Assembly (NCBI GenBank): GCA_029204225.1
Contig: CM055109.1
Location: forward strand, 24,848,723 to 24,912,722
Direction of reading: 5' to 3'
Length of the DNA: 64,000 bases
Source of the DNA: Diphasiastrum complanatum
Taxonomy: Eukaryota > Streptophyta > Lycopodiopsida > Lycopodiales > Lycopodiaceae
The notes under the pieces were generated by a model. The model saw only the letters and a list, made by a program, of their open reading frames with translations. It searched no databases and was not told where the DNA came from. Below are positions 1 to 64,000 of this stretch, in pieces. Numbering within the stretch: the first letter of the stretch is position 1; each line of letters opens with the position of its first letter. The position numbers were made by a program, and so were the translations under genes.

Positions 1-96
1 TACCAAAACCTTTGAGTTTACTAGATGTCGAAGTAAAATGAAAATATCTTTGATAACTAGTACGTTTACAACAAAGTACCCCCAATCAACTTATTA

Positions 97-504
97 TGAA
101 GTTTTTAGCACACTACAAGATCTTTATGGGATGTTGTGTTTGCACGAGAATGATCAAAGAACAGTTTAGTTGAAAAATGCAAGGCAAGAGCACAATGGCA
201 TACCACAGACTGGAAAAACTCTCTACTATGATAGATAGTTATCAGAAATAATTCTAAGTGCTCATTATGGGGAAAAGAGCCTGCTCTCGGGTAGCGAGAT
301 AAAATGATAACCAAAAAACTCGGGTAGAGAATGAGCCCAAAACACCAAAATCTCAATATTCACAATATGGCAAAACAAGCCAAAGTTTTCCTACATCAAT
401 GAGGCTTGAGTTCCTAGAGTGGATTTGCATGGAATGTCCACATCTTCCAGTTAACTCATATATCATAGATCCACATGTAAAACTGCATGCATGGATGTTG
501 CATG
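97..504 (-). repeat. Partial family A copia LTR, left unit 3
   Basis: Corresponds to the last ~405 bp of the complete family A LTR at 25437-26187. It carries a reading frame that recurs in every LTR copy of this family; it is LTR sequence, not a gene. The LTR 5' part and the preceding polypurine tract are missing because of the internal deletion at about 505. Confidence 0.85.
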
Positions 505-1123
505 AGCCGAAATGTTATCATTATTGATAATTGGAAGGTCTTCATCTCCATAACACTTTAGCTCCATAAGTAGCCTCTTGATCCACAAAACTTCCTTAGT
601 TATGATTGTAAGAGCTTTGTACTCAGCTTCACAAAATGACAAGGATATAGGTGCTTGCTTCTTTGATAGCCAAAAAACTAGATTCCCTCCAATGAAAACG
701 GTGTAATCACTTGTGGATATTCTATCCACTCCGTCTCTTGCAAAATACGAGTCTGAAAATGCAACAAAAGTTAGATCGCCTCCTTTATAGATCAATCCAT
801 AGTCTAAGGTAGAAGATACATATCTCAAGATTCTCTTTGCCAATTTCCAATGACATATCTTTGGATCCTACATGTATTGGCTTAATTTGTGCACACTAAA
901 ACTTAGATCAAGCCTAGTGACTCTTAATCAAATAAGAGAGCCAATAAGACTCCTATAAAGAGTGAACTCCTTGAAGGATCTTTTATCCTCCTTTATAGGA
1001 ACTTTTACAATTTGCTCCGTTGGAGTATCCATGCCTTTACAGTTTTCCATTTGAAATTTCTTAAGCATGGAAAGAGCATAACCACTTTGACTTATGAAAG
1101 CTTGACCTTTCCAAAAGTCAATT
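505..1123 (-). pseudogene. Copia RT end/RNase H fragment, left array unit 3
   Basis: Ty1/copia pol fragment covering the end of RT and the first two thirds of RNase H. Visible landmarks are the YRSLIGSLI block, the FSDSYF block that replaces the usual SDSDxAGD, and SLSFCEAEYKAL replacing the SSTEAEY motif. Two stops interrupt it: TGA after GSLI and TAG inside the QYM-DPK block. The frame then runs at about 505 into LTR sequence, giving a chimeric tail (ATSMHAVLHVDL) that is not RNase H. The catalytic Asp/Glu pattern is degraded and the C-terminal third is missing, so no enzyme activity is expected. Confidence 0.9.
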
Positions 1124-2528
1124 TTTAACTCATCACATATTGTAGAGATCCAGCATACGTCATTTTTTGGGTGTTGAGATTCTTTCCACGCATATTCATC
1201 TATGTTTACTTGTTTCTTTGTTTATTTTTTAGTTTTGCAAATGTTTGTTGATTTTTCGGAATCTCACTACATAGGATAGAGTTGGTGTTTTTTGTGGCAA
1301 ACCTTTTAAGGATTACCAGATTTATGACTTAATCTACAAACTTTTGATGACTGAATATATATTTTTAATGGTTTTCATGGGTTTTTATGCATCCCCAAAG
1401 GAATCCTCATAGAAGTCCCAAACCTGCAAATTTTTACATTCATTACTGAAAATGTTTGGTTGTTCTTTAATCTTATTTTGAATGCAGATTGATCTAGGAT
1501 AGGCATCTAAGTGATGGTGCAATTTTCCAGAATCTCAAATTCAACAAGAATTCTTTTAATGAATCTAAATTGATAAGGGAATAGGCCAATTATATCATTA
1601 AACATTAATTACTATTTCATCCTAAATGCCATTCTATTTCATTCTAAATGACTTAGATTAATGGCAAATTAGAGAATGACTGTAAATTACAAAGTGTGTT
1701 GAGCCCTACTTTGTAATAAATTATACATTTAATGTGCAGGTCAGATTTTTTCTACATGATATAGAAGATTAAATGAGCTAACTTTGTTCGATGTATTAAA
1801 ATTGACATCATAAAGGCAAATTCTATTGATTGGGGCCAAACTATTTCGAAGATGTAGATATGTAATGATGTAAACCTAGCCAAGTGACTGGTCATGTTAA
1901 TATCCATGTTATTTCTGAAGCAATGTCTACAAACCTCTATGCACTATAACTAGGTGAGATGTGTCATTTGATGTCATGTTAACAGCCATGTTATTTTTGA
2001 AGCTGCATTTACAAACCGCACTGCAGTATAACTAGCTAAGAGTGTATCATTTGATGCATGAGTTTTACGAGAAGTAATCAATAGTTTGATCTAACTGCTA
2101 TGTAGACTTTCTTCTTATCTTTCTTCCAACACATGTTCAATATGTCAATATTTTCATATTTGCTATTGATTACTATTAATTGAATTCTGATCTCGTAGGG
2201 CAAATATAACATTGTCCAAACAATTATGAAACCTAAGAGACCTACTATAACTAAAAGGTATTTACGTCGATTAGACTGAGGAAATGTAAAAATTATTGAG
2301 GGTCTTTGAAATGTTCAATCTTAGTGCTCTAAGATTCTTGGCTACAATTACCAAAGTAAGATATATACACTTTTAACTCTGAATTGGTATCAATAATGTT
2401 TGTAACAACTATATTGTCGCCAATACGATATTACCAAAACCTTTGAGTTTACTAGATGTCGAAGTAAAACGAAAATATCTGTTGATAACTAGTACGTTTA
2501 CAACAAAGTACCCCCAATCAACTTATTA

Positions 2529-2936
2529 TGAAGTTTTTAGCACACTACAAGATCTTTATGGGATGTTGTGTTTGCACGAGAATGATCAAAGAACAGTTTA
2601 GTTGAAAAATGCAAGGCAAGAGCACAATGGCATACCACAGACTGGAAAAACTCTCTACTATGATAGATAGTTATCAGAAATAATTCTAAGTGCTCATTAT
2701 GGGGGAAAGAGCCTGCTCTCGGGTAGCGAGATAAAATGATAACCAAAAAACTCGGGTAGAGAATGAGCCCAAAACACCAAAATCTCAATATTCACAATAT
2801 GGCAAAACAAGCCAAAGTTTTCCTACATCAATGAGGCTTGAGTTCCTAGAGTGGATTTGCATGGAATGTCCACATCTTCCAGTTAACTCATATATCATAG
2901 ATCCACATGTAAAACTGCATGCATGGATGTTGCATG
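2529..2936 (-). repeat. Partial family A copia LTR, left unit 2
   Basis: Second copy of the truncated LTR. It differs from the first by single bases only, for example in the G run near 2700. Confidence 0.85.
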
Positions 2937-3555
2937 AGCCGAAATGTTATCATTATTGATAATTGGAAGGTCTTCATCTCCATAACACTTTAGCTCCATA
3001 AGTAGCCTCTTGATCCACAAAACTTCCTTAGTTATGATTGTAAGAGCTTTGTACTCAGCTTCACAAAATGACAAGGATATAGGTGCTTGCTTCTTTGATA
3101 GCCAAAAAACTAGATTCCCTCCAATGAAAACGGTGTAATCACTTGTGGATATTCTATCCACTCCGTCTCTTGCAAAATACGAGTCTGAAAATGCAACAAA
3201 AGTTAGATCGCCTCCTTTATAGATCAATCCATAGTCTAAGGTAGAAGATACATATCTCAAGATTCTCTTTGCCAATTTCCAATGACATATCTTTGGATCC
3301 TGCATGTATTGGCTTAATTTGTGCACACTAAAACTTAGATCAAGCCTAGTGACTCTTAATCAAATAAGAGAGCCAATAAGACTCCTATAAAGAGTGAACT
3401 CCTTGAAGGATCTTTTGTCCTCCTTTATAGGAACTTTTACAATTTGCTCCGTTGGAGTATCCATGCCTTTACAGTTTTCCATTTGAAATTTCTTAAGCAT
3501 GGAAAGAGCATAACCACTTTGACTTATGAAAGCTTGACCTTTCCAAAAGTCAATT
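2937..3555 (-). pseudogene. Copia RT end/RNase H fragment, left array unit 2
   Basis: Same fragment as in the neighbouring units, with one informative difference. The TAG stop in the QYM-DPK block is CAG here (near 3302), so the frame reads through that site and opens to 143 codons. The upstream TGA after GSLI remains. The FARDGVDRIST variant (Gly) is shared by all left-array units, while the right-array units have Arg there. A non-functional remnant. Confidence 0.9.
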
Positions 3556-4960
3556 TTTAACTCATCACATATTGTAGAGATCCAGCATACGTCATTTTTT
3601 GGGTGTTGAGATTCTTTCCACGCATATTCATCTATGTTTACTTGTTTCTTTGTTTATTTTTTAGTTTTGCAAATGTTTGTTGATTTTTCGGAATCTCACT
3701 ACATAGGATAGAGTTGGTGTTTTTTGTGGCAAACCTTTTAAGGATTACCAGATTTATGACTTAATCTACAAACTTTTGATGACTGAATATATATTTTTAA
3801 TGGTTTTCATGGGTTTTTATGCATCCCCAAAGGAATCCTCATAGAAGTCCCAAACCTGCAAATTTTTACATTCATTACTGAAAATGTTTGGTTGTTCTTT
3901 AATCTTATTTTGAATGCAGATTGATCTAGGATAGGCATCTAAGTGATGGTGCAATTTTCCAGAATCTCAAATTCAACAAGAATTCTTTTAATGAATCTAA
4001 ATTGATAAGGGAATAGGCCAATTATATCATTAAACATTAATTACTATTTCATCCTAAATGCCATTCTATTTCATTCTAAATGACTTAGATTAATGGCAAA
4101 TTAGAGAATGACTGTAAATTACAAAGTGTGTTGAGCCCTACTTTGTAATAAATTATACATTTAATGTGCAGGTCAGATTTTTTCTACATGATATAGAAGA
4201 TTAAATGAGCTAACTTTGTTCGATGTATTAAAATTGACATCATAAAGGCAAATTCTATTGATTGGGGCCAAACTATTTCGAAGATGTAGATATGTAATGA
4301 TGTAAACCTAGCCAAGTGACTGGTCATGTTAATATCCATGTTATTTCTGAAGCAATGTCTACAAACCTCTATGCACTATAACTAGGTGAGATGTGTCATT
4401 TGATGTCATGTTAACAGCCATGTTATTTTTGAAGCTGCATTTACAAACCGCACTGCAGTATAACTAGCTAAGAGTGTATCATTTGATGCATGAGTTTTAC
4501 GAGAAGTAATCAATAGTTTGATCTAACTGCTATGTAGACTTTCTTCTTATCTTTCTTCCAACACATGTTCAATATGTCAATATTTTCATATTTGCTATTG
4601 ATTACTATTAATTGAATTCTGATCTCGTAGGGCAAATATAACATTGTCCAAACAATTATGAAACCTAAGAGACCTACTATAACTAAAAGGTATTTACGTC
4701 GATTAGACTGAGGAAATGTAAAAATTATTGAGGGTCTTTGAAATGTTCAATCTTAGTGCTCTAAGATTCTTGGCTACAATTACCAAAGTAAGATATATAC
4801 ACTTTTAACTCTGAATTGGTATCAATAATGTTTGTAACAACTATATTGTCGCCAATACGATATTACCAAAACCTTTGAGTTTACTAGATGTCGAAGTAAA
4901 ACGAAAATATCTGTTGATAACTAGTACGTTTACAACAAAGTACCCCCAATCAACTTATTA

Positions 4961-5368
4961 TGAAGTTTTTAGCACACTACAAGATCTTTATGGGATGTTG
5001 TGTTTGCACGAGAATGATCAAAGAACAGTTTAGTTGAAAAATGCAAGGCAAGAGCACAATGGCATACCACAGACTGGAAAAACTCTCTACTATGATAGAT
5101 AGTTATCAGAAATAATTCTAAGTGCTCATTATGGGGGAAAGAGCCTGCTCTCGGGTAGCGAGATAAAATGATAACCAAAAAACTCGGGTAGAGAATGAGC
5201 CCAAAACACCAAAATCTCAATATTCACAATATGGCAAAACAAGCCAAAGTTTTCCTACATCAATGAGGCTTGAGTTCCTAGAGTGGATTTGCATGGAATG
5301 TCCACATCTTCCAGTTAACTCATATATCATAGATCCACATGTAAAACTGCATGCATGGATGTTGCATG
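4961..5368 (-). repeat. Partial family A copia LTR, left unit 1
   Basis: Third copy of the truncated LTR in the left array, beginning at the same copia/LTR deletion junction and ending at the LTR/H boundary. Confidence 0.85.
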
Positions 5369-5987
5369 AGCCGAAATGTTATCATTATTGATAATTGGAA
5401 GGTCTTCATCTCCATAACACTTTAGCTCCATAAGTAGCCTCTTGATCCACAAAACTTCCTTAGTTATGATTGTAAGAGCTTTGTACTCAGCTTCACAAAA
5501 TGACAAGGATATAGGTGCTTGCTTCTTTGATAGCCAAAAAACTAGATTCCCTCCAATGAAAACGGTGTAATCACTTGTGGATATTCTATCCACTCCGTCT
5601 CTTGCAAAATACGAGTCTGAAAATGCAACAAAAGTTAGATCGCCTCCTTTATAGATCAATCCATAGTCTAAGGTAGAAGATACATATCTCAAGATTCTCT
5701 TTGCCAATTTCCAATGACATATCTTTGGATCCTACATGTATTGGCTTAATTTGTGCACACTAAAACTTAGATCAAGCCTAGTGACTCTTAATCAAATAAG
5801 AGAGCCAATAAGACTCCTATAAAGAGTGAACTCCTTGAAGGATCTTTTGTCCTCCTTTATAGGAACTTTTACAATTTGCTCCGTTGGAGTATCCATGCCT
5901 TTACAGTTTTCCATTTGAAATTTCTTAAGCATGGAAAGAGCATAACCACTTTGACTTATGAAAGCTTGACCTTTCCAAAAGTCAATT
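5369..5987 (-). pseudogene. Copia RT end/RNase H fragment, left array unit 1
   Basis: The copy next to the array edge. The copia part starts at 5987 with LKIDFWKGQAF, fused to only 71 bp of H; at 6058 H is replaced by unrelated sequence, so one 102-codon frame (5792-6100) reads across copia, H and unique DNA. It carries the same TGA after GSLI and TAG in the QYM-DPK block as most other units. The adjoining H edge has an ACATG variant near 6001 that is shared with right-array units 2-4, whereas the other left units have ATATG. Confidence 0.88.
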
Positions 5988-6058
5988 TTTAACTCATCAC
6001 ATGTTGTAGAGATCCAGCATACGTCATTTTTTGGGTGTTGAGATTCTTTCCACGCATG

Positions 6059-6971
6059 TTGTCGTTCCACCCAGAAGTCAGGTAATGTCCACATCCCCAT
6101 GACGTCTTAATTAGGTAAGTATGTCTTGCGATTGTTACACGTGCAATCTGCAGGCTAATGGACTGTGTTTGCTTGTCGATTCGAATTACACTGGACATGG
6201 ACTTAGCATAAAACAAATAGCAAATTTGCTGCTGATACTTGCATCAAGTAAAGGATTTTTAGCCAGAGAAACCTAATACAAGAATAGACATGGTCTGTCT
6301 GAAGTGTGCTACTATCTTGTCATGCTCTTAGTTTCTATATGTTTATAGATTGACGTCTTTTGCAATCTAAGTTATAATAAAATTAGAATGTATAAAACCT
6401 TGGCAATACCAGCAATGTCAATGGAGGTTGGAGAATGTCTACGTTATTATGAGCATCTATTTGCGTATATGACCTCAAAACTTATCGTTTTCTTGCTACC
6501 TTTGACAGCATGAAGGAAATCCGAATCTAGACTGGGTTGTCAAACCAACTGGAATCTGGTTACTATACAAAAACGGTAGGGAGGGAAGTTTTGTGCCTTG
6601 GATGTGATGCACAAGTCGACTGTTGACGATGCAAAGGTGATCTTCAACTTTGTGATATTATTTTTGTGCAGTTAAACTATACAACTGTTGTTCTTTTTGT
6701 CCTCAGTGTGCCTTAGGTAGATAGTGTACCATTCAATATTCAATGTTAAGATTCTGAGGTAAGCATTGTAAGAACCAGAAAGCCCAGTTCAATCAAGGTT
6801 AACATCACTATTAGCGTATACAGTAAACACTACTGCCTGCTTGGTACATTCTCTGCATATTGACAATTTTTTTCTTAACTATTTCACCGGCAATGTTGTT
6901 CTAACTTTTTATCTTGTTATGTGCGTATTTCAACCTGGCATACAACTAGACACAATGCCTATATGATAGGT
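6059..6971. other. Single-copy spacer with a possible degraded exon
   Basis: This sequence has no second copy in the window that I can see. At 6509, directly after a pyrimidine-rich stretch ending in CAG (a good plant acceptor shape), the plus strand is open for 32 codons (beginning HEGNPNLDWVV) until a TGA at 6605. One frame over it continues as MHKSTVDDAKVIF to a GT at 6637 that could be a donor. I do not recognise the peptide. It could be a broken exon of an old host gene or chance. The rest looks intron-like (T-rich, no long ORF). Confidence 0.25.
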
Positions 6972-8451
6972 TGTAACATCCCAGTTGTACTTGTCCCCAT
7001 GATTGGATTTGCGCCTGGAGTAAACGAGTATCATCCAAATAATCAAACAAATGATTAGGTTAACGTAATTCTAAGAACATGAGATTCCTATTTAGGTGTT
7101 GGGATTCATTTGTCTTCTCCGAATAAAACAAAAACCTCGTGGTATCATACCACAACGGCCTTTCCATATTGGTGAAATTGTTGGATTGATAAAGGAGATC
7201 TTTTTTATTACAATTTTATCTTCGAGATACAAACAAATGCATTTAGAAGTTTTTTTGCTAGAGAGTTGGTTATTGGTAAGTTCAGTTATGGTGAGATTCG
7301 TTTGTTTCTTTTAACGTTTTATGTTGCAAGAGGTTACATTATCACATCCACTACCACAAAAGTAAATAACATTTTTTACAATTGTACAATTAAGACTGCA
7401 CATAATAGGTGATCTTCTTTTGATGATAATTTCTTACAAAGGGTTTAATAGTTGGCCACTAAATATGCTCGCCATTTTGGAATTTTGGTCAAAAAGAAAC
7501 AAATTTCATAAAGTCAGCTCAAGTTGGCAATGATCCTCAAATATTCACAACTCTTATTCACAATAATAATGATAAGTACTCATAATATTCTAGTAAACAC
7601 GATCAATATTCACAAGTAATCAAGGTCAATATTTATTATAATAACGATTAGCATTCACAATAATCATGATCAATATTAAAGCTATTAACTTTATAGTATT
7701 CACAATTTTAGATAATTAGTGCCAACCATCAAGCATGTAGACTTCAAGACACATCATTGGAAACTCGATCAATTCTTCATCCAATATAGAAAATAATTTG
7801 GATACCTCCTCCATAAGAAGACACTATCATACACAATACAAATAGATCCTCAGAGAAATTCGGTTGTCATTTTTCTAGATTCGAGCATGCAAGGGCACAA
7901 TAAGAAGACAAACATTGTGGAATCAAGTAGTCACCAATGGAAAAAAAATTGTTTGCTTTTTTTCAAGCATGCATGCTACGTTCTTGTTTTCATGAATGCA
8001 GACTCACTTCCATGTTGCATAAGTGAGCCCTCCACCAATGGCTAAATCTAATTGTGAGATTGGAGTATAATCAAATTCACAAATCTAAATTGAAAAGTCA
8101 ATAATTTCATTATTTAAAGCTTAACAAATACATAATACAATAAATTAAGTAAAAAATTTGAAGTTTATCTAACCTATAAATACTTACCAGAACATAGACC
8201 AATGATAAGTCATGCAACTTGGAGATCATTGAAAAATTTCCATGGAAGTTCTTTTGTTATATAGACTTGAATACCCCTAAATGAACCTTGCATCCTTGCT
8301 AAAAAAAAATAAAAACAAGAATTCCACTGAAGGCATGTCAAAAAGAGGTGATAAATATCATTTAAGTATGGGCTTTGGAGAACTAAAGTTGATCACAAAT
8401 CCTTTTAGGCTAATTTAAAGCCAAATAAAAATGCTTGTAAAATTGGAGATT
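6972..8451 (+). repeat. Inverted gypsy LTR copy, left arm of palindrome
   Basis: Begins with TGTAACATCCCAG, a typical start for plant gypsy LTRs. It is the inverted counterpart of 9617-11094, with matching blocks throughout: around 7100-7200, the AT-rich direct repeats at 7550-7680, and 8180-8400. It is clearly diverged from its partner, with small indels, so the pair is not recent. A few matching bases before the TG (CCTATATGATAGG) suggest that some internal element sequence is included. No coding content; short ORFs here are chance. Confidence 0.75.
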
Positions 8452-8533
8452 GGCCTTGCATACACAGTGCACACATTGTTGCAATACATGTTGAATACAT
8501 GACTACCACATTGGAAAGTTCTACAAAGAGGAT

Positions 8534-8878
8534 TTGATGTACATACAGGCCACAAAGCACTATGCTTTGTGTTATGATAGATATTCCAAGAATGCACCAA
8601 TTCTAAATGCCTATTCAGACTCAGATTGGGTTGGAAAAGTGGATATTAGAAAATCCACCTTTGGCTACATGTGCTTTCACGTAGGAGTACCAATTTCATG
8701 GAACAATCAAAAGCAAGAATGCATTTCCTTGTCCGTTATTGAGTCCGAATATGTTGCATCCATCTGTATAGTAAAGGACTCAGATTGGGTTGGAAAAGTG
8801 GATATTAGAAAAACAATCTCCATAAAAACAACTCTGAGGCATTCTACTACTACAAATAACTCAAGTAGTTTGTTGTGA
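8534..8878 (+). pseudogene. Copia RNase H fragment, family E copy 1
   Basis: Reads through the copia RNase H core: AYSDSDWVGKVDIRKSTFGY corresponds to the SDSDxAG-DxRKSTSGY block, then PISWNNQKQ and LSVIESEYVA (the SSTEAEY motif with Glu kept). It has no RT in front and the frame ends soon after. Within it, SDWVGKVDIRK is duplicated: the stretch at 8618-8652 recurs at 8779-8814. Too short for an active domain. Confidence 0.8.
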
Positions 8879-9198
8879 CACAAACTAGTCAGAAAATCAA
8901 GATTCTATGCACCAATTGTGAGGGAGAATACATGTATGACAAAATGTCGGATTATCTATCTTTGTGCAACATGCATCATATGTTCATCATCAGAAGAAAT
9001 GTACAGATGACTTGATCTTGCATACATAGTGAGCACAATGTTGCAATACATGTCAAATCCATGACTATTAGTCAATAATTGTGTTCATCATGTATGCCAT
9101 GATCTACAGATGATCTAATCTTGCATACATAGTGAGTACATTGTTGCAATACATGTCGAACCCATGACTACCACATTGGAAAGTTCTACAAAGAGCAC

Positions 9199-9462
9199 TT
9201 GATGTACATACAAGCCAGAAAGCACTATGCTTTGTGTTATGACAGATATTCCAAGAATGCACCAGTTCTAAATGCCTATTCAAACTCAGATTGGGTTGGA
9301 AAAGTGGATATTACAAAATGCACCTTTGGCTACCTGTGCTTTCACGTAGGAGTACCAATTTCATGGAACAATCAAAAGCAAGAATGCATTTCCTTGTCCG
9401 TTATTGAGTCCGAATATGTTGCATCCCTCTGTATAGTAAAGGACATTATTTGGCTTCGATGA
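9199..9462 (+). pseudogene. Copia RNase H fragment, family E copy 2
   Basis: Second copy of the RNase H core (AYSNSDWVGKVDITKCTFGY, then SVIESEYVA). Unlike copy 1 it has no internal duplication and reads on to DIIWLR before a stop at the edge of the right gypsy LTR arm. The first catalytic Asp position is Asn (SNSD), so it is inactive. Confidence 0.8.
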
Positions 9463-11094
9463 TAACTCCAATATTTGCAATCTCAACCCACTAACTTGCT
9501 AAATACATTTAAGCTAGATTTCATTTTCTTACTCTTGACCTAAATTCATTTTCCAAGAACTCCTATACAAATACTCACTCTCTAGAACACCCTACAAAAA
9601 TGAACTATTATATAAATCAATCTCTAGTTTTACAAGCATTTTTTTTTGGCTTGACATTAGCCTAAATGGCTTGGTGAACTTTAGTTCTCCAAAACCCATA
9701 CTTAAATCATACTTATCACCTCTTTTTTACATGCCTGTAGTGGAATTCGTGTTGTTAATTTTCTTTAGCAAGGATGTGAGGTTCATTTATGGGTATTCAA
9801 GTCTATGTAACAAAAGGACTGCCATAGAAATTCTCCAATGATCTCCAAGGTGCATGGCCTTATCATTGGTCTATGTTATGGTAAGTATTTATAGGTTATA
9901 TGAAATTCAAATTTTTGACTTAATTTATTGTATTATGTTTTTCTTAAGCTTTAACTAATGAAATTATTGACTCTTCAATATATATTTGTGAAGTTGATTA
10001 TATTCCAACATCACAATTAGATTCAGCCATTGGTGGAGGGCTCAATTATCCGAAATGAGAGTGAATCTGCATTAAAGAAAATAAGCACATAGCATAAATG
10101 AAAAAAAGCAAACAATTTTTTTCCGTTGGTCCATGCCTGATTCCACATAGTTCTTCTTCCTATTGTGCCCTTGCATGCTAGAATCTAGAAACAGGACAAC
10201 TGAATTTATTTGAAAATTTATTTGTACTGTTTATGATAGTGTCTTCTTATGGAGGATGTATCCAAGTTGTTTTCTATATTGGATGAAAAATTGATCGAGT
10301 TTGCAATGATGCATCTTGAAGTCTACATGCTTAATGGTTGGCAAAGATTATGTAAAATTGTGAATACTAAAAAGCGAATAGCTTGAATATTAATCAAGAT
10401 TATTGTGAATACTAATCATTATCATAATAAATATTGATCGTGAATACTTGTGAATATTTATTGTGACTACTAAAATATTATGAGTACTTATGATCATGAT
10501 TATTGTAAATAAGAGTTGTGAATATTTGAGGATCATTGCCCACTTGAGCTGCCTTTTTTTAATTTGTTTCTTTTTGACCAAATTTCCAAAATGACGAACA
10601 TTTTTTGTGGACAAATATTAAACTCTTTGTAATAAACTATCATCAGATAAAGATCACCTATTATGTGCAATCTTAACTCTACAACTGTAAAATTTGTTGA
10701 CTACTTTTGTGTTAGTGTAAGCTCTTGCAATTTAAAACATTAAAAGAAACAAAAGAATCTCACCATAACTAAACTTACATATAACTACCTCTTTAGCATG
10801 AAAGCTACTAAATGCCTTTGCCTGAATCTTGAAGATAAAATTGTAATAAAAAAAAAATTCCTTATCAATCCAACAATTTCACCATTATAGAAAGGCCTTT
10901 GATACCACAAGGTTTTTGTTCTATTAGGAGAAGACAAATGAATCCAAACACCCAACCAGGAATCTTGTGTTTTTATAACTACGCAAACCTAATCATTTGT
11001 TTGATTATCTAGATGAGTACTTCTTTACTCAAGGCGTAAATCCAATCATGGTAGTGATAAGATCCTGCCAAACAAGTATAGCTGAGATATTACA
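9463..11094 (-). repeat. Gypsy 3' LTR (minus), right arm of palindrome
   Basis: On the minus strand this starts TGTAATATCTCAG immediately 3' of the gypsy integrase end, where a 3' LTR is expected. It pairs with 6972-8451 as an inverted repeat down to about 9617. The last ~150 bp (9463-9617) has no partner; the end is placed at 9463 because a TTATCA end abuts family E there, but this boundary is uncertain. It includes AT-rich near-repeats with ATTGTGAATA spacing (10390-10540). Confidence 0.65.
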
Positions 11095-11117
11095 ACCTAT
11101 GATAACAGGTCGTTCCT

Positions 11118-12365
11118 TTAAATGACTAACATGGAATACAAGATGAAGCTTAGTTCCAACAGGGAGTTATAGTCGATAAGCAGCCCTACCAATCTTGCTA
11201 AAAAATTTGAAAGGACCGCTATAACGTGGAGATAACTTTGGAAATTTTCCCGTTCGAAGTGTCTTATAGTCTTTTGGGATTCTACGATACACCCAATCAC
11301 CAATCTCAAATTCTCGAGGAGCATGGCTTCGATTAGCATAGAATTGGGGGATACTAAGCCGATCCAATGCTTTCCCTAGCCACCTGCAATATTTTCTGCA
11401 TATCATGCAAGAAATCTACTGCAGCTTGAACCTTGAGACCTTTGAGTCCAACGGAGATAGGGGAATGAGGTTGAAAGCCATACAAGAGTTTAAAAAAACT
11501 AAAACTAGTGGCATAATGCTTCATACTATTGTATGCAAACTCACCCATTGAGAGATACTTTTTTAAATCTTATTGTCGCTTGGAAACATATGCGCCAAGT
11601 ATATCTTCCATCGATTGGTTCACAGGTCGGTTTGACCATCGGTTTTTGGGCGATTTATAGATGATAGACTTAAAGTAGTTTTCAGTCTCTCAAAGACCGC
11701 CTGCTAGAACCCGCCAGTGAACTTGCAATCACGATCACTAACAATATTATTCGGCAAACCATACAACTTGAACAACTTTTCAATGAAGACTTGAGAAAGT
11801 TCTGAAGCCTTGACAGTAATTTCTATTGGAATAAATTGTGCCATCTTGGTTAGTTTGTCAACTACTATCCAAATGGCATCGTGACCCTTCCCAGACTTAG
11901 GAAGCCCGAACACAATATCCATGAAAATACTTTCTCACTTTTTGCTGGGAATTTCCAATAGATGCAACAGACCAGTTGCTTTGAGTCTTTCCGTTTTATT
12001 TCTTGGCACTGTTCACACTTTTGAGCATATGCCTCGATATGACCTTTCATTTTTGGCCAATAAAATTCTCTCTTAACAAGGTCAAGTGTCCTCTATATAC
12101 CAAGGTGTCCCGCACTGGGGCTATCATGGCACTCATGCAGGATTTGGGCCCTAATGTCCGCGATATCTAGTACACAAACTTTTCCTCTATGGAAAAGTAA
12201 ACCATTCCTAATGGAATAATCATCAAGTATCTTCTCTTCCCGAGACTTCTTGAAATCCTGCTTTCCAAGATTATTTCTCACTATAGGGCTTTCTGCTAGG
12301 ACTTCTTGCCAAATACGACCGAAACACTCATCGGTCCGACAAAGATCTTGTAGAGAAAGATACAA
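11118..12365 (-). pseudogene. Gypsy integrase remnant
   Basis: Several overlapping frames together give a gypsy integrase. First comes the N-terminal zinc-binding region (LHECHDSPSAGHLGI, 12365-12093, then CEQCQEIKR near 12020). The core follows as MDIVFGLPKSGKGHDAIWIV, FIEKLFKLYGLPNNIVSDRD and FTGGF (11922-11704), with the second catalytic Asp in the SDRD block. A later frame reads GEFAYNS (11548 on) and the C-terminal domain shows FEIGDWV and LSPRYSGPFK (11406-11167). At least four frame changes separate these pieces. Not functional. Confidence 0.85.
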
Positions 12366-13966
12366 CTCGGATTGGAACTTAGCAAAGCATAACTGATTAA
12401 CTTCTCCAATCTAGGTCAACGGATCAGCGACACAATTTGACTTACGTTGACGATACTTAATGTTGAATTCGAACTCTTGAATGAGTTTCAACAAACAAGC
12501 CTTGCAACCCTAAGCTCCAAGGCATCACATATATACTTAAGAGACTCATGATCTGTCATAACCATGATTTTAGATTCGTAGAAATAATGTTTCTAGTTCT
12601 TTAACGCATGGATAATAGTAAAAAGTTATTTCTCATAAGTAGAATAACTACTCTGAGCTGGGTCCAACTTCTTGCTCTCGAAAGCCACTGATCTATTGTC
12701 TTGGTAAAGGACTATGCCCACTGCATAGTCACTAGCATCTGTTTCCACCAGGAAAGATCCAGTAGGGTCCACTATGTGTAAGATAGGGGACGTAGACGCT
12801 AACATCTTCAAAGCTTCAAAACTTATATTAAGTTCATCAGTCCAGACAACAGGTGGACTGATTTTCAAACGCCTTCTAGCCTTCTTCTTATTACCTTTTT
12901 TAGTTTTCCTTTTGGCTTTCTTCACTCCCTTAAGAAGATTTGTTAGAGGCAATGCAATTAAGACATAGTCTTTAATAAATTTGTTAAAAAAACCTGTGAA
13001 GCCCAAAAAAATTTTTACTTCCCTAATGGTTCTCGGGATAGGCCAATCACGAACTTTCTGGACCTTATCGTAGTCAATCTCAAGAACTCGATCGAAAATG
13101 ATATGTCCTAAATACTTGAGTCTTGTTTGACAGAACTCACATCTAGACTCCTTGGCATAAAGCTTTGTCTGTCTTAGATTATCTAAGACTATAAGCAAAT
13201 GTGCCCCATGATCCTCAAGAGTCTTACTGTCAAACAATATGTCATCTAAAAACACCATGAGAAACTTTCCCAAATATGGACGGAGAATATCGTTCATCAT
13301 TTGTTGAAAGGTTGTCGGGGCATTAGTTAGACCAAATGGTAAAACTAAAAATTCGTAATGGTCATACCTAGAACAAGAACCAGGTTTGAAAACATCCCCC
13401 TCGTGTATTCTAATTTGATGGTACCCAGACCTAAGGTCCAAGTTGGTGAAATACTTACCACCATTCAATTGGTCCATTAAGTCGTCCATCCGAGGTAAGG
13501 GATAATGGTTCTTAATTGTCATTTTATTAAGCTTTTTGTAATCGACACAAAGATTAATACCACCGTCTTTCTTGTCGGTTAACAAAATAGAAGCTCCCCA
13601 AGGAGATTTACTAGGCCTTATATGGCCCTTACGTAACATCTCCTTACGTTGGCTAGCAACTTTATCTTCTTCCTTCAAGCTCATCTTGTAAGGAAAAAGT
13701 GAGACAAGGGAGCTGTCGGGAAGAGGATCTATGTGATGGTCTACTCCCCGTGGGGGAGGAAGACCCTTGGGCAACTGCTCAAGGAATATATCATTATATT
13801 CCTCTCTAATTCTTTTAAAGATTTTGCCCTCAGACGAAGAATCTAGATTAACATCAGAAAAACACAATGCTCTAGGAAAAGACAATACATCATTATGAGT
13901 TCTAAAAGCATCCATGTACGATTCATTTTTCAGAAAACATAAATATGAATGACACTCAGAATCCAA
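12366..13966 (-). pseudogene. Gypsy reverse transcriptase/RNase H remnant
   Basis: A 446-residue open frame (13966-12626) holds nearly the whole gypsy RT: SPWGASILLTDKKDG, the CVDYKKLN block, NHYPLPRMDDLMDQL, TNLDLRSGYHQIR, LPFGLTNAPTTFQ, and the catalytic box FLDDIL at residues 239-244 (YLDD in most relatives, Asp pair intact). A lysine/arginine-rich insert (KKAKRKTKKGNKKKARRR) lies between the RT connection and RNase H. RNase H starts with VETDASDYAVGIVL. After 12626 the frame is lost, but TDHESLKY and FEFNIKYRQRKSN are still readable in shifted frames, with stops, down to about 12380. Confidence 0.9.
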
Positions 13967-13999
13967 AATACATTGATCAACCTCATGAGCAGTTACAAA

Positions 14000-14420
14000 T
14001 GGTACATCAGGCTCATCGCCTTAAAGACAAACCAATGAGTCATTATGCAACAAATAAATACTATGAGATACATAATCCTTTTTTAAGGACTCATTCCTAG
14101 CATAAAACCACTTTTTACCTAGGATTAGAAAATCAAGATTCATAACATGAAAAGATAAGCTATCTATATAGTTTTGAATCCTCAATGGCGCGTGGGGGAC
14201 AAAGTGGTCCTAGACTTGCTGCTCCCCACCAACTGCCATGCTAAGCATGTATTTGTGGTCACTTGGTGCGGTTGCCAACTGCAGTTTTTGCTCCAATTTA
14301 GCATTAATAAAATTATACATAGAACCGTTGTCAAAAAGAACACTCATGGGTTCGCTACCTATGAACCCACTCATACGAATGAGGTCGTGAGGTCAAAAAA
14401 TCATAGTGTTAAAACAACAA
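14000..14420 (-). pseudogene. Gypsy aspartic protease remnant
   Basis: Minus-strand translation between the zinc knuckle and RT gives SVLFDNGSMYNFINAKLEQK, matching the gypsy protease pattern VLxDSGSxxNFI at the expected place. The active-site triad reads DNG instead of D-S/T-G. It continues through LSMAVGGEQQV to a stop and then RIQNYIDSLSFHVMNLDFLILG, equivalent to the hydrophobic ILG flap/core segment. Confidence 0.7.
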
Positions 14421-14499
14421 TCCATACAAATTATTTTATCTTTAAAAGATACATCAATACAAGAAATGGAAGATCAATTACCTAGTGCCTTAAAGGAGC

Positions 14500-15190
14500 A
14501 GCCACCCTTCTTCCGTCTCTTCAGACAGTCCTTGGAAAGGTGCCCCTTCTCCATATAGGGGAAACACAACCCGTCGCCTTTGGCCTTATCAAAGTCAACT
14601 CTCTCCAAACAAGGGCACTTCTTTTTCTTTTCTAAAAGGGGAAGCTTCACCGACCATTTTATCCTTGCCCTTTTTGAAAGGAGGGCTCGTAGAGGGTTTT
14701 TCTTTGACTTCGGGCTTTTGTTGCTCTTTGCGGGTCATAGTGTGCATGTCTTCGTAAATCCGAGTGAAACGCACGGCATCCTCTAAGGAATGTGGCTGAT
14801 TATGACGGACCTCCAACTGATATTTTTTAGGCAAACCCAAAATGAAATGCAGCTTAAAGAGCACTCTATCTATGTAGTTAAAATACTGTGAAGCAATCTC
14901 TTTGAAGTCTTGCAAGTAGACGTTTAAGGGCTTTGTCCCCATTTCTGGCAAATCGACGATAATATTCAAAATCATCAAGGATAGGCATAAAGGTAGGCTT
15001 AAAGGCTACCTGGAAGTCATCCCAAGTAGTTGGGACCGTAGCTCAATCTTTAAGATCCTGCCACCATGAGTATGCTTTACTACGTAAAAACATGATGGTT
15101 GTCGAAATACACGAGCTATTTGGTAGATCGTCCATGGAGAAATGAGAAGTCTATCAATCCAGCCATGCCAACACAACATCTTGGTGTCTA
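14500..15190 (-). pseudogene. Gypsy gag remnant with zinc knuckle
   Basis: The open frame 14978-14595 contains the distal part of a retrotransposon gag domain (YLQDFKEIASQYFNYIDRVL, LGLPKKYQLEVR, SLEDAVRFTRIYED) and a Lys/Pro-rich linker. Upstream, in other frames, AYSWWQDLKD and TTWDDFQVAFKPTFMP match the W-rich core of gag. Downstream, near 14540, CFPYMEKGHLSKDC is a CCHC knuckle with the second Cys changed to Tyr. Confidence 0.75.
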
Positions 15191-15361
15191 TCCTTTTTTT
15201 CTCCGGTAAAAAATTCTGGAGTAAGTCAACGTACCTCCTTTTCTCCCTCCCCAGAGCTCCTCTCTAGCCTCATACAAAAAGGACAGGTGGGACCTGAGAA
15301 AGGACCCATTTGTTGCTTCTAGGGCTTTCTTACCATGTGGGGCCACCAAATGGTGCCACAT

Positions 15362-16185
15362 GGCCTATGGAACTCAAAGGTTTATAAAAATTAACTAAGG
15401 CCCCTTCTCTGAACTCCAACACCAACGTAACGTACTACAGCTCCTCTCCTACCTTGGGAGATCTGCAGGTACAGAGGAGGACCAGAGAAGTACAAATCTT
15501 GAAAGGGCAGCCATTCAAAGTATAAGTTTTGGATTTACTTCATTAATCTTCTAACAAGATTTAAGCTTTTCAATATTATGGTTTGCAACTTAAAGCAAAC
15601 TTTAAAGCTAAGTGAGGAGGCGCACCATCTCCTTCCCCCACTTGTCAGAGTTATAAAGTTGAGAGGGGACATGGGGAAGCGTGATGCCTCGTCACCTCTA
15701 TTATGTTACATCACAAGTACCACCACTTGGAGAGGGTACAACAACCCCCCACTTTACAAATCTGGACCACGAAAGAATGAGGCACCAGGCACTGCACTGC
15801 TTGCATAGTATCAGAAAGAACACAAGAGAGGTAGGATAATTCAACACCCCCCGCCCCCCGTAGGTCCGTGGATTGCCTGCTGCAGTATCCGTATAGAGAG
15901 ATGGATTGAAACTATGGGACTGCATGCAAAACGATGCAGTACATAGGTCCCAAAGGAGGCACATCCAATACTTTAAACAAAAAGTTTAAAGTGGATTGTT
16001 TTTTTTTTCAAAACTAAAATCAATCCATAAAAGAATCATTTCTTTAAAATAAGTCAAAGGTAAAGCTTAAAGTTTCCAAGTAGCTTTAAGCCAACCAATT
16101 ACCTTGTGCTCTACTGCAATTATTGACATTTATATTTTGCTATACTTAATCTGATAACAGCTCTTTTGTTCTGCGTTCAGATTTG
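15362..16185. other. Non-coding interval, possible lost gypsy 5' LTR
   Basis: A 5' LTR of the gypsy element is expected to the right of the PBS-like site. The sequence has LTR-like composition but no second copy in the window, so this is not shown. A C-rich run lies at 15845-15860. Short ORFs (15578-15808, 15701-15964) overlap on opposite strands and show no recognisable domain. Confidence 0.3.
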
Positions 16186-16295
16186 TGTCATATTGCTGTA
16201 CTTATTTTCATTCTGTCTGACTTTCTTGTTGCTCAATCTGTTAATCTGTTCTCAGCGAGCTATTATTAGTCTAGCTATTGACAACTAATATTCCT
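16186..16295 (+). repeat. Fragment of family C copia LTR 5' end
   Basis: Starts TGTCATATTGCTG and aligns by eye with the 5' end of the family C LTR (minus strand from 59809). It shares CTTTCTTRTT and the strong block TATTATTAGTCTAGCTATT. That the match begins at a TGTCA in both places supports this as the true LTR start. Confidence 0.6.
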
Positions 16296-16429
16296 ATCAA
16301 GCACGGTGATGCTGGCAACACATGACCACATAGGATGGTGACACGTGGCACCCAAACATGTTGATAATGCCAGACTTGCGTGATGGCCCTTGTGAGGCCG
16401 TCACTAAAGGGCGTACCGTTATGGTACAT

Positions 16430-16910
16430 AACTCCCTGCCACTTCATCCAAAAACATTTTGTTTAACGACAATGGGAAATGATCCTTTATAGTAAACGAA
16501 ATAAGTTTGCGGTAATGGGTTGCCATTCTTCTTGGGTGACTATAACTATAGGGCTTAACCAAAGTGTATAGTCGATAGTATATACAAATCCCACCGTTAC
16601 CAGTTTTTTAATCTCCGCCCTAACTTGTTATGCATGCTTCATATTCATTCAATACCATTGTTGACGCGAATTGGTCGTGCATCAATGATAACGTCAATTG
16701 CGTGCTCATAGATCTCGTTGCCACTGGAATGGTCATTGTGGCTTTTGGCCTTGCATCATTTGTGGTCCTTGCTGACAAGGTGCTGGCTATTGTTGCATTT
16801 GCGGCTGTGGGGGTTGTTGTTGATGCGTCTGCACTGCAAATGCCCCCGTGGTTCTCACGGCCTGTAATCTTCCATAGTCATTTGTCCAGTGATTGTACAT
16901 ATTACAAATA
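16430..16910 (-). pseudogene. Second gypsy remnant: gag tail and RT N-terminus
   Basis: The minus strand reads, with one in-frame stop, EHAIDVIIDARPIRVNNGIE, then RAEIKKLVTVGFVYTIDYTL and WLSPIVIV, a frameshift, then HYRKLISFTIKDHFPL and LDEVAG. This matches the start of gypsy RT (EHxIxLxxxAxPxRQ, KLLxxGFIYPVxxxxWVSPxV, DYRKLNxxTxKDHFPL). Upstream (16910-16740) is a Gln/Pro-rich stretch plus a possible worn CCHC knuckle (CNMYNHWTND). It differs from the RT at 13 kb and so comes from another gypsy lineage. No protease is visible between the parts, so it is internally deleted. Confidence 0.65.
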
Positions 16911-17280
16911 GTGTAGTACCATGAGCCACTAGGACATTCTTGCATCATGGTTGAGCTCTTTAATATTTGTTGTTTAAATTAATCTATTGTCACACATGTT
17001 CTTGAGTGCCTACCTTTCTCTTGCGAACTTGGTCTGCATTTGTCTCTTGCTAAGTGGAGGCTTGGATGATGATATATCATGACATGGGGCTAGTCTTGCC
17101 TTTGTAAATATGCCATTCTATTTTGAGCAATTCATCAAATGCAATGCCATGATAGGCCAAAAATTGATGTAATTTTCATTAATATTTTTCAAATATGATA
17201 AAATCTTAGCTTCAAGAAAATTGATTATAGAGATATCATGCACTTTGCTGGAGATAACTTCATCTATGATTTATTTATTA
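16911..17280. other. Intergenic interval, unassigned
   Basis: No ORF or repeat partner seen. It may continue the gag of the gypsy remnant just downstream of it, because the minus strand can be read as short Lys/Glu/Gln-rich pieces, but this is weak. Confidence 0.3.
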
Positions 17281-20134
17281 ATATAGTATATATAATTATC
17301 ATTTTGCAAGAGAGAGAAGTAGTGCTATTCATATGATTTAATGATACAAAAGGCAAAATGATGATTATGTGAAAAGATACTGGTTATCAACTGATATTTT
17401 GGTTTTACTTTGACATCTAGTAACATCAAAGATTTTGCTAATATCAGTGTTTTTAATATTTCAAATTACTATTACCTTTGGTTAATAATATACTTGCATG
17501 ACTTTATGTTCTAAGAAAGATCATACTGTGACAATATAGTTGTCACAAACATTATTGCTACCAATTCATAGTTAGAAGTGGTAGATGCTTTTGTTTGGTA
17601 ATTGTAGCCAAGAATCTTAGAGCTCTAAGACTGAACATTGGCAAAGACCCTCACAATTTCGTTGGCCCAATCCACACAAATGCCTTTTTAGATATAGTCG
17701 TTCTCTTAGGTTTGGTAAATGTTTGCTCTAGTTGGACAATGTTATACTTGCTCTATTAAATCAAAATTTGATAAATAGTAATCAATAACAAATATGACAG
17801 TATTGAAATATTGTTGAAAGAAAGATAAGAAGGAAAGCTTCATAGCAAATGAGAGAAAGAAGATCGAACTATTGATTATTTCTCACAAAACTCATACATC
17901 AATTGACACACTCCCAACTAGTTATAGTGCAGAGACGTTTGTAGACACAACTACAAAAATAGCATGGTTGTTAACGTGACATCAAATGACACACTCTCAC
18001 CTAGTTATAGTGCATCGAAGTGTGTAGACGTTGCTTCAGAAATGACATGGATGTTAACATGACCAATCACTTGGCTGGGTTTACATCATTACATATCTAC
18101 ATCTTCAAAATAGTTTGTCCCCAATTAATAGAAATTGCCCTAACGATGTCAATTTTAATACATCGAACAAAGTTAGCTCATTTAAACTTCTATATCATAT
18201 ACAAAAAATCTAAACTACACATTAAATGTACAATTTATGACAAAGTACGGCTCCACAAACTTTGTACTTTACAATCATTCTCTAATTTGCTATTAGTTTA
18301 AGTCATTTAGAATGAAATAGAATGGCATTTAGGATGAAAATGTAATTACTATTTAGTGATATAAATGGCACCCCTTTTCAATTTAGATTAATTAAAAGAA
18401 TTCTTGTTGGAATCATCACGTGAATCTTATTGAATTTGAGAATCCGCAAAATTGCACCATCACTTAGATGCCTATCCTAGAACAATTTGCATTCAAATAA
18501 GATTTTAAAAAAAACCAAATTTTTTTTGTAATGAGTTGATTTTTTTTTGCAGGTTTGGGACTACTATGAGGATTTTCTGGGGATGCATAAAAAGCCATGA
18601 AAACCATTAAAAAATAATAATGAGTCATCAAAAGATTTGTATTTCCCAAACATTAACAACTAAAAACTAAACTTTGAAGATTAAGTCGTAAATCTGGTAA
18701 TCCTTAAAAGGTTTGCCACAAAAACACCAACTCTATCCTATGTAGTGAGATTCCATAAAATAAATAGACATTTGTGAAAGGAAAAAATAAATAGGTAAAC
18801 ATAGATGAATGTGTGTGAAAAGAATCTAACCACCCAAAAATGACTTATGCTTGAAGTCTACAATCTTTGATGAGTTAACAAATGATTGTCATACCACATG
18901 AATTAACTCATTGGACACGTGTAGTGAATTCAGGCATAAATCACAAATTGCAGCAATAAGCTATTGCAAACAAATAGAACTAGGCGCACCCCAAAACTGC
19001 AAAAGAGAGATGTGGCTTGTTGCCCATTGTGATGATGTTGTTTAATTGTTTTTACTGCAACCTCTGCCCTATCTAAAAAGGACGGAACGAATTTCTATGT
19101 TGGTCATGTGATAGGTCTTAGAAGCTTTCCCACACACAAGAGCAAGCATATGGCCACAATGAAGCCCTTCCTTATCATATGGTACTATTTTACTACGCTA
19201 CGTGACATTTTAGGATTTAATAAATAGGGACAAAAGATGCTTAGGCCTTTTCATTTATGTACTTGGGTCAAGAACCTTAACATCATGTTAAGGAATGAGT
19301 GTCTATCTAAGCCTTGTTGACATGTGATATTGGTGTACTTGTTGTGATAATCTACTCAAATATGTTGCAATCTCTTGATATAACACTAAATGTAATATTA
19401 TCATTGGTTGGAGATCAAGGCATTATTAGTCATAGGTAGATTATGATAGATTCATGATATGCAATGCATAGTGGATAGTAATTCATGGTTATGATGACTG
19501 CCTGCTTTCAATCAAATTATAACTCCATGCTACAATAAAGTGTCCACAACTTAGAATGATTACTACGTGAATGGGAATGTGATGTTTAGCGAGGTTGATT
19601 TTCAAGACATTGAATTTACCCAAATTAGATATTAATTATCAAGGGCTTTCTAGATTAGAGAGGCATGGGTATAAGTGCAGTCGCACAAGGAAAGAGGATC
19701 CGATGTAAAAGTTAGAACTTTCTCTCAATAGGCCAAGGCTATCATGGGCTTAACAAGCATAATGCTCTCGAGCATGAGGATGCATGCAATTGTGATTGTA
19801 ATTAAATCATGACAATAGTAAACATGCATAATCTAATCATTATCTTAGTGTAAAGAACACCAGTAATAAATACTAAGAAATACAAATTAAAAACCAATAC
19901 TCTGGTCTTTGATGTACTTTTCTCGCTTACAACAAAAGTAGGATGAACTAATAATTACTGCTTTCTAATTCAAATACATGGGTACTCCCGCTGGAACTGG
20001 TGTTAGGATGAATTACTCATTTGAAATTTAGCACCGTGGCTTTTGGTTTGAAATTTTCCTCCTCTAGCTAGTGTCGTCTCTAGGGCTGAGCTACAACTCA
20101 TCGTGTCATAAACTGCTATCTTTATACGAAGGTA

Positions 20135-20268
<134 letters not shown>

Positions 20269-20640
20269 ATGATCATTCACTTATTCCCTATGTTGGCAAG
20301 CGTGTTTCTACTTCAGGTGTCTTTCAGTCGCTTCCTTTTGTGTAACAAACCTAAGTGATAATGTCATAGCATTGAGTTGTTCAAATGAGACTAAATCTGT
20401 GGGCGTCCATGTGGTGCATAGTGGTCTCAATTGGTCGTATAATGTCACTGTGAATGAACAAATCGAATACATTTGTGATTTCACAAGAAGGGAGGGCATG
20501 ACATTGCAGGCAGCCAACCTGTAGATATGGACTTAGAAAATGAGCTTGGACGTAAGGCTAGACATTCTTTCTTCACTAATTCTTTCGATTGCATAGCCAA
20601 AGTGTCGTGGTCTGAGTCCTGCTCGAGATTTTGAAAAATT
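20269..20640 (+). pseudogene. SPH-like secreted protein pseudogene (S1)
   Basis: Starts MIIHLFPMLASVFLLQVSFS, a good signal peptide. A short deletion after it shifts the frame, and the body reads SVGVHVVHSGLNWSYNV and EYICDFTRREG. This resembles plant S-protein homologues (self-incompatibility S1 family: small secreted proteins with DLGxHxL, YxWxF and TLFxC signatures), though only part of the pattern is present. The frame then meets a stop (AANL then TAG), and the likely C-terminus (SFDCIAKVSWSESCSRF) is in another frame. At least two frame breaks, so non-functional. Family assignment is tentative; it could be another small cysteine-containing secreted family. Confidence 0.45.
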
Positions 20641-20939
20641 AAATTTCATATGCCAAAAATCTAAAATGAATGTACAATCCCTCTTTTGCCATGCAACGAC
20701 CTCTGTGTTGCGGGACTGTTGTCAAGCCATGCACAAGAGGCTTGTGCACCTATTTGCTTGCGTGAAGGTGCTTGAGCGCATGTTGGTTGTCCTCATTGTC
20801 CCATAAGCAGGTAGGGTCCTTGGATTCCTCTCCATATAGGAAGTAACTTGCACATTGTCTCCAGTCCCCTGGTACCAGCCCTTTTGGGGTCAAGAACAAG
20901 CGGGTGGCTAGGCGATTGGGGGTGGGATCCCAATAGAAG
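20641..20939. other. SPH 3' flank to family A leader
   Basis: The first ~50 bp match the region after the S2 SPH stop (shared AAAATCTAAAATGAATGT). The rest is single-copy in the window and includes a GC-richer stretch at 20690-20930. No ORF supported. Confidence 0.4.
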
Positions 20940-21139
20940 CTAGATCCAAACTCAAGATAGATTGATTTTTTAGTTGTGAGCTTGATCTCACATATTGTTG
21001 CTAGATTTCATAGGTTGGATCAACATTATAAGTGTAAGATCTGAGGTTGAGATTGCAAGCAACATATTCATCTCCATCTTTGTCATTACTAGAACTTCTC
21101 ATAGAGAACTTGCTTCGACTGGTTCACATTTTCTGGAGC

Positions 21140-22042
21140 ATAGTGGGAGATTAACATCCTCCAATTATGCAATGTGGAGGATAAGGATGGAATCATTATT
21201 TACAAGATGTAATGGACATTGTTAGTGGAGCCGAAGAAGAACTCGCAACACCTAATGAAATTGCAGCATTCAAGAAGAGAACTAGAATTGCTCTTCATTT
21301 TATATAAATGAATGTCACAAATGAAATGTAAAGGGACATCAGTACATGCACTACTGCCAAGGAGGCTTGGGGCACTCTTAAAACAATCTATGAAATTAAG
21401 AATACTTCAAGATTGCTTACACTTAGAAATTAGATCTTTCTAAGCTATCAAAGAGTAGATGAGAGTGCTTCAAATTATGTAATGAGAGTTAAAGATCTTC
21501 ATCAAGAGTTAGCTGGTATTGGTGATGCTCTTAAGAACACTAAGCTTGTTCAAGTAGTCCTTAATGGACTAAGAGATGAGTATGACAATATTGTGCAGAC
21601 TGATGTTGTTAGGGAGGAGCTTCCATCTTTGGAGACTCTTCAAGGAGATCTCATTGTTGAAGAAAGCTGACAAGAGAACAAGATGTTGAGGATCAACAAA
21701 CTTTCATTGAAGGATGGTGCAGATGACATAGCGCATTTCACCAAGGAGAAGTCCAGAGGCAAGGGAAAAGGTCAACAACACTTCAAGAAGGACAAAGCCA
21801 AAGAAGGTGGTGAGGATCAATCCTCACAATCTGCAACATCTAGTGGCGAGAAGAAGCTGTCAAAGATCAAATGTTTCTTTTGTGGCAAAAAGAGCCACTA
21901 TGCATCAAATTGTTTCAAGAAGAAGAACCAGTCCAAGCAAGCTGGCCTTACTAATGAGAAAGAGTGTGTGGGTAATGAGAGTGAAAGAGACGATTCTTTA
22001 ATGATGTCTAGTCTTTCATCCATTCCTTTCAAGAATGAATAA
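21140..22042 (+). pseudogene. Family A gag remnant
   Basis: Reads GRLTSSNYAMWRIRMESL, then loses frame (an extra T near 21198 relative to related gag proteins). It resumes with MRVKDLHQELAGIGDAL, VVLNGLRDEYDNIVQ and a basic linker, and ends with an intact CCHC knuckle CFFCGKKSHYASNC (about 21871-21912). There is a further stop at 21668. The same extra T occurs in the other family A copy near 61170, so it predates their separation. Confidence 0.85.
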
Positions 22043-24590
22043 ATATGGTGGATAGATAGTGGGGCGAGTTCCCATATGTCTAGTTCAAGAAATTATTTCA
22101 CAAGTGTCATGCCATATGTAGGTGCAAAAAGATCAATCTATACTGCTAATGATGTAGAGTGTAGAATTGAGGGAATAGGGAGTATTCCACTGCATGCATC
22201 ATCATCAAGATCTTTTTGTTTGCATGATGTACTTTATGTGCCTAAACTAACCAAGAACCTCATAAGTGTAGGACAATTGTTTGATAGTAGTTGGATGTCA
22301 AATTTCATGTTGACAAGTGTGTAATCTCAAGGGAGAATGAAGTGATAATTAGAGGAGCTAGAGCTAGAAAGTTGTACAAGCTAGATTCTAGGGAAAGTGC
22401 TAACATTTATGATGTTGCTTATGAGACCAAGCTTCATCAAGAGGATATATGGCATAAAAGATTGGGTCATCCCAATTTCAAAGCCATGCAGTCTATGATC
22501 AAGGAAGGAAAAGTTGTTGGACTACCAAAGACACTGTCCAAGGAGCTTTGACCCTATGAAGCTTGTGTTTTGGCAAAATCACATAAAAGACCTTTTCCAA
22601 GATCTAGCATCAAGACTCAACAACCATTTGGCATTTTGATGTTCATTTCTCTTCTACTAAGAGCAAAGGAGGAGCAAATTGTTTTGTTTCTTTCATAGAT
22701 GATTACACAAGATATTCTTGGATCTATATGCTATCTTCTAAATCCATTAGAGGAGTTCTATATCCAAAAAAGATCCTTTATAAAGACCCACGGGGGGATG
22801 CCACGGGATCAGCATTTGTATGGTCATCCCCGCTACGGAGAGGGCATTTCTCTCAATTTTTTTTTACACATGGACCAATCAAAACACTCAAATTTGAAAT
22901 CTATGTAACATAACTTTTTGAGTCCACATTTTGATTCCACACTAAAATTGGCATAACTTTTTAGTGGTAAGTCTGAATTTAGCAGAGTTTGGTGCATTGG
23001 AAAGCGCTCAAAAGGGTTTCCAATGATATGTTACATGACATACTTTTGAGCTACGATTAGAAAGTTATGGCAAGTCAAAAGTATTAGTGTTATAATATTT
23101 TAATAATATAATCTACGTCTTGCACGAATTCTTAAAGGGTCTTTTTGGAGCTCAAAACTCTCCTAATGCATGGTTTATGATGTCTTCCTTACGGTGGAGG
23201 TAAATACACCTCTAATAAGTTTAAAAACGATTGTGGGCAAGAGGGAACACAAGGAGCATTTTCTTGTTCTTATACTCCTCAACAAAATGTAGTTGCTGAA
23301 AGAAAAAATAGAACATTGTGAGAATGTGCAAAAGCTATCATGCTAGAAGCAAATCTGCCTAAAGAAGTTTGGGGAGAAGTAGTTGCATGTGCAGATATTC
23401 TTTGTAATAGGCATCCTAATCTTGCTATAGAAGGAAGAACACCATTTGAAATGTTGTACAAGAAAAAGCCTAAGGTAGATCATCTTAGGATCTTTGGCTG
23501 CTTATGCTATGTGCATGTTCCTTTAGAGACTAGTAAAAAATGATCCTAGTGCTATTAAAGGTATTTTTGTTGGATATGCATCTTATAAGAAAGCATATAA
23601 AATTTATGTTCCTTCTACTAACAAGAATGTTGTAAGTAGAAATGTGACTTCCAGGAAGATCAAAAGTTTAACTTGGATGAGGCAAAGATCAATTAATCTC
23701 ATGCAGGATCTATAGTCATCAATCTTGATGTTGTTCAAGATGTGGCGGGGCCGAGTCTTTGAGGAGGAGCAACTTTAAGCACCTACACCTAGTATATCCA
23801 CAAGAGAAAGATCCAAGCCAAGAAGGCTCACATATAATGAAGAAGGAAGGCAAGTGGAAGATGAAACTTCCTATCATGCATTCTTCATAGATGTCCAAGA
23901 AGCACTTCAATCCAAGGAGTGGGTTGAAGCAATGACCCAAGAGTTTGAAGCCTTGACGTAGAACAATACATGGGAGCTTGTGGAGCCACCTAGCAAGATG
24001 CATGTCATTGGATGCAAATGGGTATTCAGAACTAAGATCAACAATGATGTATCCATCAACAAATTCAAAGCAAGACTTTGTGCCACTCTCAAATCAAAGG
24101 TCCTGACTATGAAGACACTTTTGCACATATTGTAAAAATGGTAACTATAAGAATTCTCATTTCTCTTGCATGTTATCACAATTTGGAGGATGTTTCAACT
24201 TGATATCTCTAATGCCTTCCTCAATGGCTACCTTGAGGAGAAGATTTATATGGAGCAACCACCTGGATTCGTGAAGGTTGTTAAAGAAACAAAACTTTGT
24301 CTTTTCTGCAGAAGTCTCTATGGACTAAAACAAGCACCAAAAGGTCATGGTATGCAAGGCTCAACTCCTTTTTCATATTACTCGGATTTCATCTTAGTGA
24401 ATACGACCCTTCATTGTAAATTAAGTTTGTAAGTAACTTTGTAGCTATTCTTCTCATCTTTGTAAATGTTTTCATTTTTAGTGGAAATAATGAGGAGCTA
24501 CTTGAAGAAACGAAATTTGCACTTGGAAGTGAATTTAAGATGCAAAATCTAGGAGTTCTTCACTACATTTTAGGCCTAGAAATTGACTTT
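22043..24590 (+). pseudogene. Family A protease, integrase and RT remnant
   Basis: Protease: WWIDSGASSHM directly after a stop at about 22040, so the DSGA triad is intact. GAG-pre-integrase: IWHKRLGHPNFKAM (about 22450). The integrase core is split by about 400 bp of foreign sequence (22770-23190) and resumes at GGKYTSNKFK, YTPQQNVVAERKNRT (catalytic Glu region) and the FGCLCYVHVP block. [48 protein letters not shown] and [10 protein letters not shown]; the YVDD box is lost (reads FVNVF near 24450). HYILGLEIDFWKGQ follows. At least ten frame breaks. Confidence 0.88.
22770..23190. mobile_element. Insertion of unknown type inside family A integrase
   Basis: About 400 bp that interrupts the integrase reading and is absent from the equivalent part of families B and F. 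It starts near CCACGGGGGGATGCCACGGG, contains a T9 run and no coding potential, and includes the inverted-looking phrase GGCATAACTTTTTAGTGG. No terminal inverted repeat or target duplication could be fixed by eye. It may be a small non-autonomous element or filler DNA. Confidence 0.4.
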
Positions 24591-25421
24591 TGGAAAGGTC
24601 AAGCTTTCATAAGTCAAAGTTGTTATGCTCTTTCCATGCTTTAGAAATTTCAGATGGAAAACTGTACAGGCATAGATACTCCAACGGAGCAAATTGTAAA
24701 AGTTCCTATAAAAGAGGATAAAAGATCCTTCAAGGAGTTCACTCTTTATAGGAGTCTTATTGGCTCTCTTATTTGATTAAGAGTCACTAGGCCTGATCTA
24801 AGTTTTAGTGTGCACAAATTAAGCCAATACATGTAGGATCCAAAGATATGTCATTGGAAATTGGCAAAGAGAATCTTGAGATATGTATCTTCTACCTTAG
24901 ACTATGGATTGATCTATAAAGGAGGCGATTTAACTTTTGTTGAATTTTCAGACTCGTATTTTGCAAGAGACAGAGTGGATAGAAAATCCACAAGTGATTA
25001 CACCGTTTTCATTGGAGGGAATCTAGTTTTTTGGCTATCAAAGAAGCAAGCACCTATATCCTTGTCATTTTCTGAAACTGAGTACAAAGCTCTTACAATC
25101 ATAACTAAGGAAGTTTTGTGGATCAAGAGGCTACTTATGGAGCTAAAGTGTTATGGAGATGAAGACCTTCCAATTATCAATAATGATAACATTTCGGCTC
25201 ATGCTCTTGCAAACAATCTCGTATTCCATGCAAGGAGCAAACACATCGAGGTAGCTCATCACTTTGTAAGAGAGAAAGTAATTGGGAGAGAGATCTTATT
25301 GGAGCATGTTGGATCTTCAAATTTTGTTGTAGATCTTCTCACCAAGCCATTGCTCAAGAATGCATTTGCCAAGATGAGATCTAATCTTGGCTTAATCTCA
25401 AAGTCTATGGTGAATAGGTAG
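24591..25421 (+). pseudogene. Family A RT end and full RNase H (U0)
   Basis: A 186-codon open frame (24861-25421) follows TGA and TAG stops in the RT end. RNase H landmarks: FSDSYFARDRVDRKSTSDY, WLSKKQAPISLSFSETEYKA, NNDNISAHALANNLVFHA, SKHIEVAHHFVREKV and VVDLLTKPLLKNAF, ending SKSMVNR. Compared with family B RNase H, the second SDSD Asp is Tyr. This is the only right-array copy with DRKST, which matches functional relatives; all others have DRIST, as expected if U0 is the least changed. Confidence 0.88.
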
Positions 25422-25436
25422 ATATATTTCAAGGAG

Positions 25437-26187
25437 TGTGAAAAGCTGTAAAACATATCTTCATGTGTTGACTTTGGGGGCTATGCTCACCTTATTTCTT
25501 GTAAATATTTTACTATACATTAAGGTATGTGAAGTGAGTAGATAACCTTCTAGAATAGGTTGAATTTGAGTTAGGTAGATTCAATTATGATGTCATGCAA
25601 AATATTAGATGACACGCAATGTTAGTTAGAATGCATGCATGCAACATGCAAATCAATTTACATAATCTACACATGTCTAGGTAGGTTAGGGAGCTGACAT
25701 GCAATCAGTGCATGCAACATGCAAATCAGTTTACGTAATCTACACATGTCTAGGTAGCTTAGGGAGCTGACATGCAATCCATGCAACATCCATGCATGCA
25801 GTTTTACATGTGGATCTATGATATATGAGTTAACTGGAAGATGTGGATATTCCATACAAATCCAGTGTAGGAACTCAAGCCTCATTGATGTAGGAAAACT
25901 TTGGCTTGTTTTGCCCTATTGTGAATATTGAGATTTTGGTGTTTTGGGCTCATTCTCTACCCGAGTTTTTTGGTTATCATTTTAACTCGCTACCCGAGAG
26001 CAGGCTCTTTTCACCATAATGAGCACTTAGAATTATTTCTGATAACTATCTATCATAGTAAAGAGTTTTTCCAGTCTGTGGTATGCCATGGTGCTCTTGC
26101 CTTGGATTTTTCAACTAAACTGTTCTTTGATCATTCTCGTGCAAACACAACACCCCATAAAGATCCTGTAGTGTGCTAAAAACTTCA
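25437..26187 (+). repeat. Complete family A copia 3' LTR
   Basis: Starts TGTGAAAAGCTG right after a purine stretch (AAGGAG) downstream of the pol stop and ends AAAACTTCA. The minus-strand copy ends AACTTCACA next to its PBS, which fixes the 3' boundary and shows the TGTGAA/TTCACA inverted ends. It contains an internal direct repeat of about 80 bp (ACATGCAAATCARTTTAC at about 25647 and 25721). Length 751 bp. Confidence 0.85.
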
Positions 26188-27589
26188 TAATAAGTTGATT
26201 GGGGGTACTTTGTTGTAAACGTACTAGTTATCAACAGATATTTCCATTTTACTTTGACATCTAGTAACATCAAAGGTTTTGGTAATATCGTACTGGCGAC
26301 AATATAGTTGTTACAAACATTATTGATACCAATTCAGAGTTAGAAGTGTATATGTTTTACTTTGGTAACTGTAGCCAAGAATCTTAGAGCACTAAGATTG
26401 AACATTTCAAAGACCCTCAATAATTTTTACATTTCCTCGGTCTAATCGACGTAAATACCTTTTAGTTATAGTAGGTCTCTTAGGTTTCGTAATTGTTTGG
26501 ACAATGTTATATTTGCCCTACGAGATCAGAATTCAATTAATAGTAATCAATAGCAAATATGAAAATATTGACATATTGAACATGTGTTGGAAGAAAGATA
26601 AGAAGAAAGTCTACATAGCAGTTAGATCAAACTATTGATTACTTCTCGTAAAACTCATACATCAAATGACACACTCTTAGCTAGTTCTACTGCAGTGCGG
26701 TTTGTAAATGCAGCTTCAAAAATAACATGGCTGTTAACATGACATCAAATGACACATCTCACCTAGTTATAGTGCATAGAGGTTTGTAGACATTGCTTCA
26801 GAAATAACATGGATATTAACATGACCAGTCACTTGGCTAGGTTTACATCATTACATATCTACATCTTCGGAATAGTTTGGCCCCAATCAATAGAATTTGC
26901 CTTTATGATGTCAATTTTAATACATCATCGGACAAAGTTAGCTCATCTAAATATCACAAACAAAAAATCTAAATTGCACATTAAATGTATAATTTATCAT
27001 AAAGTAGGCCTCAACACACTTTGTAATTTACAATCATTCTCTAATTTGCCATTAATTTAAGTCATTTAGAATGAAATAGCATGGCATTTAGGATGAAATA
27101 GTAATTAATGTTTAATGATATAATTGGCCTATTCCATATTGAATTCAGATTCATTAAAAGAATTCTTGTTGAATTTCAGATTCTAGAAAATTGCACCATC
27201 ACTTAGATGCCTATCCTAGATCAATTTGCATTCAAAATAAGATTAAAGAACAACCAAACATTTTCAGTAATGAATGTAAAAATTTGCAGGTTTGGGACTT
27301 CTATGAGGATTCCTTTGGGGATGCATAAAAACCCATGAAAACCATTAAAAATCAATATTCAGTCATCAAAAGTTTGTAGATTAAGTCATAAACCTGGTAA
27401 TCCTTAAAAGGTTTGCCACAAAAAACAACAACTCTATCCTATGTAGTGATATTCCAAAAAATCAACAAACATTTGAAAAATTAAAAAATAAACAAATAAA
27501 CAAGTAAACATAGATGAATATGCGTGGAAAGAATCTCAACACCCAGAAAATGACCTATGCTGGATCTCTACAATATGTGATGAGTTAAA
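26188..27589 (+). repeat. Block H of U0
   Basis: Non-coding host-derived block homologous to 17380-18850 in S1 and to the reversed H parts of S2 and S3. The first ~36 bp (TAATAAGTTGATTGGGGG) is absent from S1-S3 and marks the LTR/H join. A short ORF here recurs in S1-S3 without evidence of coding. Confidence 0.8.
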
Positions 27590-28429
27590 AATTGACTTTT
27601 GAAAGGTCAAGCTTTCATAAGTCAAAGTGGTTATGCTCTTTCCATGCGTAAGAAATTTCAAATGGAAAACTGTAAAGGCATAGATACTCCAACGGAGCAA
27701 ATTGTAAAAGTTCCTATAAAAGAGGATAAAAGATCCTTCAAGGAGTTCACTCTTTATAGGAGTGTTATTGGCTCTCTTATTTGATTAAGAGTCACTAGGC
27801 CTGATCTAAGTTTTAGTGTGCAAAAATTAAGCCAATACATGTAGGATCCAAAGATATGTCATTGGAAATTGGCAAAGAGAATCTTGAGATATGTATCTTC
27901 TACCTTAGACTATGGATTGATCTATAAAGGAGGCGATCTAACTTTTGTTGCATTTTCAGACTCGTATTTTGCAAGAGACAGAGTGGATAGAATATCCACA
28001 AGTGATTACACCATTTTCATTGGAGAGAATCTAGTTTTTTGGCTATCAAAGAAGCAAGCACCTATATCCTTGTCATTTTCTGAAGCTGAGTACAAAGCTC
28101 TTACAATCATAACTAAGGAAGTTTTGTGGATCAAGAGGCTACTTATGGAGCTAAAGTGTTATGGAGATGAAGACCTTCCAATTATCAATAATGATAACAT
28201 TTCGGCTCATGCTCTTGCAAACAATCTCGTATTCCATGCAAGGAGCAAACACATTGAGGTAGCTGATCACTTTGTAAGAGAGAAAGTAATTGGGAGAGAG
28301 ATCTTATTGGAGCATGTTGGATCTTCAAATTGTGTTGTAGATCTTCTCACCAAGCCATTGCTCAAGAATGCATTTGCCAAGATGAGATCTAATCTTGGCT
28401 TAATCTCAAAGTCTATGGTGAATAGGTAG
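27590..28429 (+). pseudogene. Family A RT end and full RNase H (U1)
   Basis: Complete RNase H C-terminus (VVDLLTKPLLKNAF, SKSMVNR) as in U0, but with DRIST like the later units and SFSEAEYKA. The same TGA and TAG stops occur in the RT part. A bridge between U0 and the deleted units. Confidence 0.88.
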
Positions 28430-29738
28430 ATATATTTCCAGGAGTGTGAAAAGCTGTAAAACATATCTTCATGTGTTGACTTTGGGGGCTATGCTCACCT
28501 TATTTCTTGTAAATATTTTACTGTACATTAAGGTATGTGAAGTGAGTAGATCACCTTCTAGAATACGTTGAATTTGAGCTAGGTAGATTCAATTATGATG
28601 TCATGCAAAATATTAGATGTCACGCAATGTTAGTTAGAATGCATGCATGCAACATGCAAATCAATTTACATAATCTACACATGTCTAGGTAGGTTAGGGA
28701 GCTGACATGCAATCAGTGCATGCAACATGCAAATCAGTTTACATAATCTACACATGTCTAGGTAGCTTAGGGAGCTGACATGCAATCCATGCAACATCCA
28801 TGCATGCAGTTCTACATGTGGATCTATGATATATGAGTTGACTGGAAGATGTGGACATTCCATGCAAATCCACTGTAGGAACTCAAGCCTCATTGATGTA
28901 GGAAAACTTTGGCATTGTCAAGATAGAGGTTTGTAGACATTGCTTCAGAAATAACATGGATATTAACATGACCAGTCACTTCGCTACGTTTACTTCATTA
29001 CATATCTACATCTTCGAAATAGTTTGGCCCCAATTAATAGAATTTGCCTTTACGATGTCAATTTTAATACATCGGACAAAGTTAGCTCATTTAATCTTCT
29101 ATATCATATAGAAAAAAACTGACCTGCACATTAAATGTATAATTTATTACAAAGTAGGGCTCAACACAATTTGTAATTTACAATCATTCTCTAATTTGCC
29201 ATTAATTTAAGTCATTTAGAATGAAATAGAATGGCATTTAGAATGAAATAGTAATTAATGTTTAATGATATAATTGGCCTATTCCCTTATCAATTTAGAT
29301 TCATTAAAAGAATTCTTGTTGAATTTGAGATTCTGAAAATTGCACCATCACTTAGATGCCTATCCTAGATCAATTTGCATTCAAAATAAGATTAAAGAAC
29401 AACCAAACATTTTCAGTAATGAATGTAAAAATTTGTAGGTTTGGGACTTCTATGAGGATTCCTTTGGGGATGCATAAAAACCCATGAAAACCATCAAAAA
29501 TCAATATTCAGTCATCAAAAGTTTGTAGATTAAGTCATAAATCTGGTAATCCTTAAAAGGTTTGCCACAAAAAACACAAACTCTATCCTATGTAGTGAGA
29601 TTCCAAAAAATCAACAAACATTTGCAAAACTAAAAAATAAACAAATAAACAAGTAAACATAGATGAATATGCGTGGAAAGAATCTCAACACCCAAAAAAT
29701 GACGTATGCTGGATCTCTACAACATGTGATGAGTTAAA
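27590..29738 (+). repeat. Array unit U1 (2149 bp, LTR-H deletion)
   Basis: Has complete RNase H like U0, LTR 28445-28914 and H 28915-29738. About 860 bp is missing between the middle of the LTR (TTTGGC) and the middle of H (ATAGAGGTTTGTAGACATTG). This deletion differs from the ~580-bp one in the later units, so it is an independent event. Confidence 0.88.
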
Positions 29739-30399
29739 AATTGACTTTTGGAAAGGTCAAGCTTTCATAAGTCAAAGTGGTTATGCTCTTTCCATGCTTA
29801 AGAAATTTCAAATGGAAAACTGTAAAGGCATGGATACTCCAACGGAGCAAATTGTAAAAGTTCCTATAAAGGAGGATAAAAGATCCTTCAAGGAGTTCAC
29901 TCTTTATAGGAGTCTTATTGGCTCTCTTGTTTGATTAAGAGTCACTAGGCTTGATCTAAGTTTTAGTGTGCACAAATTAAGCCAATACATGTAGGATCCA
30001 AAGATATGTCATTGGAAATTGGCAAAGAGAATCTTGAGATATGTATCTTCTACCTTAGACTATGGATTGATCTATAAAGGAGGCGATCTAACTTTTGTTG
30101 CATTTTCAGACTCGTATTTTGCAAGAGACAGAGTGGATAGAATATCCACAAGTGATTACACCGTTTTCATTGGAGGGAATCTAGTTTTTTGGCTATCAAA
30201 GAAGCAAGCACCTATATCCTTGTCATTTTGTGAAGCTGAGTACAAAGCTCTTACAATCATAACTAAGGAAGTTTTGTGGATCAAGAGGCTACTTATGGAG
30301 CTAAAGTGTTATGGAGATGAAGACCTTCCAATTATCAATAGTGATAACATTTCGGCTCATGCAACATCCATGCATGCAGTTTTACATGTGGATCTATGA
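29739..30399 (+). pseudogene. Truncated RNase H fragment (U2)
   Basis: 126-codon frame 30019-30399 ending in the chimeric LTR-encoded tail. SFCEAEYKA and NSDNISAHA variants. RT part has TGA after GSLV and TAG in QYM-DPK. Confidence 0.88.
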
Positions 30400-32168
30400 T
30401 ATATGAGTTAACTGGAAGATGTGGACATTCCATGCAAATCCACTCTAGGAACTCAAGCCTCATTGATGTAGGAAAACTTTGGCTTGTTTTGCCATATTGT
30501 GAATATTGAGATTTTGGTGTTTTGGGCTCATTCTCTACTCGAGTTTTTTGGTTATCATTTTATCTCCTACCCGAGAGCAGGCTCTTTTCCCCATAATGAG
30601 CACTTAGAATTATTTCTGATAACTATCTATCATAGTAGAGAGTTTTTCCAGTCTGTGGTATGCCATTGTGCTCTTGCCTTGCATTTTTCAACTAAACTGT
30701 TCTTTGATCATTCTCGTGCAAACACAACATCCCATAAAGATCTTGTAGTGTGCTAAAAACTTCATAATAAGTTGATTGGGGGTACTTTGTTGTAAACGTA
30801 CTAGTTATCAACAGATATTTTCGTTTTACTTCGACATCTAGTAAACTCAAAGGTTTTGGTAATATCGTATTGGCGACAATATAGTTGTTACAAACATTAT
30901 TGATACCAATTCAGAGTTAAAAGTGTATATATCTTACTTTGGTAATTGTAGCCAAGAATCTTAGAGCACTAAGATTGAACATTTCAAAGACCCTCAATAA
31001 TTTTTACATTTCCTCGGTCTAATCGACGTAAATACCTTTTAGTTATAGTAGGTCTCTTAGGTTTCATAATTGTTTGGACAATGTTATATTTGCCCTACGA
31101 GATCAGAATTCAATTAATAGTAATCAATAGAAAATATGAAAATATTGACATATTGAACATGTGTTGGAAGAAAGATAAGAAGAAAGTCTACATAGCAGTT
31201 AGATCAAACTATTGATTACTTCTCGTAAAACTCATACATCAAATGATACACTCTTAGCTAGTTATACTGCAGTGCGGTTTGTAAATGCAGCTTCAAAAAT
31301 AACATGGCTGTTAACATGACATCAAATGACACATCTCACCTAGTTATAGTGCATAGAGGTTTGTAGACATTGCTTCAGAAATAACATGGATATTAACATG
31401 ACCAGTCACTTGGGTAGGCTTACATCATTACATATCTACATCTTCGAAATAGTTTGGCCCCAATCAATAGAATTGCCTTTATGATGTCAATTTTAATACA
31501 TCGAACAAAGTTAGCTCATTTAATCTTCTATATCATGTAGAAAAAAACTGACCTGCACATTAAATGTATAATTTATTACAAAGTAGGGCTCAACACACTT
31601 TGTAATTTACAGTCATTCTCTAATTTGCCATTAATCTAAGTCATTTAGAATGAAATAGAATGGCATTTAGGATGAAATAGTAATTAATGTTTAATGATAT
31701 AATTGGCCTATTCCCTTATCAATTTAGATTCATTAAAAGAATTCTTGTTGAATTTGAGATTCTGGAAAATTGCACCATCACTTAGATGCCTATCCTAGAT
31801 CAATCTGCATTCAAAATAAGATTAAAGAACAACCAAACATTTTCAGTAATGAGTGTAAAAATTTGCAGGTTTGGGACTTCTATGAGGATTCCTTTGGGGA
31901 TGCATAAAAACCCATGAAAACCATTAAAAATCAATATTCAGTCATCAAAAGTTTGTAGATTAAGTCATAAATCTGGTAATCCTTAAAAGGTTTGCCACAA
32001 AAAACACAAACTCTATCCTATGTAGTGAGATTCCAAAAAATCAACAAACATTTGCAAAACTAAAAAATAAACAAATAAACAAGTAAACATAGATGAATAT
32101 GCGTGGAAAGAATCTCAACACCCAAAAAATGACGTATGCTGGATCTCTACAACATGTGATGAGTTAAA
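29739..32168 (+). repeat. Array unit U2 (2430 bp)
   Basis: First right-array unit with the ~580-bp deletion that fuses RNase H (NISAHA) to the LTR. Copia 29739-30365, LTR fragment about 30362-30764, H 30765-32168. The LTR fragment has small differences, for example TCTCCTACCC (GC lost from the TCTCGCTACCC seen elsewhere). Confidence 0.9.
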
Positions 32169-32829
32169 AATTGACTTTTGGAAAGGTCAAGCTTTCATAA
32201 GTCAAAGTGGTTATGCTCTTTCCATGCTTAAGAAATTTCAAATGGAAAACTGTAAAGGCATGGATACTCCAACGGAGCAAATTGTAAAAGTTCCTATAAA
32301 GGAGGATAAAAGATCCTTCAAGGAGTTCACTCTTTATAGGAGTCTTATTGGCTCTCTTGTTTGATTAAGAGTCACTAGGCTTGATCTAAGTTTTAGTGTG
32401 CACAAATTAAGCCAATACATGTAGGATCCAAAGATATGTCATTGGAAATTGGCAAAGAGAATCTTGAGATATGTATCTTCTACCTTAGACTATGGATTGA
32501 TCTATAAAGGAGGCGATCTAACTTTTGTTGCATTTTCAGACTCGTATTTTGCAAGAGACAGAGTGGATAGAATATCCACAAGTGATTACACCGTTTTCAT
32601 TGGAGGGAATCCAGTTTTTTGGCTATCAAAGAAGCAAGCACCTATATCCTTGTCATTTTGTGAAGCTGAGTACAAAGCTCTTACAATCATAACTAAGGAA
32701 GTTTTGTGGATCAAGAGGCTACTTATGGAGCTAAAGTGTTATGGAGATAAAGACCTTCCAATTATCAATAATGATAACATTTCGGCTCATGCAACATCCA
32801 TGCATGCAGTTTTACATGTGGATCTATGA
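32169..32829 (+). pseudogene. Truncated RNase H fragment (U3)
   Basis: 126-codon frame 32449-32829 with private changes GGNPVFW and YGDKD relative to the other units. Same two stops upstream. Confidence 0.88.
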
Positions 32830-34600
32830 TATATGAGTTAACTGGAAGATGTGGACATTCCATGCAAATCCACTCTAGGAACTCAAGCCTCATTGATGTA
32901 GGAAAACTTTGGCTTGTTTTGCCATATTGTGAATATTGAGATTTTGGTGTTTTGGGCTCATTCTCTACCCGAGTTTTTTGGTTATCATTTTATCTCGCTA
33001 CCCGAGAGCAGACTCTTTTCCCCATAATGAGCACTTAGAATTATTTCTGATAACTATCTATCATAGTAGAGAGTTTTTTCAGTCTGTGGTATGCCATTGT
33101 GCTCTTGCCTTGCATTTTTCAACTAAACTGTTCTTTGATCATTCTCGTGCAAACACAACATCCCATAAAGATCTTGTAGTGTGCTAAAAACTTCATAATA
33201 AGTTGATTGGGGGTACTTTGTTGTAAACGTACTAGTTATCAACAAATATTTTCGTTTTACTTCGACATCTAGTAAACTCAAAGGTTTTGGTAATATCGTA
33301 TTGGCGACAATATAGTTGTTACAAACATTATTGATACAAATTCAGAGTTAAAAGTGTATATATCTTACTTTGGTAATTGTAGCCAAGAATCTTAGAGCAC
33401 TAAGATTGAACATTTCAAAGACCCTCAATAATTTTTACATTTCCTCGGTCTAATCGACGTAAATACCTTTTAGTTATAGTAGGTCTCTTAGGTTTCATAA
33501 TTGTTTGGACAATGTTATATTTGCCCTCCGAAATCAGAATTCAATTAATAGTAATCAATAGCAAATATGAAAATATTGACATATTGAACATGTGTTGGAA
33601 GAAAGATAAGAAAAAAGTCTACATAGCAGTTAGATCAAACTATTGATTACTTCTCGTAAAACTCATACATCAAATGATACACTCTTAGCTAGTTATACTG
33701 CAGTACGGTTTGTAAATGCAGCTTCAAAAATAACATGGCTGTTAACATGACATCAAATGACACATCTCACCTAGTTATAGTGCATAGAGGTTTGTAGACA
33801 TTGCTTCAGAAATAACATGGATATTAACATGACCAGTCACTTGGCTAGGTTTACATCATTACATATCTACATCTTCGAAATAGTTTGGCCCCAATCAATA
33901 GAATTTGCCTTTATGATGTCAATTTTAATACATCGAACAAAGTTAGCTCATTTAATCTTCTATATCATGTAGAAAAAAACTGACCTGCACATTAAATGTA
34001 TAATTTATTACAAAGTAGGGCTCAACACAATTTGTAACTTACAATCATTCTCTAATTTGCCATTAATTTAAGTCATTTAGAATGAAATAGAATGGCATTT
34101 ACAATGAAATAGTAATTAATGTTTAATGATATAATTGGCCTATTCCCTTATCAATTTAGATTCATTAAAAGAATTCTTGTTGAATTTGAGATTCTGGAAA
34201 ATTGCACCATCACTTAGATGCCTATCCTAGATCAATTTGCATTCAAAATAAGATTAAAGAACAACCAAACATTTTCAGTAATGAATGTAAAAATTTGCAG
34301 GTTTGGGACTTCTATGAGGATTCCTTTGGGGATGCATAAAAACCCATGAAAACCAGTAAAAATCAATATTCAGTCATCAAAAGTTTGTAGATTAAGTCAT
34401 AAATCTGGTAATCCTTAAAAGGTTTGCCACAAAAAACACAAACTCTATCCTATGTAGTGAGATTCCGAAAAATCAACAAACATTTGCAAAACTAGAAAAT
34501 AAACAAATAAACAAGTAAACATAGATGAATATGCGTGGAAAGAATCTCAACACCCAAAAAATGACGTATGCTGGATCTCTACAACATGTGATGAGTTAAA
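32169..34600 (+). repeat. Array unit U3 (2432 bp)
   Basis: Same structure as U2: copia 32169-32795, LTR fragment about 32790-33195, H 33196-34600. It has the same length as the left-array units. Confidence 0.9.
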
Positions 34601-35261
34601 AATTGACTTTTGGAAAGGTCAAGCTTTCATAAGTCAAAGTGGTTATGCTCTTTCCATGCTTAAGAAATTTCAAATGGAAAACTGTAAAGGCATGGATTCT
34701 CCAACGGAGCAAATTGTAAAAGTTCCTATAAAGGAGGATAAAAGATCCTTCAAGGAGTTCACTCTTTATAGGAGTCTTATTGGCTCTCTTATTTGATTAA
34801 GAGTCACTAGGCTTGATCTAAGTTTTAGTGTGCACAAATTAAGCCAATACATGTAGGATCCAAAGATATGTCATTGGAAATTGGCAAAGAGAATCTTGAG
34901 ATATGTATCTTCTACCTTAGACTATGGATTGATCTATAAAGGAGGCGATCTAACTTTTGTTGCATTTTCAGACTCGTATTTTGCAAGAGACAGAGTGGAT
35001 AGAATATCCACAAGTGATTACACCGTTTTCATTGGAGGGAATCTAGTTTTTTGGCTATCAAAGAAGCAAGCACCTATATCCTTGTCATTTTGTGAAGCTG
35101 AGTACAAAGCTCTTACAATCATAACTAAGGAAGTTTTGTGGATCAAGAGGCTACTTATGGAGCTAAAGTGTTATGGAGATGAAGACCTTCCAATTATCAA
35201 TAATGATAACATTTCGGCTCATGCAACATCCATGCATGCAGTTTTACATGTGGATCTATGA
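34601..35261 (+). pseudogene. Truncated RNase H fragment (U4)
   Basis: 126-codon frame 34881-35261 with no private amino-acid change in the open part. RT part shows TGA after GSLI and TAG in QYM-DPK. Confidence 0.88.
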
Positions 35262-37010
35262 TATATGAGTTAACTGGAAGATGTGGACATTCCATGCAAA
35301 TCCACTCTAGGAACTCAAGCCTCATTGATGTAGGAAAACTTTGGCTTGTTTTGCCATATTGTGAATATTGAGATTTTGGTGTTTTGGGCTCATTCTCTAC
35401 CCGAGTTTTTTGGTTATCATTTTATCTCGCTACCCGAGAGCAGGCTCTTTTCCGCATAATGAGCACTTAGAATTATTTCTGATAACTATCTATCATAGTA
35501 GAGAGTTTTTCCAGTCTGTGGTATGCCATTGTGCTCTTGCCTTGCATTTTTCAACTAAACTGTTCTTTGATCATTCTCGTGCAAACACAACATCCCATAA
35601 AGATCTTGTAGTGTGCTAAAAACTTCATAATAAGTTGATTGGGGGTACTTTGTTGTAAACGTACTAGTTATCAACAGATATTTTCGTTTTACTTCGACAT
35701 CTAGTAAACTCAAAGGTTTTGGTAATATCGTATTGGCGACAATATAGTTGTTACAAACATTATTGATACCAATTCAGAGTTAAAAGTGTATATATCTTAC
35801 TTTGGTAATTGTAGCCAAGAATCTTAGAGCACTAAGATTGAACATTTCAAAGACCCTCAATAATTTTTACATTTCCTCGGTCTAATCGACGTAAATACCT
35901 TTTAGTTATAGTAGGTCTCTTAGGTTTCATAATTGTTTGGACAATGTTATATTTGCCCTACGAGATCAGAATTCAATTAATAGTAATCAATAGCAAATAT
36001 GAAAATATTGACATATTGAACATGTGTTGGAAGAAAGATAAGAAGAAAGTCTACATAGCAGTTAGATCAAACTATTGATTACTTCTCGTAAAACTCATAC
36101 ATCAAATGATACACTCTTAGCTAGTTATACTGCAGTGCGGTTTGTAAATGCAGCTTCAAAAATAACATGGCTGTTAACATGACATCAAATGACACATCTC
36201 ACCTAGTTATAGTGCATAGAGGTTTGTAGACATTGCTTCAGAAATAACATGGATATTAACATGACCAGTCACTTGGCTAGGTTTACATCATTACATATCT
36301 ACATCTTCGAAATAGTTTGGCCCCAATCAATAGAATTTGCCTTTATGATGTCAATTTTAATACATCGAACAAAGTTAGCTCATTTAATCTTCTATATCAT
36401 GTAGAAAAAAACTGACCTGCACATTAAATGTATAATTTATTACAAAGTAGGGCTCAACACACTTTAAACTGACCTGCACATTAAATGTATAATTTATTAC
36501 AAAGTAGGGCTCAACACAATTTGTAACTTACAATCATTCTCTAATTTGCCATTAATTTAAGTCATTTAGAATGAAATAGAATGGCATTTACAATGAAATA
36601 GTAATTAATGTTTAATGATATAATTGGCCTATTCCCTTATCAATTTAGATTCATTAAAAGAATTCTTGTTGAATTTGAGATTCTGGAAAATTGCACCATC
36701 ACTTAGATGCCTATCCTAGATCAATTTGCATTCAAAATAAGATTAAAGAACAACCAAACATTTTCAGTAATGAATGTAAAAATTTGCAGGTTTGGGACTT
36801 CTATGAGGATTCCTTTGGGGATGCATAAAAACCCATGAAAACCATTAAGAATCAATATTCAGTCATCAAAAGTTTGTAGATTAAGTCATAAATCTGGTAA
36901 TCCTTAAAAGGTTTGCCACAAAAAACACAAACTCTATCCTATGTAGTGAGATTCCGAAAAATCAACAAACATTTGCAAAACTAGAAAATAAACAAATAAA
37001 CAAGTAAACA
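34601..37010 (+). repeat. Array unit U4, cut by S2
   Basis: Copia 34601-35225, LTR fragment about 35222-35627, H 35628-37010. H carries a private tandem duplication of about 58 bp (AAACTGACCTGCACATTAAA occurs at about 36406 and 36464). The H end is replaced at about 37010 (after AAACAAGTAAACA) by the inverted S2 segment. Confidence 0.88.
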
Positions 37011-37133
37011 CACGAATGTCCAGTGGAAGCCAGCAATGACTGTGCCAGCTGAGCTTCAAAGGTCCTTGCGTGGCAAACGAGGGAATGCACATTCATTTTA
37101 GATTTTTGCAATCTGTAATTTAATATTCCAAAA

Positions 37134-37518
37134 TCACGAGCAAGACTCAGACCATGACACTTTAGCTATGCAATCAAAAGAATTAGCGGAGAAAGAAGGT
37201 TTAGCCTTACATCCAAGTCCAATTTTCACGTCCATATCTGCAGGTTGGTTGCAGGTTGGCTGCCTGCAATGCAATGCCCTCCCTTCTTGTGAAATCACAG
37301 ATATATTTGGTTTGTTCAGTTGCAGTGAGATTATACGACCAACTGAGACCACTGCGCACCACATGGACGCCCAAAGATTTAGTCCCATCTGAACAACTCG
37401 TTGTTATGAAATCATCACATAGGTTTGTTACGCTAAAGGAAGCGTCTAGAGACGAAGTGAAAGACACCTGAAGTAGAAACAAGGTGGCAAACATAGAGAA
37501 TAAGTGAATGATCGCCAT
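37134..37518 (-). pseudogene. SPH-like secreted protein gene copy (S2), probably frameshifted
   Basis: The best preserved of the three copies. ATG at 37518 gives MAIIHLFSMFATLFLLQVSF (signal peptide), then SVTNLCDD, SDGTKSLGVHVV, GLSWSYNLTATEQ and KYICDFTRREG, and stops at 37207. The C-terminal block shared with S1 (ANSFDCIAKVSWSESCS, stop at 37134-37136) is one frame away, separated by a 10-bp tandem duplication (CCAACCTGCA twice) absent from S1. The resemblance to S-protein homologues rests on the LGVHV, SWSYNL and YICDF signatures and small secreted size. It is either a 104-residue protein with an altered tail or a pseudogene; I favour the latter. Confidence 0.45.
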
Positions 37519-37542
37519 AGAGAGAGAGAGAGAGATCATGCG

Positions 37543-37618
<76 letters not shown>

Positions 37619-37625
37619 TGTGTGC
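37519..37625 (-). repeat. GA/CT microsatellite before S2 SPH start
   Basis: Two AG tracts (37521-37535 and 37553-37616) separated by ATCATGCGGCAC, then a short GT run, ending next to the ATG on the minus strand. It is the shorter counterpart of the (CT)65 in S1. Confidence 0.95.
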
Positions 37626-39745
37626 TTTACCTTTGTGTACTTGATTTATAAAGACACTAGAGACGACATTAGTTGGAGGAGAAAAATTTCAAACCAAAAG
37701 CGACGGTACTAAATTCAAAATGAGCAATTCCCCCTAAAACCGGTTCCAGCGGGAGTATTCAAATTAGAAAGCACTAATTCTTGGTTCCTGCTACTTTAGC
37801 CATTAGTGAGAAAAGTACATCAAATAATTTATATTTCTTAGTGTCTACTTGTGTTCTTTACACTAATATTATGATTAAACTATGCATGTTTACTATTGTT
37901 ATGATTTAATCAGAATCAATCACAATTGCATGCATCTTCATGCTCGAGGGCATTATGCCGTAAAGCCCATAATAGCTTTGGCCTATTGAAATAAAGTTCT
38001 AACTTTTACATCGGATCCACTACACTTAGAGCCATGGCTCTAAAATCTAGAAAGCCCTTCATAATAATTACTTAAAGTGTCAACAAATACAATAATATCA
38101 CATGTCAACAAGGCCTAAATAAACACCCGTTCCTTAAAATGATGTTAGGGTTCTTGAGCCAAGTACACAAATGAAAAGGCCTATGCATCTTTTTTCCCTA
38201 CTTATTAAATTCTAAAATGGCACATAGTATATTTAAATAGTACCATATGATTGGGAAGAGTTTCATTGTGACCATATGCTTGTGTGGGAAAGCTTCTAAG
38301 ACTTATCACGTGACCAACATAGAAATTCGTTCCTTCCTTTTTGGATAGGCGGAGGCTACAGTAAAAATAATTAAACAGCAACATCACAATGGGCGACAAG
38401 CCACATTTCTTTTTTGCAGTTCTGGGGTGCACCTAGTTCTATTTGTCAGCAATAGCTTATGGATGCAATTTGTGATTTATGACTCAATTCAATGCACGTG
38501 TCCAACGAGTTGATTCATGTGGTATGATAGTCCTTTTTTAACTCGTCACATATTGTAGAGATCCAACATAGGTCATTTTTTGGGTGTTTAGATTCTTTCC
38601 ACGCATATTCATCTATGTTTACCTATTTATTTGTCTATTTTTTAATTTTGCAAATGTTTGTTGGTTTTTTCGAATCTCACTACATAGGATAGAGTTGGTG
38701 TTTTTTGTGGCCAACCTTTTAACGATTACCAGGTTTATGACTTAATCTTCAAAGTTTAGATTTTAGTTGTTAAGGTTTTTTATATACAAACTTTTGATGA
38801 CTCAATATTAATTTCTAATGGTTTTCATGGGTTTTTATGCATGCCCAAAGGAACCCTCATAGAAGTCCCAAACCTGCAAATTTTTACATTCATTATAGAA
38901 ATTGTTTGATTGTTTTTTAATCTTATTTTAAATGCAAATTGTTCTAGGTTAGGAATCTAAGTGATGGTGCAATTTTCCAGAATCTCAAATTCAACAAGAA
39001 GTATTTTAATGAATCTAAATCGATAAGGGAAAAGGCCAATTATATTATTAAACATTAATTTATATTTCATCCTAAATGCCATTCTATTTCATTGTATATG
39101 ACTTAAATTAATGGCAAATTAGAGAATGATTATAAATTACAAAGTGTGTGGAGCCCTACTTTGTAATAAACTATACATTTAATGTGCAATTTAGATTTTT
39201 TGTATATGATATAGAAGTTTGAACGAGCTAACTTTGTCCGATGTATTAAAATTGACATCGTAAAGGCAAATTCTATTGATTGGGGCCAAACTATTTTGAA
39301 GATGTAGGTACGTAATGATGTAAATCCAACCAAGTGACTGGTCATGTTAACATCCAATGTCTACAAACCTCTATGCACTATAACTAGGTGAGAGTGTGTC
39401 ATTTGATGTCATGTTAACAGCCATGTTATTTTTTATGCTACATCTACAAACCGCTTTGCACTATAAGTAGGTCTTTGCCATGTTCAATCTTAGTGCTCTA
39501 AGATTCTTAGCTACAATTACCAAAGTAAAACATATACACTTCTAACTCTGAATTGGTGTCAATAATGTTTGTGACAAGTATATTAGTACGATATTAGCAA
39601 AACCTTTGATGTTACTAGATGTCAAAGTAAAACCAAAATATTAGTTGATAACCAGTAACTTTTCACATAACCATCCTTTTGACTTTTGTATCATCAAATC
39701 ATATGAATAGCATTGCTTCTCTTTCTTGGAGAATGATAATTATAT

Positions 39746-40846
39746 GCGTAAACCTCATACATCAAATGATACACTCTTAGCTAGTTATACTGCTTTGCGG
39801 TTTGTAAATGCAGCTTAAAAAATAACATGGCTATTAACATGACATCAAATGACACATCTCACCTAGTTATAGTGCATAGAGGTTTGTAGACATTGCTTCA
39901 GAAATAACATGGATATTAACATGACCAGTCACTTGGCTAGGTTTACATCATCACATATCTACATCTTCGAAATAGTTTGGCCCCAATCAATAGAATTTGC
40001 CTTTATGATGTCAATTTTAATACATCGAACAAAGTTAGCTCATTTAATCTTCTATATCATGTAGAAAAAAACTGACCTGCACATTAAATGTATAATTTAT
40101 TACAAAGTAGGGCTCAACACACTTTGTAATTTACAATCATTCTCTAATTTGCCATTAATCTAAGTCATTTAAAATGAAATAGAATGGCATTTAGGATGAA
40201 ATAGTAATTAATGTTTAATGATATAATTGGCCTATTCCCTTATCAATTTAGATTCATTAAAAGAATTCTTGTTGAATTTGAGATTCTGGAAAATTGCACC
40301 ATCACTTAGATGCCTATCCTAGATCAATTTGCATTCAAAATAAGATTAAAGAACAACCAAACATTTTCAGTAATGAATGTAAAAATTTGCAGGTTTGGGA
40401 CTTCTATGAGGATTCCTTTGGGGATGCATAAAAACCCATGAAAACCATTAAAAATCAATATTCAGTCATCAAAAGTTTGTAGATTAAGTCATAAATCTGG
40501 TAATCCTTAAAAGGTTTGCCACAAAAAACACCAACTCTATCCTATGTAGTGAGATTCCGAAAAATCAACAAACATTTGCAAAACTAAAAAATAAACAAAT
40601 AAACAAGTAAACATAGATGAATATGCGTGGAAAGAATCTCAACACCCAAAAAATGACGTATGCTGGATCTCTACAATATGTGATGAGTTAAAAATTGACT
40701 TTTGGAAAGGTCAAGCTTTCATAAGTCAAAGTGGTTATGCTCTTTCCATGCTTAAGAAATTTCAAATGGAAAACTGTAAAGGCATGGATACTCCAACGGA
40801 GCAAATTGTAAAAGTTCCTATAAAGGAGGATAAAAGATCCTTCAAG
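39746..40846 (+). repeat. Partial H and truncated copia (U5a)
   Basis: Plus-oriented H resumes in its middle (CATACATCAAATGATACAC) and runs to 40692, then copia RT 40693-40846 stops abruptly in KRSFK. The sequence then returns to H at 40847 (AACAACCAAACATTTTCAG), repeating 40352-40846: a direct duplication with a 495-bp period. Confidence 0.85.
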
Positions 40847-43618
40847 AACAACCAAACATTTTCAGTAATGAATCTAAAAATTTGCAGGTTTGGGACTTCT
40901 ATGAGGATTCCTTTGGGGATGCATAAAAACCCATGAAAACCATTAAAAATCAATATTCAGTCATCAAAAGTTTGTAGATTAAGTCATAAATCTGGTAATC
41001 CTTAAAAGGTTTGCCACAAAAAACACCAACTCTATCCTGTGTAGTGAGATTCCAAAAAATCAACAAACATTTGCAAAACTAAAAAATAAACAAATAAACA
41101 AGTAAACATAGATGAATATGCGTGGAAAGAATCTCAACACCCAAAAAATGACGTATGCTGGATCTCTACAATATGTGATGAGTTAAAAATTGACTTTTGG
41201 AAAGGTCAAGCTTTCATAAGTCAAAGTGGTTATGCTCTTTCCATGCTTAAGAAATTTCAAATGGAAAACTGTAAAGGCATGGATACTCCAACGGAGCAAA
41301 TTGTAAAAGTTCCTATAAAGGAGGATAAAAGATCCTTCAAGGAGTTCACTCTTTATAGGAGTCTTATTGGCTCTCTTATTTGATTAAGAGTCACTAGGCT
41401 TGATCTAAGTTTTAGTGTGCACAAATTAAGCCAATACATGTAGGATCCAAAGATATGTCATTGGAAATTGGCAAAGAGAATCTTGAGATATGTATCTTCT
41501 ACCTTAGACTATGGATTGATCTATAAAGGAGGCGATCTAACTTTTGTTGCATTTTCAGACTCGTATTTTGCAAGAGACAGAGTGGATAGAATATCCACAA
41601 GTGATTACACCGTTTTCATTGGAGGGAATCTAGTTTTTTGGCTATCAAAGAAGCAAGCACCTATATCCTTGTCATTTTGTGAAGCTGAGTACAAAGCTCT
41701 TACAATCATAACTAAGGAAGTTTTGTGGATCAAGAGGCTACTTATGGAGCTAAAGTGTTATGGAGATGAAGACCTTCCAATTATCAATAATGATAACATT
41801 TCGGCTCATGCAACATCCATGCATGCAGTTTTACATGTGGATCTATGATATATGAGTTAACTGGAAGATGTGGACATTCCATGCAAATCCACTCTAGGAA
41901 CTCAAGCCTCATTGATGTAGGAAAACTTTGGCTTGTTTTGCCATATTGTGAATATTGAGATTTTGGTGTTTTGGGCTTATTCTCTACCCGAGTTTTTTGG
42001 TTATCATTTTATCTCGCTACCCGAGAGCAGGCTCTTTTCCCCATAATGAGCACTTAGAATTATTTCTGATAACTATCTATCATAGTAGAGAGTTTTTCCA
42101 GTCTGTGGTATGCCATTGTGCTCTTGCCTTGCATTTTTCAACTAAACTGTTCTTTGATCATTCTCGTGCAAACACAACATCCCATTAAGATCTTGTAGTG
42201 TGCTAAAAACTTCATAATAAGTTGATTGGGGGTACTTTGTTGTAAACGTACTAGTTATCAAAGATATTTTCGTTTTACTTCGACATCTAGTAAACTCAAA
42301 GGTTTTGGTAATATCGTATTGGCGACAATATAGTTGTTACAAACATTATTGATACCAATTCAGAGTTAAAAGTGTATATATCTTACTTTGGTAATTGTAG
42401 CCAAGAATCTTAGAGCACTAAGATTGAACATTTCAAAGACCCTCAATAATTTTTACATTTCCTCGGTCTAATCGACGTAAATACCTTTTAGTTATAGTAG
42501 GTCTCTTAGGTTTCATAATTGTTTGGACAATGTTATATTTGCCCTACGAGATCAGAATTCAATTAATAGTAATCAATAGCAAATATGAAAATATTGAAGT
42601 ATTGAACATGTGTTGGAAGAAAGATAAGAAGAAAGTCTACATAGCAGTTAGATCAAACTATTGATTACTTCTCGTAAAACTCATACATCAAATGATACAC
42701 TCTTAGCTAGTTATACTGCAGTGCGGTTTGTAAATGCAGCTTCAAAAATAACATGGCTGTTAACATGACATCAAATGACACATCTCACCTAGTTATAGTG
42801 CATAGAGGTTTGTAGACATTGCTTCAGAAATAACATGGATATTAACATGACCAGTCACTTGGCTAGGTTTACATCATTACATATCTACATCTTCGAAATA
42901 GTTTGGCCCCAATCAATAGAATTTGCCTTTATAATGTCAATTTTAATACATCGAACAAAGTTAGCTCATTTAATCTTCTATATCATATAGAAAAAAACTG
43001 ACCTGCACATTAAATGTATAATTTATTACAAAGTAGGGCTCAACACACTTTGTAATTTACAATCATTCTCTAATTTGCCATTAATCTAAGTCATTTAGAA
43101 TGAAATAGAATGGCATTTAGGATGAAATAGTAATTAATGTTTAATGATATAATTGGCCTATTCCCTTATCAATTTAGATTCATTAAAAGAATTCTTGTTG
43201 AATTTGAGATTCTGGAAAATTGCACCATCACTTAGATGCCTATCCTAGATCAATTTGCATTCAAAATAAGATTAAAGAACAACCAAACATTTTCAGTAAT
43301 GAATGTAAAAATTTGCAGGTTTGGGACTTCTATGAGGATTCCTTTGGGGATGCATAAAAACCCATGAAAACCATTAAAAATTAATATTCAGTCATCAAAA
43401 GTTTGTAGATTAAGTCATAAACCTGGTAATCCTTAAAAGGTTTGCAACAAAAAACACCAACTCTATCCTATGTAGTGAGATTCCAAAAAATCAACAAACA
43501 TTTGCAAAATTAAAAAATAAACAAACAAACAAGTAAAAATAGATGAATATGCGTGGAAAGAATCTCAACACCCAAAAAATGACGTATGCTGGATCTCTAC
43601 AATATGTGATGAGTTAAA
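40847..43618 (+). repeat. Array unit U5 with leading duplicated H
   Basis: Duplicated H end 40847-41187, copia 41188-41812, LTR fragment about 41809-42214, H 42215-43618. The unit from 41188 is 2431 bp. The LTR reading frame is shortened here by a CCCATTAAG variant that introduces a stop. Confidence 0.88.
41188..41848 (+). pseudogene. Truncated RNase H fragment (U5)
   Basis: 126-codon frame 41468-41848, same chimeric end as the other deleted units. TGA and TAG stops in the RT part as elsewhere. Confidence 0.88.
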
Positions 43619-43883
43619 AATTGACTTTTGGAAAGGTCAAGCTTTCATAAGTCAAAGTGGTTATGCTCTTTCCATGCTTAAGAAATTTCAAATGGAAAAC
43701 TGTAAAGGCATATATACTCCAACGGAGGAAATTGTAAAAGTTCCTATAAAAGAGGATATAAGATCCTTCAAGGAGTTGACTCTTTATAGGAGTCTTATTG
43801 GCTCTCTTATTTGATTAAGAGTCACTAGGCCTGATCTAAGTCTTAGTGTGCACAAATTAAGCCAATACATGTAGGATCCATAT
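43619..43883 (+). pseudogene. Truncated copia RT end (U6), array terminus
   Basis: Only about 265 bp of the copia fragment remains, ending at GTAGGATCCA, where it joins the SPH-like coding sequence of S3 in opposite orientation. It carries private changes (PTEEIVKV, DIRSFKELTL), so this terminal unit has diverged more than the internal ones. Confidence 0.85.
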
Positions 43884-43957
43884 CTTAGAGACGAAGCGAA
43901 AGACAACTGAAGTAGAAACAAGCTGGCAAACATAGAGAATAAGTGAATGATCGCCAT
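43884..43957 (-). pseudogene. SPH-like gene, signal-peptide part only (S3)
   Basis: MAIIHLFSMFASLFLLQLSF plus a few codons, then cut by the junction with copia sequence. A GA tract (43959-44001) precedes the ATG as in S1 and S2. A remnant. Confidence 0.6.
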
Positions 43958-46700
43958 AGAGAGAGAGAGAGAGAGAGAGAGCGAGGGGGAGAGAGAGAGA
44001 CACACATAGAGCGTGCTTTATAAAGACACTATATACGACACTAGTTGGAGGAGAAAAATTTCAAACCAAAAGCGACGACGCTGAATTCGAAATGAGTAAT
44101 TCCCCGTAAAACCAGTTCCAGCGGGAGTACCCATGTATTCGAATTAGAAAGCACTAATTCTTAGTTCCTGCTATTTTAGCCATTAGCAAGAAAAGTAAAT
44201 CAAATAATTTACATTTTTTAGTGTCTACTTGTGTTCTTTACACTAAAATAATAATTAAACTATGCATGTTTACTATTGTTATGATTTAATCACAATCAAT
44301 CACAATTGCATGCATCCTCATGCTCGAGGGCATTATGCCCGTAAAGCCCATAATAGCCTTGGCCTAATAAAAGAAAGTTCTAACTTTTACATCGGATCCA
44401 CTGCACTTAGAGCCATGGCCCTAAAATCTAGAAAGCCCTTGATAATTATTATCTAAAGTGGGTGAATTCAATGTCATGAAAATCAACCTCACTAAACATC
44501 TCATTCCCATTCACGTTGTAATCATATATCGTAGCATGGCTGATAACTTGATCCAAAGCATGTACTCATCATAGCCATGAATCACTCTTTAGCATGCATT
44601 GCATGTCATCAATCTATCATAGCCTACCTATGACTAATGATGCCTTGATCTCCAACCAATGATAATATTACATTTAGTGTTATATCAAGAGATGGCAACG
44701 TATATTAGCAGATTATCACAAGAAGTACACTAATATCGCATGTCAACAAATACAATAATATCACATGTCAACAAGGCTTAGATAAATACTCGTTCCTTAC
44801 AATGATGTTAGGGTTCTTGAGCCAAGTACACAAATGAAATGGCCTATGCATCTTTTTTCCCTACTTATTAAATTCTAAAATGGCACATAGCATATTTAGA
44901 TAGTACCATATGATTGGGAAGAGTTTCATTATGACGATATGCTTGTGTGGGAAAGCTTCTAAGACTTATCACGTGACCAACATAGAAATTTGTTCCTTCT
45001 TTTTTGGATAGGGTGGGGGTTATAGTAAAAATAATTAAACAACAACATCACAACAGGCAACAAGCCACATTTCTTTTTTGCAGTTTTCGGGTGCACCTAG
45101 TTCTATTTGTTTGCAATAGCTTATGGATGCAATTTGTGATTTATGCTAAAATTCACTGCACAAGTTAATTCATGTGGTATGATAGTCATTTGTTAACTAA
45201 TCACAGATTGTAGACATCCAGCATAGGTCATGTTTTGGGTGTTTAGATTCTTTCCATGCATATTCATCTATGTTTACTTGTTTATTTGTTTATTTTTTCC
45301 TTTTGCAAATGTTTGTTGATTTTTTGGAATCTCACTACATAGGGTAGAGTTGGTGTTTTTTGTGGCAAACCTTTTAAGGATTACCAGGTTTATGACTTAA
45401 TCTTCAAAGTTTAGTTTTGAGTTGTTAAGGTTTAGGAAATACAAACTTTTGATGACTCAATATTAATTTTTAATGGTTTTCATGGGTTTTTATGCATCCC
45501 CAAAGGAATCCTCATAGAAGTCCCAAACCTGCAATTTTTTACATTCATTTTGTTTGATTGTTCTTTAATCTTATTTTGAATGCAAATTGTTCTAGGATAG
45601 GCATCGAAGTGATGGTGCAAGTTTGCAGAATCTCAAATTCAACAAGAATTCTTTTAATGAATCTAAATTGAAAAGGGAATAGGCCAATTATATCATCAAA
45701 CATTAATTACTATTTCATCCTAAATGCCATTCTATTTCATTCTAAATGACTTGAATTAATGGCAAATTAGAGAATGATTGTAAATTACAAAGTGTGTGGA
45801 GCCCTACTTTGTAATAAATTATACATTTAATGTGTAGTTTGGATTTTTTGTATATGATATAGAAGTTTAAATGAGCTAACTTTGTCCGATGTATTAAAAT
45901 TGACATCGTAAAGGCAAATTCTATTAATTGGGGCCAAACTATTTCGAAGATATAGATATGTAATGATGTAAACCCAGCCAAGTGACTGGTCATGTTAATA
46001 TCCATGTTATTTTTGAAGCAATGTCTACAAACCTCTATGCACTATAACTAGGTAAGAGTGTGTCATTTGATGTCATGTTAACAACCATGTTATTTTTGAA
46101 GCTGCATCTACAAACCGCTCTGCACTATAGCTAGCTAAGAGTGTGTCATTTGATGTATGAGTTTTACGAGAAGTAAGAGATAGTTTGATCTATCTGCTAT
46201 GTAGACTTTCTTCTTATCTTTCTTCCAACACATGTTCAATATGTCAGTATTTTCATATTTGTTATTGATTACTATCAATTGAATTCTGATCTAATAGGGC
46301 AACTATAACATTGTCCAAACAGTTACCAAACCTAAGAGACCGACTATAACTAAAAGGTATTTACATTGATCAGACCAAGGAAATGTAAAAATTATTGAGT
46401 GTCTTTGCCATGTTCAGTCTTAGTGCTCTAAGATTCTTGGCTACAATTACCAAAGTAAAACATATACACTTCTAACTCTGAATTGGTATCAATAATGTTT
46501 GTAACAACTATATTGTCGCCAGTACAATAATACCAGAGCCTTTGTTGTTACTAGATGTCAAAGTAAAACCAAAATATCAATTGATAACCAGTACCTTTTC
46601 ACATAACCATCCTTTTGTGTTTTGTATCATCAAATCATATGAATAGCATTCCTTCTCTTTCTTAGAGAATGATAATTATATATACTATAATACTATATAT
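43884..46700 (-). repeat. H-plus-SPH segment, copy S3 (inverted)
   Basis: Minus order: H (46700-45190), SPH upstream region (45189-44005), GA/CT tract, N-terminal part of the SPH-like gene. It keeps the upstream segment that S2 lost (44455-44740). It faces the copia array tail to tail and ends where the family B flank begins. Confidence 0.85.
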
Positions 46701-46982
46701 ACAATATTGAAATGTCCCCAATTACTGTAGTTAAAAAAAAAAAAAATTATACAGCAACATCTAACCATTACCAATCATTATCTAACACAAAGTTTGGTCA
46801 TTTTCTTCCAAAATATATATATATATATTCTCATTGTTGTTGCCCTCATAACCCAAGTTTTGATCCCTTCTTTCCCTTTTCCATAACATTCCTCTTTGCT
46901 TTTTCTAAGGAAAATTCCTAACTATGTATAGTATCTTGATTCAACAACCATGTACACATGCAATTGATTATCGACCGCATTT
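46701..46982. repeat. Left flank of family B; copy of inverted repeat R
   Basis: Contains A12 and (AT)n runs (46735-46745, 46816-46829). 46830-46970 is the inverted counterpart of 62960-63105, and 46921-46973 also matches 62685-62745 reversed. It ends where the truncated LTR of family B starts. No gene. Confidence 0.65.
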
Positions 46983-47276
46983 TTTCTTCCTCCATTGAGA
47001 GCATTGTTGTGTGTATTGTCTTCAAGCTATTGTGTATGATCTTAGGTGCTTTCCAAAAGTGGTAGGCTGATGTATTATGGACTGTATAATGCTATTTTGG
47101 GCCGCACTTGATGTTTATGGAAGTTTCCATTTGTGATAAATGCTTTTTGATCAAGTTCTTTGCATTCTAGGTAGCATAGAATGTGTTGCCAATTCCTAGC
47201 TTATGTAGTTTGGAGTGCAAGCATTCAAGCCAATGATCTTGGAGTTTAGATCCACTTAGGATCTGTATTTTTCACA
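46983..47276 (+). repeat. Family B 5' LTR, truncated to its last 294 bp
   Basis: Matches 52759-53052 of the 3' LTR with no difference that I can see and ends TTTTTCACA next to the PBS. The first ~361 bp are missing, including the CTATATAGG TATA-like site that the 3' LTR has near 52613. The usual retrotransposon promoter is therefore absent on the 5' side. Confidence 0.88.
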
Positions 47277-47291
47277 TGGTATCAGAGCTGG
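47277..47291 (+). other. Family B primer-binding site
   Basis: TGGTATCAGAGCTGG directly after the LTR CA, the standard plant copia PBS complementary to the 3' end of initiator methionine tRNA. Confidence 0.93.
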
Positions 47292-48448
47292 TTGGCTTCT
47301 ATTTACAGTAAGTATTCCATTTTTGGTGATATTTGGATGTTTGATCAAGTTCTAGCATGATTTTGCATTGCTTTGTTGATCAAATCTTACTAACCTTTGT
47401 TTTGTGAGTTGAACTTGTGGATCAAAAGCATATTTCAGGTCTATTGAAGATCAGAGGCTGAAAAGAAACTATTTTGGATCAGATCATAACACCTAATCAT
47501 TTGTGATTGTGAGGCTTGTGCATATTCAATACTAACAATGTTCTTTTCAATCCTATTGTTGACAATCTCCATTCTTGGATGAACACTCTCCTTAAGTGGA
47601 TGAAACTTCTCCTTAAGTGGATGACAAATGCTCTTTTGAGTGAGTTGTAATTCTCCTAAAGGCTGAGCAAAGCTCCCATTTGGATGAAAGATCCCCTTTT
47701 TTGGGTGAACATATTGTAAGCTCCATTGTGAAGAGCATATTGTAAAGATTGTCATCAATTTTGGCATAAATTTTGGTGTACTTTGTTGAGCATGTAAGTA
47801 ACTCTCCTTATGTAATTTGATTGGAGCATTTGCTGGAAGGTGTTAACCATTATGCAAGTGTGTTTTCAGGTTCTTAACAGGTTGAGGAACATTCTCATGT
47901 GAAGTGATCTTAGATCTACATCTAAACACCAAGATTTGACAAGATAGTGAAGCTAGTCTTGTGATTCACTAAGTGTGCTCATTCATTCACCTCTAAATCT
48001 TGTATTTATCACTTGCTGGAGTTTATAAACTTTTAGAAGTGTGGTTTACATGTGGTTTTACAGGTTGAATCAATATCTTAGTGTGTTGATCATATGTTGA
48101 TCAAGTTTGTTCATTACTAGGTAATCTTGGCATCCTAGTTTTGGGTATTTTCTAAGAATGCAAGTAACTCTTCACACCATAACTTGATTTGGTCACTTGC
48201 TGGAAAGTTTGAGAGCTTAAGCAAGAGTGTGTTCAGGTTGGTTTGATTTTGTAATCCATTCTTAGTGTGTGCAAAGTGTTGCATGTGTTTCAATCTTCCT
48301 TTCTATGCTTGGAAACCATCTAGGTTCAAGATAGAAGTGTTTTAGGGTCCTAAATCTTCATAGATCTCTTTATCTATCATTTGTTGAGAGAAAAGTGAGT
48401 GCTAAGTGCTTTAGGACAGAACCTAAAAGTTGAAGAAACATTAGAATC
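47292..48448 (+). other. Family B leader with internal repeats
   Basis: Long untranslated leader. At 47570-47715 there are diverged ~20-bp repeats (TCTCCTTAAGTGGATGA twice, then decayed copies). Three further imperfect repeats, each with a TTGCTGGA core and a CAGGTT end, lie near 47788-47890, 47990-48075 and 48158-48245. Short minus ORFs here are by-products of the repeats. Confidence 0.7.
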
Positions 48449-51400
48449 ATGGCTTCCAATGGTGGGATCATGCTAGAGTCTAGTGAAAGGTTGAGTTCAT
48501 CAAACTACTCTACTTGGAAAGTGAGGATGGAGTCCTTACTTGAGTTGAATGAACTCATGGACATAGTTGCAGAAATTGAAGAGAGACCTCTCACACTTCA
48601 AGAGCAACAAAGGTTTGATAAGAAGGCCAAAAGGGCTCTTCATATCATTAAAATGAATGTTACAAATGAACTTCTCAAGGAAGTTGGAAAGTGTCAAAGT
48701 GCAAGTGAGGCATGGAATGCCTTAAAGAAGCTCTTTGAATCAAAGTCCACATCTAGGGTATTGACCCTAAGGAGACAAATATTTTCTAGTAGGCAAAGAG
48801 AGGGTGAAAGTGCTCATGCATTTATCTTGAGAGTTAAGTCCCTAAGTGATGATTTAGCATGCATTGATGAGAACATAAAAGATGGTGAAATAGTCCAAGT
48901 TATGTTGAATGGTTTGCTAAATGAACATGCTAACCTTGTGCAAAGTTTTGCCATTCAAAGAGTCTTGCCAAGTGTGGTTGACTTGCAAGAAATCTTATTG
49001 GCTGAAGAACATAGGTTGCAATCAAAGCTTGATGGTGCATCCTTGCAAGGTGGAGGTGAAGAGGCTTTCTTCACAAAAGGCAAATTCAAGGGCAAAGGTA
49101 AAGGCAAAGGGAAATGGTCCAAAGGTGGTAACTTTGATCATGATGATCACTCTTCCTCTTCCTCTTCTACTAAGAACAATAAGTCAAAGTTCAAGTGCTT
49201 TTATTGTGGGATAAAAGGTCATTTTGCAAATGAATGTTATAAGAAGAAAAGAGAGCAAGGAGAGAGGCAAGGAAATCTTACAATAGATGAGGAAGAACAT
49301 AACACATGTGAATCACTTGTTATGACTTCAAGTTTGTTAGCCAACATAGATGATAATGATCCTTGGTGGATTGATAGTGGAGCCTCATCTCACATGACAA
49401 GACATAAGGAATACTTTACATCCTTATTGTCTTATGAGGGAGAAGGTAACATCATCTACACTGCAAATGATGGTCAATGTGACATCAAAGGCATAGGCAC
49501 TATTCCTATTTCTCTTTCAACAAATAGGAAAGCAAATCTTGAAAATGTTTTGTACATTCCTTCAATCACTAAGAATTTGCTTAGTGTAAGTCAAATGATT
49601 GACAAAGGACTTGATGTGGAGTTCATTGGAGATGCATGTTTGATAAGTAAATGTGGATCCTTGATTGCTCAAGGTAGGAGGCATGGTAAACTTTTCAAGC
49701 TTGATGCATGTGTGATCTCTAATCATGAAGGATGTATGGCTAGGGAGCAATTGACAAACCAAGAAGTTTGGCACAAGAGGTTGGGCCATCCCAACTTCAA
49801 ATCTTTGGAGGTAATGGCAAAGAAAGAGCTTGTTCTTGGTCTCCCTAAAAGTCTTGTTGCAAACAATAGTGTTTGTGAACATTGTGCCTTGTCCAAATCT
49901 CATAGACTTGCTTATTCTAGATCTACTTCTAGATCTAAAGAAGCTTTTCAACTTGTGCATTCTGATATTCATTCTTCTAGTACAACTAGCAATGGTGGGG
50001 CAAAGATGTATGCAACTTTCATTGATGACTTTAGTAGGTATACTTGGATCTATCTTCTTAAAAGTAAGGATGAAGTGTTTGCTGCATTTGTCAAGTTCAA
50101 GAATGAAATGGAAAACCAATTCAATACAAAGATCAAATGCTTAAGATCTGATAATGGAGGGGAATACACCTCAAATAGGTTCAAAGACTTTTGTATAGCA
50201 CATGGGATTAAGAGGGAGATGTCTAGTCCTAGGACTCCACAACAGAATGGAGTGGCCGAGAGGAAGAATAGAACCCTTTGTGAATGTGCCAAGGCAATGA
50301 GACTACATGCTAATCTTGCTAAGTCTTTTTGGGGGGAAGCTTTAGCATGTGCTAACTATCTATGTAATAGATGGACAAGTGCTTCCTTGGATGGTAAAAC
50401 TCCTCATGAGGTTCTTTATGGTAGAAGGCCGAGTGTCAAGCATTGTAGGATCTTTGGATGTACATGTTTTGTCAATATCACACTTGATGATAGAACTAAA
50501 GAAGATCCTTCATCAAAGAAGGGTGTGTTTGTTGGCTATAGTGAAGTAAGCAAGGCTTACAAAGTGTACATTCCTTCTACAAAGAAAGTTGTCATAAGTA
50601 GGGATGTCATCTTTCATGAAGAGAATGTTTCCAATGTTGTTGATGTTGATGTTGATGTGCCTACTAATCATCATGATGTGCAAGATGTCTTGGATGAAGA
50701 TGGAGATGCCACTCCAAAGCAAACTTCAAGGAAGACTCAAAGGCAAAGGGCTAAGCCATCAAGGCTAACCTATGATGAAAAAGGAAAGCAAGTGGTGGAC
50801 AACTCTAACTTTGCTTTTCTTACCTCTTTTGATGAACCAACTTGTGTAGGTGAAGCAATTCAAAAGAAGGAATGGATCCAAGCCATGGATCATGAGCATC
50901 AAGCACTCATCAAAAGCAACACATGGAGGTTGGTAAAGCTTCCAAAGGACAAGAAGGCAATTGGTTGTAAGTGGATCTTCAAGATCAAGACAAATCAAGA
51001 TGGATCAATCAACAAGTACAAGGCAAGGTTGGTGGCAAAGGGGTATGCTCAAGAATATGGTATTGACTATGATGAGACCTTTGCACCCGTGGCAAAGATG
51101 GTAACTATTCGAATCCTAATCTCTCTTGCAACTCTTTATGATTGGGATATGTGGCAAATGGATGTTACTAATGCCTTCTTGAATGGTGATCTTGAAGAAG
51201 ATATTTACATGGAGCAACCCGAGGGCTATGTTTCACATGATGAGCCTAATCATGTGTGCTATCTCCAAAAGAGTTTGTATGGGCTAAAGCAAGCACCAAG
51301 GAGTTGGTATGCTAAGCTCAATTCCTTCTTACTTTCTCAAAACTTTGTTATGAGTGAGTATGATCATTCTCTCTACTTTAGATTGAATGAAAATGATATC

Positions 51401-52402
51401 ACTTTACTTTTGATCTATGTTGATGACATTATCTTAAGTGGTGGTAACAATCTAGATATAGATGAAATCAAGATGGCACTCAAAAGAGAGTTTGAAATTC
51501 AAGATCTTGGTAAACTTCATTATATCTTAGGAATAGAGATTATTAGAACTTCTAAATCTACATTCATATGTCAAGAAAAGTATGTTAACTCTATTCTAAA
51601 AAGGTTTCATATGGAAGATTGTAAAGTTGTTTCTACTCCTATGGAATCAAATGTAAAGCTAACTACAAGAAGTAATGAAAGATCCTTCAAGGACATTACT
51701 CTCTATAGAAAGCTAATAGGATCTCTTATATGGTTAACCATCACAAGACCTGATCTAAGCTTTGTGGTTGGTAAACTAAGTCAATTTATGCAAGATCCTA
51801 GTGAGGCTCATTGGAAGCTAGGAAAGAGAGTACTTAGATACATCTCGGGATCTAGAGATTTTGGCATCTTGTATGGAGGTACTACACCTAACCTTTGTGG
51901 ATTTTCAGATTCAGATTTTGCAGGTGATCAAATGGATAGGAAGTCAACAAGTGCCTTTGCAATCTATCTTGGAGATGGAGTGGTCTCATGGCTATCAAAG
52001 AAGCAACCAACTATCTCTCTATCTTCCACCGAAGCCGAGTACAAGGCATTAACAACATGCACCAAGGAGATTCTTTGGATCAAGAGGATGTTATTGGATC
52101 TTCACTTGCTGGAACCAGAGAAGACTCCAATCATACTTTGTGATAACCTTTCAGCCCAAATCTTGGCAAGCAATCCTGTTTTTCATGCAAGGAGCAAGCA
52201 CATTGAGATTGCTCACCATTTTGTGAGAGATCAAGTCATTGCCAAAGAGGTGGAGCTTCAACATGTCTCTTCAAAGGAGTGTGTGGCTGATATCTTCACC
52301 AAACCATTGGGAAAGGACCTATATTTAATGCATAGATCTAATCTTGGAATGTGCTCAAAGACTATGTTGAAACTAGCATCCAATGTTGAAGAGGGAGTGT
52401 GA
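48449..52402 (+). CDS. Copia gag-pol polyprotein (1317 residues), intact
   Basis: Encodes all proteins for retrotransposition in one frame. Gag: RLSSSNYSTWKVRMESLL near the start, UBN2-like region about 60-190, basic Lys/Gly linker, CCHC knuckle CFYCGIKGHFANEC at 250-263. Protease: DSGA at 309-312. Integrase: HHCC with H442, H447, C476 and C479, then catalytic D506, D568 and E604 (35 residues between the last two, the DD35E spacing). RT about 824-1060 with IYVDDIIL, catalytic D992-D993. RNase H with D1154, E1195 and D1232, then HIEIAHHFVRDQV and ADIFTKPL. ATG at 48449 is the first in frame; the stop overlaps the first bases of the 3' LTR. No missing catalytic residue was found. Length is normal for plant copia. 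Expression is doubtful because the 5' LTR lacks its promoter part. Confidence 0.97.
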   Translation: MASNGGIMLESSERLSSSNYSTWKVRMESLLELNELMDIVAEIEERPLTLQEQQRFDKKAKRALHIIKMNVTNELLKEVGKCQSASEAWNALKKLFESKSTSRVLTLRRQIFSSRQREGESAHAFILRVKSLSDDLACIDENIKDGEIVQVMLNGLLNEHANLVQSFAIQRVLPSVVDLQEILLAEEHRLQSKLDGASLQGGGEEAFFTKGKFKGKGKGKGKWSKGGNFDHDDHSSSSSSTKNNKSKFKCFYCGIKGHFANECYKKKREQGERQGNLTIDEEEHNTCESLVMTSSLLANIDDNDPWWIDSGASSHMTRHKEYFTSLLSYEGEGNIIYTANDGQCDIKGIGTIPISLSTNRKANLENVLYIPSITKNLLSVSQMIDKGLDVEFIGDACLISKCGSLIAQGRRHGKLFKLDACVISNHEGCMAREQLTNQEVWHKRLGHPNFKSLEVMAKKELVLGLPKSLVANNSVCEHCALSKSHRLAYSRSTSRSKEAFQLVHSDIHSSSTTSNGGAKMYATFIDDFSRYTWIYLLKSKDEVFAAFVKFKNEMENQFNTKIKCLRSDNGGEYTSNRFKDFCIAHGIKREMSSPRTPQQNGVAERKNRTLCECAKAMRLHANLAKSFWGEALACANYLCNRWTSASLDGKTPHEVLYGRRPSVKHCRIFGCTCFVNITLDDRTKEDPSSKKGVFVGYSEVSKAYKVYIPSTKKVVISRDVIFHEENVSNVVDVDVDVPTNHHDVQDVLDEDGDATPKQTSRKTQRQRAKPSRLTYDEKGKQVVDNSNFAFLTSFDEPTCVGEAIQKKEWIQAMDHEHQALIKSNTWRLVKLPKDKKAIGCKWIFKIKTNQDGSINKYKARLVAKGYAQEYGIDYDETFAPVAKMVTIRILISLATLYDWDMWQMDVTNAFLNGDLEEDIYMEQPEGYVSHDEPNHVCYLQKSLYGLKQAPRSWYAKLNSFLLSQNFVMSEYDHSLYFRLNENDITLLLIYVDDIILSGGNNLDIDEIKMALKREFEIQDLGKLHYILGIEIIRTSKSTFICQEKYVNSILKRFHMEDCKVVSTPMESNVKLTTRSNERSFKDITLYRKLIGSLIWLTITRPDLSFVVGKLSQFMQDPSEAHWKLGKRVLRYISGSRDFGILYGGTTPNLCGFSDSDFAGDQMDRKSTSAFAIYLGDGVVSWLSKKQPTISLSSTEAEYKALTTCTKEILWIKRMLLDLHLLEPEKTPIILCDNLSAQILASNPVFHARSKHIEIAHHFVRDQVIAKEVELQHVSSKECVADIFTKPLGKDLYLMHRSNLGMCSKTMLKLASNVEEGV
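52391..52397 (+). other. Family B polypurine tract
   Basis: GAGGGAG immediately before the LTR TGTGAAAA; the expected primer site for plus-strand synthesis. It lies inside the last codons of the polyprotein. Confidence 0.8.
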
Positions 52403-53052
52403 AAATTGTCAACATTTCCTAGCTAGTTTGAGGCCTAAATTGGCTAAAATTGTAAATAGTTTTGGTTCTGGAGTTTTGCACGTGTGAACCAGGCCACAAT
52501 GTTTTTATTTACTGTATTTTTTCAGTATGATGAAGTGTCAAACTTCATACCCTTCAAAATGAGACCATTTTGATGTATTTTGGTCATATAAGCCATTTTT
52601 AGCTATTTTTCCTATATAGGGAATATCTAGGGTCAAGTACCTTCTAGAGAGAGGAGAGAGAGTCATCTTCCTCATCCATAAATAGTAGGGAAGTTGTGGA
52701 GAACAGGTTGGAGAAACGTTTTGTATGCTTCATTGAGATCAATAGATCATTATCATTGTTTCTTCCTCCATTGAGAGCATTGTTGTGTGTATTGTCTTCA
52801 AGCTATTGTGTATGATCTTAGGTGCTTTCCAAAAGTGGTAGGCTGATGTATTATGGACTGTATAATGCTATTTTGGGCCGCACTTGATGTTTATGGAAGT
52901 TTCCATTTGTGATAAATGCTTTTTGATCAAGTTCTTTGCATTCTAGGTAGCATAGAATGTGTTGCCAATTCCTAGCTTATGTAGTTTGGAGTGCAAGCAT
53001 TCAAGCCAATGATCTTGGAGTTTAGATCCACTTAGGATCTGTATTTTTCACA
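52398..53052 (+). repeat. Family B complete 3' LTR (655 bp)
   Basis: Starts TGTGAAAATTG and ends TTTTTCACA, with TGTGAA/TTCACA inverted ends. A TATA-like CCTATATAGG is near 52613, followed by a purine-rich GAGAGAGGAGAGAGAG. It abuts family E sequence at 53053. With no downstream gene seen, read-out from this LTR would enter the 53-kb repeats. Confidence 0.92.
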
Positions 53053-53697
53053 AAAAACAACTCCGAGACATTCTACTACTACAAATAACTCAAGTAGTTT
53101 GTTGTGACACAAACTAGTCAGAAGATCAAGATTCTATGCACCAATTGTGAGGGAGAATACATGTATGACAAAATGTCGGATTATCTATCTTTGTGCAACA
53201 TGCATCATATGTTCACCATAAGAAGAAATGTACAAATGACTTGATCTTGCATACATAGTGAGCACAATGTTGCAATACATGTCAAATCCATGACTATCAG
53301 TCAATAATTGTGTTCATCATGTATGCCATGATCTACAGATGATCTAATCTTGCATACATAGTGAGCACATTGTTGCAATACATGTCGAACCCATGACTAC
53401 CACATTCTAAAGTTCTACAAAGAGAACTTGATGTACATACAAGCCAGAAAGCACTATGCTTTGTGTTATGATAGATATTCCAAGAATGCACTAGTTCTAA
53501 ATGCCTCAGATTGGGTTGGAAAAGTGGATATTAGAAAATCCACCTTTGGCTACCTGTGCTTTCACGTAGCAGTACCAATTTCATGGAACAATCAAAAGCA
53601 AGAATGCATTTCCTTGTCCGTTATTGAGTCCGAATATGTTGCATCCATCTGTATAGTAAAGGACTCAGATTGGGTTGAAAAAGTGGATATTAGAAAA
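53053..53697 (+). repeat. Family E unit, copy 3
   Basis: Matches 8825-9462 closely, including the duplicated TTGCATACATAGTGAG blocks and the RNase H fragment. Its end carries the SDWV-KVDIRK duplication that copy 1 has and copy 2 lacks, which implies a longer ancestral array of ~665-bp units. It is bordered by the family B LTR on the left and the family F LTR-like sequence on the right. Confidence 0.8.
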
Positions 53698-53718
53698 TAT
53701 AGATCATTCTACACATAG
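53428..53718 (+). pseudogene. Copia RNase H fragment, family E copy 3
   Basis: Reads LNASDWVGKVDIRKSTFGY with four residues (YSDS) lost, PISWNNQKQ, and SVIESEYVA with Glu kept, then the duplicated SDWVEKVDIRK and an unrelated tail. Inactive. Confidence 0.8.
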
Positions 53719-54132
53719 AATTGCAAGCAATCACCAAGATAGCGCACCAATGGATAGTAGAACCCAAGAGAACCATGTATAAGGATGAAATGAGATAGAG
53801 AAGAGAGAAGATGACTCTCTCCATAAGTTACATTCTTTTATAGCAGGTCCAAACCCTATTTGGCCACTTGGCTTTCCCACCAAAATGCTAACCCTACCAA
53901 TTTGGATGAGTGACATAATGAACCTCCAATAGCTTCATTTCCATCAGCAAAATAAACCAAGAATGCTATTACAAATCCAACATCAAAACAATGCTCACCA
54001 ATGTAGCTAGTTTTACCATATCTTGACAATTTGCACACATCCACATGAAATTGCTCAAACATGAGATAGAACAAGTAAACTTGAACAACACTTCCTTGAT
54101 GCTCCTTTGACCTTACTTGAGTCTTCAATATG

Positions 54133-54503
54133 CTACAAAAATAGATCCATAACACCTTTGCCAATTACCTCTCCTTTGATGCTCTTGACTAGCTCCAAAT
54201 TGCCAACTTCTCTTTTGACTAGTTGAAGCGCTTTGAGATCAACCTCTTGGTCTTCAACTTGACCATCAAAGTCATTGAACAAAATTTGTTTTCTAGATCC
54301 ATTACTTGATTTTATAGCAAGATAACATCCATCCACTTGCTTAGCTCCATGTACACAAGAAGATCCTCCAAAAGATGTTCCACTCTTCATAAGAGATCGA
54401 TACTCAAGATCCATTGGTTGGATCCACTCCTCTTATTTCCTTGCTTGATCTACACTTGTAGGCTCATCCAAAGAGGTTAGAAAAGCAACATAATTTCCAG
54501 AAA
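54133..54503 (-). pseudogene. Family F RT start fused to unrecognised coding-like sequence
   Basis: LTSLDEPTSVDQ and EEWIQPMDLEYRSLMKSGT match the family B segment just before RT. The following NTW of RT is then replaced by 75 codons with no pol similarity (SFGGSSCVHGAKQVDGCYLA, then IKGEVIGKGVMDLFL). This stretch is acidic/hydrophobic and open to 54133. It could be captured host sequence, a different retroelement, or LTR sequence read by chance. Confidence 0.5.
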
Positions 54504-55612
54504 CTACTTGCTTACCCTTTTGATCATATGTGAGCCTTGAAGGTACTTGTCTTTCTCTTGATGTTCTCCTTGGCTTTGACTTGATGAAGGTCCATCATCA
54601 CCACCATCTAAAGTAGGATCCTTCTCATCAACATCAAGAATGTTAGATCCATCTACTTTACCATCAATCATGCTTGAAGACACCTTTGGAATGTTTCCCT
54701 CATAAAAAATGACATCTCTACCAACAATCACTTTGTTAGTAGAAGGAATGTAAACCTTGTAGGCTTTACTAACCTCACTATATCCAACAAAAATACCTCT
54801 TCTTGAAGATGGATCCTCCTTGGTCCTATCATCAAGAGTGATGTTGACATAGCATGTGCATCCAAAGGTTCTTAGAAAGTTGACACTCGGCCTCCTCTTG
54901 AATAGCATCTCAAAAGGTGTCCTTCCATCCAAAATAGCACTTGGCCACCTATTGCACAAGAAATTGGCACACAACAAAGCTTGATCCCAAAATGGTTTGT
55001 CAAGATTAGTACTTAACCTCATAGCTTTAGCACTTTCACATAAAGTTCTATTCTTCCTTTCAGCCACTCCATTTTGTTGTGGTCCTTGATGTTGTATACT
55101 CCCTCTTGATCCCATGCTCATCACAAAAAGCCTTGAACTTGTTAGATATGTACTCACCACCATTGTCACCTCTCAAGCACTTGATCTTTGTGGAGAATTG
55201 GTTCTCCCTTGCATTCTTGAACTTGACAAAGACATCATACACTTCATCCTCGCTCTTTAGTAGATAGATTCAACAAAATCTACTAAAATCATCAATGAAT
55301 GTTACATACATCTTAGCTCCACTATTGCTAATTGTAGTAAATCCATAAATATCCGAATGTACAAGTTGAAAAGGCTTTGTAGATCTAGAAATAGATCTAG
55401 TATAAGGTAGTCTATGTGACTTAGACAAAGCACAAGACTCACAAACATGCTTGTCATTACTTAAGGAACTTGGAAGACCAATCACAACCTTCTTCCTTGC
55501 CATTATCTCCAATGACTTGAAGTTGAGGTGTCCCATCCTTTTGTGCCAAACCTCTTGATTAGAAATTTGCTCCCTTGCAACACATCCAACTTGGTTAGCA
55601 ATAACACAAGCA
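54504..55612 (-). pseudogene. Family F integrase remnant
   Basis: MGHLNFKSLEIM (His lost from the HxRLGHPNF block), CESCALSKSHRLPY, QLVHSDIYGF (first catalytic Asp), FIDDFSRF then a stop. It continues IKCLRGDNGGEYISNKFK (second Asp), and after a frameshift QQNGVAERKNRT (Glu), the FGCTCYVNITLDDRTK block and FVGYSEVSKAYKVYIP. The linker to RT is open to 54504. Two frame breaks. Confidence 0.88.
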
Positions 55613-56850
55613 TCAAGTCAACTTCCCTTGTCTTTTACCTTTTCCAATCAAGACATCCTTCCTTTTGATCAAACAAACATCTCCATCAAACTCCACCTTG
55701 AGGCCCTTACTTAGCATTTGACTCACACTAAGCAAATTCTTGGTAATAGATGGAATAAACAAGACATCCTCCAAATGAACATTCCTATTTGTAGAGAGAG
55801 AAATAGGAATTGTGCCAATCCCTTTGATTGCACACTCACCATCATTGGCTATGTAGATCACCCTCTTGTCATCTCCATATGCCAACAAAGAAGTGAAGTA
55901 CTCTTTGTCAAAGGTCATGTGTGAACTTGTTCCACTATCAATACACAAAGGATCTAGATCTCCATCATTAGCAAGCATACATGAAGACATCACAAAAGCA
56001 TCATCATTTGCATCTTGCACATCCAAACCATCCTCATCAAGAGTAAGATTACCTTGCTTGTCTCCTTGATCTCTCTTCTTCTTGTAGCACTCACTTGCAA
56101 AGTGTCCTTTGATGCCACAATATAAGCACTTGAGCTTTGATATATCCTTCTTTTTGCCACTTGAAAAAGCATCCACTTGATCTTGCCCTTTAGACCACTT
56201 GCTTTTGGTTTTGCCCTTGAATTTGCCCTTTGTGAACATAGCATCCTCTTGAAGTGTCGATGTAGATCCACCTCTTGCTTGAAGCCTATATTCCTCATTG
56301 ATCAAGATCTCTTGAAGATCCATCAAACTTGGCAAAGTCTTTTGAATAGCAATACTTTGAACAATGTTAGCATGAGCATCCAACAAGCCATTAAGAATCA
56401 CTTGAATAAACTCTCATTCCTTAATGCTTTCATATATGCAAGCTAACTCATCATTCAATGCTTTCATTCTCAAAACAAAAGTACTTGGACTTTCTTGTTC
56501 TTTTGCAAACAAGAAAAGATTTGCCTTCTTAGAGTCAACACTCTAGAAGTAGACTTGGATTCATAAAGCTTCTTCAATGAATTCCAAGCTTCCAAAGATG
56601 ATGTGCACTTACCAACTTCCTTGAGAAGTTCATTGGTAACATTCATCTTTCTCATGTGTAGAGCCTTCTTGGCCCTCTTGTCATACCTCAATTGATCTTG
56701 TTGTGTTCCTGGTCTCTCCTCCAAACCTACAACAATATCCAAAACATCATTCATCTCAAGAAGTGACTCCATCCTCACTTTCCATAATGAATAGTTACTT
56801 GAGGTAAGCCTATCATTGGCTTCCAACATGACTCCAATTGAGGTTGCCAT
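55613..56850 (-). pseudogene. Family F gag and protease remnant
   Basis: The gag N-terminus (56850-56470; RLTSSNYSLWKVRMESLL) and its second part (56401-55613; MILNGLLDAHANIVQ) are close to family B, separated by a frameshift near 56470 and lost sequence. CCHC knuckle CLYCGIKGHFASEC is intact. Protease reads CIDSGTSSHM (DSGT, compatible with activity). A short deletion at 55613 (after QGKLT) ends the frame. Confidence 0.88.
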
Positions 56851-57380
56851 GTAGCAATGACCTGATCTTCTCTTTCAACCTGTTTCAATGCACAAAGCAC
56901 TCCTTTGAACAACAACAAATGCTTTCAAAAGAAATCACCAAGATTTGAAACTATCTCACAAATTCTCTTCTTGCACTTATCCAAGCAAATCAACACATAG
57001 AATCATGGAATCTTGATCAACCTATGATCTATCCTCAATCTAATGACTTTTTCCACTTTCTAAGATTGAAACACACTCAAATGAAGTCCAGAAACCTCAC
57101 TATCTAGAGATCCAATCAAAATTAGGGTTTTGACAAAATCACAAAAAATTGACTATTCCAAATCTACATGCAAATGATGAAAATTTGATATGCAATCTAT
57201 AAGCCACCACTTAGGCTGAACCAATGATCCAAAAAACCGGCCAAATCCAGCATGTGAATTTAAAAAAAGGAATTGAACAAGTATATTGACCTATTTAGTG
57301 TTTTGATCTACAAAAGATCGAATATACAAAAGCAAAAAATCCGATTTTGGTGTAGAATCCTCTCTAGCATGCTCTAGACT
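56851..57380 (-). other. Family F untranslated leader
   Basis: T-rich leader upstream of the gag ATG (56850), with no PBS at its far end. It shares phrases such as CAGGTTG and TTGGTGATTTC with the family B leader style but not its repeats. Confidence 0.5.
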
Positions 57381-57502
57381 TGATATCTTCACCAAAGCAT
57401 AATATTATGTTTTACAATTTAGTCATGCATCTTCCATCAACTGCTTGTTGCATAAAGCAGACCATACAGTATCAGTGTTTTTCATAACACCACGCTGACA
57501 CA
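57381..57502 (-). repeat. Short inverted repeat partner of 62811-62925
   Basis: About 110 bp next to the end of the family C 3' LTR, matching 62811-62925 in opposite orientation (shared GCATGACTAAATTGTAAA). It may be old flank or internal sequence of another element. Confidence 0.6.
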
Positions 57503-57675
57503 TGTTGGGAAAAGAGGGTGTGTGTGAGAAACGAAAATAGCTCGGAAAGAAACAAACACAAATGGAAAGTGTTCGTGTGTAGCGAAATGAGCTCTCTCAC
57601 TCTTTTCCTACATATGACTATGCCATTAGTGATAGAAATCACATTCGATCTAATTACGGAGACATGCAGATGTAG
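57503..57675 (-). repeat. Family C 3' LTR remnant
   Basis: Last part of the LTR only. It shares with 59435-59600 the segments around TGATTTCTATCACTAATG, GAAAGTGTTC and GTTTCTCACACACACCCTC. A 104-codon frame (57786-57472) reads from integrase into this LTR. Confidence 0.75.
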
Positions 57676-58479
57676 GAGTATAGTCCTTCTGGAAAATTCA
57701 TCAATAAAAGTTATAAAATACTTTGCATCCTTCAGCAAATGATTTTTCATTGGGTCAGAAATGTATGAATGTACAATGTCTAACAATCCTCTAGCACTAT
57801 ATTGATGGCTTGATATAAATGGTTTTATAATCTATTTACCAACTAGACAGTCTTGACAGATAGGTAACTCGACTTTATTTCTAGGATAGTCTAGATCAAG
57901 AACAATAGATTGTCTAAACATTTGTTGTACAACAACATGATTTAATTGACCAAGTCTATAATGCCAAAGTAAACTTTTATAACATGAATAGAAGTATTGA
58001 GCACCTGACTGGAGACAGAAAAGCAATGACTTTATCTATACAAGTATCCATGCCTCTTTGCGAGTGCTAGGATCTTGCTTGTCTTATCAACTACTTTGCA
58101 TTGATCACATTCAAATTCTAGTTTATGTCCTAGATCTATGATTCTGCTTACACAGAGCAAATTCATAGATAAATTGGGTACATACAAAATTTTAGAAAGT
58201 AGCTTAGATTGATCATTTGCAAAGCTTAATCTTATAGTACCTTCACCTTTAATAGCTTGTGTGCTATTGTCACCAAGGTAAACATATTTATTGGTACTAT
58301 AGGGTGTATAGGACTCGAAACAGCCCATGAGACTGGTCATGTGCTGAATGGCACTAGAATCAAGAAACCAAGCACTGTCGCTAGATGCTCTTTGATGGCT
58401 AGTCATGAAGGCATCATGATCCACTTCTTGAATAGGTTGTGGAGCTTCTGCATCTACATTTGCCACTTGATTTGACTGC
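57676..58479 (-). pseudogene. Family C protease and integrase N-part remnant
   Basis: Open frame 58466-58032: protease block AWFLDSSAIQHMTS (DSS in place of DSG, probably inactive), then LYVPNLSMNLLCVSRIIDLG. GAG-pre-integrase follows at 58026-57832: WHYRLGQLNHVVVQQM (second His lost) and CQDCLVGK. The integrase begins KYFITFIDEFSR and ends at the LTR junction. Lineage differs from A, B and F. Confidence 0.82.
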
Positions 58480-59279
58480 CCCTTGCTATTGTTCTTACCT
58501 TGTAATATCTGGCAGTCTTGAATTTTGTGGTTGTTTTGCTTGCAGTATCTTATCTGTAGAACAGCTTCTTCTTGGTCTGCGAATTCGATTGGTCCTTGTG
58601 TTGTGCTGGTTTCTGGTCTTGCTTTGCTTGCTTCGGGCCTTCTTCTTCTTCTATAGTCATGATCTTGTTGGTGTACAGGGCGTTAGAATCAGCTGAGAAA
58701 CTTGAGGCTTTGCTCCTTTGCGTGTCTTCCTGCAACAACATGGTAATGACTCTTGAAAGAGTCAATTATGGATGTGTCGTGATGATCATCACCTAGTTGT
58801 CATATGAGCTTGGCAAGCTTGTAAGTGTTTCATCACTACGTCTTGATCATCTATGATAGATCCGACATTCGCCATTTGCTTCAGCAGGTTCTTGAATTGG
58901 TTGATGTGATTCTGCAGGGAATCACCATTCGCCATCTTGAGGGAGTAAAATTTCTTCTTGATATGTAGCTTGGAAGCTATATCTCGCACTTTGTATAGTG
59001 TGCTCAAGATGTCCCAGACTTATTTAAACATCTGTGCCTCAGATACATGGCCGATCTGGCTATTCGAAATGTTGAGGATGATCAGCGTGAAAGCCTGTCC
59101 ATCCTTCAGCTTCCATCTGGCAATTGTTGCGTCACCAGCTTCGATTTCTCTTCTGCACCCATAATAACGTCCTACAATTCTTTAGCCATTAGCATTGTTT
59201 TCATCTTAAATTCTCATAGATGTTAATTGGCTCTATCAAGCTTGTCCATGATAGGATTGGCTTGCCCTTGGGAATCCAT
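58480..59279 (-). pseudogene. Family C gag remnant
   Basis: From ATG 59279: MDSQGQANPIMDKLDRAN, then frame breaks, WKLKDGQAFTLIILNISNSQ and the best open part STLYKVRDIASKLHIKKKFY, GDSLQNHINQFKNLLKQMA (59007-58789), a UBN2-type copia gag. The nucleocapsid keeps RYCKQNNHKIQDC (near 58530), but the first Cys of CCHC is missing. Confidence 0.8.
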
Positions 59280-59434
59280 GTGGAAGATTAGTCTAGGTGA
59301 TAGGAATAACTATTAGTGACTTAGGTATAAAAATCTGGTGTGAAATTGTTGAACAAGAAGACAATTACTCTATCGGCTAGTAGAGTCTTGTTACTATGGA
59401 AGCTTATTAGGCTATGAAAATAGCTTTGATACCT

Positions 59435-59809
59435 TGGAAAAAGAGGGTGTGTGTGAGAAACAAAAATAGTTGAAAAATAAATGAGCACAAATGGAAAGTG
59501 TTCATGCGTAGCGGAATGAGCTATCTCACTCTTCCCTAAGCATGACGATGCCTATCTGACTCTAACAGAACATTAGTGATAGAAATCATGTTTGACCTGA
59601 TTATGTAGCCAAACATTAAGCATGAAGACATCAGAATGATAATTTGTCGCAAACAGGTAGATTGATTGTCAGTCGTGAATTAGTCGCAAACGACAAGACT
59701 AAATATTAGTCTCGAATAGCTAGACTAATAATAATCCACAAAGAGTAGACTACCAGATTAAACAATAAGAAAGTTAGAGAGAATGTAGAAAAGCATAGCA
59801 ATATTGACA
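59435..59809 (-). repeat. Family C 5' LTR
   Basis: About 375 bp. Start supported by the second, independent copy of the LTR start at 16186. The end beside the PBS reads TTTTTCCA, whereas the 3' LTR ends TTTTCCCAACA, so a few bases at the LTR/PBS border are lost. Confidence 0.75.
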
Positions 59810-59814
59810 CTCGA

Positions 59815-60361
59815 AGCTCCTTTGAAAATGTCTTTGGTAGTCCAACAACTTTTCCTTCCTTGATCATATATTGCATGGCTTTGAAATTGGGATGACCCAA
59901 TCTTTTATGCATAGATCCTCTTGATGAACCTTTGTCTCATAAGCAACATAAAAAATGTAAGAACTCTCCCTAGAATCTAGCTTATAAAACTTTCCATCTC
60001 TAGATCCTCTGGCTATCACTTCTCTCTCCCTTGAGATTACACACTTGTCAACATGAAATTTGACATCCAATCCCCTATCAAACAATTGTCCTACACTTAT
60101 GAGGTTCTTGGTTAGTTCAGGCAAATAAAGTACATCATGCAAACAAAAAGAATTTGATGATGATGCATGCCATGGAATATTTTCTATTCCTTCATTTCTA
60201 CACTCTACATCATTAGCAATATAAATTGATCTTTTTGCACCTACGTATGGCATGAGACTTGTGAAAGAGTTTCTTGAACTAGACATATGGGAACTAGCCC
60301 CACTATCTATCCACCATATTTCTTCATTCTTGAAAGGAAAGGATGAAAAACTAGACATCAG
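59815..60361 (-). pseudogene. Family A protease and GAG-pre-integrase (second copy)
   Basis: Open frame 60358-59864: EIWWIDSGASSHMSSSRN (DSGA intact, and Glu where the plus copy has a stop), DVECRNEGIENIPWHASS, LTKNLISVGQLFDRGLDV, then a frameshift. In the next frame HKRLGHPNFKAMQYM ends at the junction with family C. Confidence 0.85.
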
Positions 60362-61190
60362 TTAAGAATCCTCTCTTTCACTCTCATTACCCTCACACTC
60401 TTCTTCGTTAGTAAGGTTAGCTTGCTTGGACTGGTTCTTCTTCTTGAAACAATTTGATGCATAGTGGCCCTTTTTGCCACAAAAGAAACATTTGATCTTT
60501 GGCAGCTTCTTCTTGCCACTGGATGTTGCAGCTTGTGAGGATTGATCCTCACCACCTTCTTTGGCTTTGTCCTTCTTGAAGCATTGTTGACCTTTGCCCT
60601 TGCCTCTTGACTTGTCCTTGGTGAAATGTGTCTTGTCATCTGCACCATCCTTCAATGAAAGTTTGTTGATCGTCAACATTTTATTCTCTTGTCTGCTTTC
60701 TTCAGCAATGAGAACTCCTTGAAGAGTCTCCAAAGATGGAAGCTCGTCCCTAACAACATAAGTCTGCACAATATTGTCATACTCATCTCTTAGTCCATCA
60801 AGGACTAATTGAACAAGCTCAGTATTCTTAAGAGCATCACCAATACTAGCTAACTCTTGATGAAGATCTTTAACTCTCATTACATAATTTGAAGCACTCT
60901 CATCTACTCTTTGATAACTTAGAAAAATCTGATTTATAAGTGTAAGCAATCTTGAAGTATTCATAATTTTATAGATTGTTTTGAGAATGTCCCAAGCCTC
61001 CTTGGCATTAGTGCATGTACTGATCTCCCTTAACATTTCATTTGTGACATTCATTTTTATAAAATGAAGAGCAATTCTAGTTCTCTTCTTGAATGCTATA
61101 GCTTCATTAGGTGTTGCAGGTTCTTGTTCAGCTCCACTAACAATGTCCATTACATCTTGTAAATAATGATTCCATCCTTATCTTCCACAT
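60362..61190 (-). pseudogene. Family A gag (second copy)
   Basis: A 262-codon open frame (61150-60362): AFKKRTRIALHFIKMNVTNE, EAWDILKTIYKIMNTSRLLT, MRVKDLHQELASIGDAL, intact CCHC knuckle CFFCGKKGHYASNC, acidic end. The N-terminal part (SERLTSSSYTMWKIRMESL) is in another frame because of the extra T near 61170. The expected start region (near 61250) also lacks a base after ATG, so a normal gag cannot be initiated there. Confidence 0.85.
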
Positions 61191-62004
61191 TGTATAACTG
61201 GAAGATGTTAATCTCTCACTATGCTTGAAAAAATGTGAACCAGTTGAAGCATGTTCTCTCTGAGAAATTCTAGTAATGACAAAGATGGAGATGAATATGT
61301 TGCTTGCTATCTCAACCTAAGACTAACACTTATAATGTTGATCCAGCCTATGAAATCTAGCATCAATATGTGAAATCGAGCTCATAACTAACAAATCAAT
61401 CTATCTAGCTTCTATCAAATGATCAAGCACATTCAAGTATGAAGTCTATCTCTGCCACGAGTTTCAAAGAACTTAAAAACTCTCTAGGAACAACCTTTTA
61501 ACTGAAACACAATAATTTGTGTGAAATGAAATGTCTAAGACCTCACAAAGCTTGAATCTGTCCAATTCTACTTGATTGATAATAAAAATTGAGAATATTG
61601 GTGAAAAGAACTAATGTGTGCTCACTTTGGCATATCACATGAGAAGAGTACTCTCCCTATCTCTTTTATTGCCTGAAACTCTTCTAGAAACAAATCAAAT
61701 TGACTTAGAGACTTGAGCAATACAATCTACTATCTTCAATACCTATCCAACAAGCAATAGAACATCAAATTTGAACCATTCTTTGGCTTCGAAGTAGCAC
61801 TCAAACAAAGAGGGCTAACTTCACACGCGTGAGATCTTTGTCTATATAGGGCTCGGTTGAAGCAAATCAGGCTTGATTTGATCCACTTATGATCCACAGA
61901 TGGTTTGATTGTCATCGAGTTTGGATCCCTCTCCCAAATCCGAGTTCCTGCAAGCAAAAGCACTTAAGGTCTAATGTATCACCCTCACCTCTACAAAGCA
62001 CAAA
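61191..62004 (-). other. Family A leader (second copy)
   Basis: Untranslated leader; its distal 200 bp is shared with 20940-21140. No ORF of note. Confidence 0.7.
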
Positions 62005-62016
62005 GCTCTGATGCCA
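62005..62016 (-). other. Family A primer-binding site
   Basis: Minus strand TGGCATCAGAGC, directly after the LTR end TTCACA. It is the initiator-Met PBS of plant copia with one change (TGGT to TGGC). Confidence 0.88.
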
Positions 62017-62399
62017 TGTGAAGTTTTTAGCATGTGTGAACTTCACTCACTACACACGCTACAGGATCTTTATGAGGTGTTGTGATTGCAAAAGAATGAT
62101 CAAAGAATAGTTTATTTGAAAAATCCAAGGCAAGAGCACAATGGCATACCATAGAATCAAAAACCTAACTCCTTACAATGAGAGATAGCTATCAAAAGTG
62201 ATTCTAAGTGCTCATTATGGGAAACAGGATGCTCTTGGTTAGAGAGAGAAATGACGACTAAAGACTCGATTAGAGAGAGGATGAGTCCAAAACACCAAAA
62301 TCTCAATATCCACAATATGGCAAAACAAGCCAAAGTTTCCCTACATCAATGAGGCTTGAGTTGCTATAGTGGATTTGGATGGAATGTAGCTGACGGGTG
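62017..62399 (-). repeat. Family A 5' LTR, partial
   Basis: Corresponds to the last ~390 bp of the 751-bp LTR at 25437-26187 (shared CTCAAGCCTCATTGATGTAG and GCTAAAAACTTCA). The U3 part is missing beyond 62399 (after GGAATGT). Confidence 0.82.
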
Positions 62400-63110
62400 C
62401 TAGTATTAAGTAGTAATTAAGAACAGTCTATTTCCTAGAGTTATGCTTGGTAGGTAGCTAGTTGGTCAAATTTTCACCTTAAACTTAGGTGTAGGTCCTA
62501 TAAAGTAGGGATGACCACCAAATAGACATGACCAACTCTCTTGACTTGACCTAACCTACATTAGGATGGGTTTCCCATGTGGCATCATGGCCTCACATGT
62601 GTGGGACCCACTTGTGTACACAATTTACACTATTCTACATGGTTTTTGATCAAGCTAGATTTGCCAATTTTTGGCAATTCTTCACAGTTGATAATCAATT
62701 GCATGTGTACATGGTTGTTGATTAAAGATACTGTACATAGTTAGGGATGTTTCTTCCAAAAGCATGGAGCAATTTTACAAAGTACGATTTATTCGGCATC
62801 AACATAGTGTTGTGAATTTTTGTTGGAACACTCATAGTGTATGGTTTGCTTTTTGCAGCAAGCAGTTGGTGGATGACGCATGACTAAATTGTAAAGCATC
62901 ATATTATGCTCTAGTTGTACATCATTTTGAATACCAAAATATGATGAATGAAATGCGGTTGATAATCAATTGTGTGTGTACATGGTTGTTGATTCAAGAT
63001 AATATACATACTCAGAAATGTTTCTTACAATAGGCAAAGAGGAATTATATGGAAAAGGGAAAGAAGGGAGCAAAAATTGGGTTATGAGGGCAACAATAAT
63101 AGAATTTTGG
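62400..63110. repeat. Unassigned flank with inverted repeat R copies
   Basis: 62400-62680: no similarity seen. 62685-62745 and 62940-63010 are direct copies of about 60-70 bp (TGTACATGGTTGTTGATT); both, with the extension to 63105, are inverted relative to 46830-46973. 62811-62925 is inverted relative to 57381-57502. No gene supported. Confidence 0.55.
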
Positions 63111-63199
63111 ACGTGGTTCCCCTCCTGAGAACCTTATATAACGCATATTGGAAGTACTTGACGCATTTTGCATCTGCTAGTGTATCCTGAAGCCTCTTT

Positions 63200-63915
63200 T
63201 CAAAAACTTTGAACCTCTAAAACAACTTCCTTCTTTTTTTGCTCTATTGCTTGCAATTTATCCAAAATCTCCTCGTCCTCATGCTTCTTCTGATATTGCT
63301 TCAAGAAAGCTCTTCCCAATCTCCCCAAGTCTAGAATTTCTGAAAATTTTGAATTTGCGTGGTAGTGCCACACAGACTTTTTTAAGCTCAAAACTTAAAC
63401 TGTGAGCACCAAAATATGTCGATGTGGCCATCCTCTCTCAAATTCAATATATCTTCTATATCATTAAGTAAAATATAACATTCATTATTCAAAAAATATA
63501 AAGGAACATCGAGTAGAGTTAATTGATTAACAAGAGATGCAGATGGAAGAGAATCAGAGAGGATTATAGAACGAGGGAGAGTTTTTTCTAAATCTAAAGC
63601 CATAGATGCTATAGCTTCAACCCCTATATCAGTATGTGCATCATTTACATCAGCTGGATCAGGTGTAGATGCTTCGATCAATGGAACAGTTGAAGATTCA
63701 ACAGACTCATCATCTGGAATTTCAGCAGATATGTAGAAGACCAAAGCCATTCCTTTGATTAGAAGGCGACATATTATTTTGTGGATATCAGAGTATATAT
63801 TTCTTTTGAAATGGTCATGCAGGTTAGAGTACTTTCTATTGTGTTTATGCTTAGAGGATGTTTGGAAATGTACAAGGTCCTGAAAATGAACAAAACAAAA
63901 ATTATTTATATCCAA
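63200..63915 (-). other. Unrecognised ORFs, possible host gene fragment
   Basis: Two adjoining minus frames: 63915-63388 (175 codons) and 63391-63200 (63 codons). The first holds an acidic stretch (AEIPDDESVESSTVPLIEAS, then DPADVNDAHTDIGVEA) and a hydrophobic part (LLDVPLYFLNNECYILLNDI). The second is Lys/Glu-rich and possibly coiled (FLKQYQKKHEDEEILDKLQA). Codon choice looks plausible for coding and the ORF is long for this AT-rich DNA, but I recognise no family. The first ~60 codons (HKHNRKYSNLH) look non-coding; CTGAAATTCCAG near 63725 could be a splice acceptor. It may be an exon of a gene continuing beyond the window or a transposon-carried fragment. Confidence 0.35.
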
Positions 63916-64000
63916 AACAGGAGTACTAATAATCTAAGAAAAATTATCAAGATAAGAAATTAAATTATAATGATTCTCATTAACTAGCTTATCGATATCG

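Follow-up and report, generated by a model that had tools for sequence, protein, structure and literature searches.

A small tandem array made of a copia fragment and a piece of a dispersed repeat in Diphasiastrum complanatum, with its parental copia at one edge

Retrotransposon-derived tandem arrays are already known, and the locus described here is a modest new example in which the founder is visible. McGurk and Barbash (2018) reportedly described tandem element copies that expanded by unequal exchange, with the first dimer coming from two insertions; here, in contrast, the first dimer would come from a non-homologous joint between a copia element and another repeat, H. Rye repeat arrays are much larger and have short monomers. 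In rye subtelomeric heterochromatin, as here, element sequence is amplified near tandem repeats, and microhomology-driven repair with motifs of 8-12 nt is proposed, but the portions of that report drawn on here describe no chimeric 2.4-kb unit (PMC4857426). The Ogre satellites of Lathyrus sativus, in the relevant sections of their description, resemble our locus in that short arrays downstream of gag-pol expand locally with the parental domains upstream in fixed order; they start from short subrepeats within the element, whereas here a 3-kb duplication extends past the element into its neighbour (PMC7004042). The CRM1TR and CRM4TR repeats of maize are likewise tandem repeats from the LTR/UTR part of an LTR retrotransposon; their authors suggest that illegitimate recombination started them and gene conversion enlarged them, and do not exclude unequal exchange or rolling-circle amplification (PMC3648361). 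As described there, these originate from centromeric Ty3/gypsy elements and are located in or close to centromeres, whereas the present unit is copia-type, combines RNase H with a second dispersed repeat, and forms small arrays (PMC3648361). Satellite births are usually guessed from old, homogenised arrays; at this locus the parental copia, the joint and intermediate forms stand together, and the order of steps can be read. It also shows that two unrelated repeats can make up one chimeric tandem unit whose junction is internal and does not fall at the ends of the elements.

The window analysed is a 64,000-nucleotide stretch of contig CM055109.1 (assembly GCA_029204225.1). Self-BLAST and mapping to a reference unit (U, 31353-33783, plus strand, 2431 bp; all unit positions are given as U-numbers) reveal two arrays of one 2431-bp head-to-tail unit, one occupying 1-6060 (minus strand), the other 24577-43880 (plus strand), which bears out the claim of the initial annotation that one unit forms two opposite tandem arrays. 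By mapping to U, the minus array, open at the window edge, holds 2.49 unit equivalents and the interrupted plus array 6.34; together they amount to about 8.8 unit equivalents with 10 like H/copia joints. The earlier counts were at least 2.4 units on the minus strand and about seven on the plus strand, where the array is not continuous. A unit of ~2.43 kb describes the 2431-bp short form but not the first period of the plus array, which is 3009 bp, and the end coordinate of 46700 assigned to the array region takes in a neighbouring repeat copy (H-D below) outside the array. Positions 1-6060 match 35724-29666 at 99.03% identity and, within the minus array, 1-3625 match 2432-6057 at 99.81% (both by self-BLAST); three mononucleotide-shuffled control windows gave no non-self matches. 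The plus-array blocks that match U are 24577-25204, 25780-28212, 28788-28918, 28923-37010, 39747-40846 and 40841-43880, and the breaks relative to U are two 575-bp stretches (25205-25779 and 28213-28787) and a reverse-oriented repeat (37057-39745). The units are as follows.

1-6060, minus strand: minus array, with units m3 (1-1940), m2 (1941-4372) and m1 (4373-6060); extends beyond the window; BLAST places the inner edge at U744, visual inspection at U744-747
24577-26775, plus strand: unit p0, long form, the left edge of the plus array, continuous leftward with the parental copia
26776-28918, plus strand: unit p1, long form, with the native 575 bp at 28213-28787 and without U1566-2431
28923-36215, plus strand: units p2, p3 and p4, three full short-form units with a mutual identity of 98.8-99.2%
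36216-37010, plus strand: unit p5, partial (U1-737), with a 57-bp tandem duplication inside (36409-36522)
39747-43880, plus strand: last array segment, with p6a (39747-40846), p6b (40841-42801) and p7 (42802-43880) and a 495-bp internal duplication (40349-41341)

Inspection of the H part of the unit reveals that it is the interior of a dispersed 2.7-3.4-kb repeat, H-long. Three further copies in the window rule out H as single-copy host DNA, and its previous description as host flank is misleading. The interrupting copy, H-C, is separated from p5 by 46 bp of other sequence (37011-37056).

17272-20705, plus strand: H-long copy A, holding a (CT)65 tract at 20138-20267
37057-39745, minus strand: H-long copy C, interrupting the plus array
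43886-46699, minus strand: H-long copy D, the most like array H at 90.6-95.5% (H5 and Hall_1870 tables); truncated at 43886

The remainder of the unit comes from a degraded copia located by tblastn with six pieces of a neighbouring intact copia protein.

20955-25420, plus strand: degraded parental copia, in several frames and with stops
21103-21685, plus strand: its gag region
22318-23333, plus strand: its integrase region
23968-24701, plus strand: its reverse transcriptase (RT)
24711-25412, plus strand: its RNase H
25205-25779, plus strand: the native 575-bp copia stretch (RNase H C-terminus and following sequence)

The domain order gag-integrase-RT-RNase H leads into and through the left edge of the array at 24577. 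Positions 20955-22551 match 61406-59811 (92%), and a 3' LTR match lies beyond the parental copia (25849-26175 against 62385-62055); a 5' LTR of the parental copia was not found. In tblastn, pieces of the neighbouring copia protein match the units' RT tail and RNase H at 48-66%, and the LTR part of the unit matches the LTR of a related copia at 84-85%. Pfam named no family for unit ORFs of 194 and 134 aa, Rfam (gathering threshold) and ARAGORN gave no hits, and pattern searches with the 194-aa RNase H ORF returned 29 matches in prokaryote and 7 in viral contigs, none confirmed, which would be expected of plant DNA, to which the copia and gypsy content of the window points. The coding part of the unit is truncated and stop-bearing, and the unit is without LTR-bounded ends, so that any spread would be expected through recombination and not through transposition. 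The unit carries one LTR part, the joints run H/copia and copia/H, and the units are contiguous, unlike LTR-bounded copies of a copia (Ty1) element; the junction sequences and the single LTR part rule out the array as a set of dispersed LTR-bounded copies.

The joint itself is the clearest mark of a common origin. A 21-mer across the H/copia joint is common to 10/10 array joints (nine exact, one with a single mismatch), and native copia (24573) and native H (38544) differ from it by 4 and 6 bases, respectively. Since the 10 joints are alike, a single fusion started the array. Visual comparison shows TGACT and nearby A's at the joint in both native copia and H-D; this microhomology is short, with 5 exact bases, and may have arisen by chance. 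A second step separates the two unit forms. The native 575-bp stretch is present only in p0 and p1, and CATGC direct repeats (5 bp) lie at both deletion ends in the junction sequences. Because the RNase H match passes through 25204 and on into this stretch, the short form is a deletion, and an insertion of 575 bp with a 5-bp target duplication is rejected.

Comparison of the units reveals graded divergence. For variant counts, stray 45-bp hits were removed, and the set used for unit identities and state changes also omits p5 positions 181-299 (the 57-bp duplication) and m1 positions 744-749. All 21/21 pairs among p2, p3, p4, p6b, m1, m2 and m3 are 98.7-99.9% identical, p0 and p1 reach 95.6-98.0% against other units, and p5, p6a and p7 fall between edge and inner units at 96.9-99.2% against the rest (p1 excluded). 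Homogenisation is therefore partial. Variants at U910, U949 and U1029 are common to p0, p1 and p7 and absent from other units covering those sites, and at U620 p1 and p7 agree with H-C and H-D. The copies within the internal duplications of 57 bp and 495 bp are 98-99% identical and show that duplication has occurred inside the array.

We consider the best explanation, with a probability of roughly 0.7, to be that the array arose by tandem duplication in situ, grew by unequal exchange or conversion, and later underwent inversion or inverted copying. The copia would have come to lie directly against an H-long copy, 98 bp inside its left end, probably by insertion there. A single event, perhaps a repair aided by short microhomology, would then have fused H, at about U815-824, back onto the copia RT tail at 24577 and so produced a tandem duplication whose period is 3009 bp; the one shared joint and the parent still in place are the observed traces. 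One unit would have lost 575 bp between the CATGC repeats, and unequal exchange or gene conversion would have multiplied the resulting 2431-bp form and made its copies partly uniform, with the older, more diverged p0 and p1 staying at the left edge. Finally, a rearrangement would have produced the minus block, either by inversion with a break near U740 or by inverted copying of array units. In short, the tail of a dead copia and an adjoining repeat were fused at one point and copied head to tail about nine times, with part of the array now reversed; the event is of a known kind and gives a small but clear illustration of how a satellite may begin. The head-to-tail copies, the identified retrotransposon sequence in the unit, and the inner homogenisation with divergent left-edge units are those of a young satellite, and the earlier suggestions of an early satellite and of tandem amplification of a copia fragment with its flank fit well. 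We propose only tentatively, as a reading somewhat less probable than not, that this is a satellite in its first steps, with founder, joint, long-form units, form-making deletion and array-splitting inversion all readable within 46 kb.

An inversion linking both arrays is suggested by their edges. In its simplest form, a contiguous array was cut near U737-747 and ~31 kb at 6061-37010 were inverted, making p5 and m1 halves of one unit. The edges at 37010 (U737, end of the plus block) and 6060 (U744-747, inner end of the minus block) are reciprocal to within 10 bp of 2431; such an edge match arose by chance in 3.5% of 200,000 trials with four possible edge pairs, and it was noticed before the test. 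The window lacks the expected right end, at which array H would extend beyond U824 into the remaining H-long sequence in plus orientation; both right-hand H-long copies are inverted. With the inversion undone, H-A, H-C, H-D and the H of both main array blocks would all point the same way, and the missing end would lie off the left window edge. However, the segment at 39747-43880 would be left wrongly oriented and need a second event. Unit p7 adjoins H-D and carries old-type variants like p0 and p1, and would therefore fit a right array edge at 43880, which is awkward for inversion as the sole later event. The variant at U801 places m1 with p2-p4, but those at U955 and U1667 indicate the reverse. 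Nor is the single inversion favoured by variant order, with 46 state changes in the inversion order and 46 with the minus block reversed (50 and 46 with the minus block before the plus block). A single inversion is plausible at somewhat less than even odds. A 10-mer shared by the two flanks (reached in 8/2000 mononucleotide shuffles) was left out of consideration because it does not follow from the inversion model.

Copying of the minus block from the plus array by template switch or ectopic conversion, followed by its own expansion, is a possibility of the same tentative rank. Neighbours m1-m3 are 99.7-99.9% alike, versus 98.7-99.6% to p2-p4 and p6b, and therefore expanded or were homogenised after separation, and the flank at 6061-6996 has no BLAST match to the plus-array flanks; against this, the near-match of U737 and U744 is left to chance. 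For the hairpin transcripts that the initial annotation considered as a source of small RNAs, the ~99% identical arms of the two arrays would be separated by at least about 23 kb (from 6060 to 28923), and closer inverted H pairs have 88-94% identity.

As to growth, the initial annotation had named unequal crossing-over and reintegrated circular DNA side by side. Unequal crossing-over, or conversion, is the likelier because the parental copia borders the array on the left and all 10 joints agree, although a circle returning to its source locus would look alike. In that alternative, circular DNA of RT tail, RNase H, LTR and H was end-joined at the same joint, multiplied by rolling circle and recombined into the source copia, leaving the one joint found in all 10 copies and the same left edge as an in-situ duplication. 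Extrachromosomal circular DNA is reported from plant satellite repeats and LTR retrotransposons (PMC2543021, PMC9324142). A fresh rolling-circle insert should be uniform at first, whereas this array has two period forms, graded divergence of p0 and p1 from the rest, and internal duplications of 57 and 495 bp, all of which favour stepwise growth at the site; we regard the circle as unlikely. Near-identical tandem and inverted blocks are a classic trouble spot for assemblers, and copy number and block orientation could still be wrong, but repeated or inverted units made by the assembler are very improbable: the copies diverge from one another by 0.1-4% and carry changes specific to single units, and neither these nor the two period forms and the distinct edges are things that simple mis-joins invent.

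Relative to the unit majority, C>T or G>A changes number 6 on 48 CG sites, 7 on 65 CHG sites and 36 on 695 CHH sites, and the context of these few events hints at methylation.

Self-comparison of the window revealed head-to-tail repetition of a 2431-bp unit on both strands, confirming the proposal of the initial annotation that two oppositely oriented tandem arrays of one unit are present; its estimated spacing of about 18.5 kb agrees with the 18.5 kb measured between the blocks. Three mononucleotide-shuffled windows, used as a control, gave zero non-self matches. Plus-array units are termed p0-p7 from left to right (p6 as p6a and p6b), minus-array units m1-m3, and positions within the unit carry the prefix U and are counted along the reference copy, 31353-33783.

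Arrays, parts of the unit and further copies of the repeat containing H
1-6060, minus strand: array, 2.49 unit-equivalents
24577-43880, plus strand: array with interruptions, 6.34 unit-equivalents
U about 813-1868: copia part of the unit (RT tail, RNase H, LTR part)
U1870-2431 plus U1-824: H, the second-repeat part of the unit
17272-20705, plus strand: H-long copy H-A
37057-39745, minus strand: H-long copy H-C
43886-46699, minus strand: H-long copy H-D

Identity is 98.7-99.9% in all 21 pairs among p2, p3, p4, p6b, m1, m2 and m3. At the left edge, p0 and p1 show 95.6-98.0% identity to the other units, and p5, p6a and p7 are intermediate. The copia content was probed by tblastn, for which the protein of the intact copia nearby was divided into six pieces. 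RT-tail matches occur in p1-p4, p6a, p6b, p7 and m1-m3. Each of these units also matches RNase H, except p6a, which stops short of that domain; p0 is covered by the parental copia match. Unit ORFs of 194 and 134 aa matched no Pfam family. U1503-1831 matches 62387-62055 and is taken as LTR because the latter precedes a related minus-strand gag. The view of H as host DNA does not hold, as H is the inner part of a larger dispersed repeat, H-long, with three further copies in the window. Identity to array H, gaps uncounted, is 90.6-95.5% for H-D, 88.5-91.7% for H-C and 84.2-88.8% for H-A (ranges from the H5 and Hall_1870 tables, some rows of which include stray 45-bp hits). The single 139-aa ORF in H-C, the only H-long ORF probed, matched no Pfam family. 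A CT/AG dinucleotide tract of differing length lies at the equivalent place in the three copies (20138-20267, 37519-37616 and 43958-44000).

The array was founded by a single H/copia joint. All ten joints (seven plus, three minus) carry a common 21-mer, exact in nine and with one mismatch in the tenth, that differs from native copia at four bases and from native H-C at six. By eye, native copia and H-D have only TGACT and nearby A's in common at this point, and it is plausible that microhomology aided the joining. Domains of the degraded parental copia (gag, integrase region, RT and RNase H, in several frames) are ordered along 21103-25412 (+) and extend across the left array edge at 24577. 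This edge is not an insertion edge, because the remainder of the unit's source element adjoins it on the left. A 5' LTR of the parental copia was not found, and similarity to related copia starts at 20955. Had copia inserted into H, the first 98 bp of H-long would be expected to its left; 13-bp matches aside, these are confined to the three H-long copies in the window, and we infer that they were lost together with the copia 5' end. A second copy of this family lies at 59811-62387 (-), LTR then gag, and is 92% identical to 20955-22551.

Inspection of the units suggests an order of steps in array growth. A 575-bp stretch is present in p0 and p1 and absent from 2431-bp units; it is native, because the RNase H match continues through 25204 into it, and the short form arose by deletion of these 575 bp between CATGC repeats. 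Units p5, p6a and p7 end ahead of the deletion site. Variants at U910, U949 and U1029 are common to p0, p1 and p7 and absent from other units spanning those sites, and at U620 p1 and p7 match H-C and H-D. Under concerted evolution, unequal exchange or conversion is expected to leave older variants at the margins of an array and a younger one in its interior, which is the pattern seen here. Internal duplications of 57 and 495 bp show additional local duplication. Among the origins initially suggested, unequal crossing-over (or conversion) is the more probable mode of growth, and an early satellite also agrees with the data. The array belongs to a known class, with unusually clear traces of origin. 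Retrotransposon-derived tandem arrays with the same classes of mechanism are described for maize CRM1TR/CRM4TR (PMC3648361), Ogre-derived satellites of grass pea (PMC7004042) and rye co-amplified repeats (PMC4857426), and likewise in a review; the literature surveyed, of partial coverage, contained no description of a copia/second-repeat chimera of this sort.

Two explanations of the opposite orientations are about equally probable. An inversion of 6061-37010 would have split one array: the plus block terminates at 37010 (U737), and the minus block has its inner end at 6060 (U744 by BLAST, U744-747 by eye), such that flipping the segment back joins the arrays within 10 bp of register and aligns the H copies outside 39747-43880 in one orientation. 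However, chance yields such a match among the four possible edge pairs in 3.5% of trials, the match was spotted before the test, 39747-43880 would require a further rearrangement, and the variants of the units are evenly balanced at 46 to 46. Inverted copying would equally supply the opposite-orientation block. With respect to the geometry of possible hairpin transcripts, inverted arms of about 99% identity are separated by some 23 kb or more, whereas closer inverted H pairs are less alike (e.g. 42244-43407 with 46598-45440, 93%, about 2 kb apart).

Other elements accompany the arrays. A nearly intact copia occupies 46978-53052, and an uninterrupted ORF at 48434-52402 encodes its gag, integrase and RT domains in 1322 aa. 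Its LTR parts, of 299 bp, differ at one site, and the 5' one is directly followed, at 47277, by TGGTATCAGAGC, which we take to be a primer-binding-like motif. The ORF contains 8 CG versus 143 expected (ratio 0.06); synonymous-codon shuffles (500 trials) averaged 58 and never fell below 41. The ratio is also 0.06 in a second copia at 54383-56874 and 0.32 in the window. By avoiding CG, a young copia could escape CG methylation. The arms 6997-8452 and 11051-9618 (85%) form an inverted repeat of 1.46 kb that surrounds a repeated RNase H-like copia fragment at 8455-9444, and pieces related to the 6997-11051 region, 93-96% alike, lie at 53053-53697 directly after the intact copia. An RT and RNase H fragment at 12626-14020 (-), with Pfam RVT_1, RT_RNaseH_2 and RT_RNaseH, is presumably of gypsy type.
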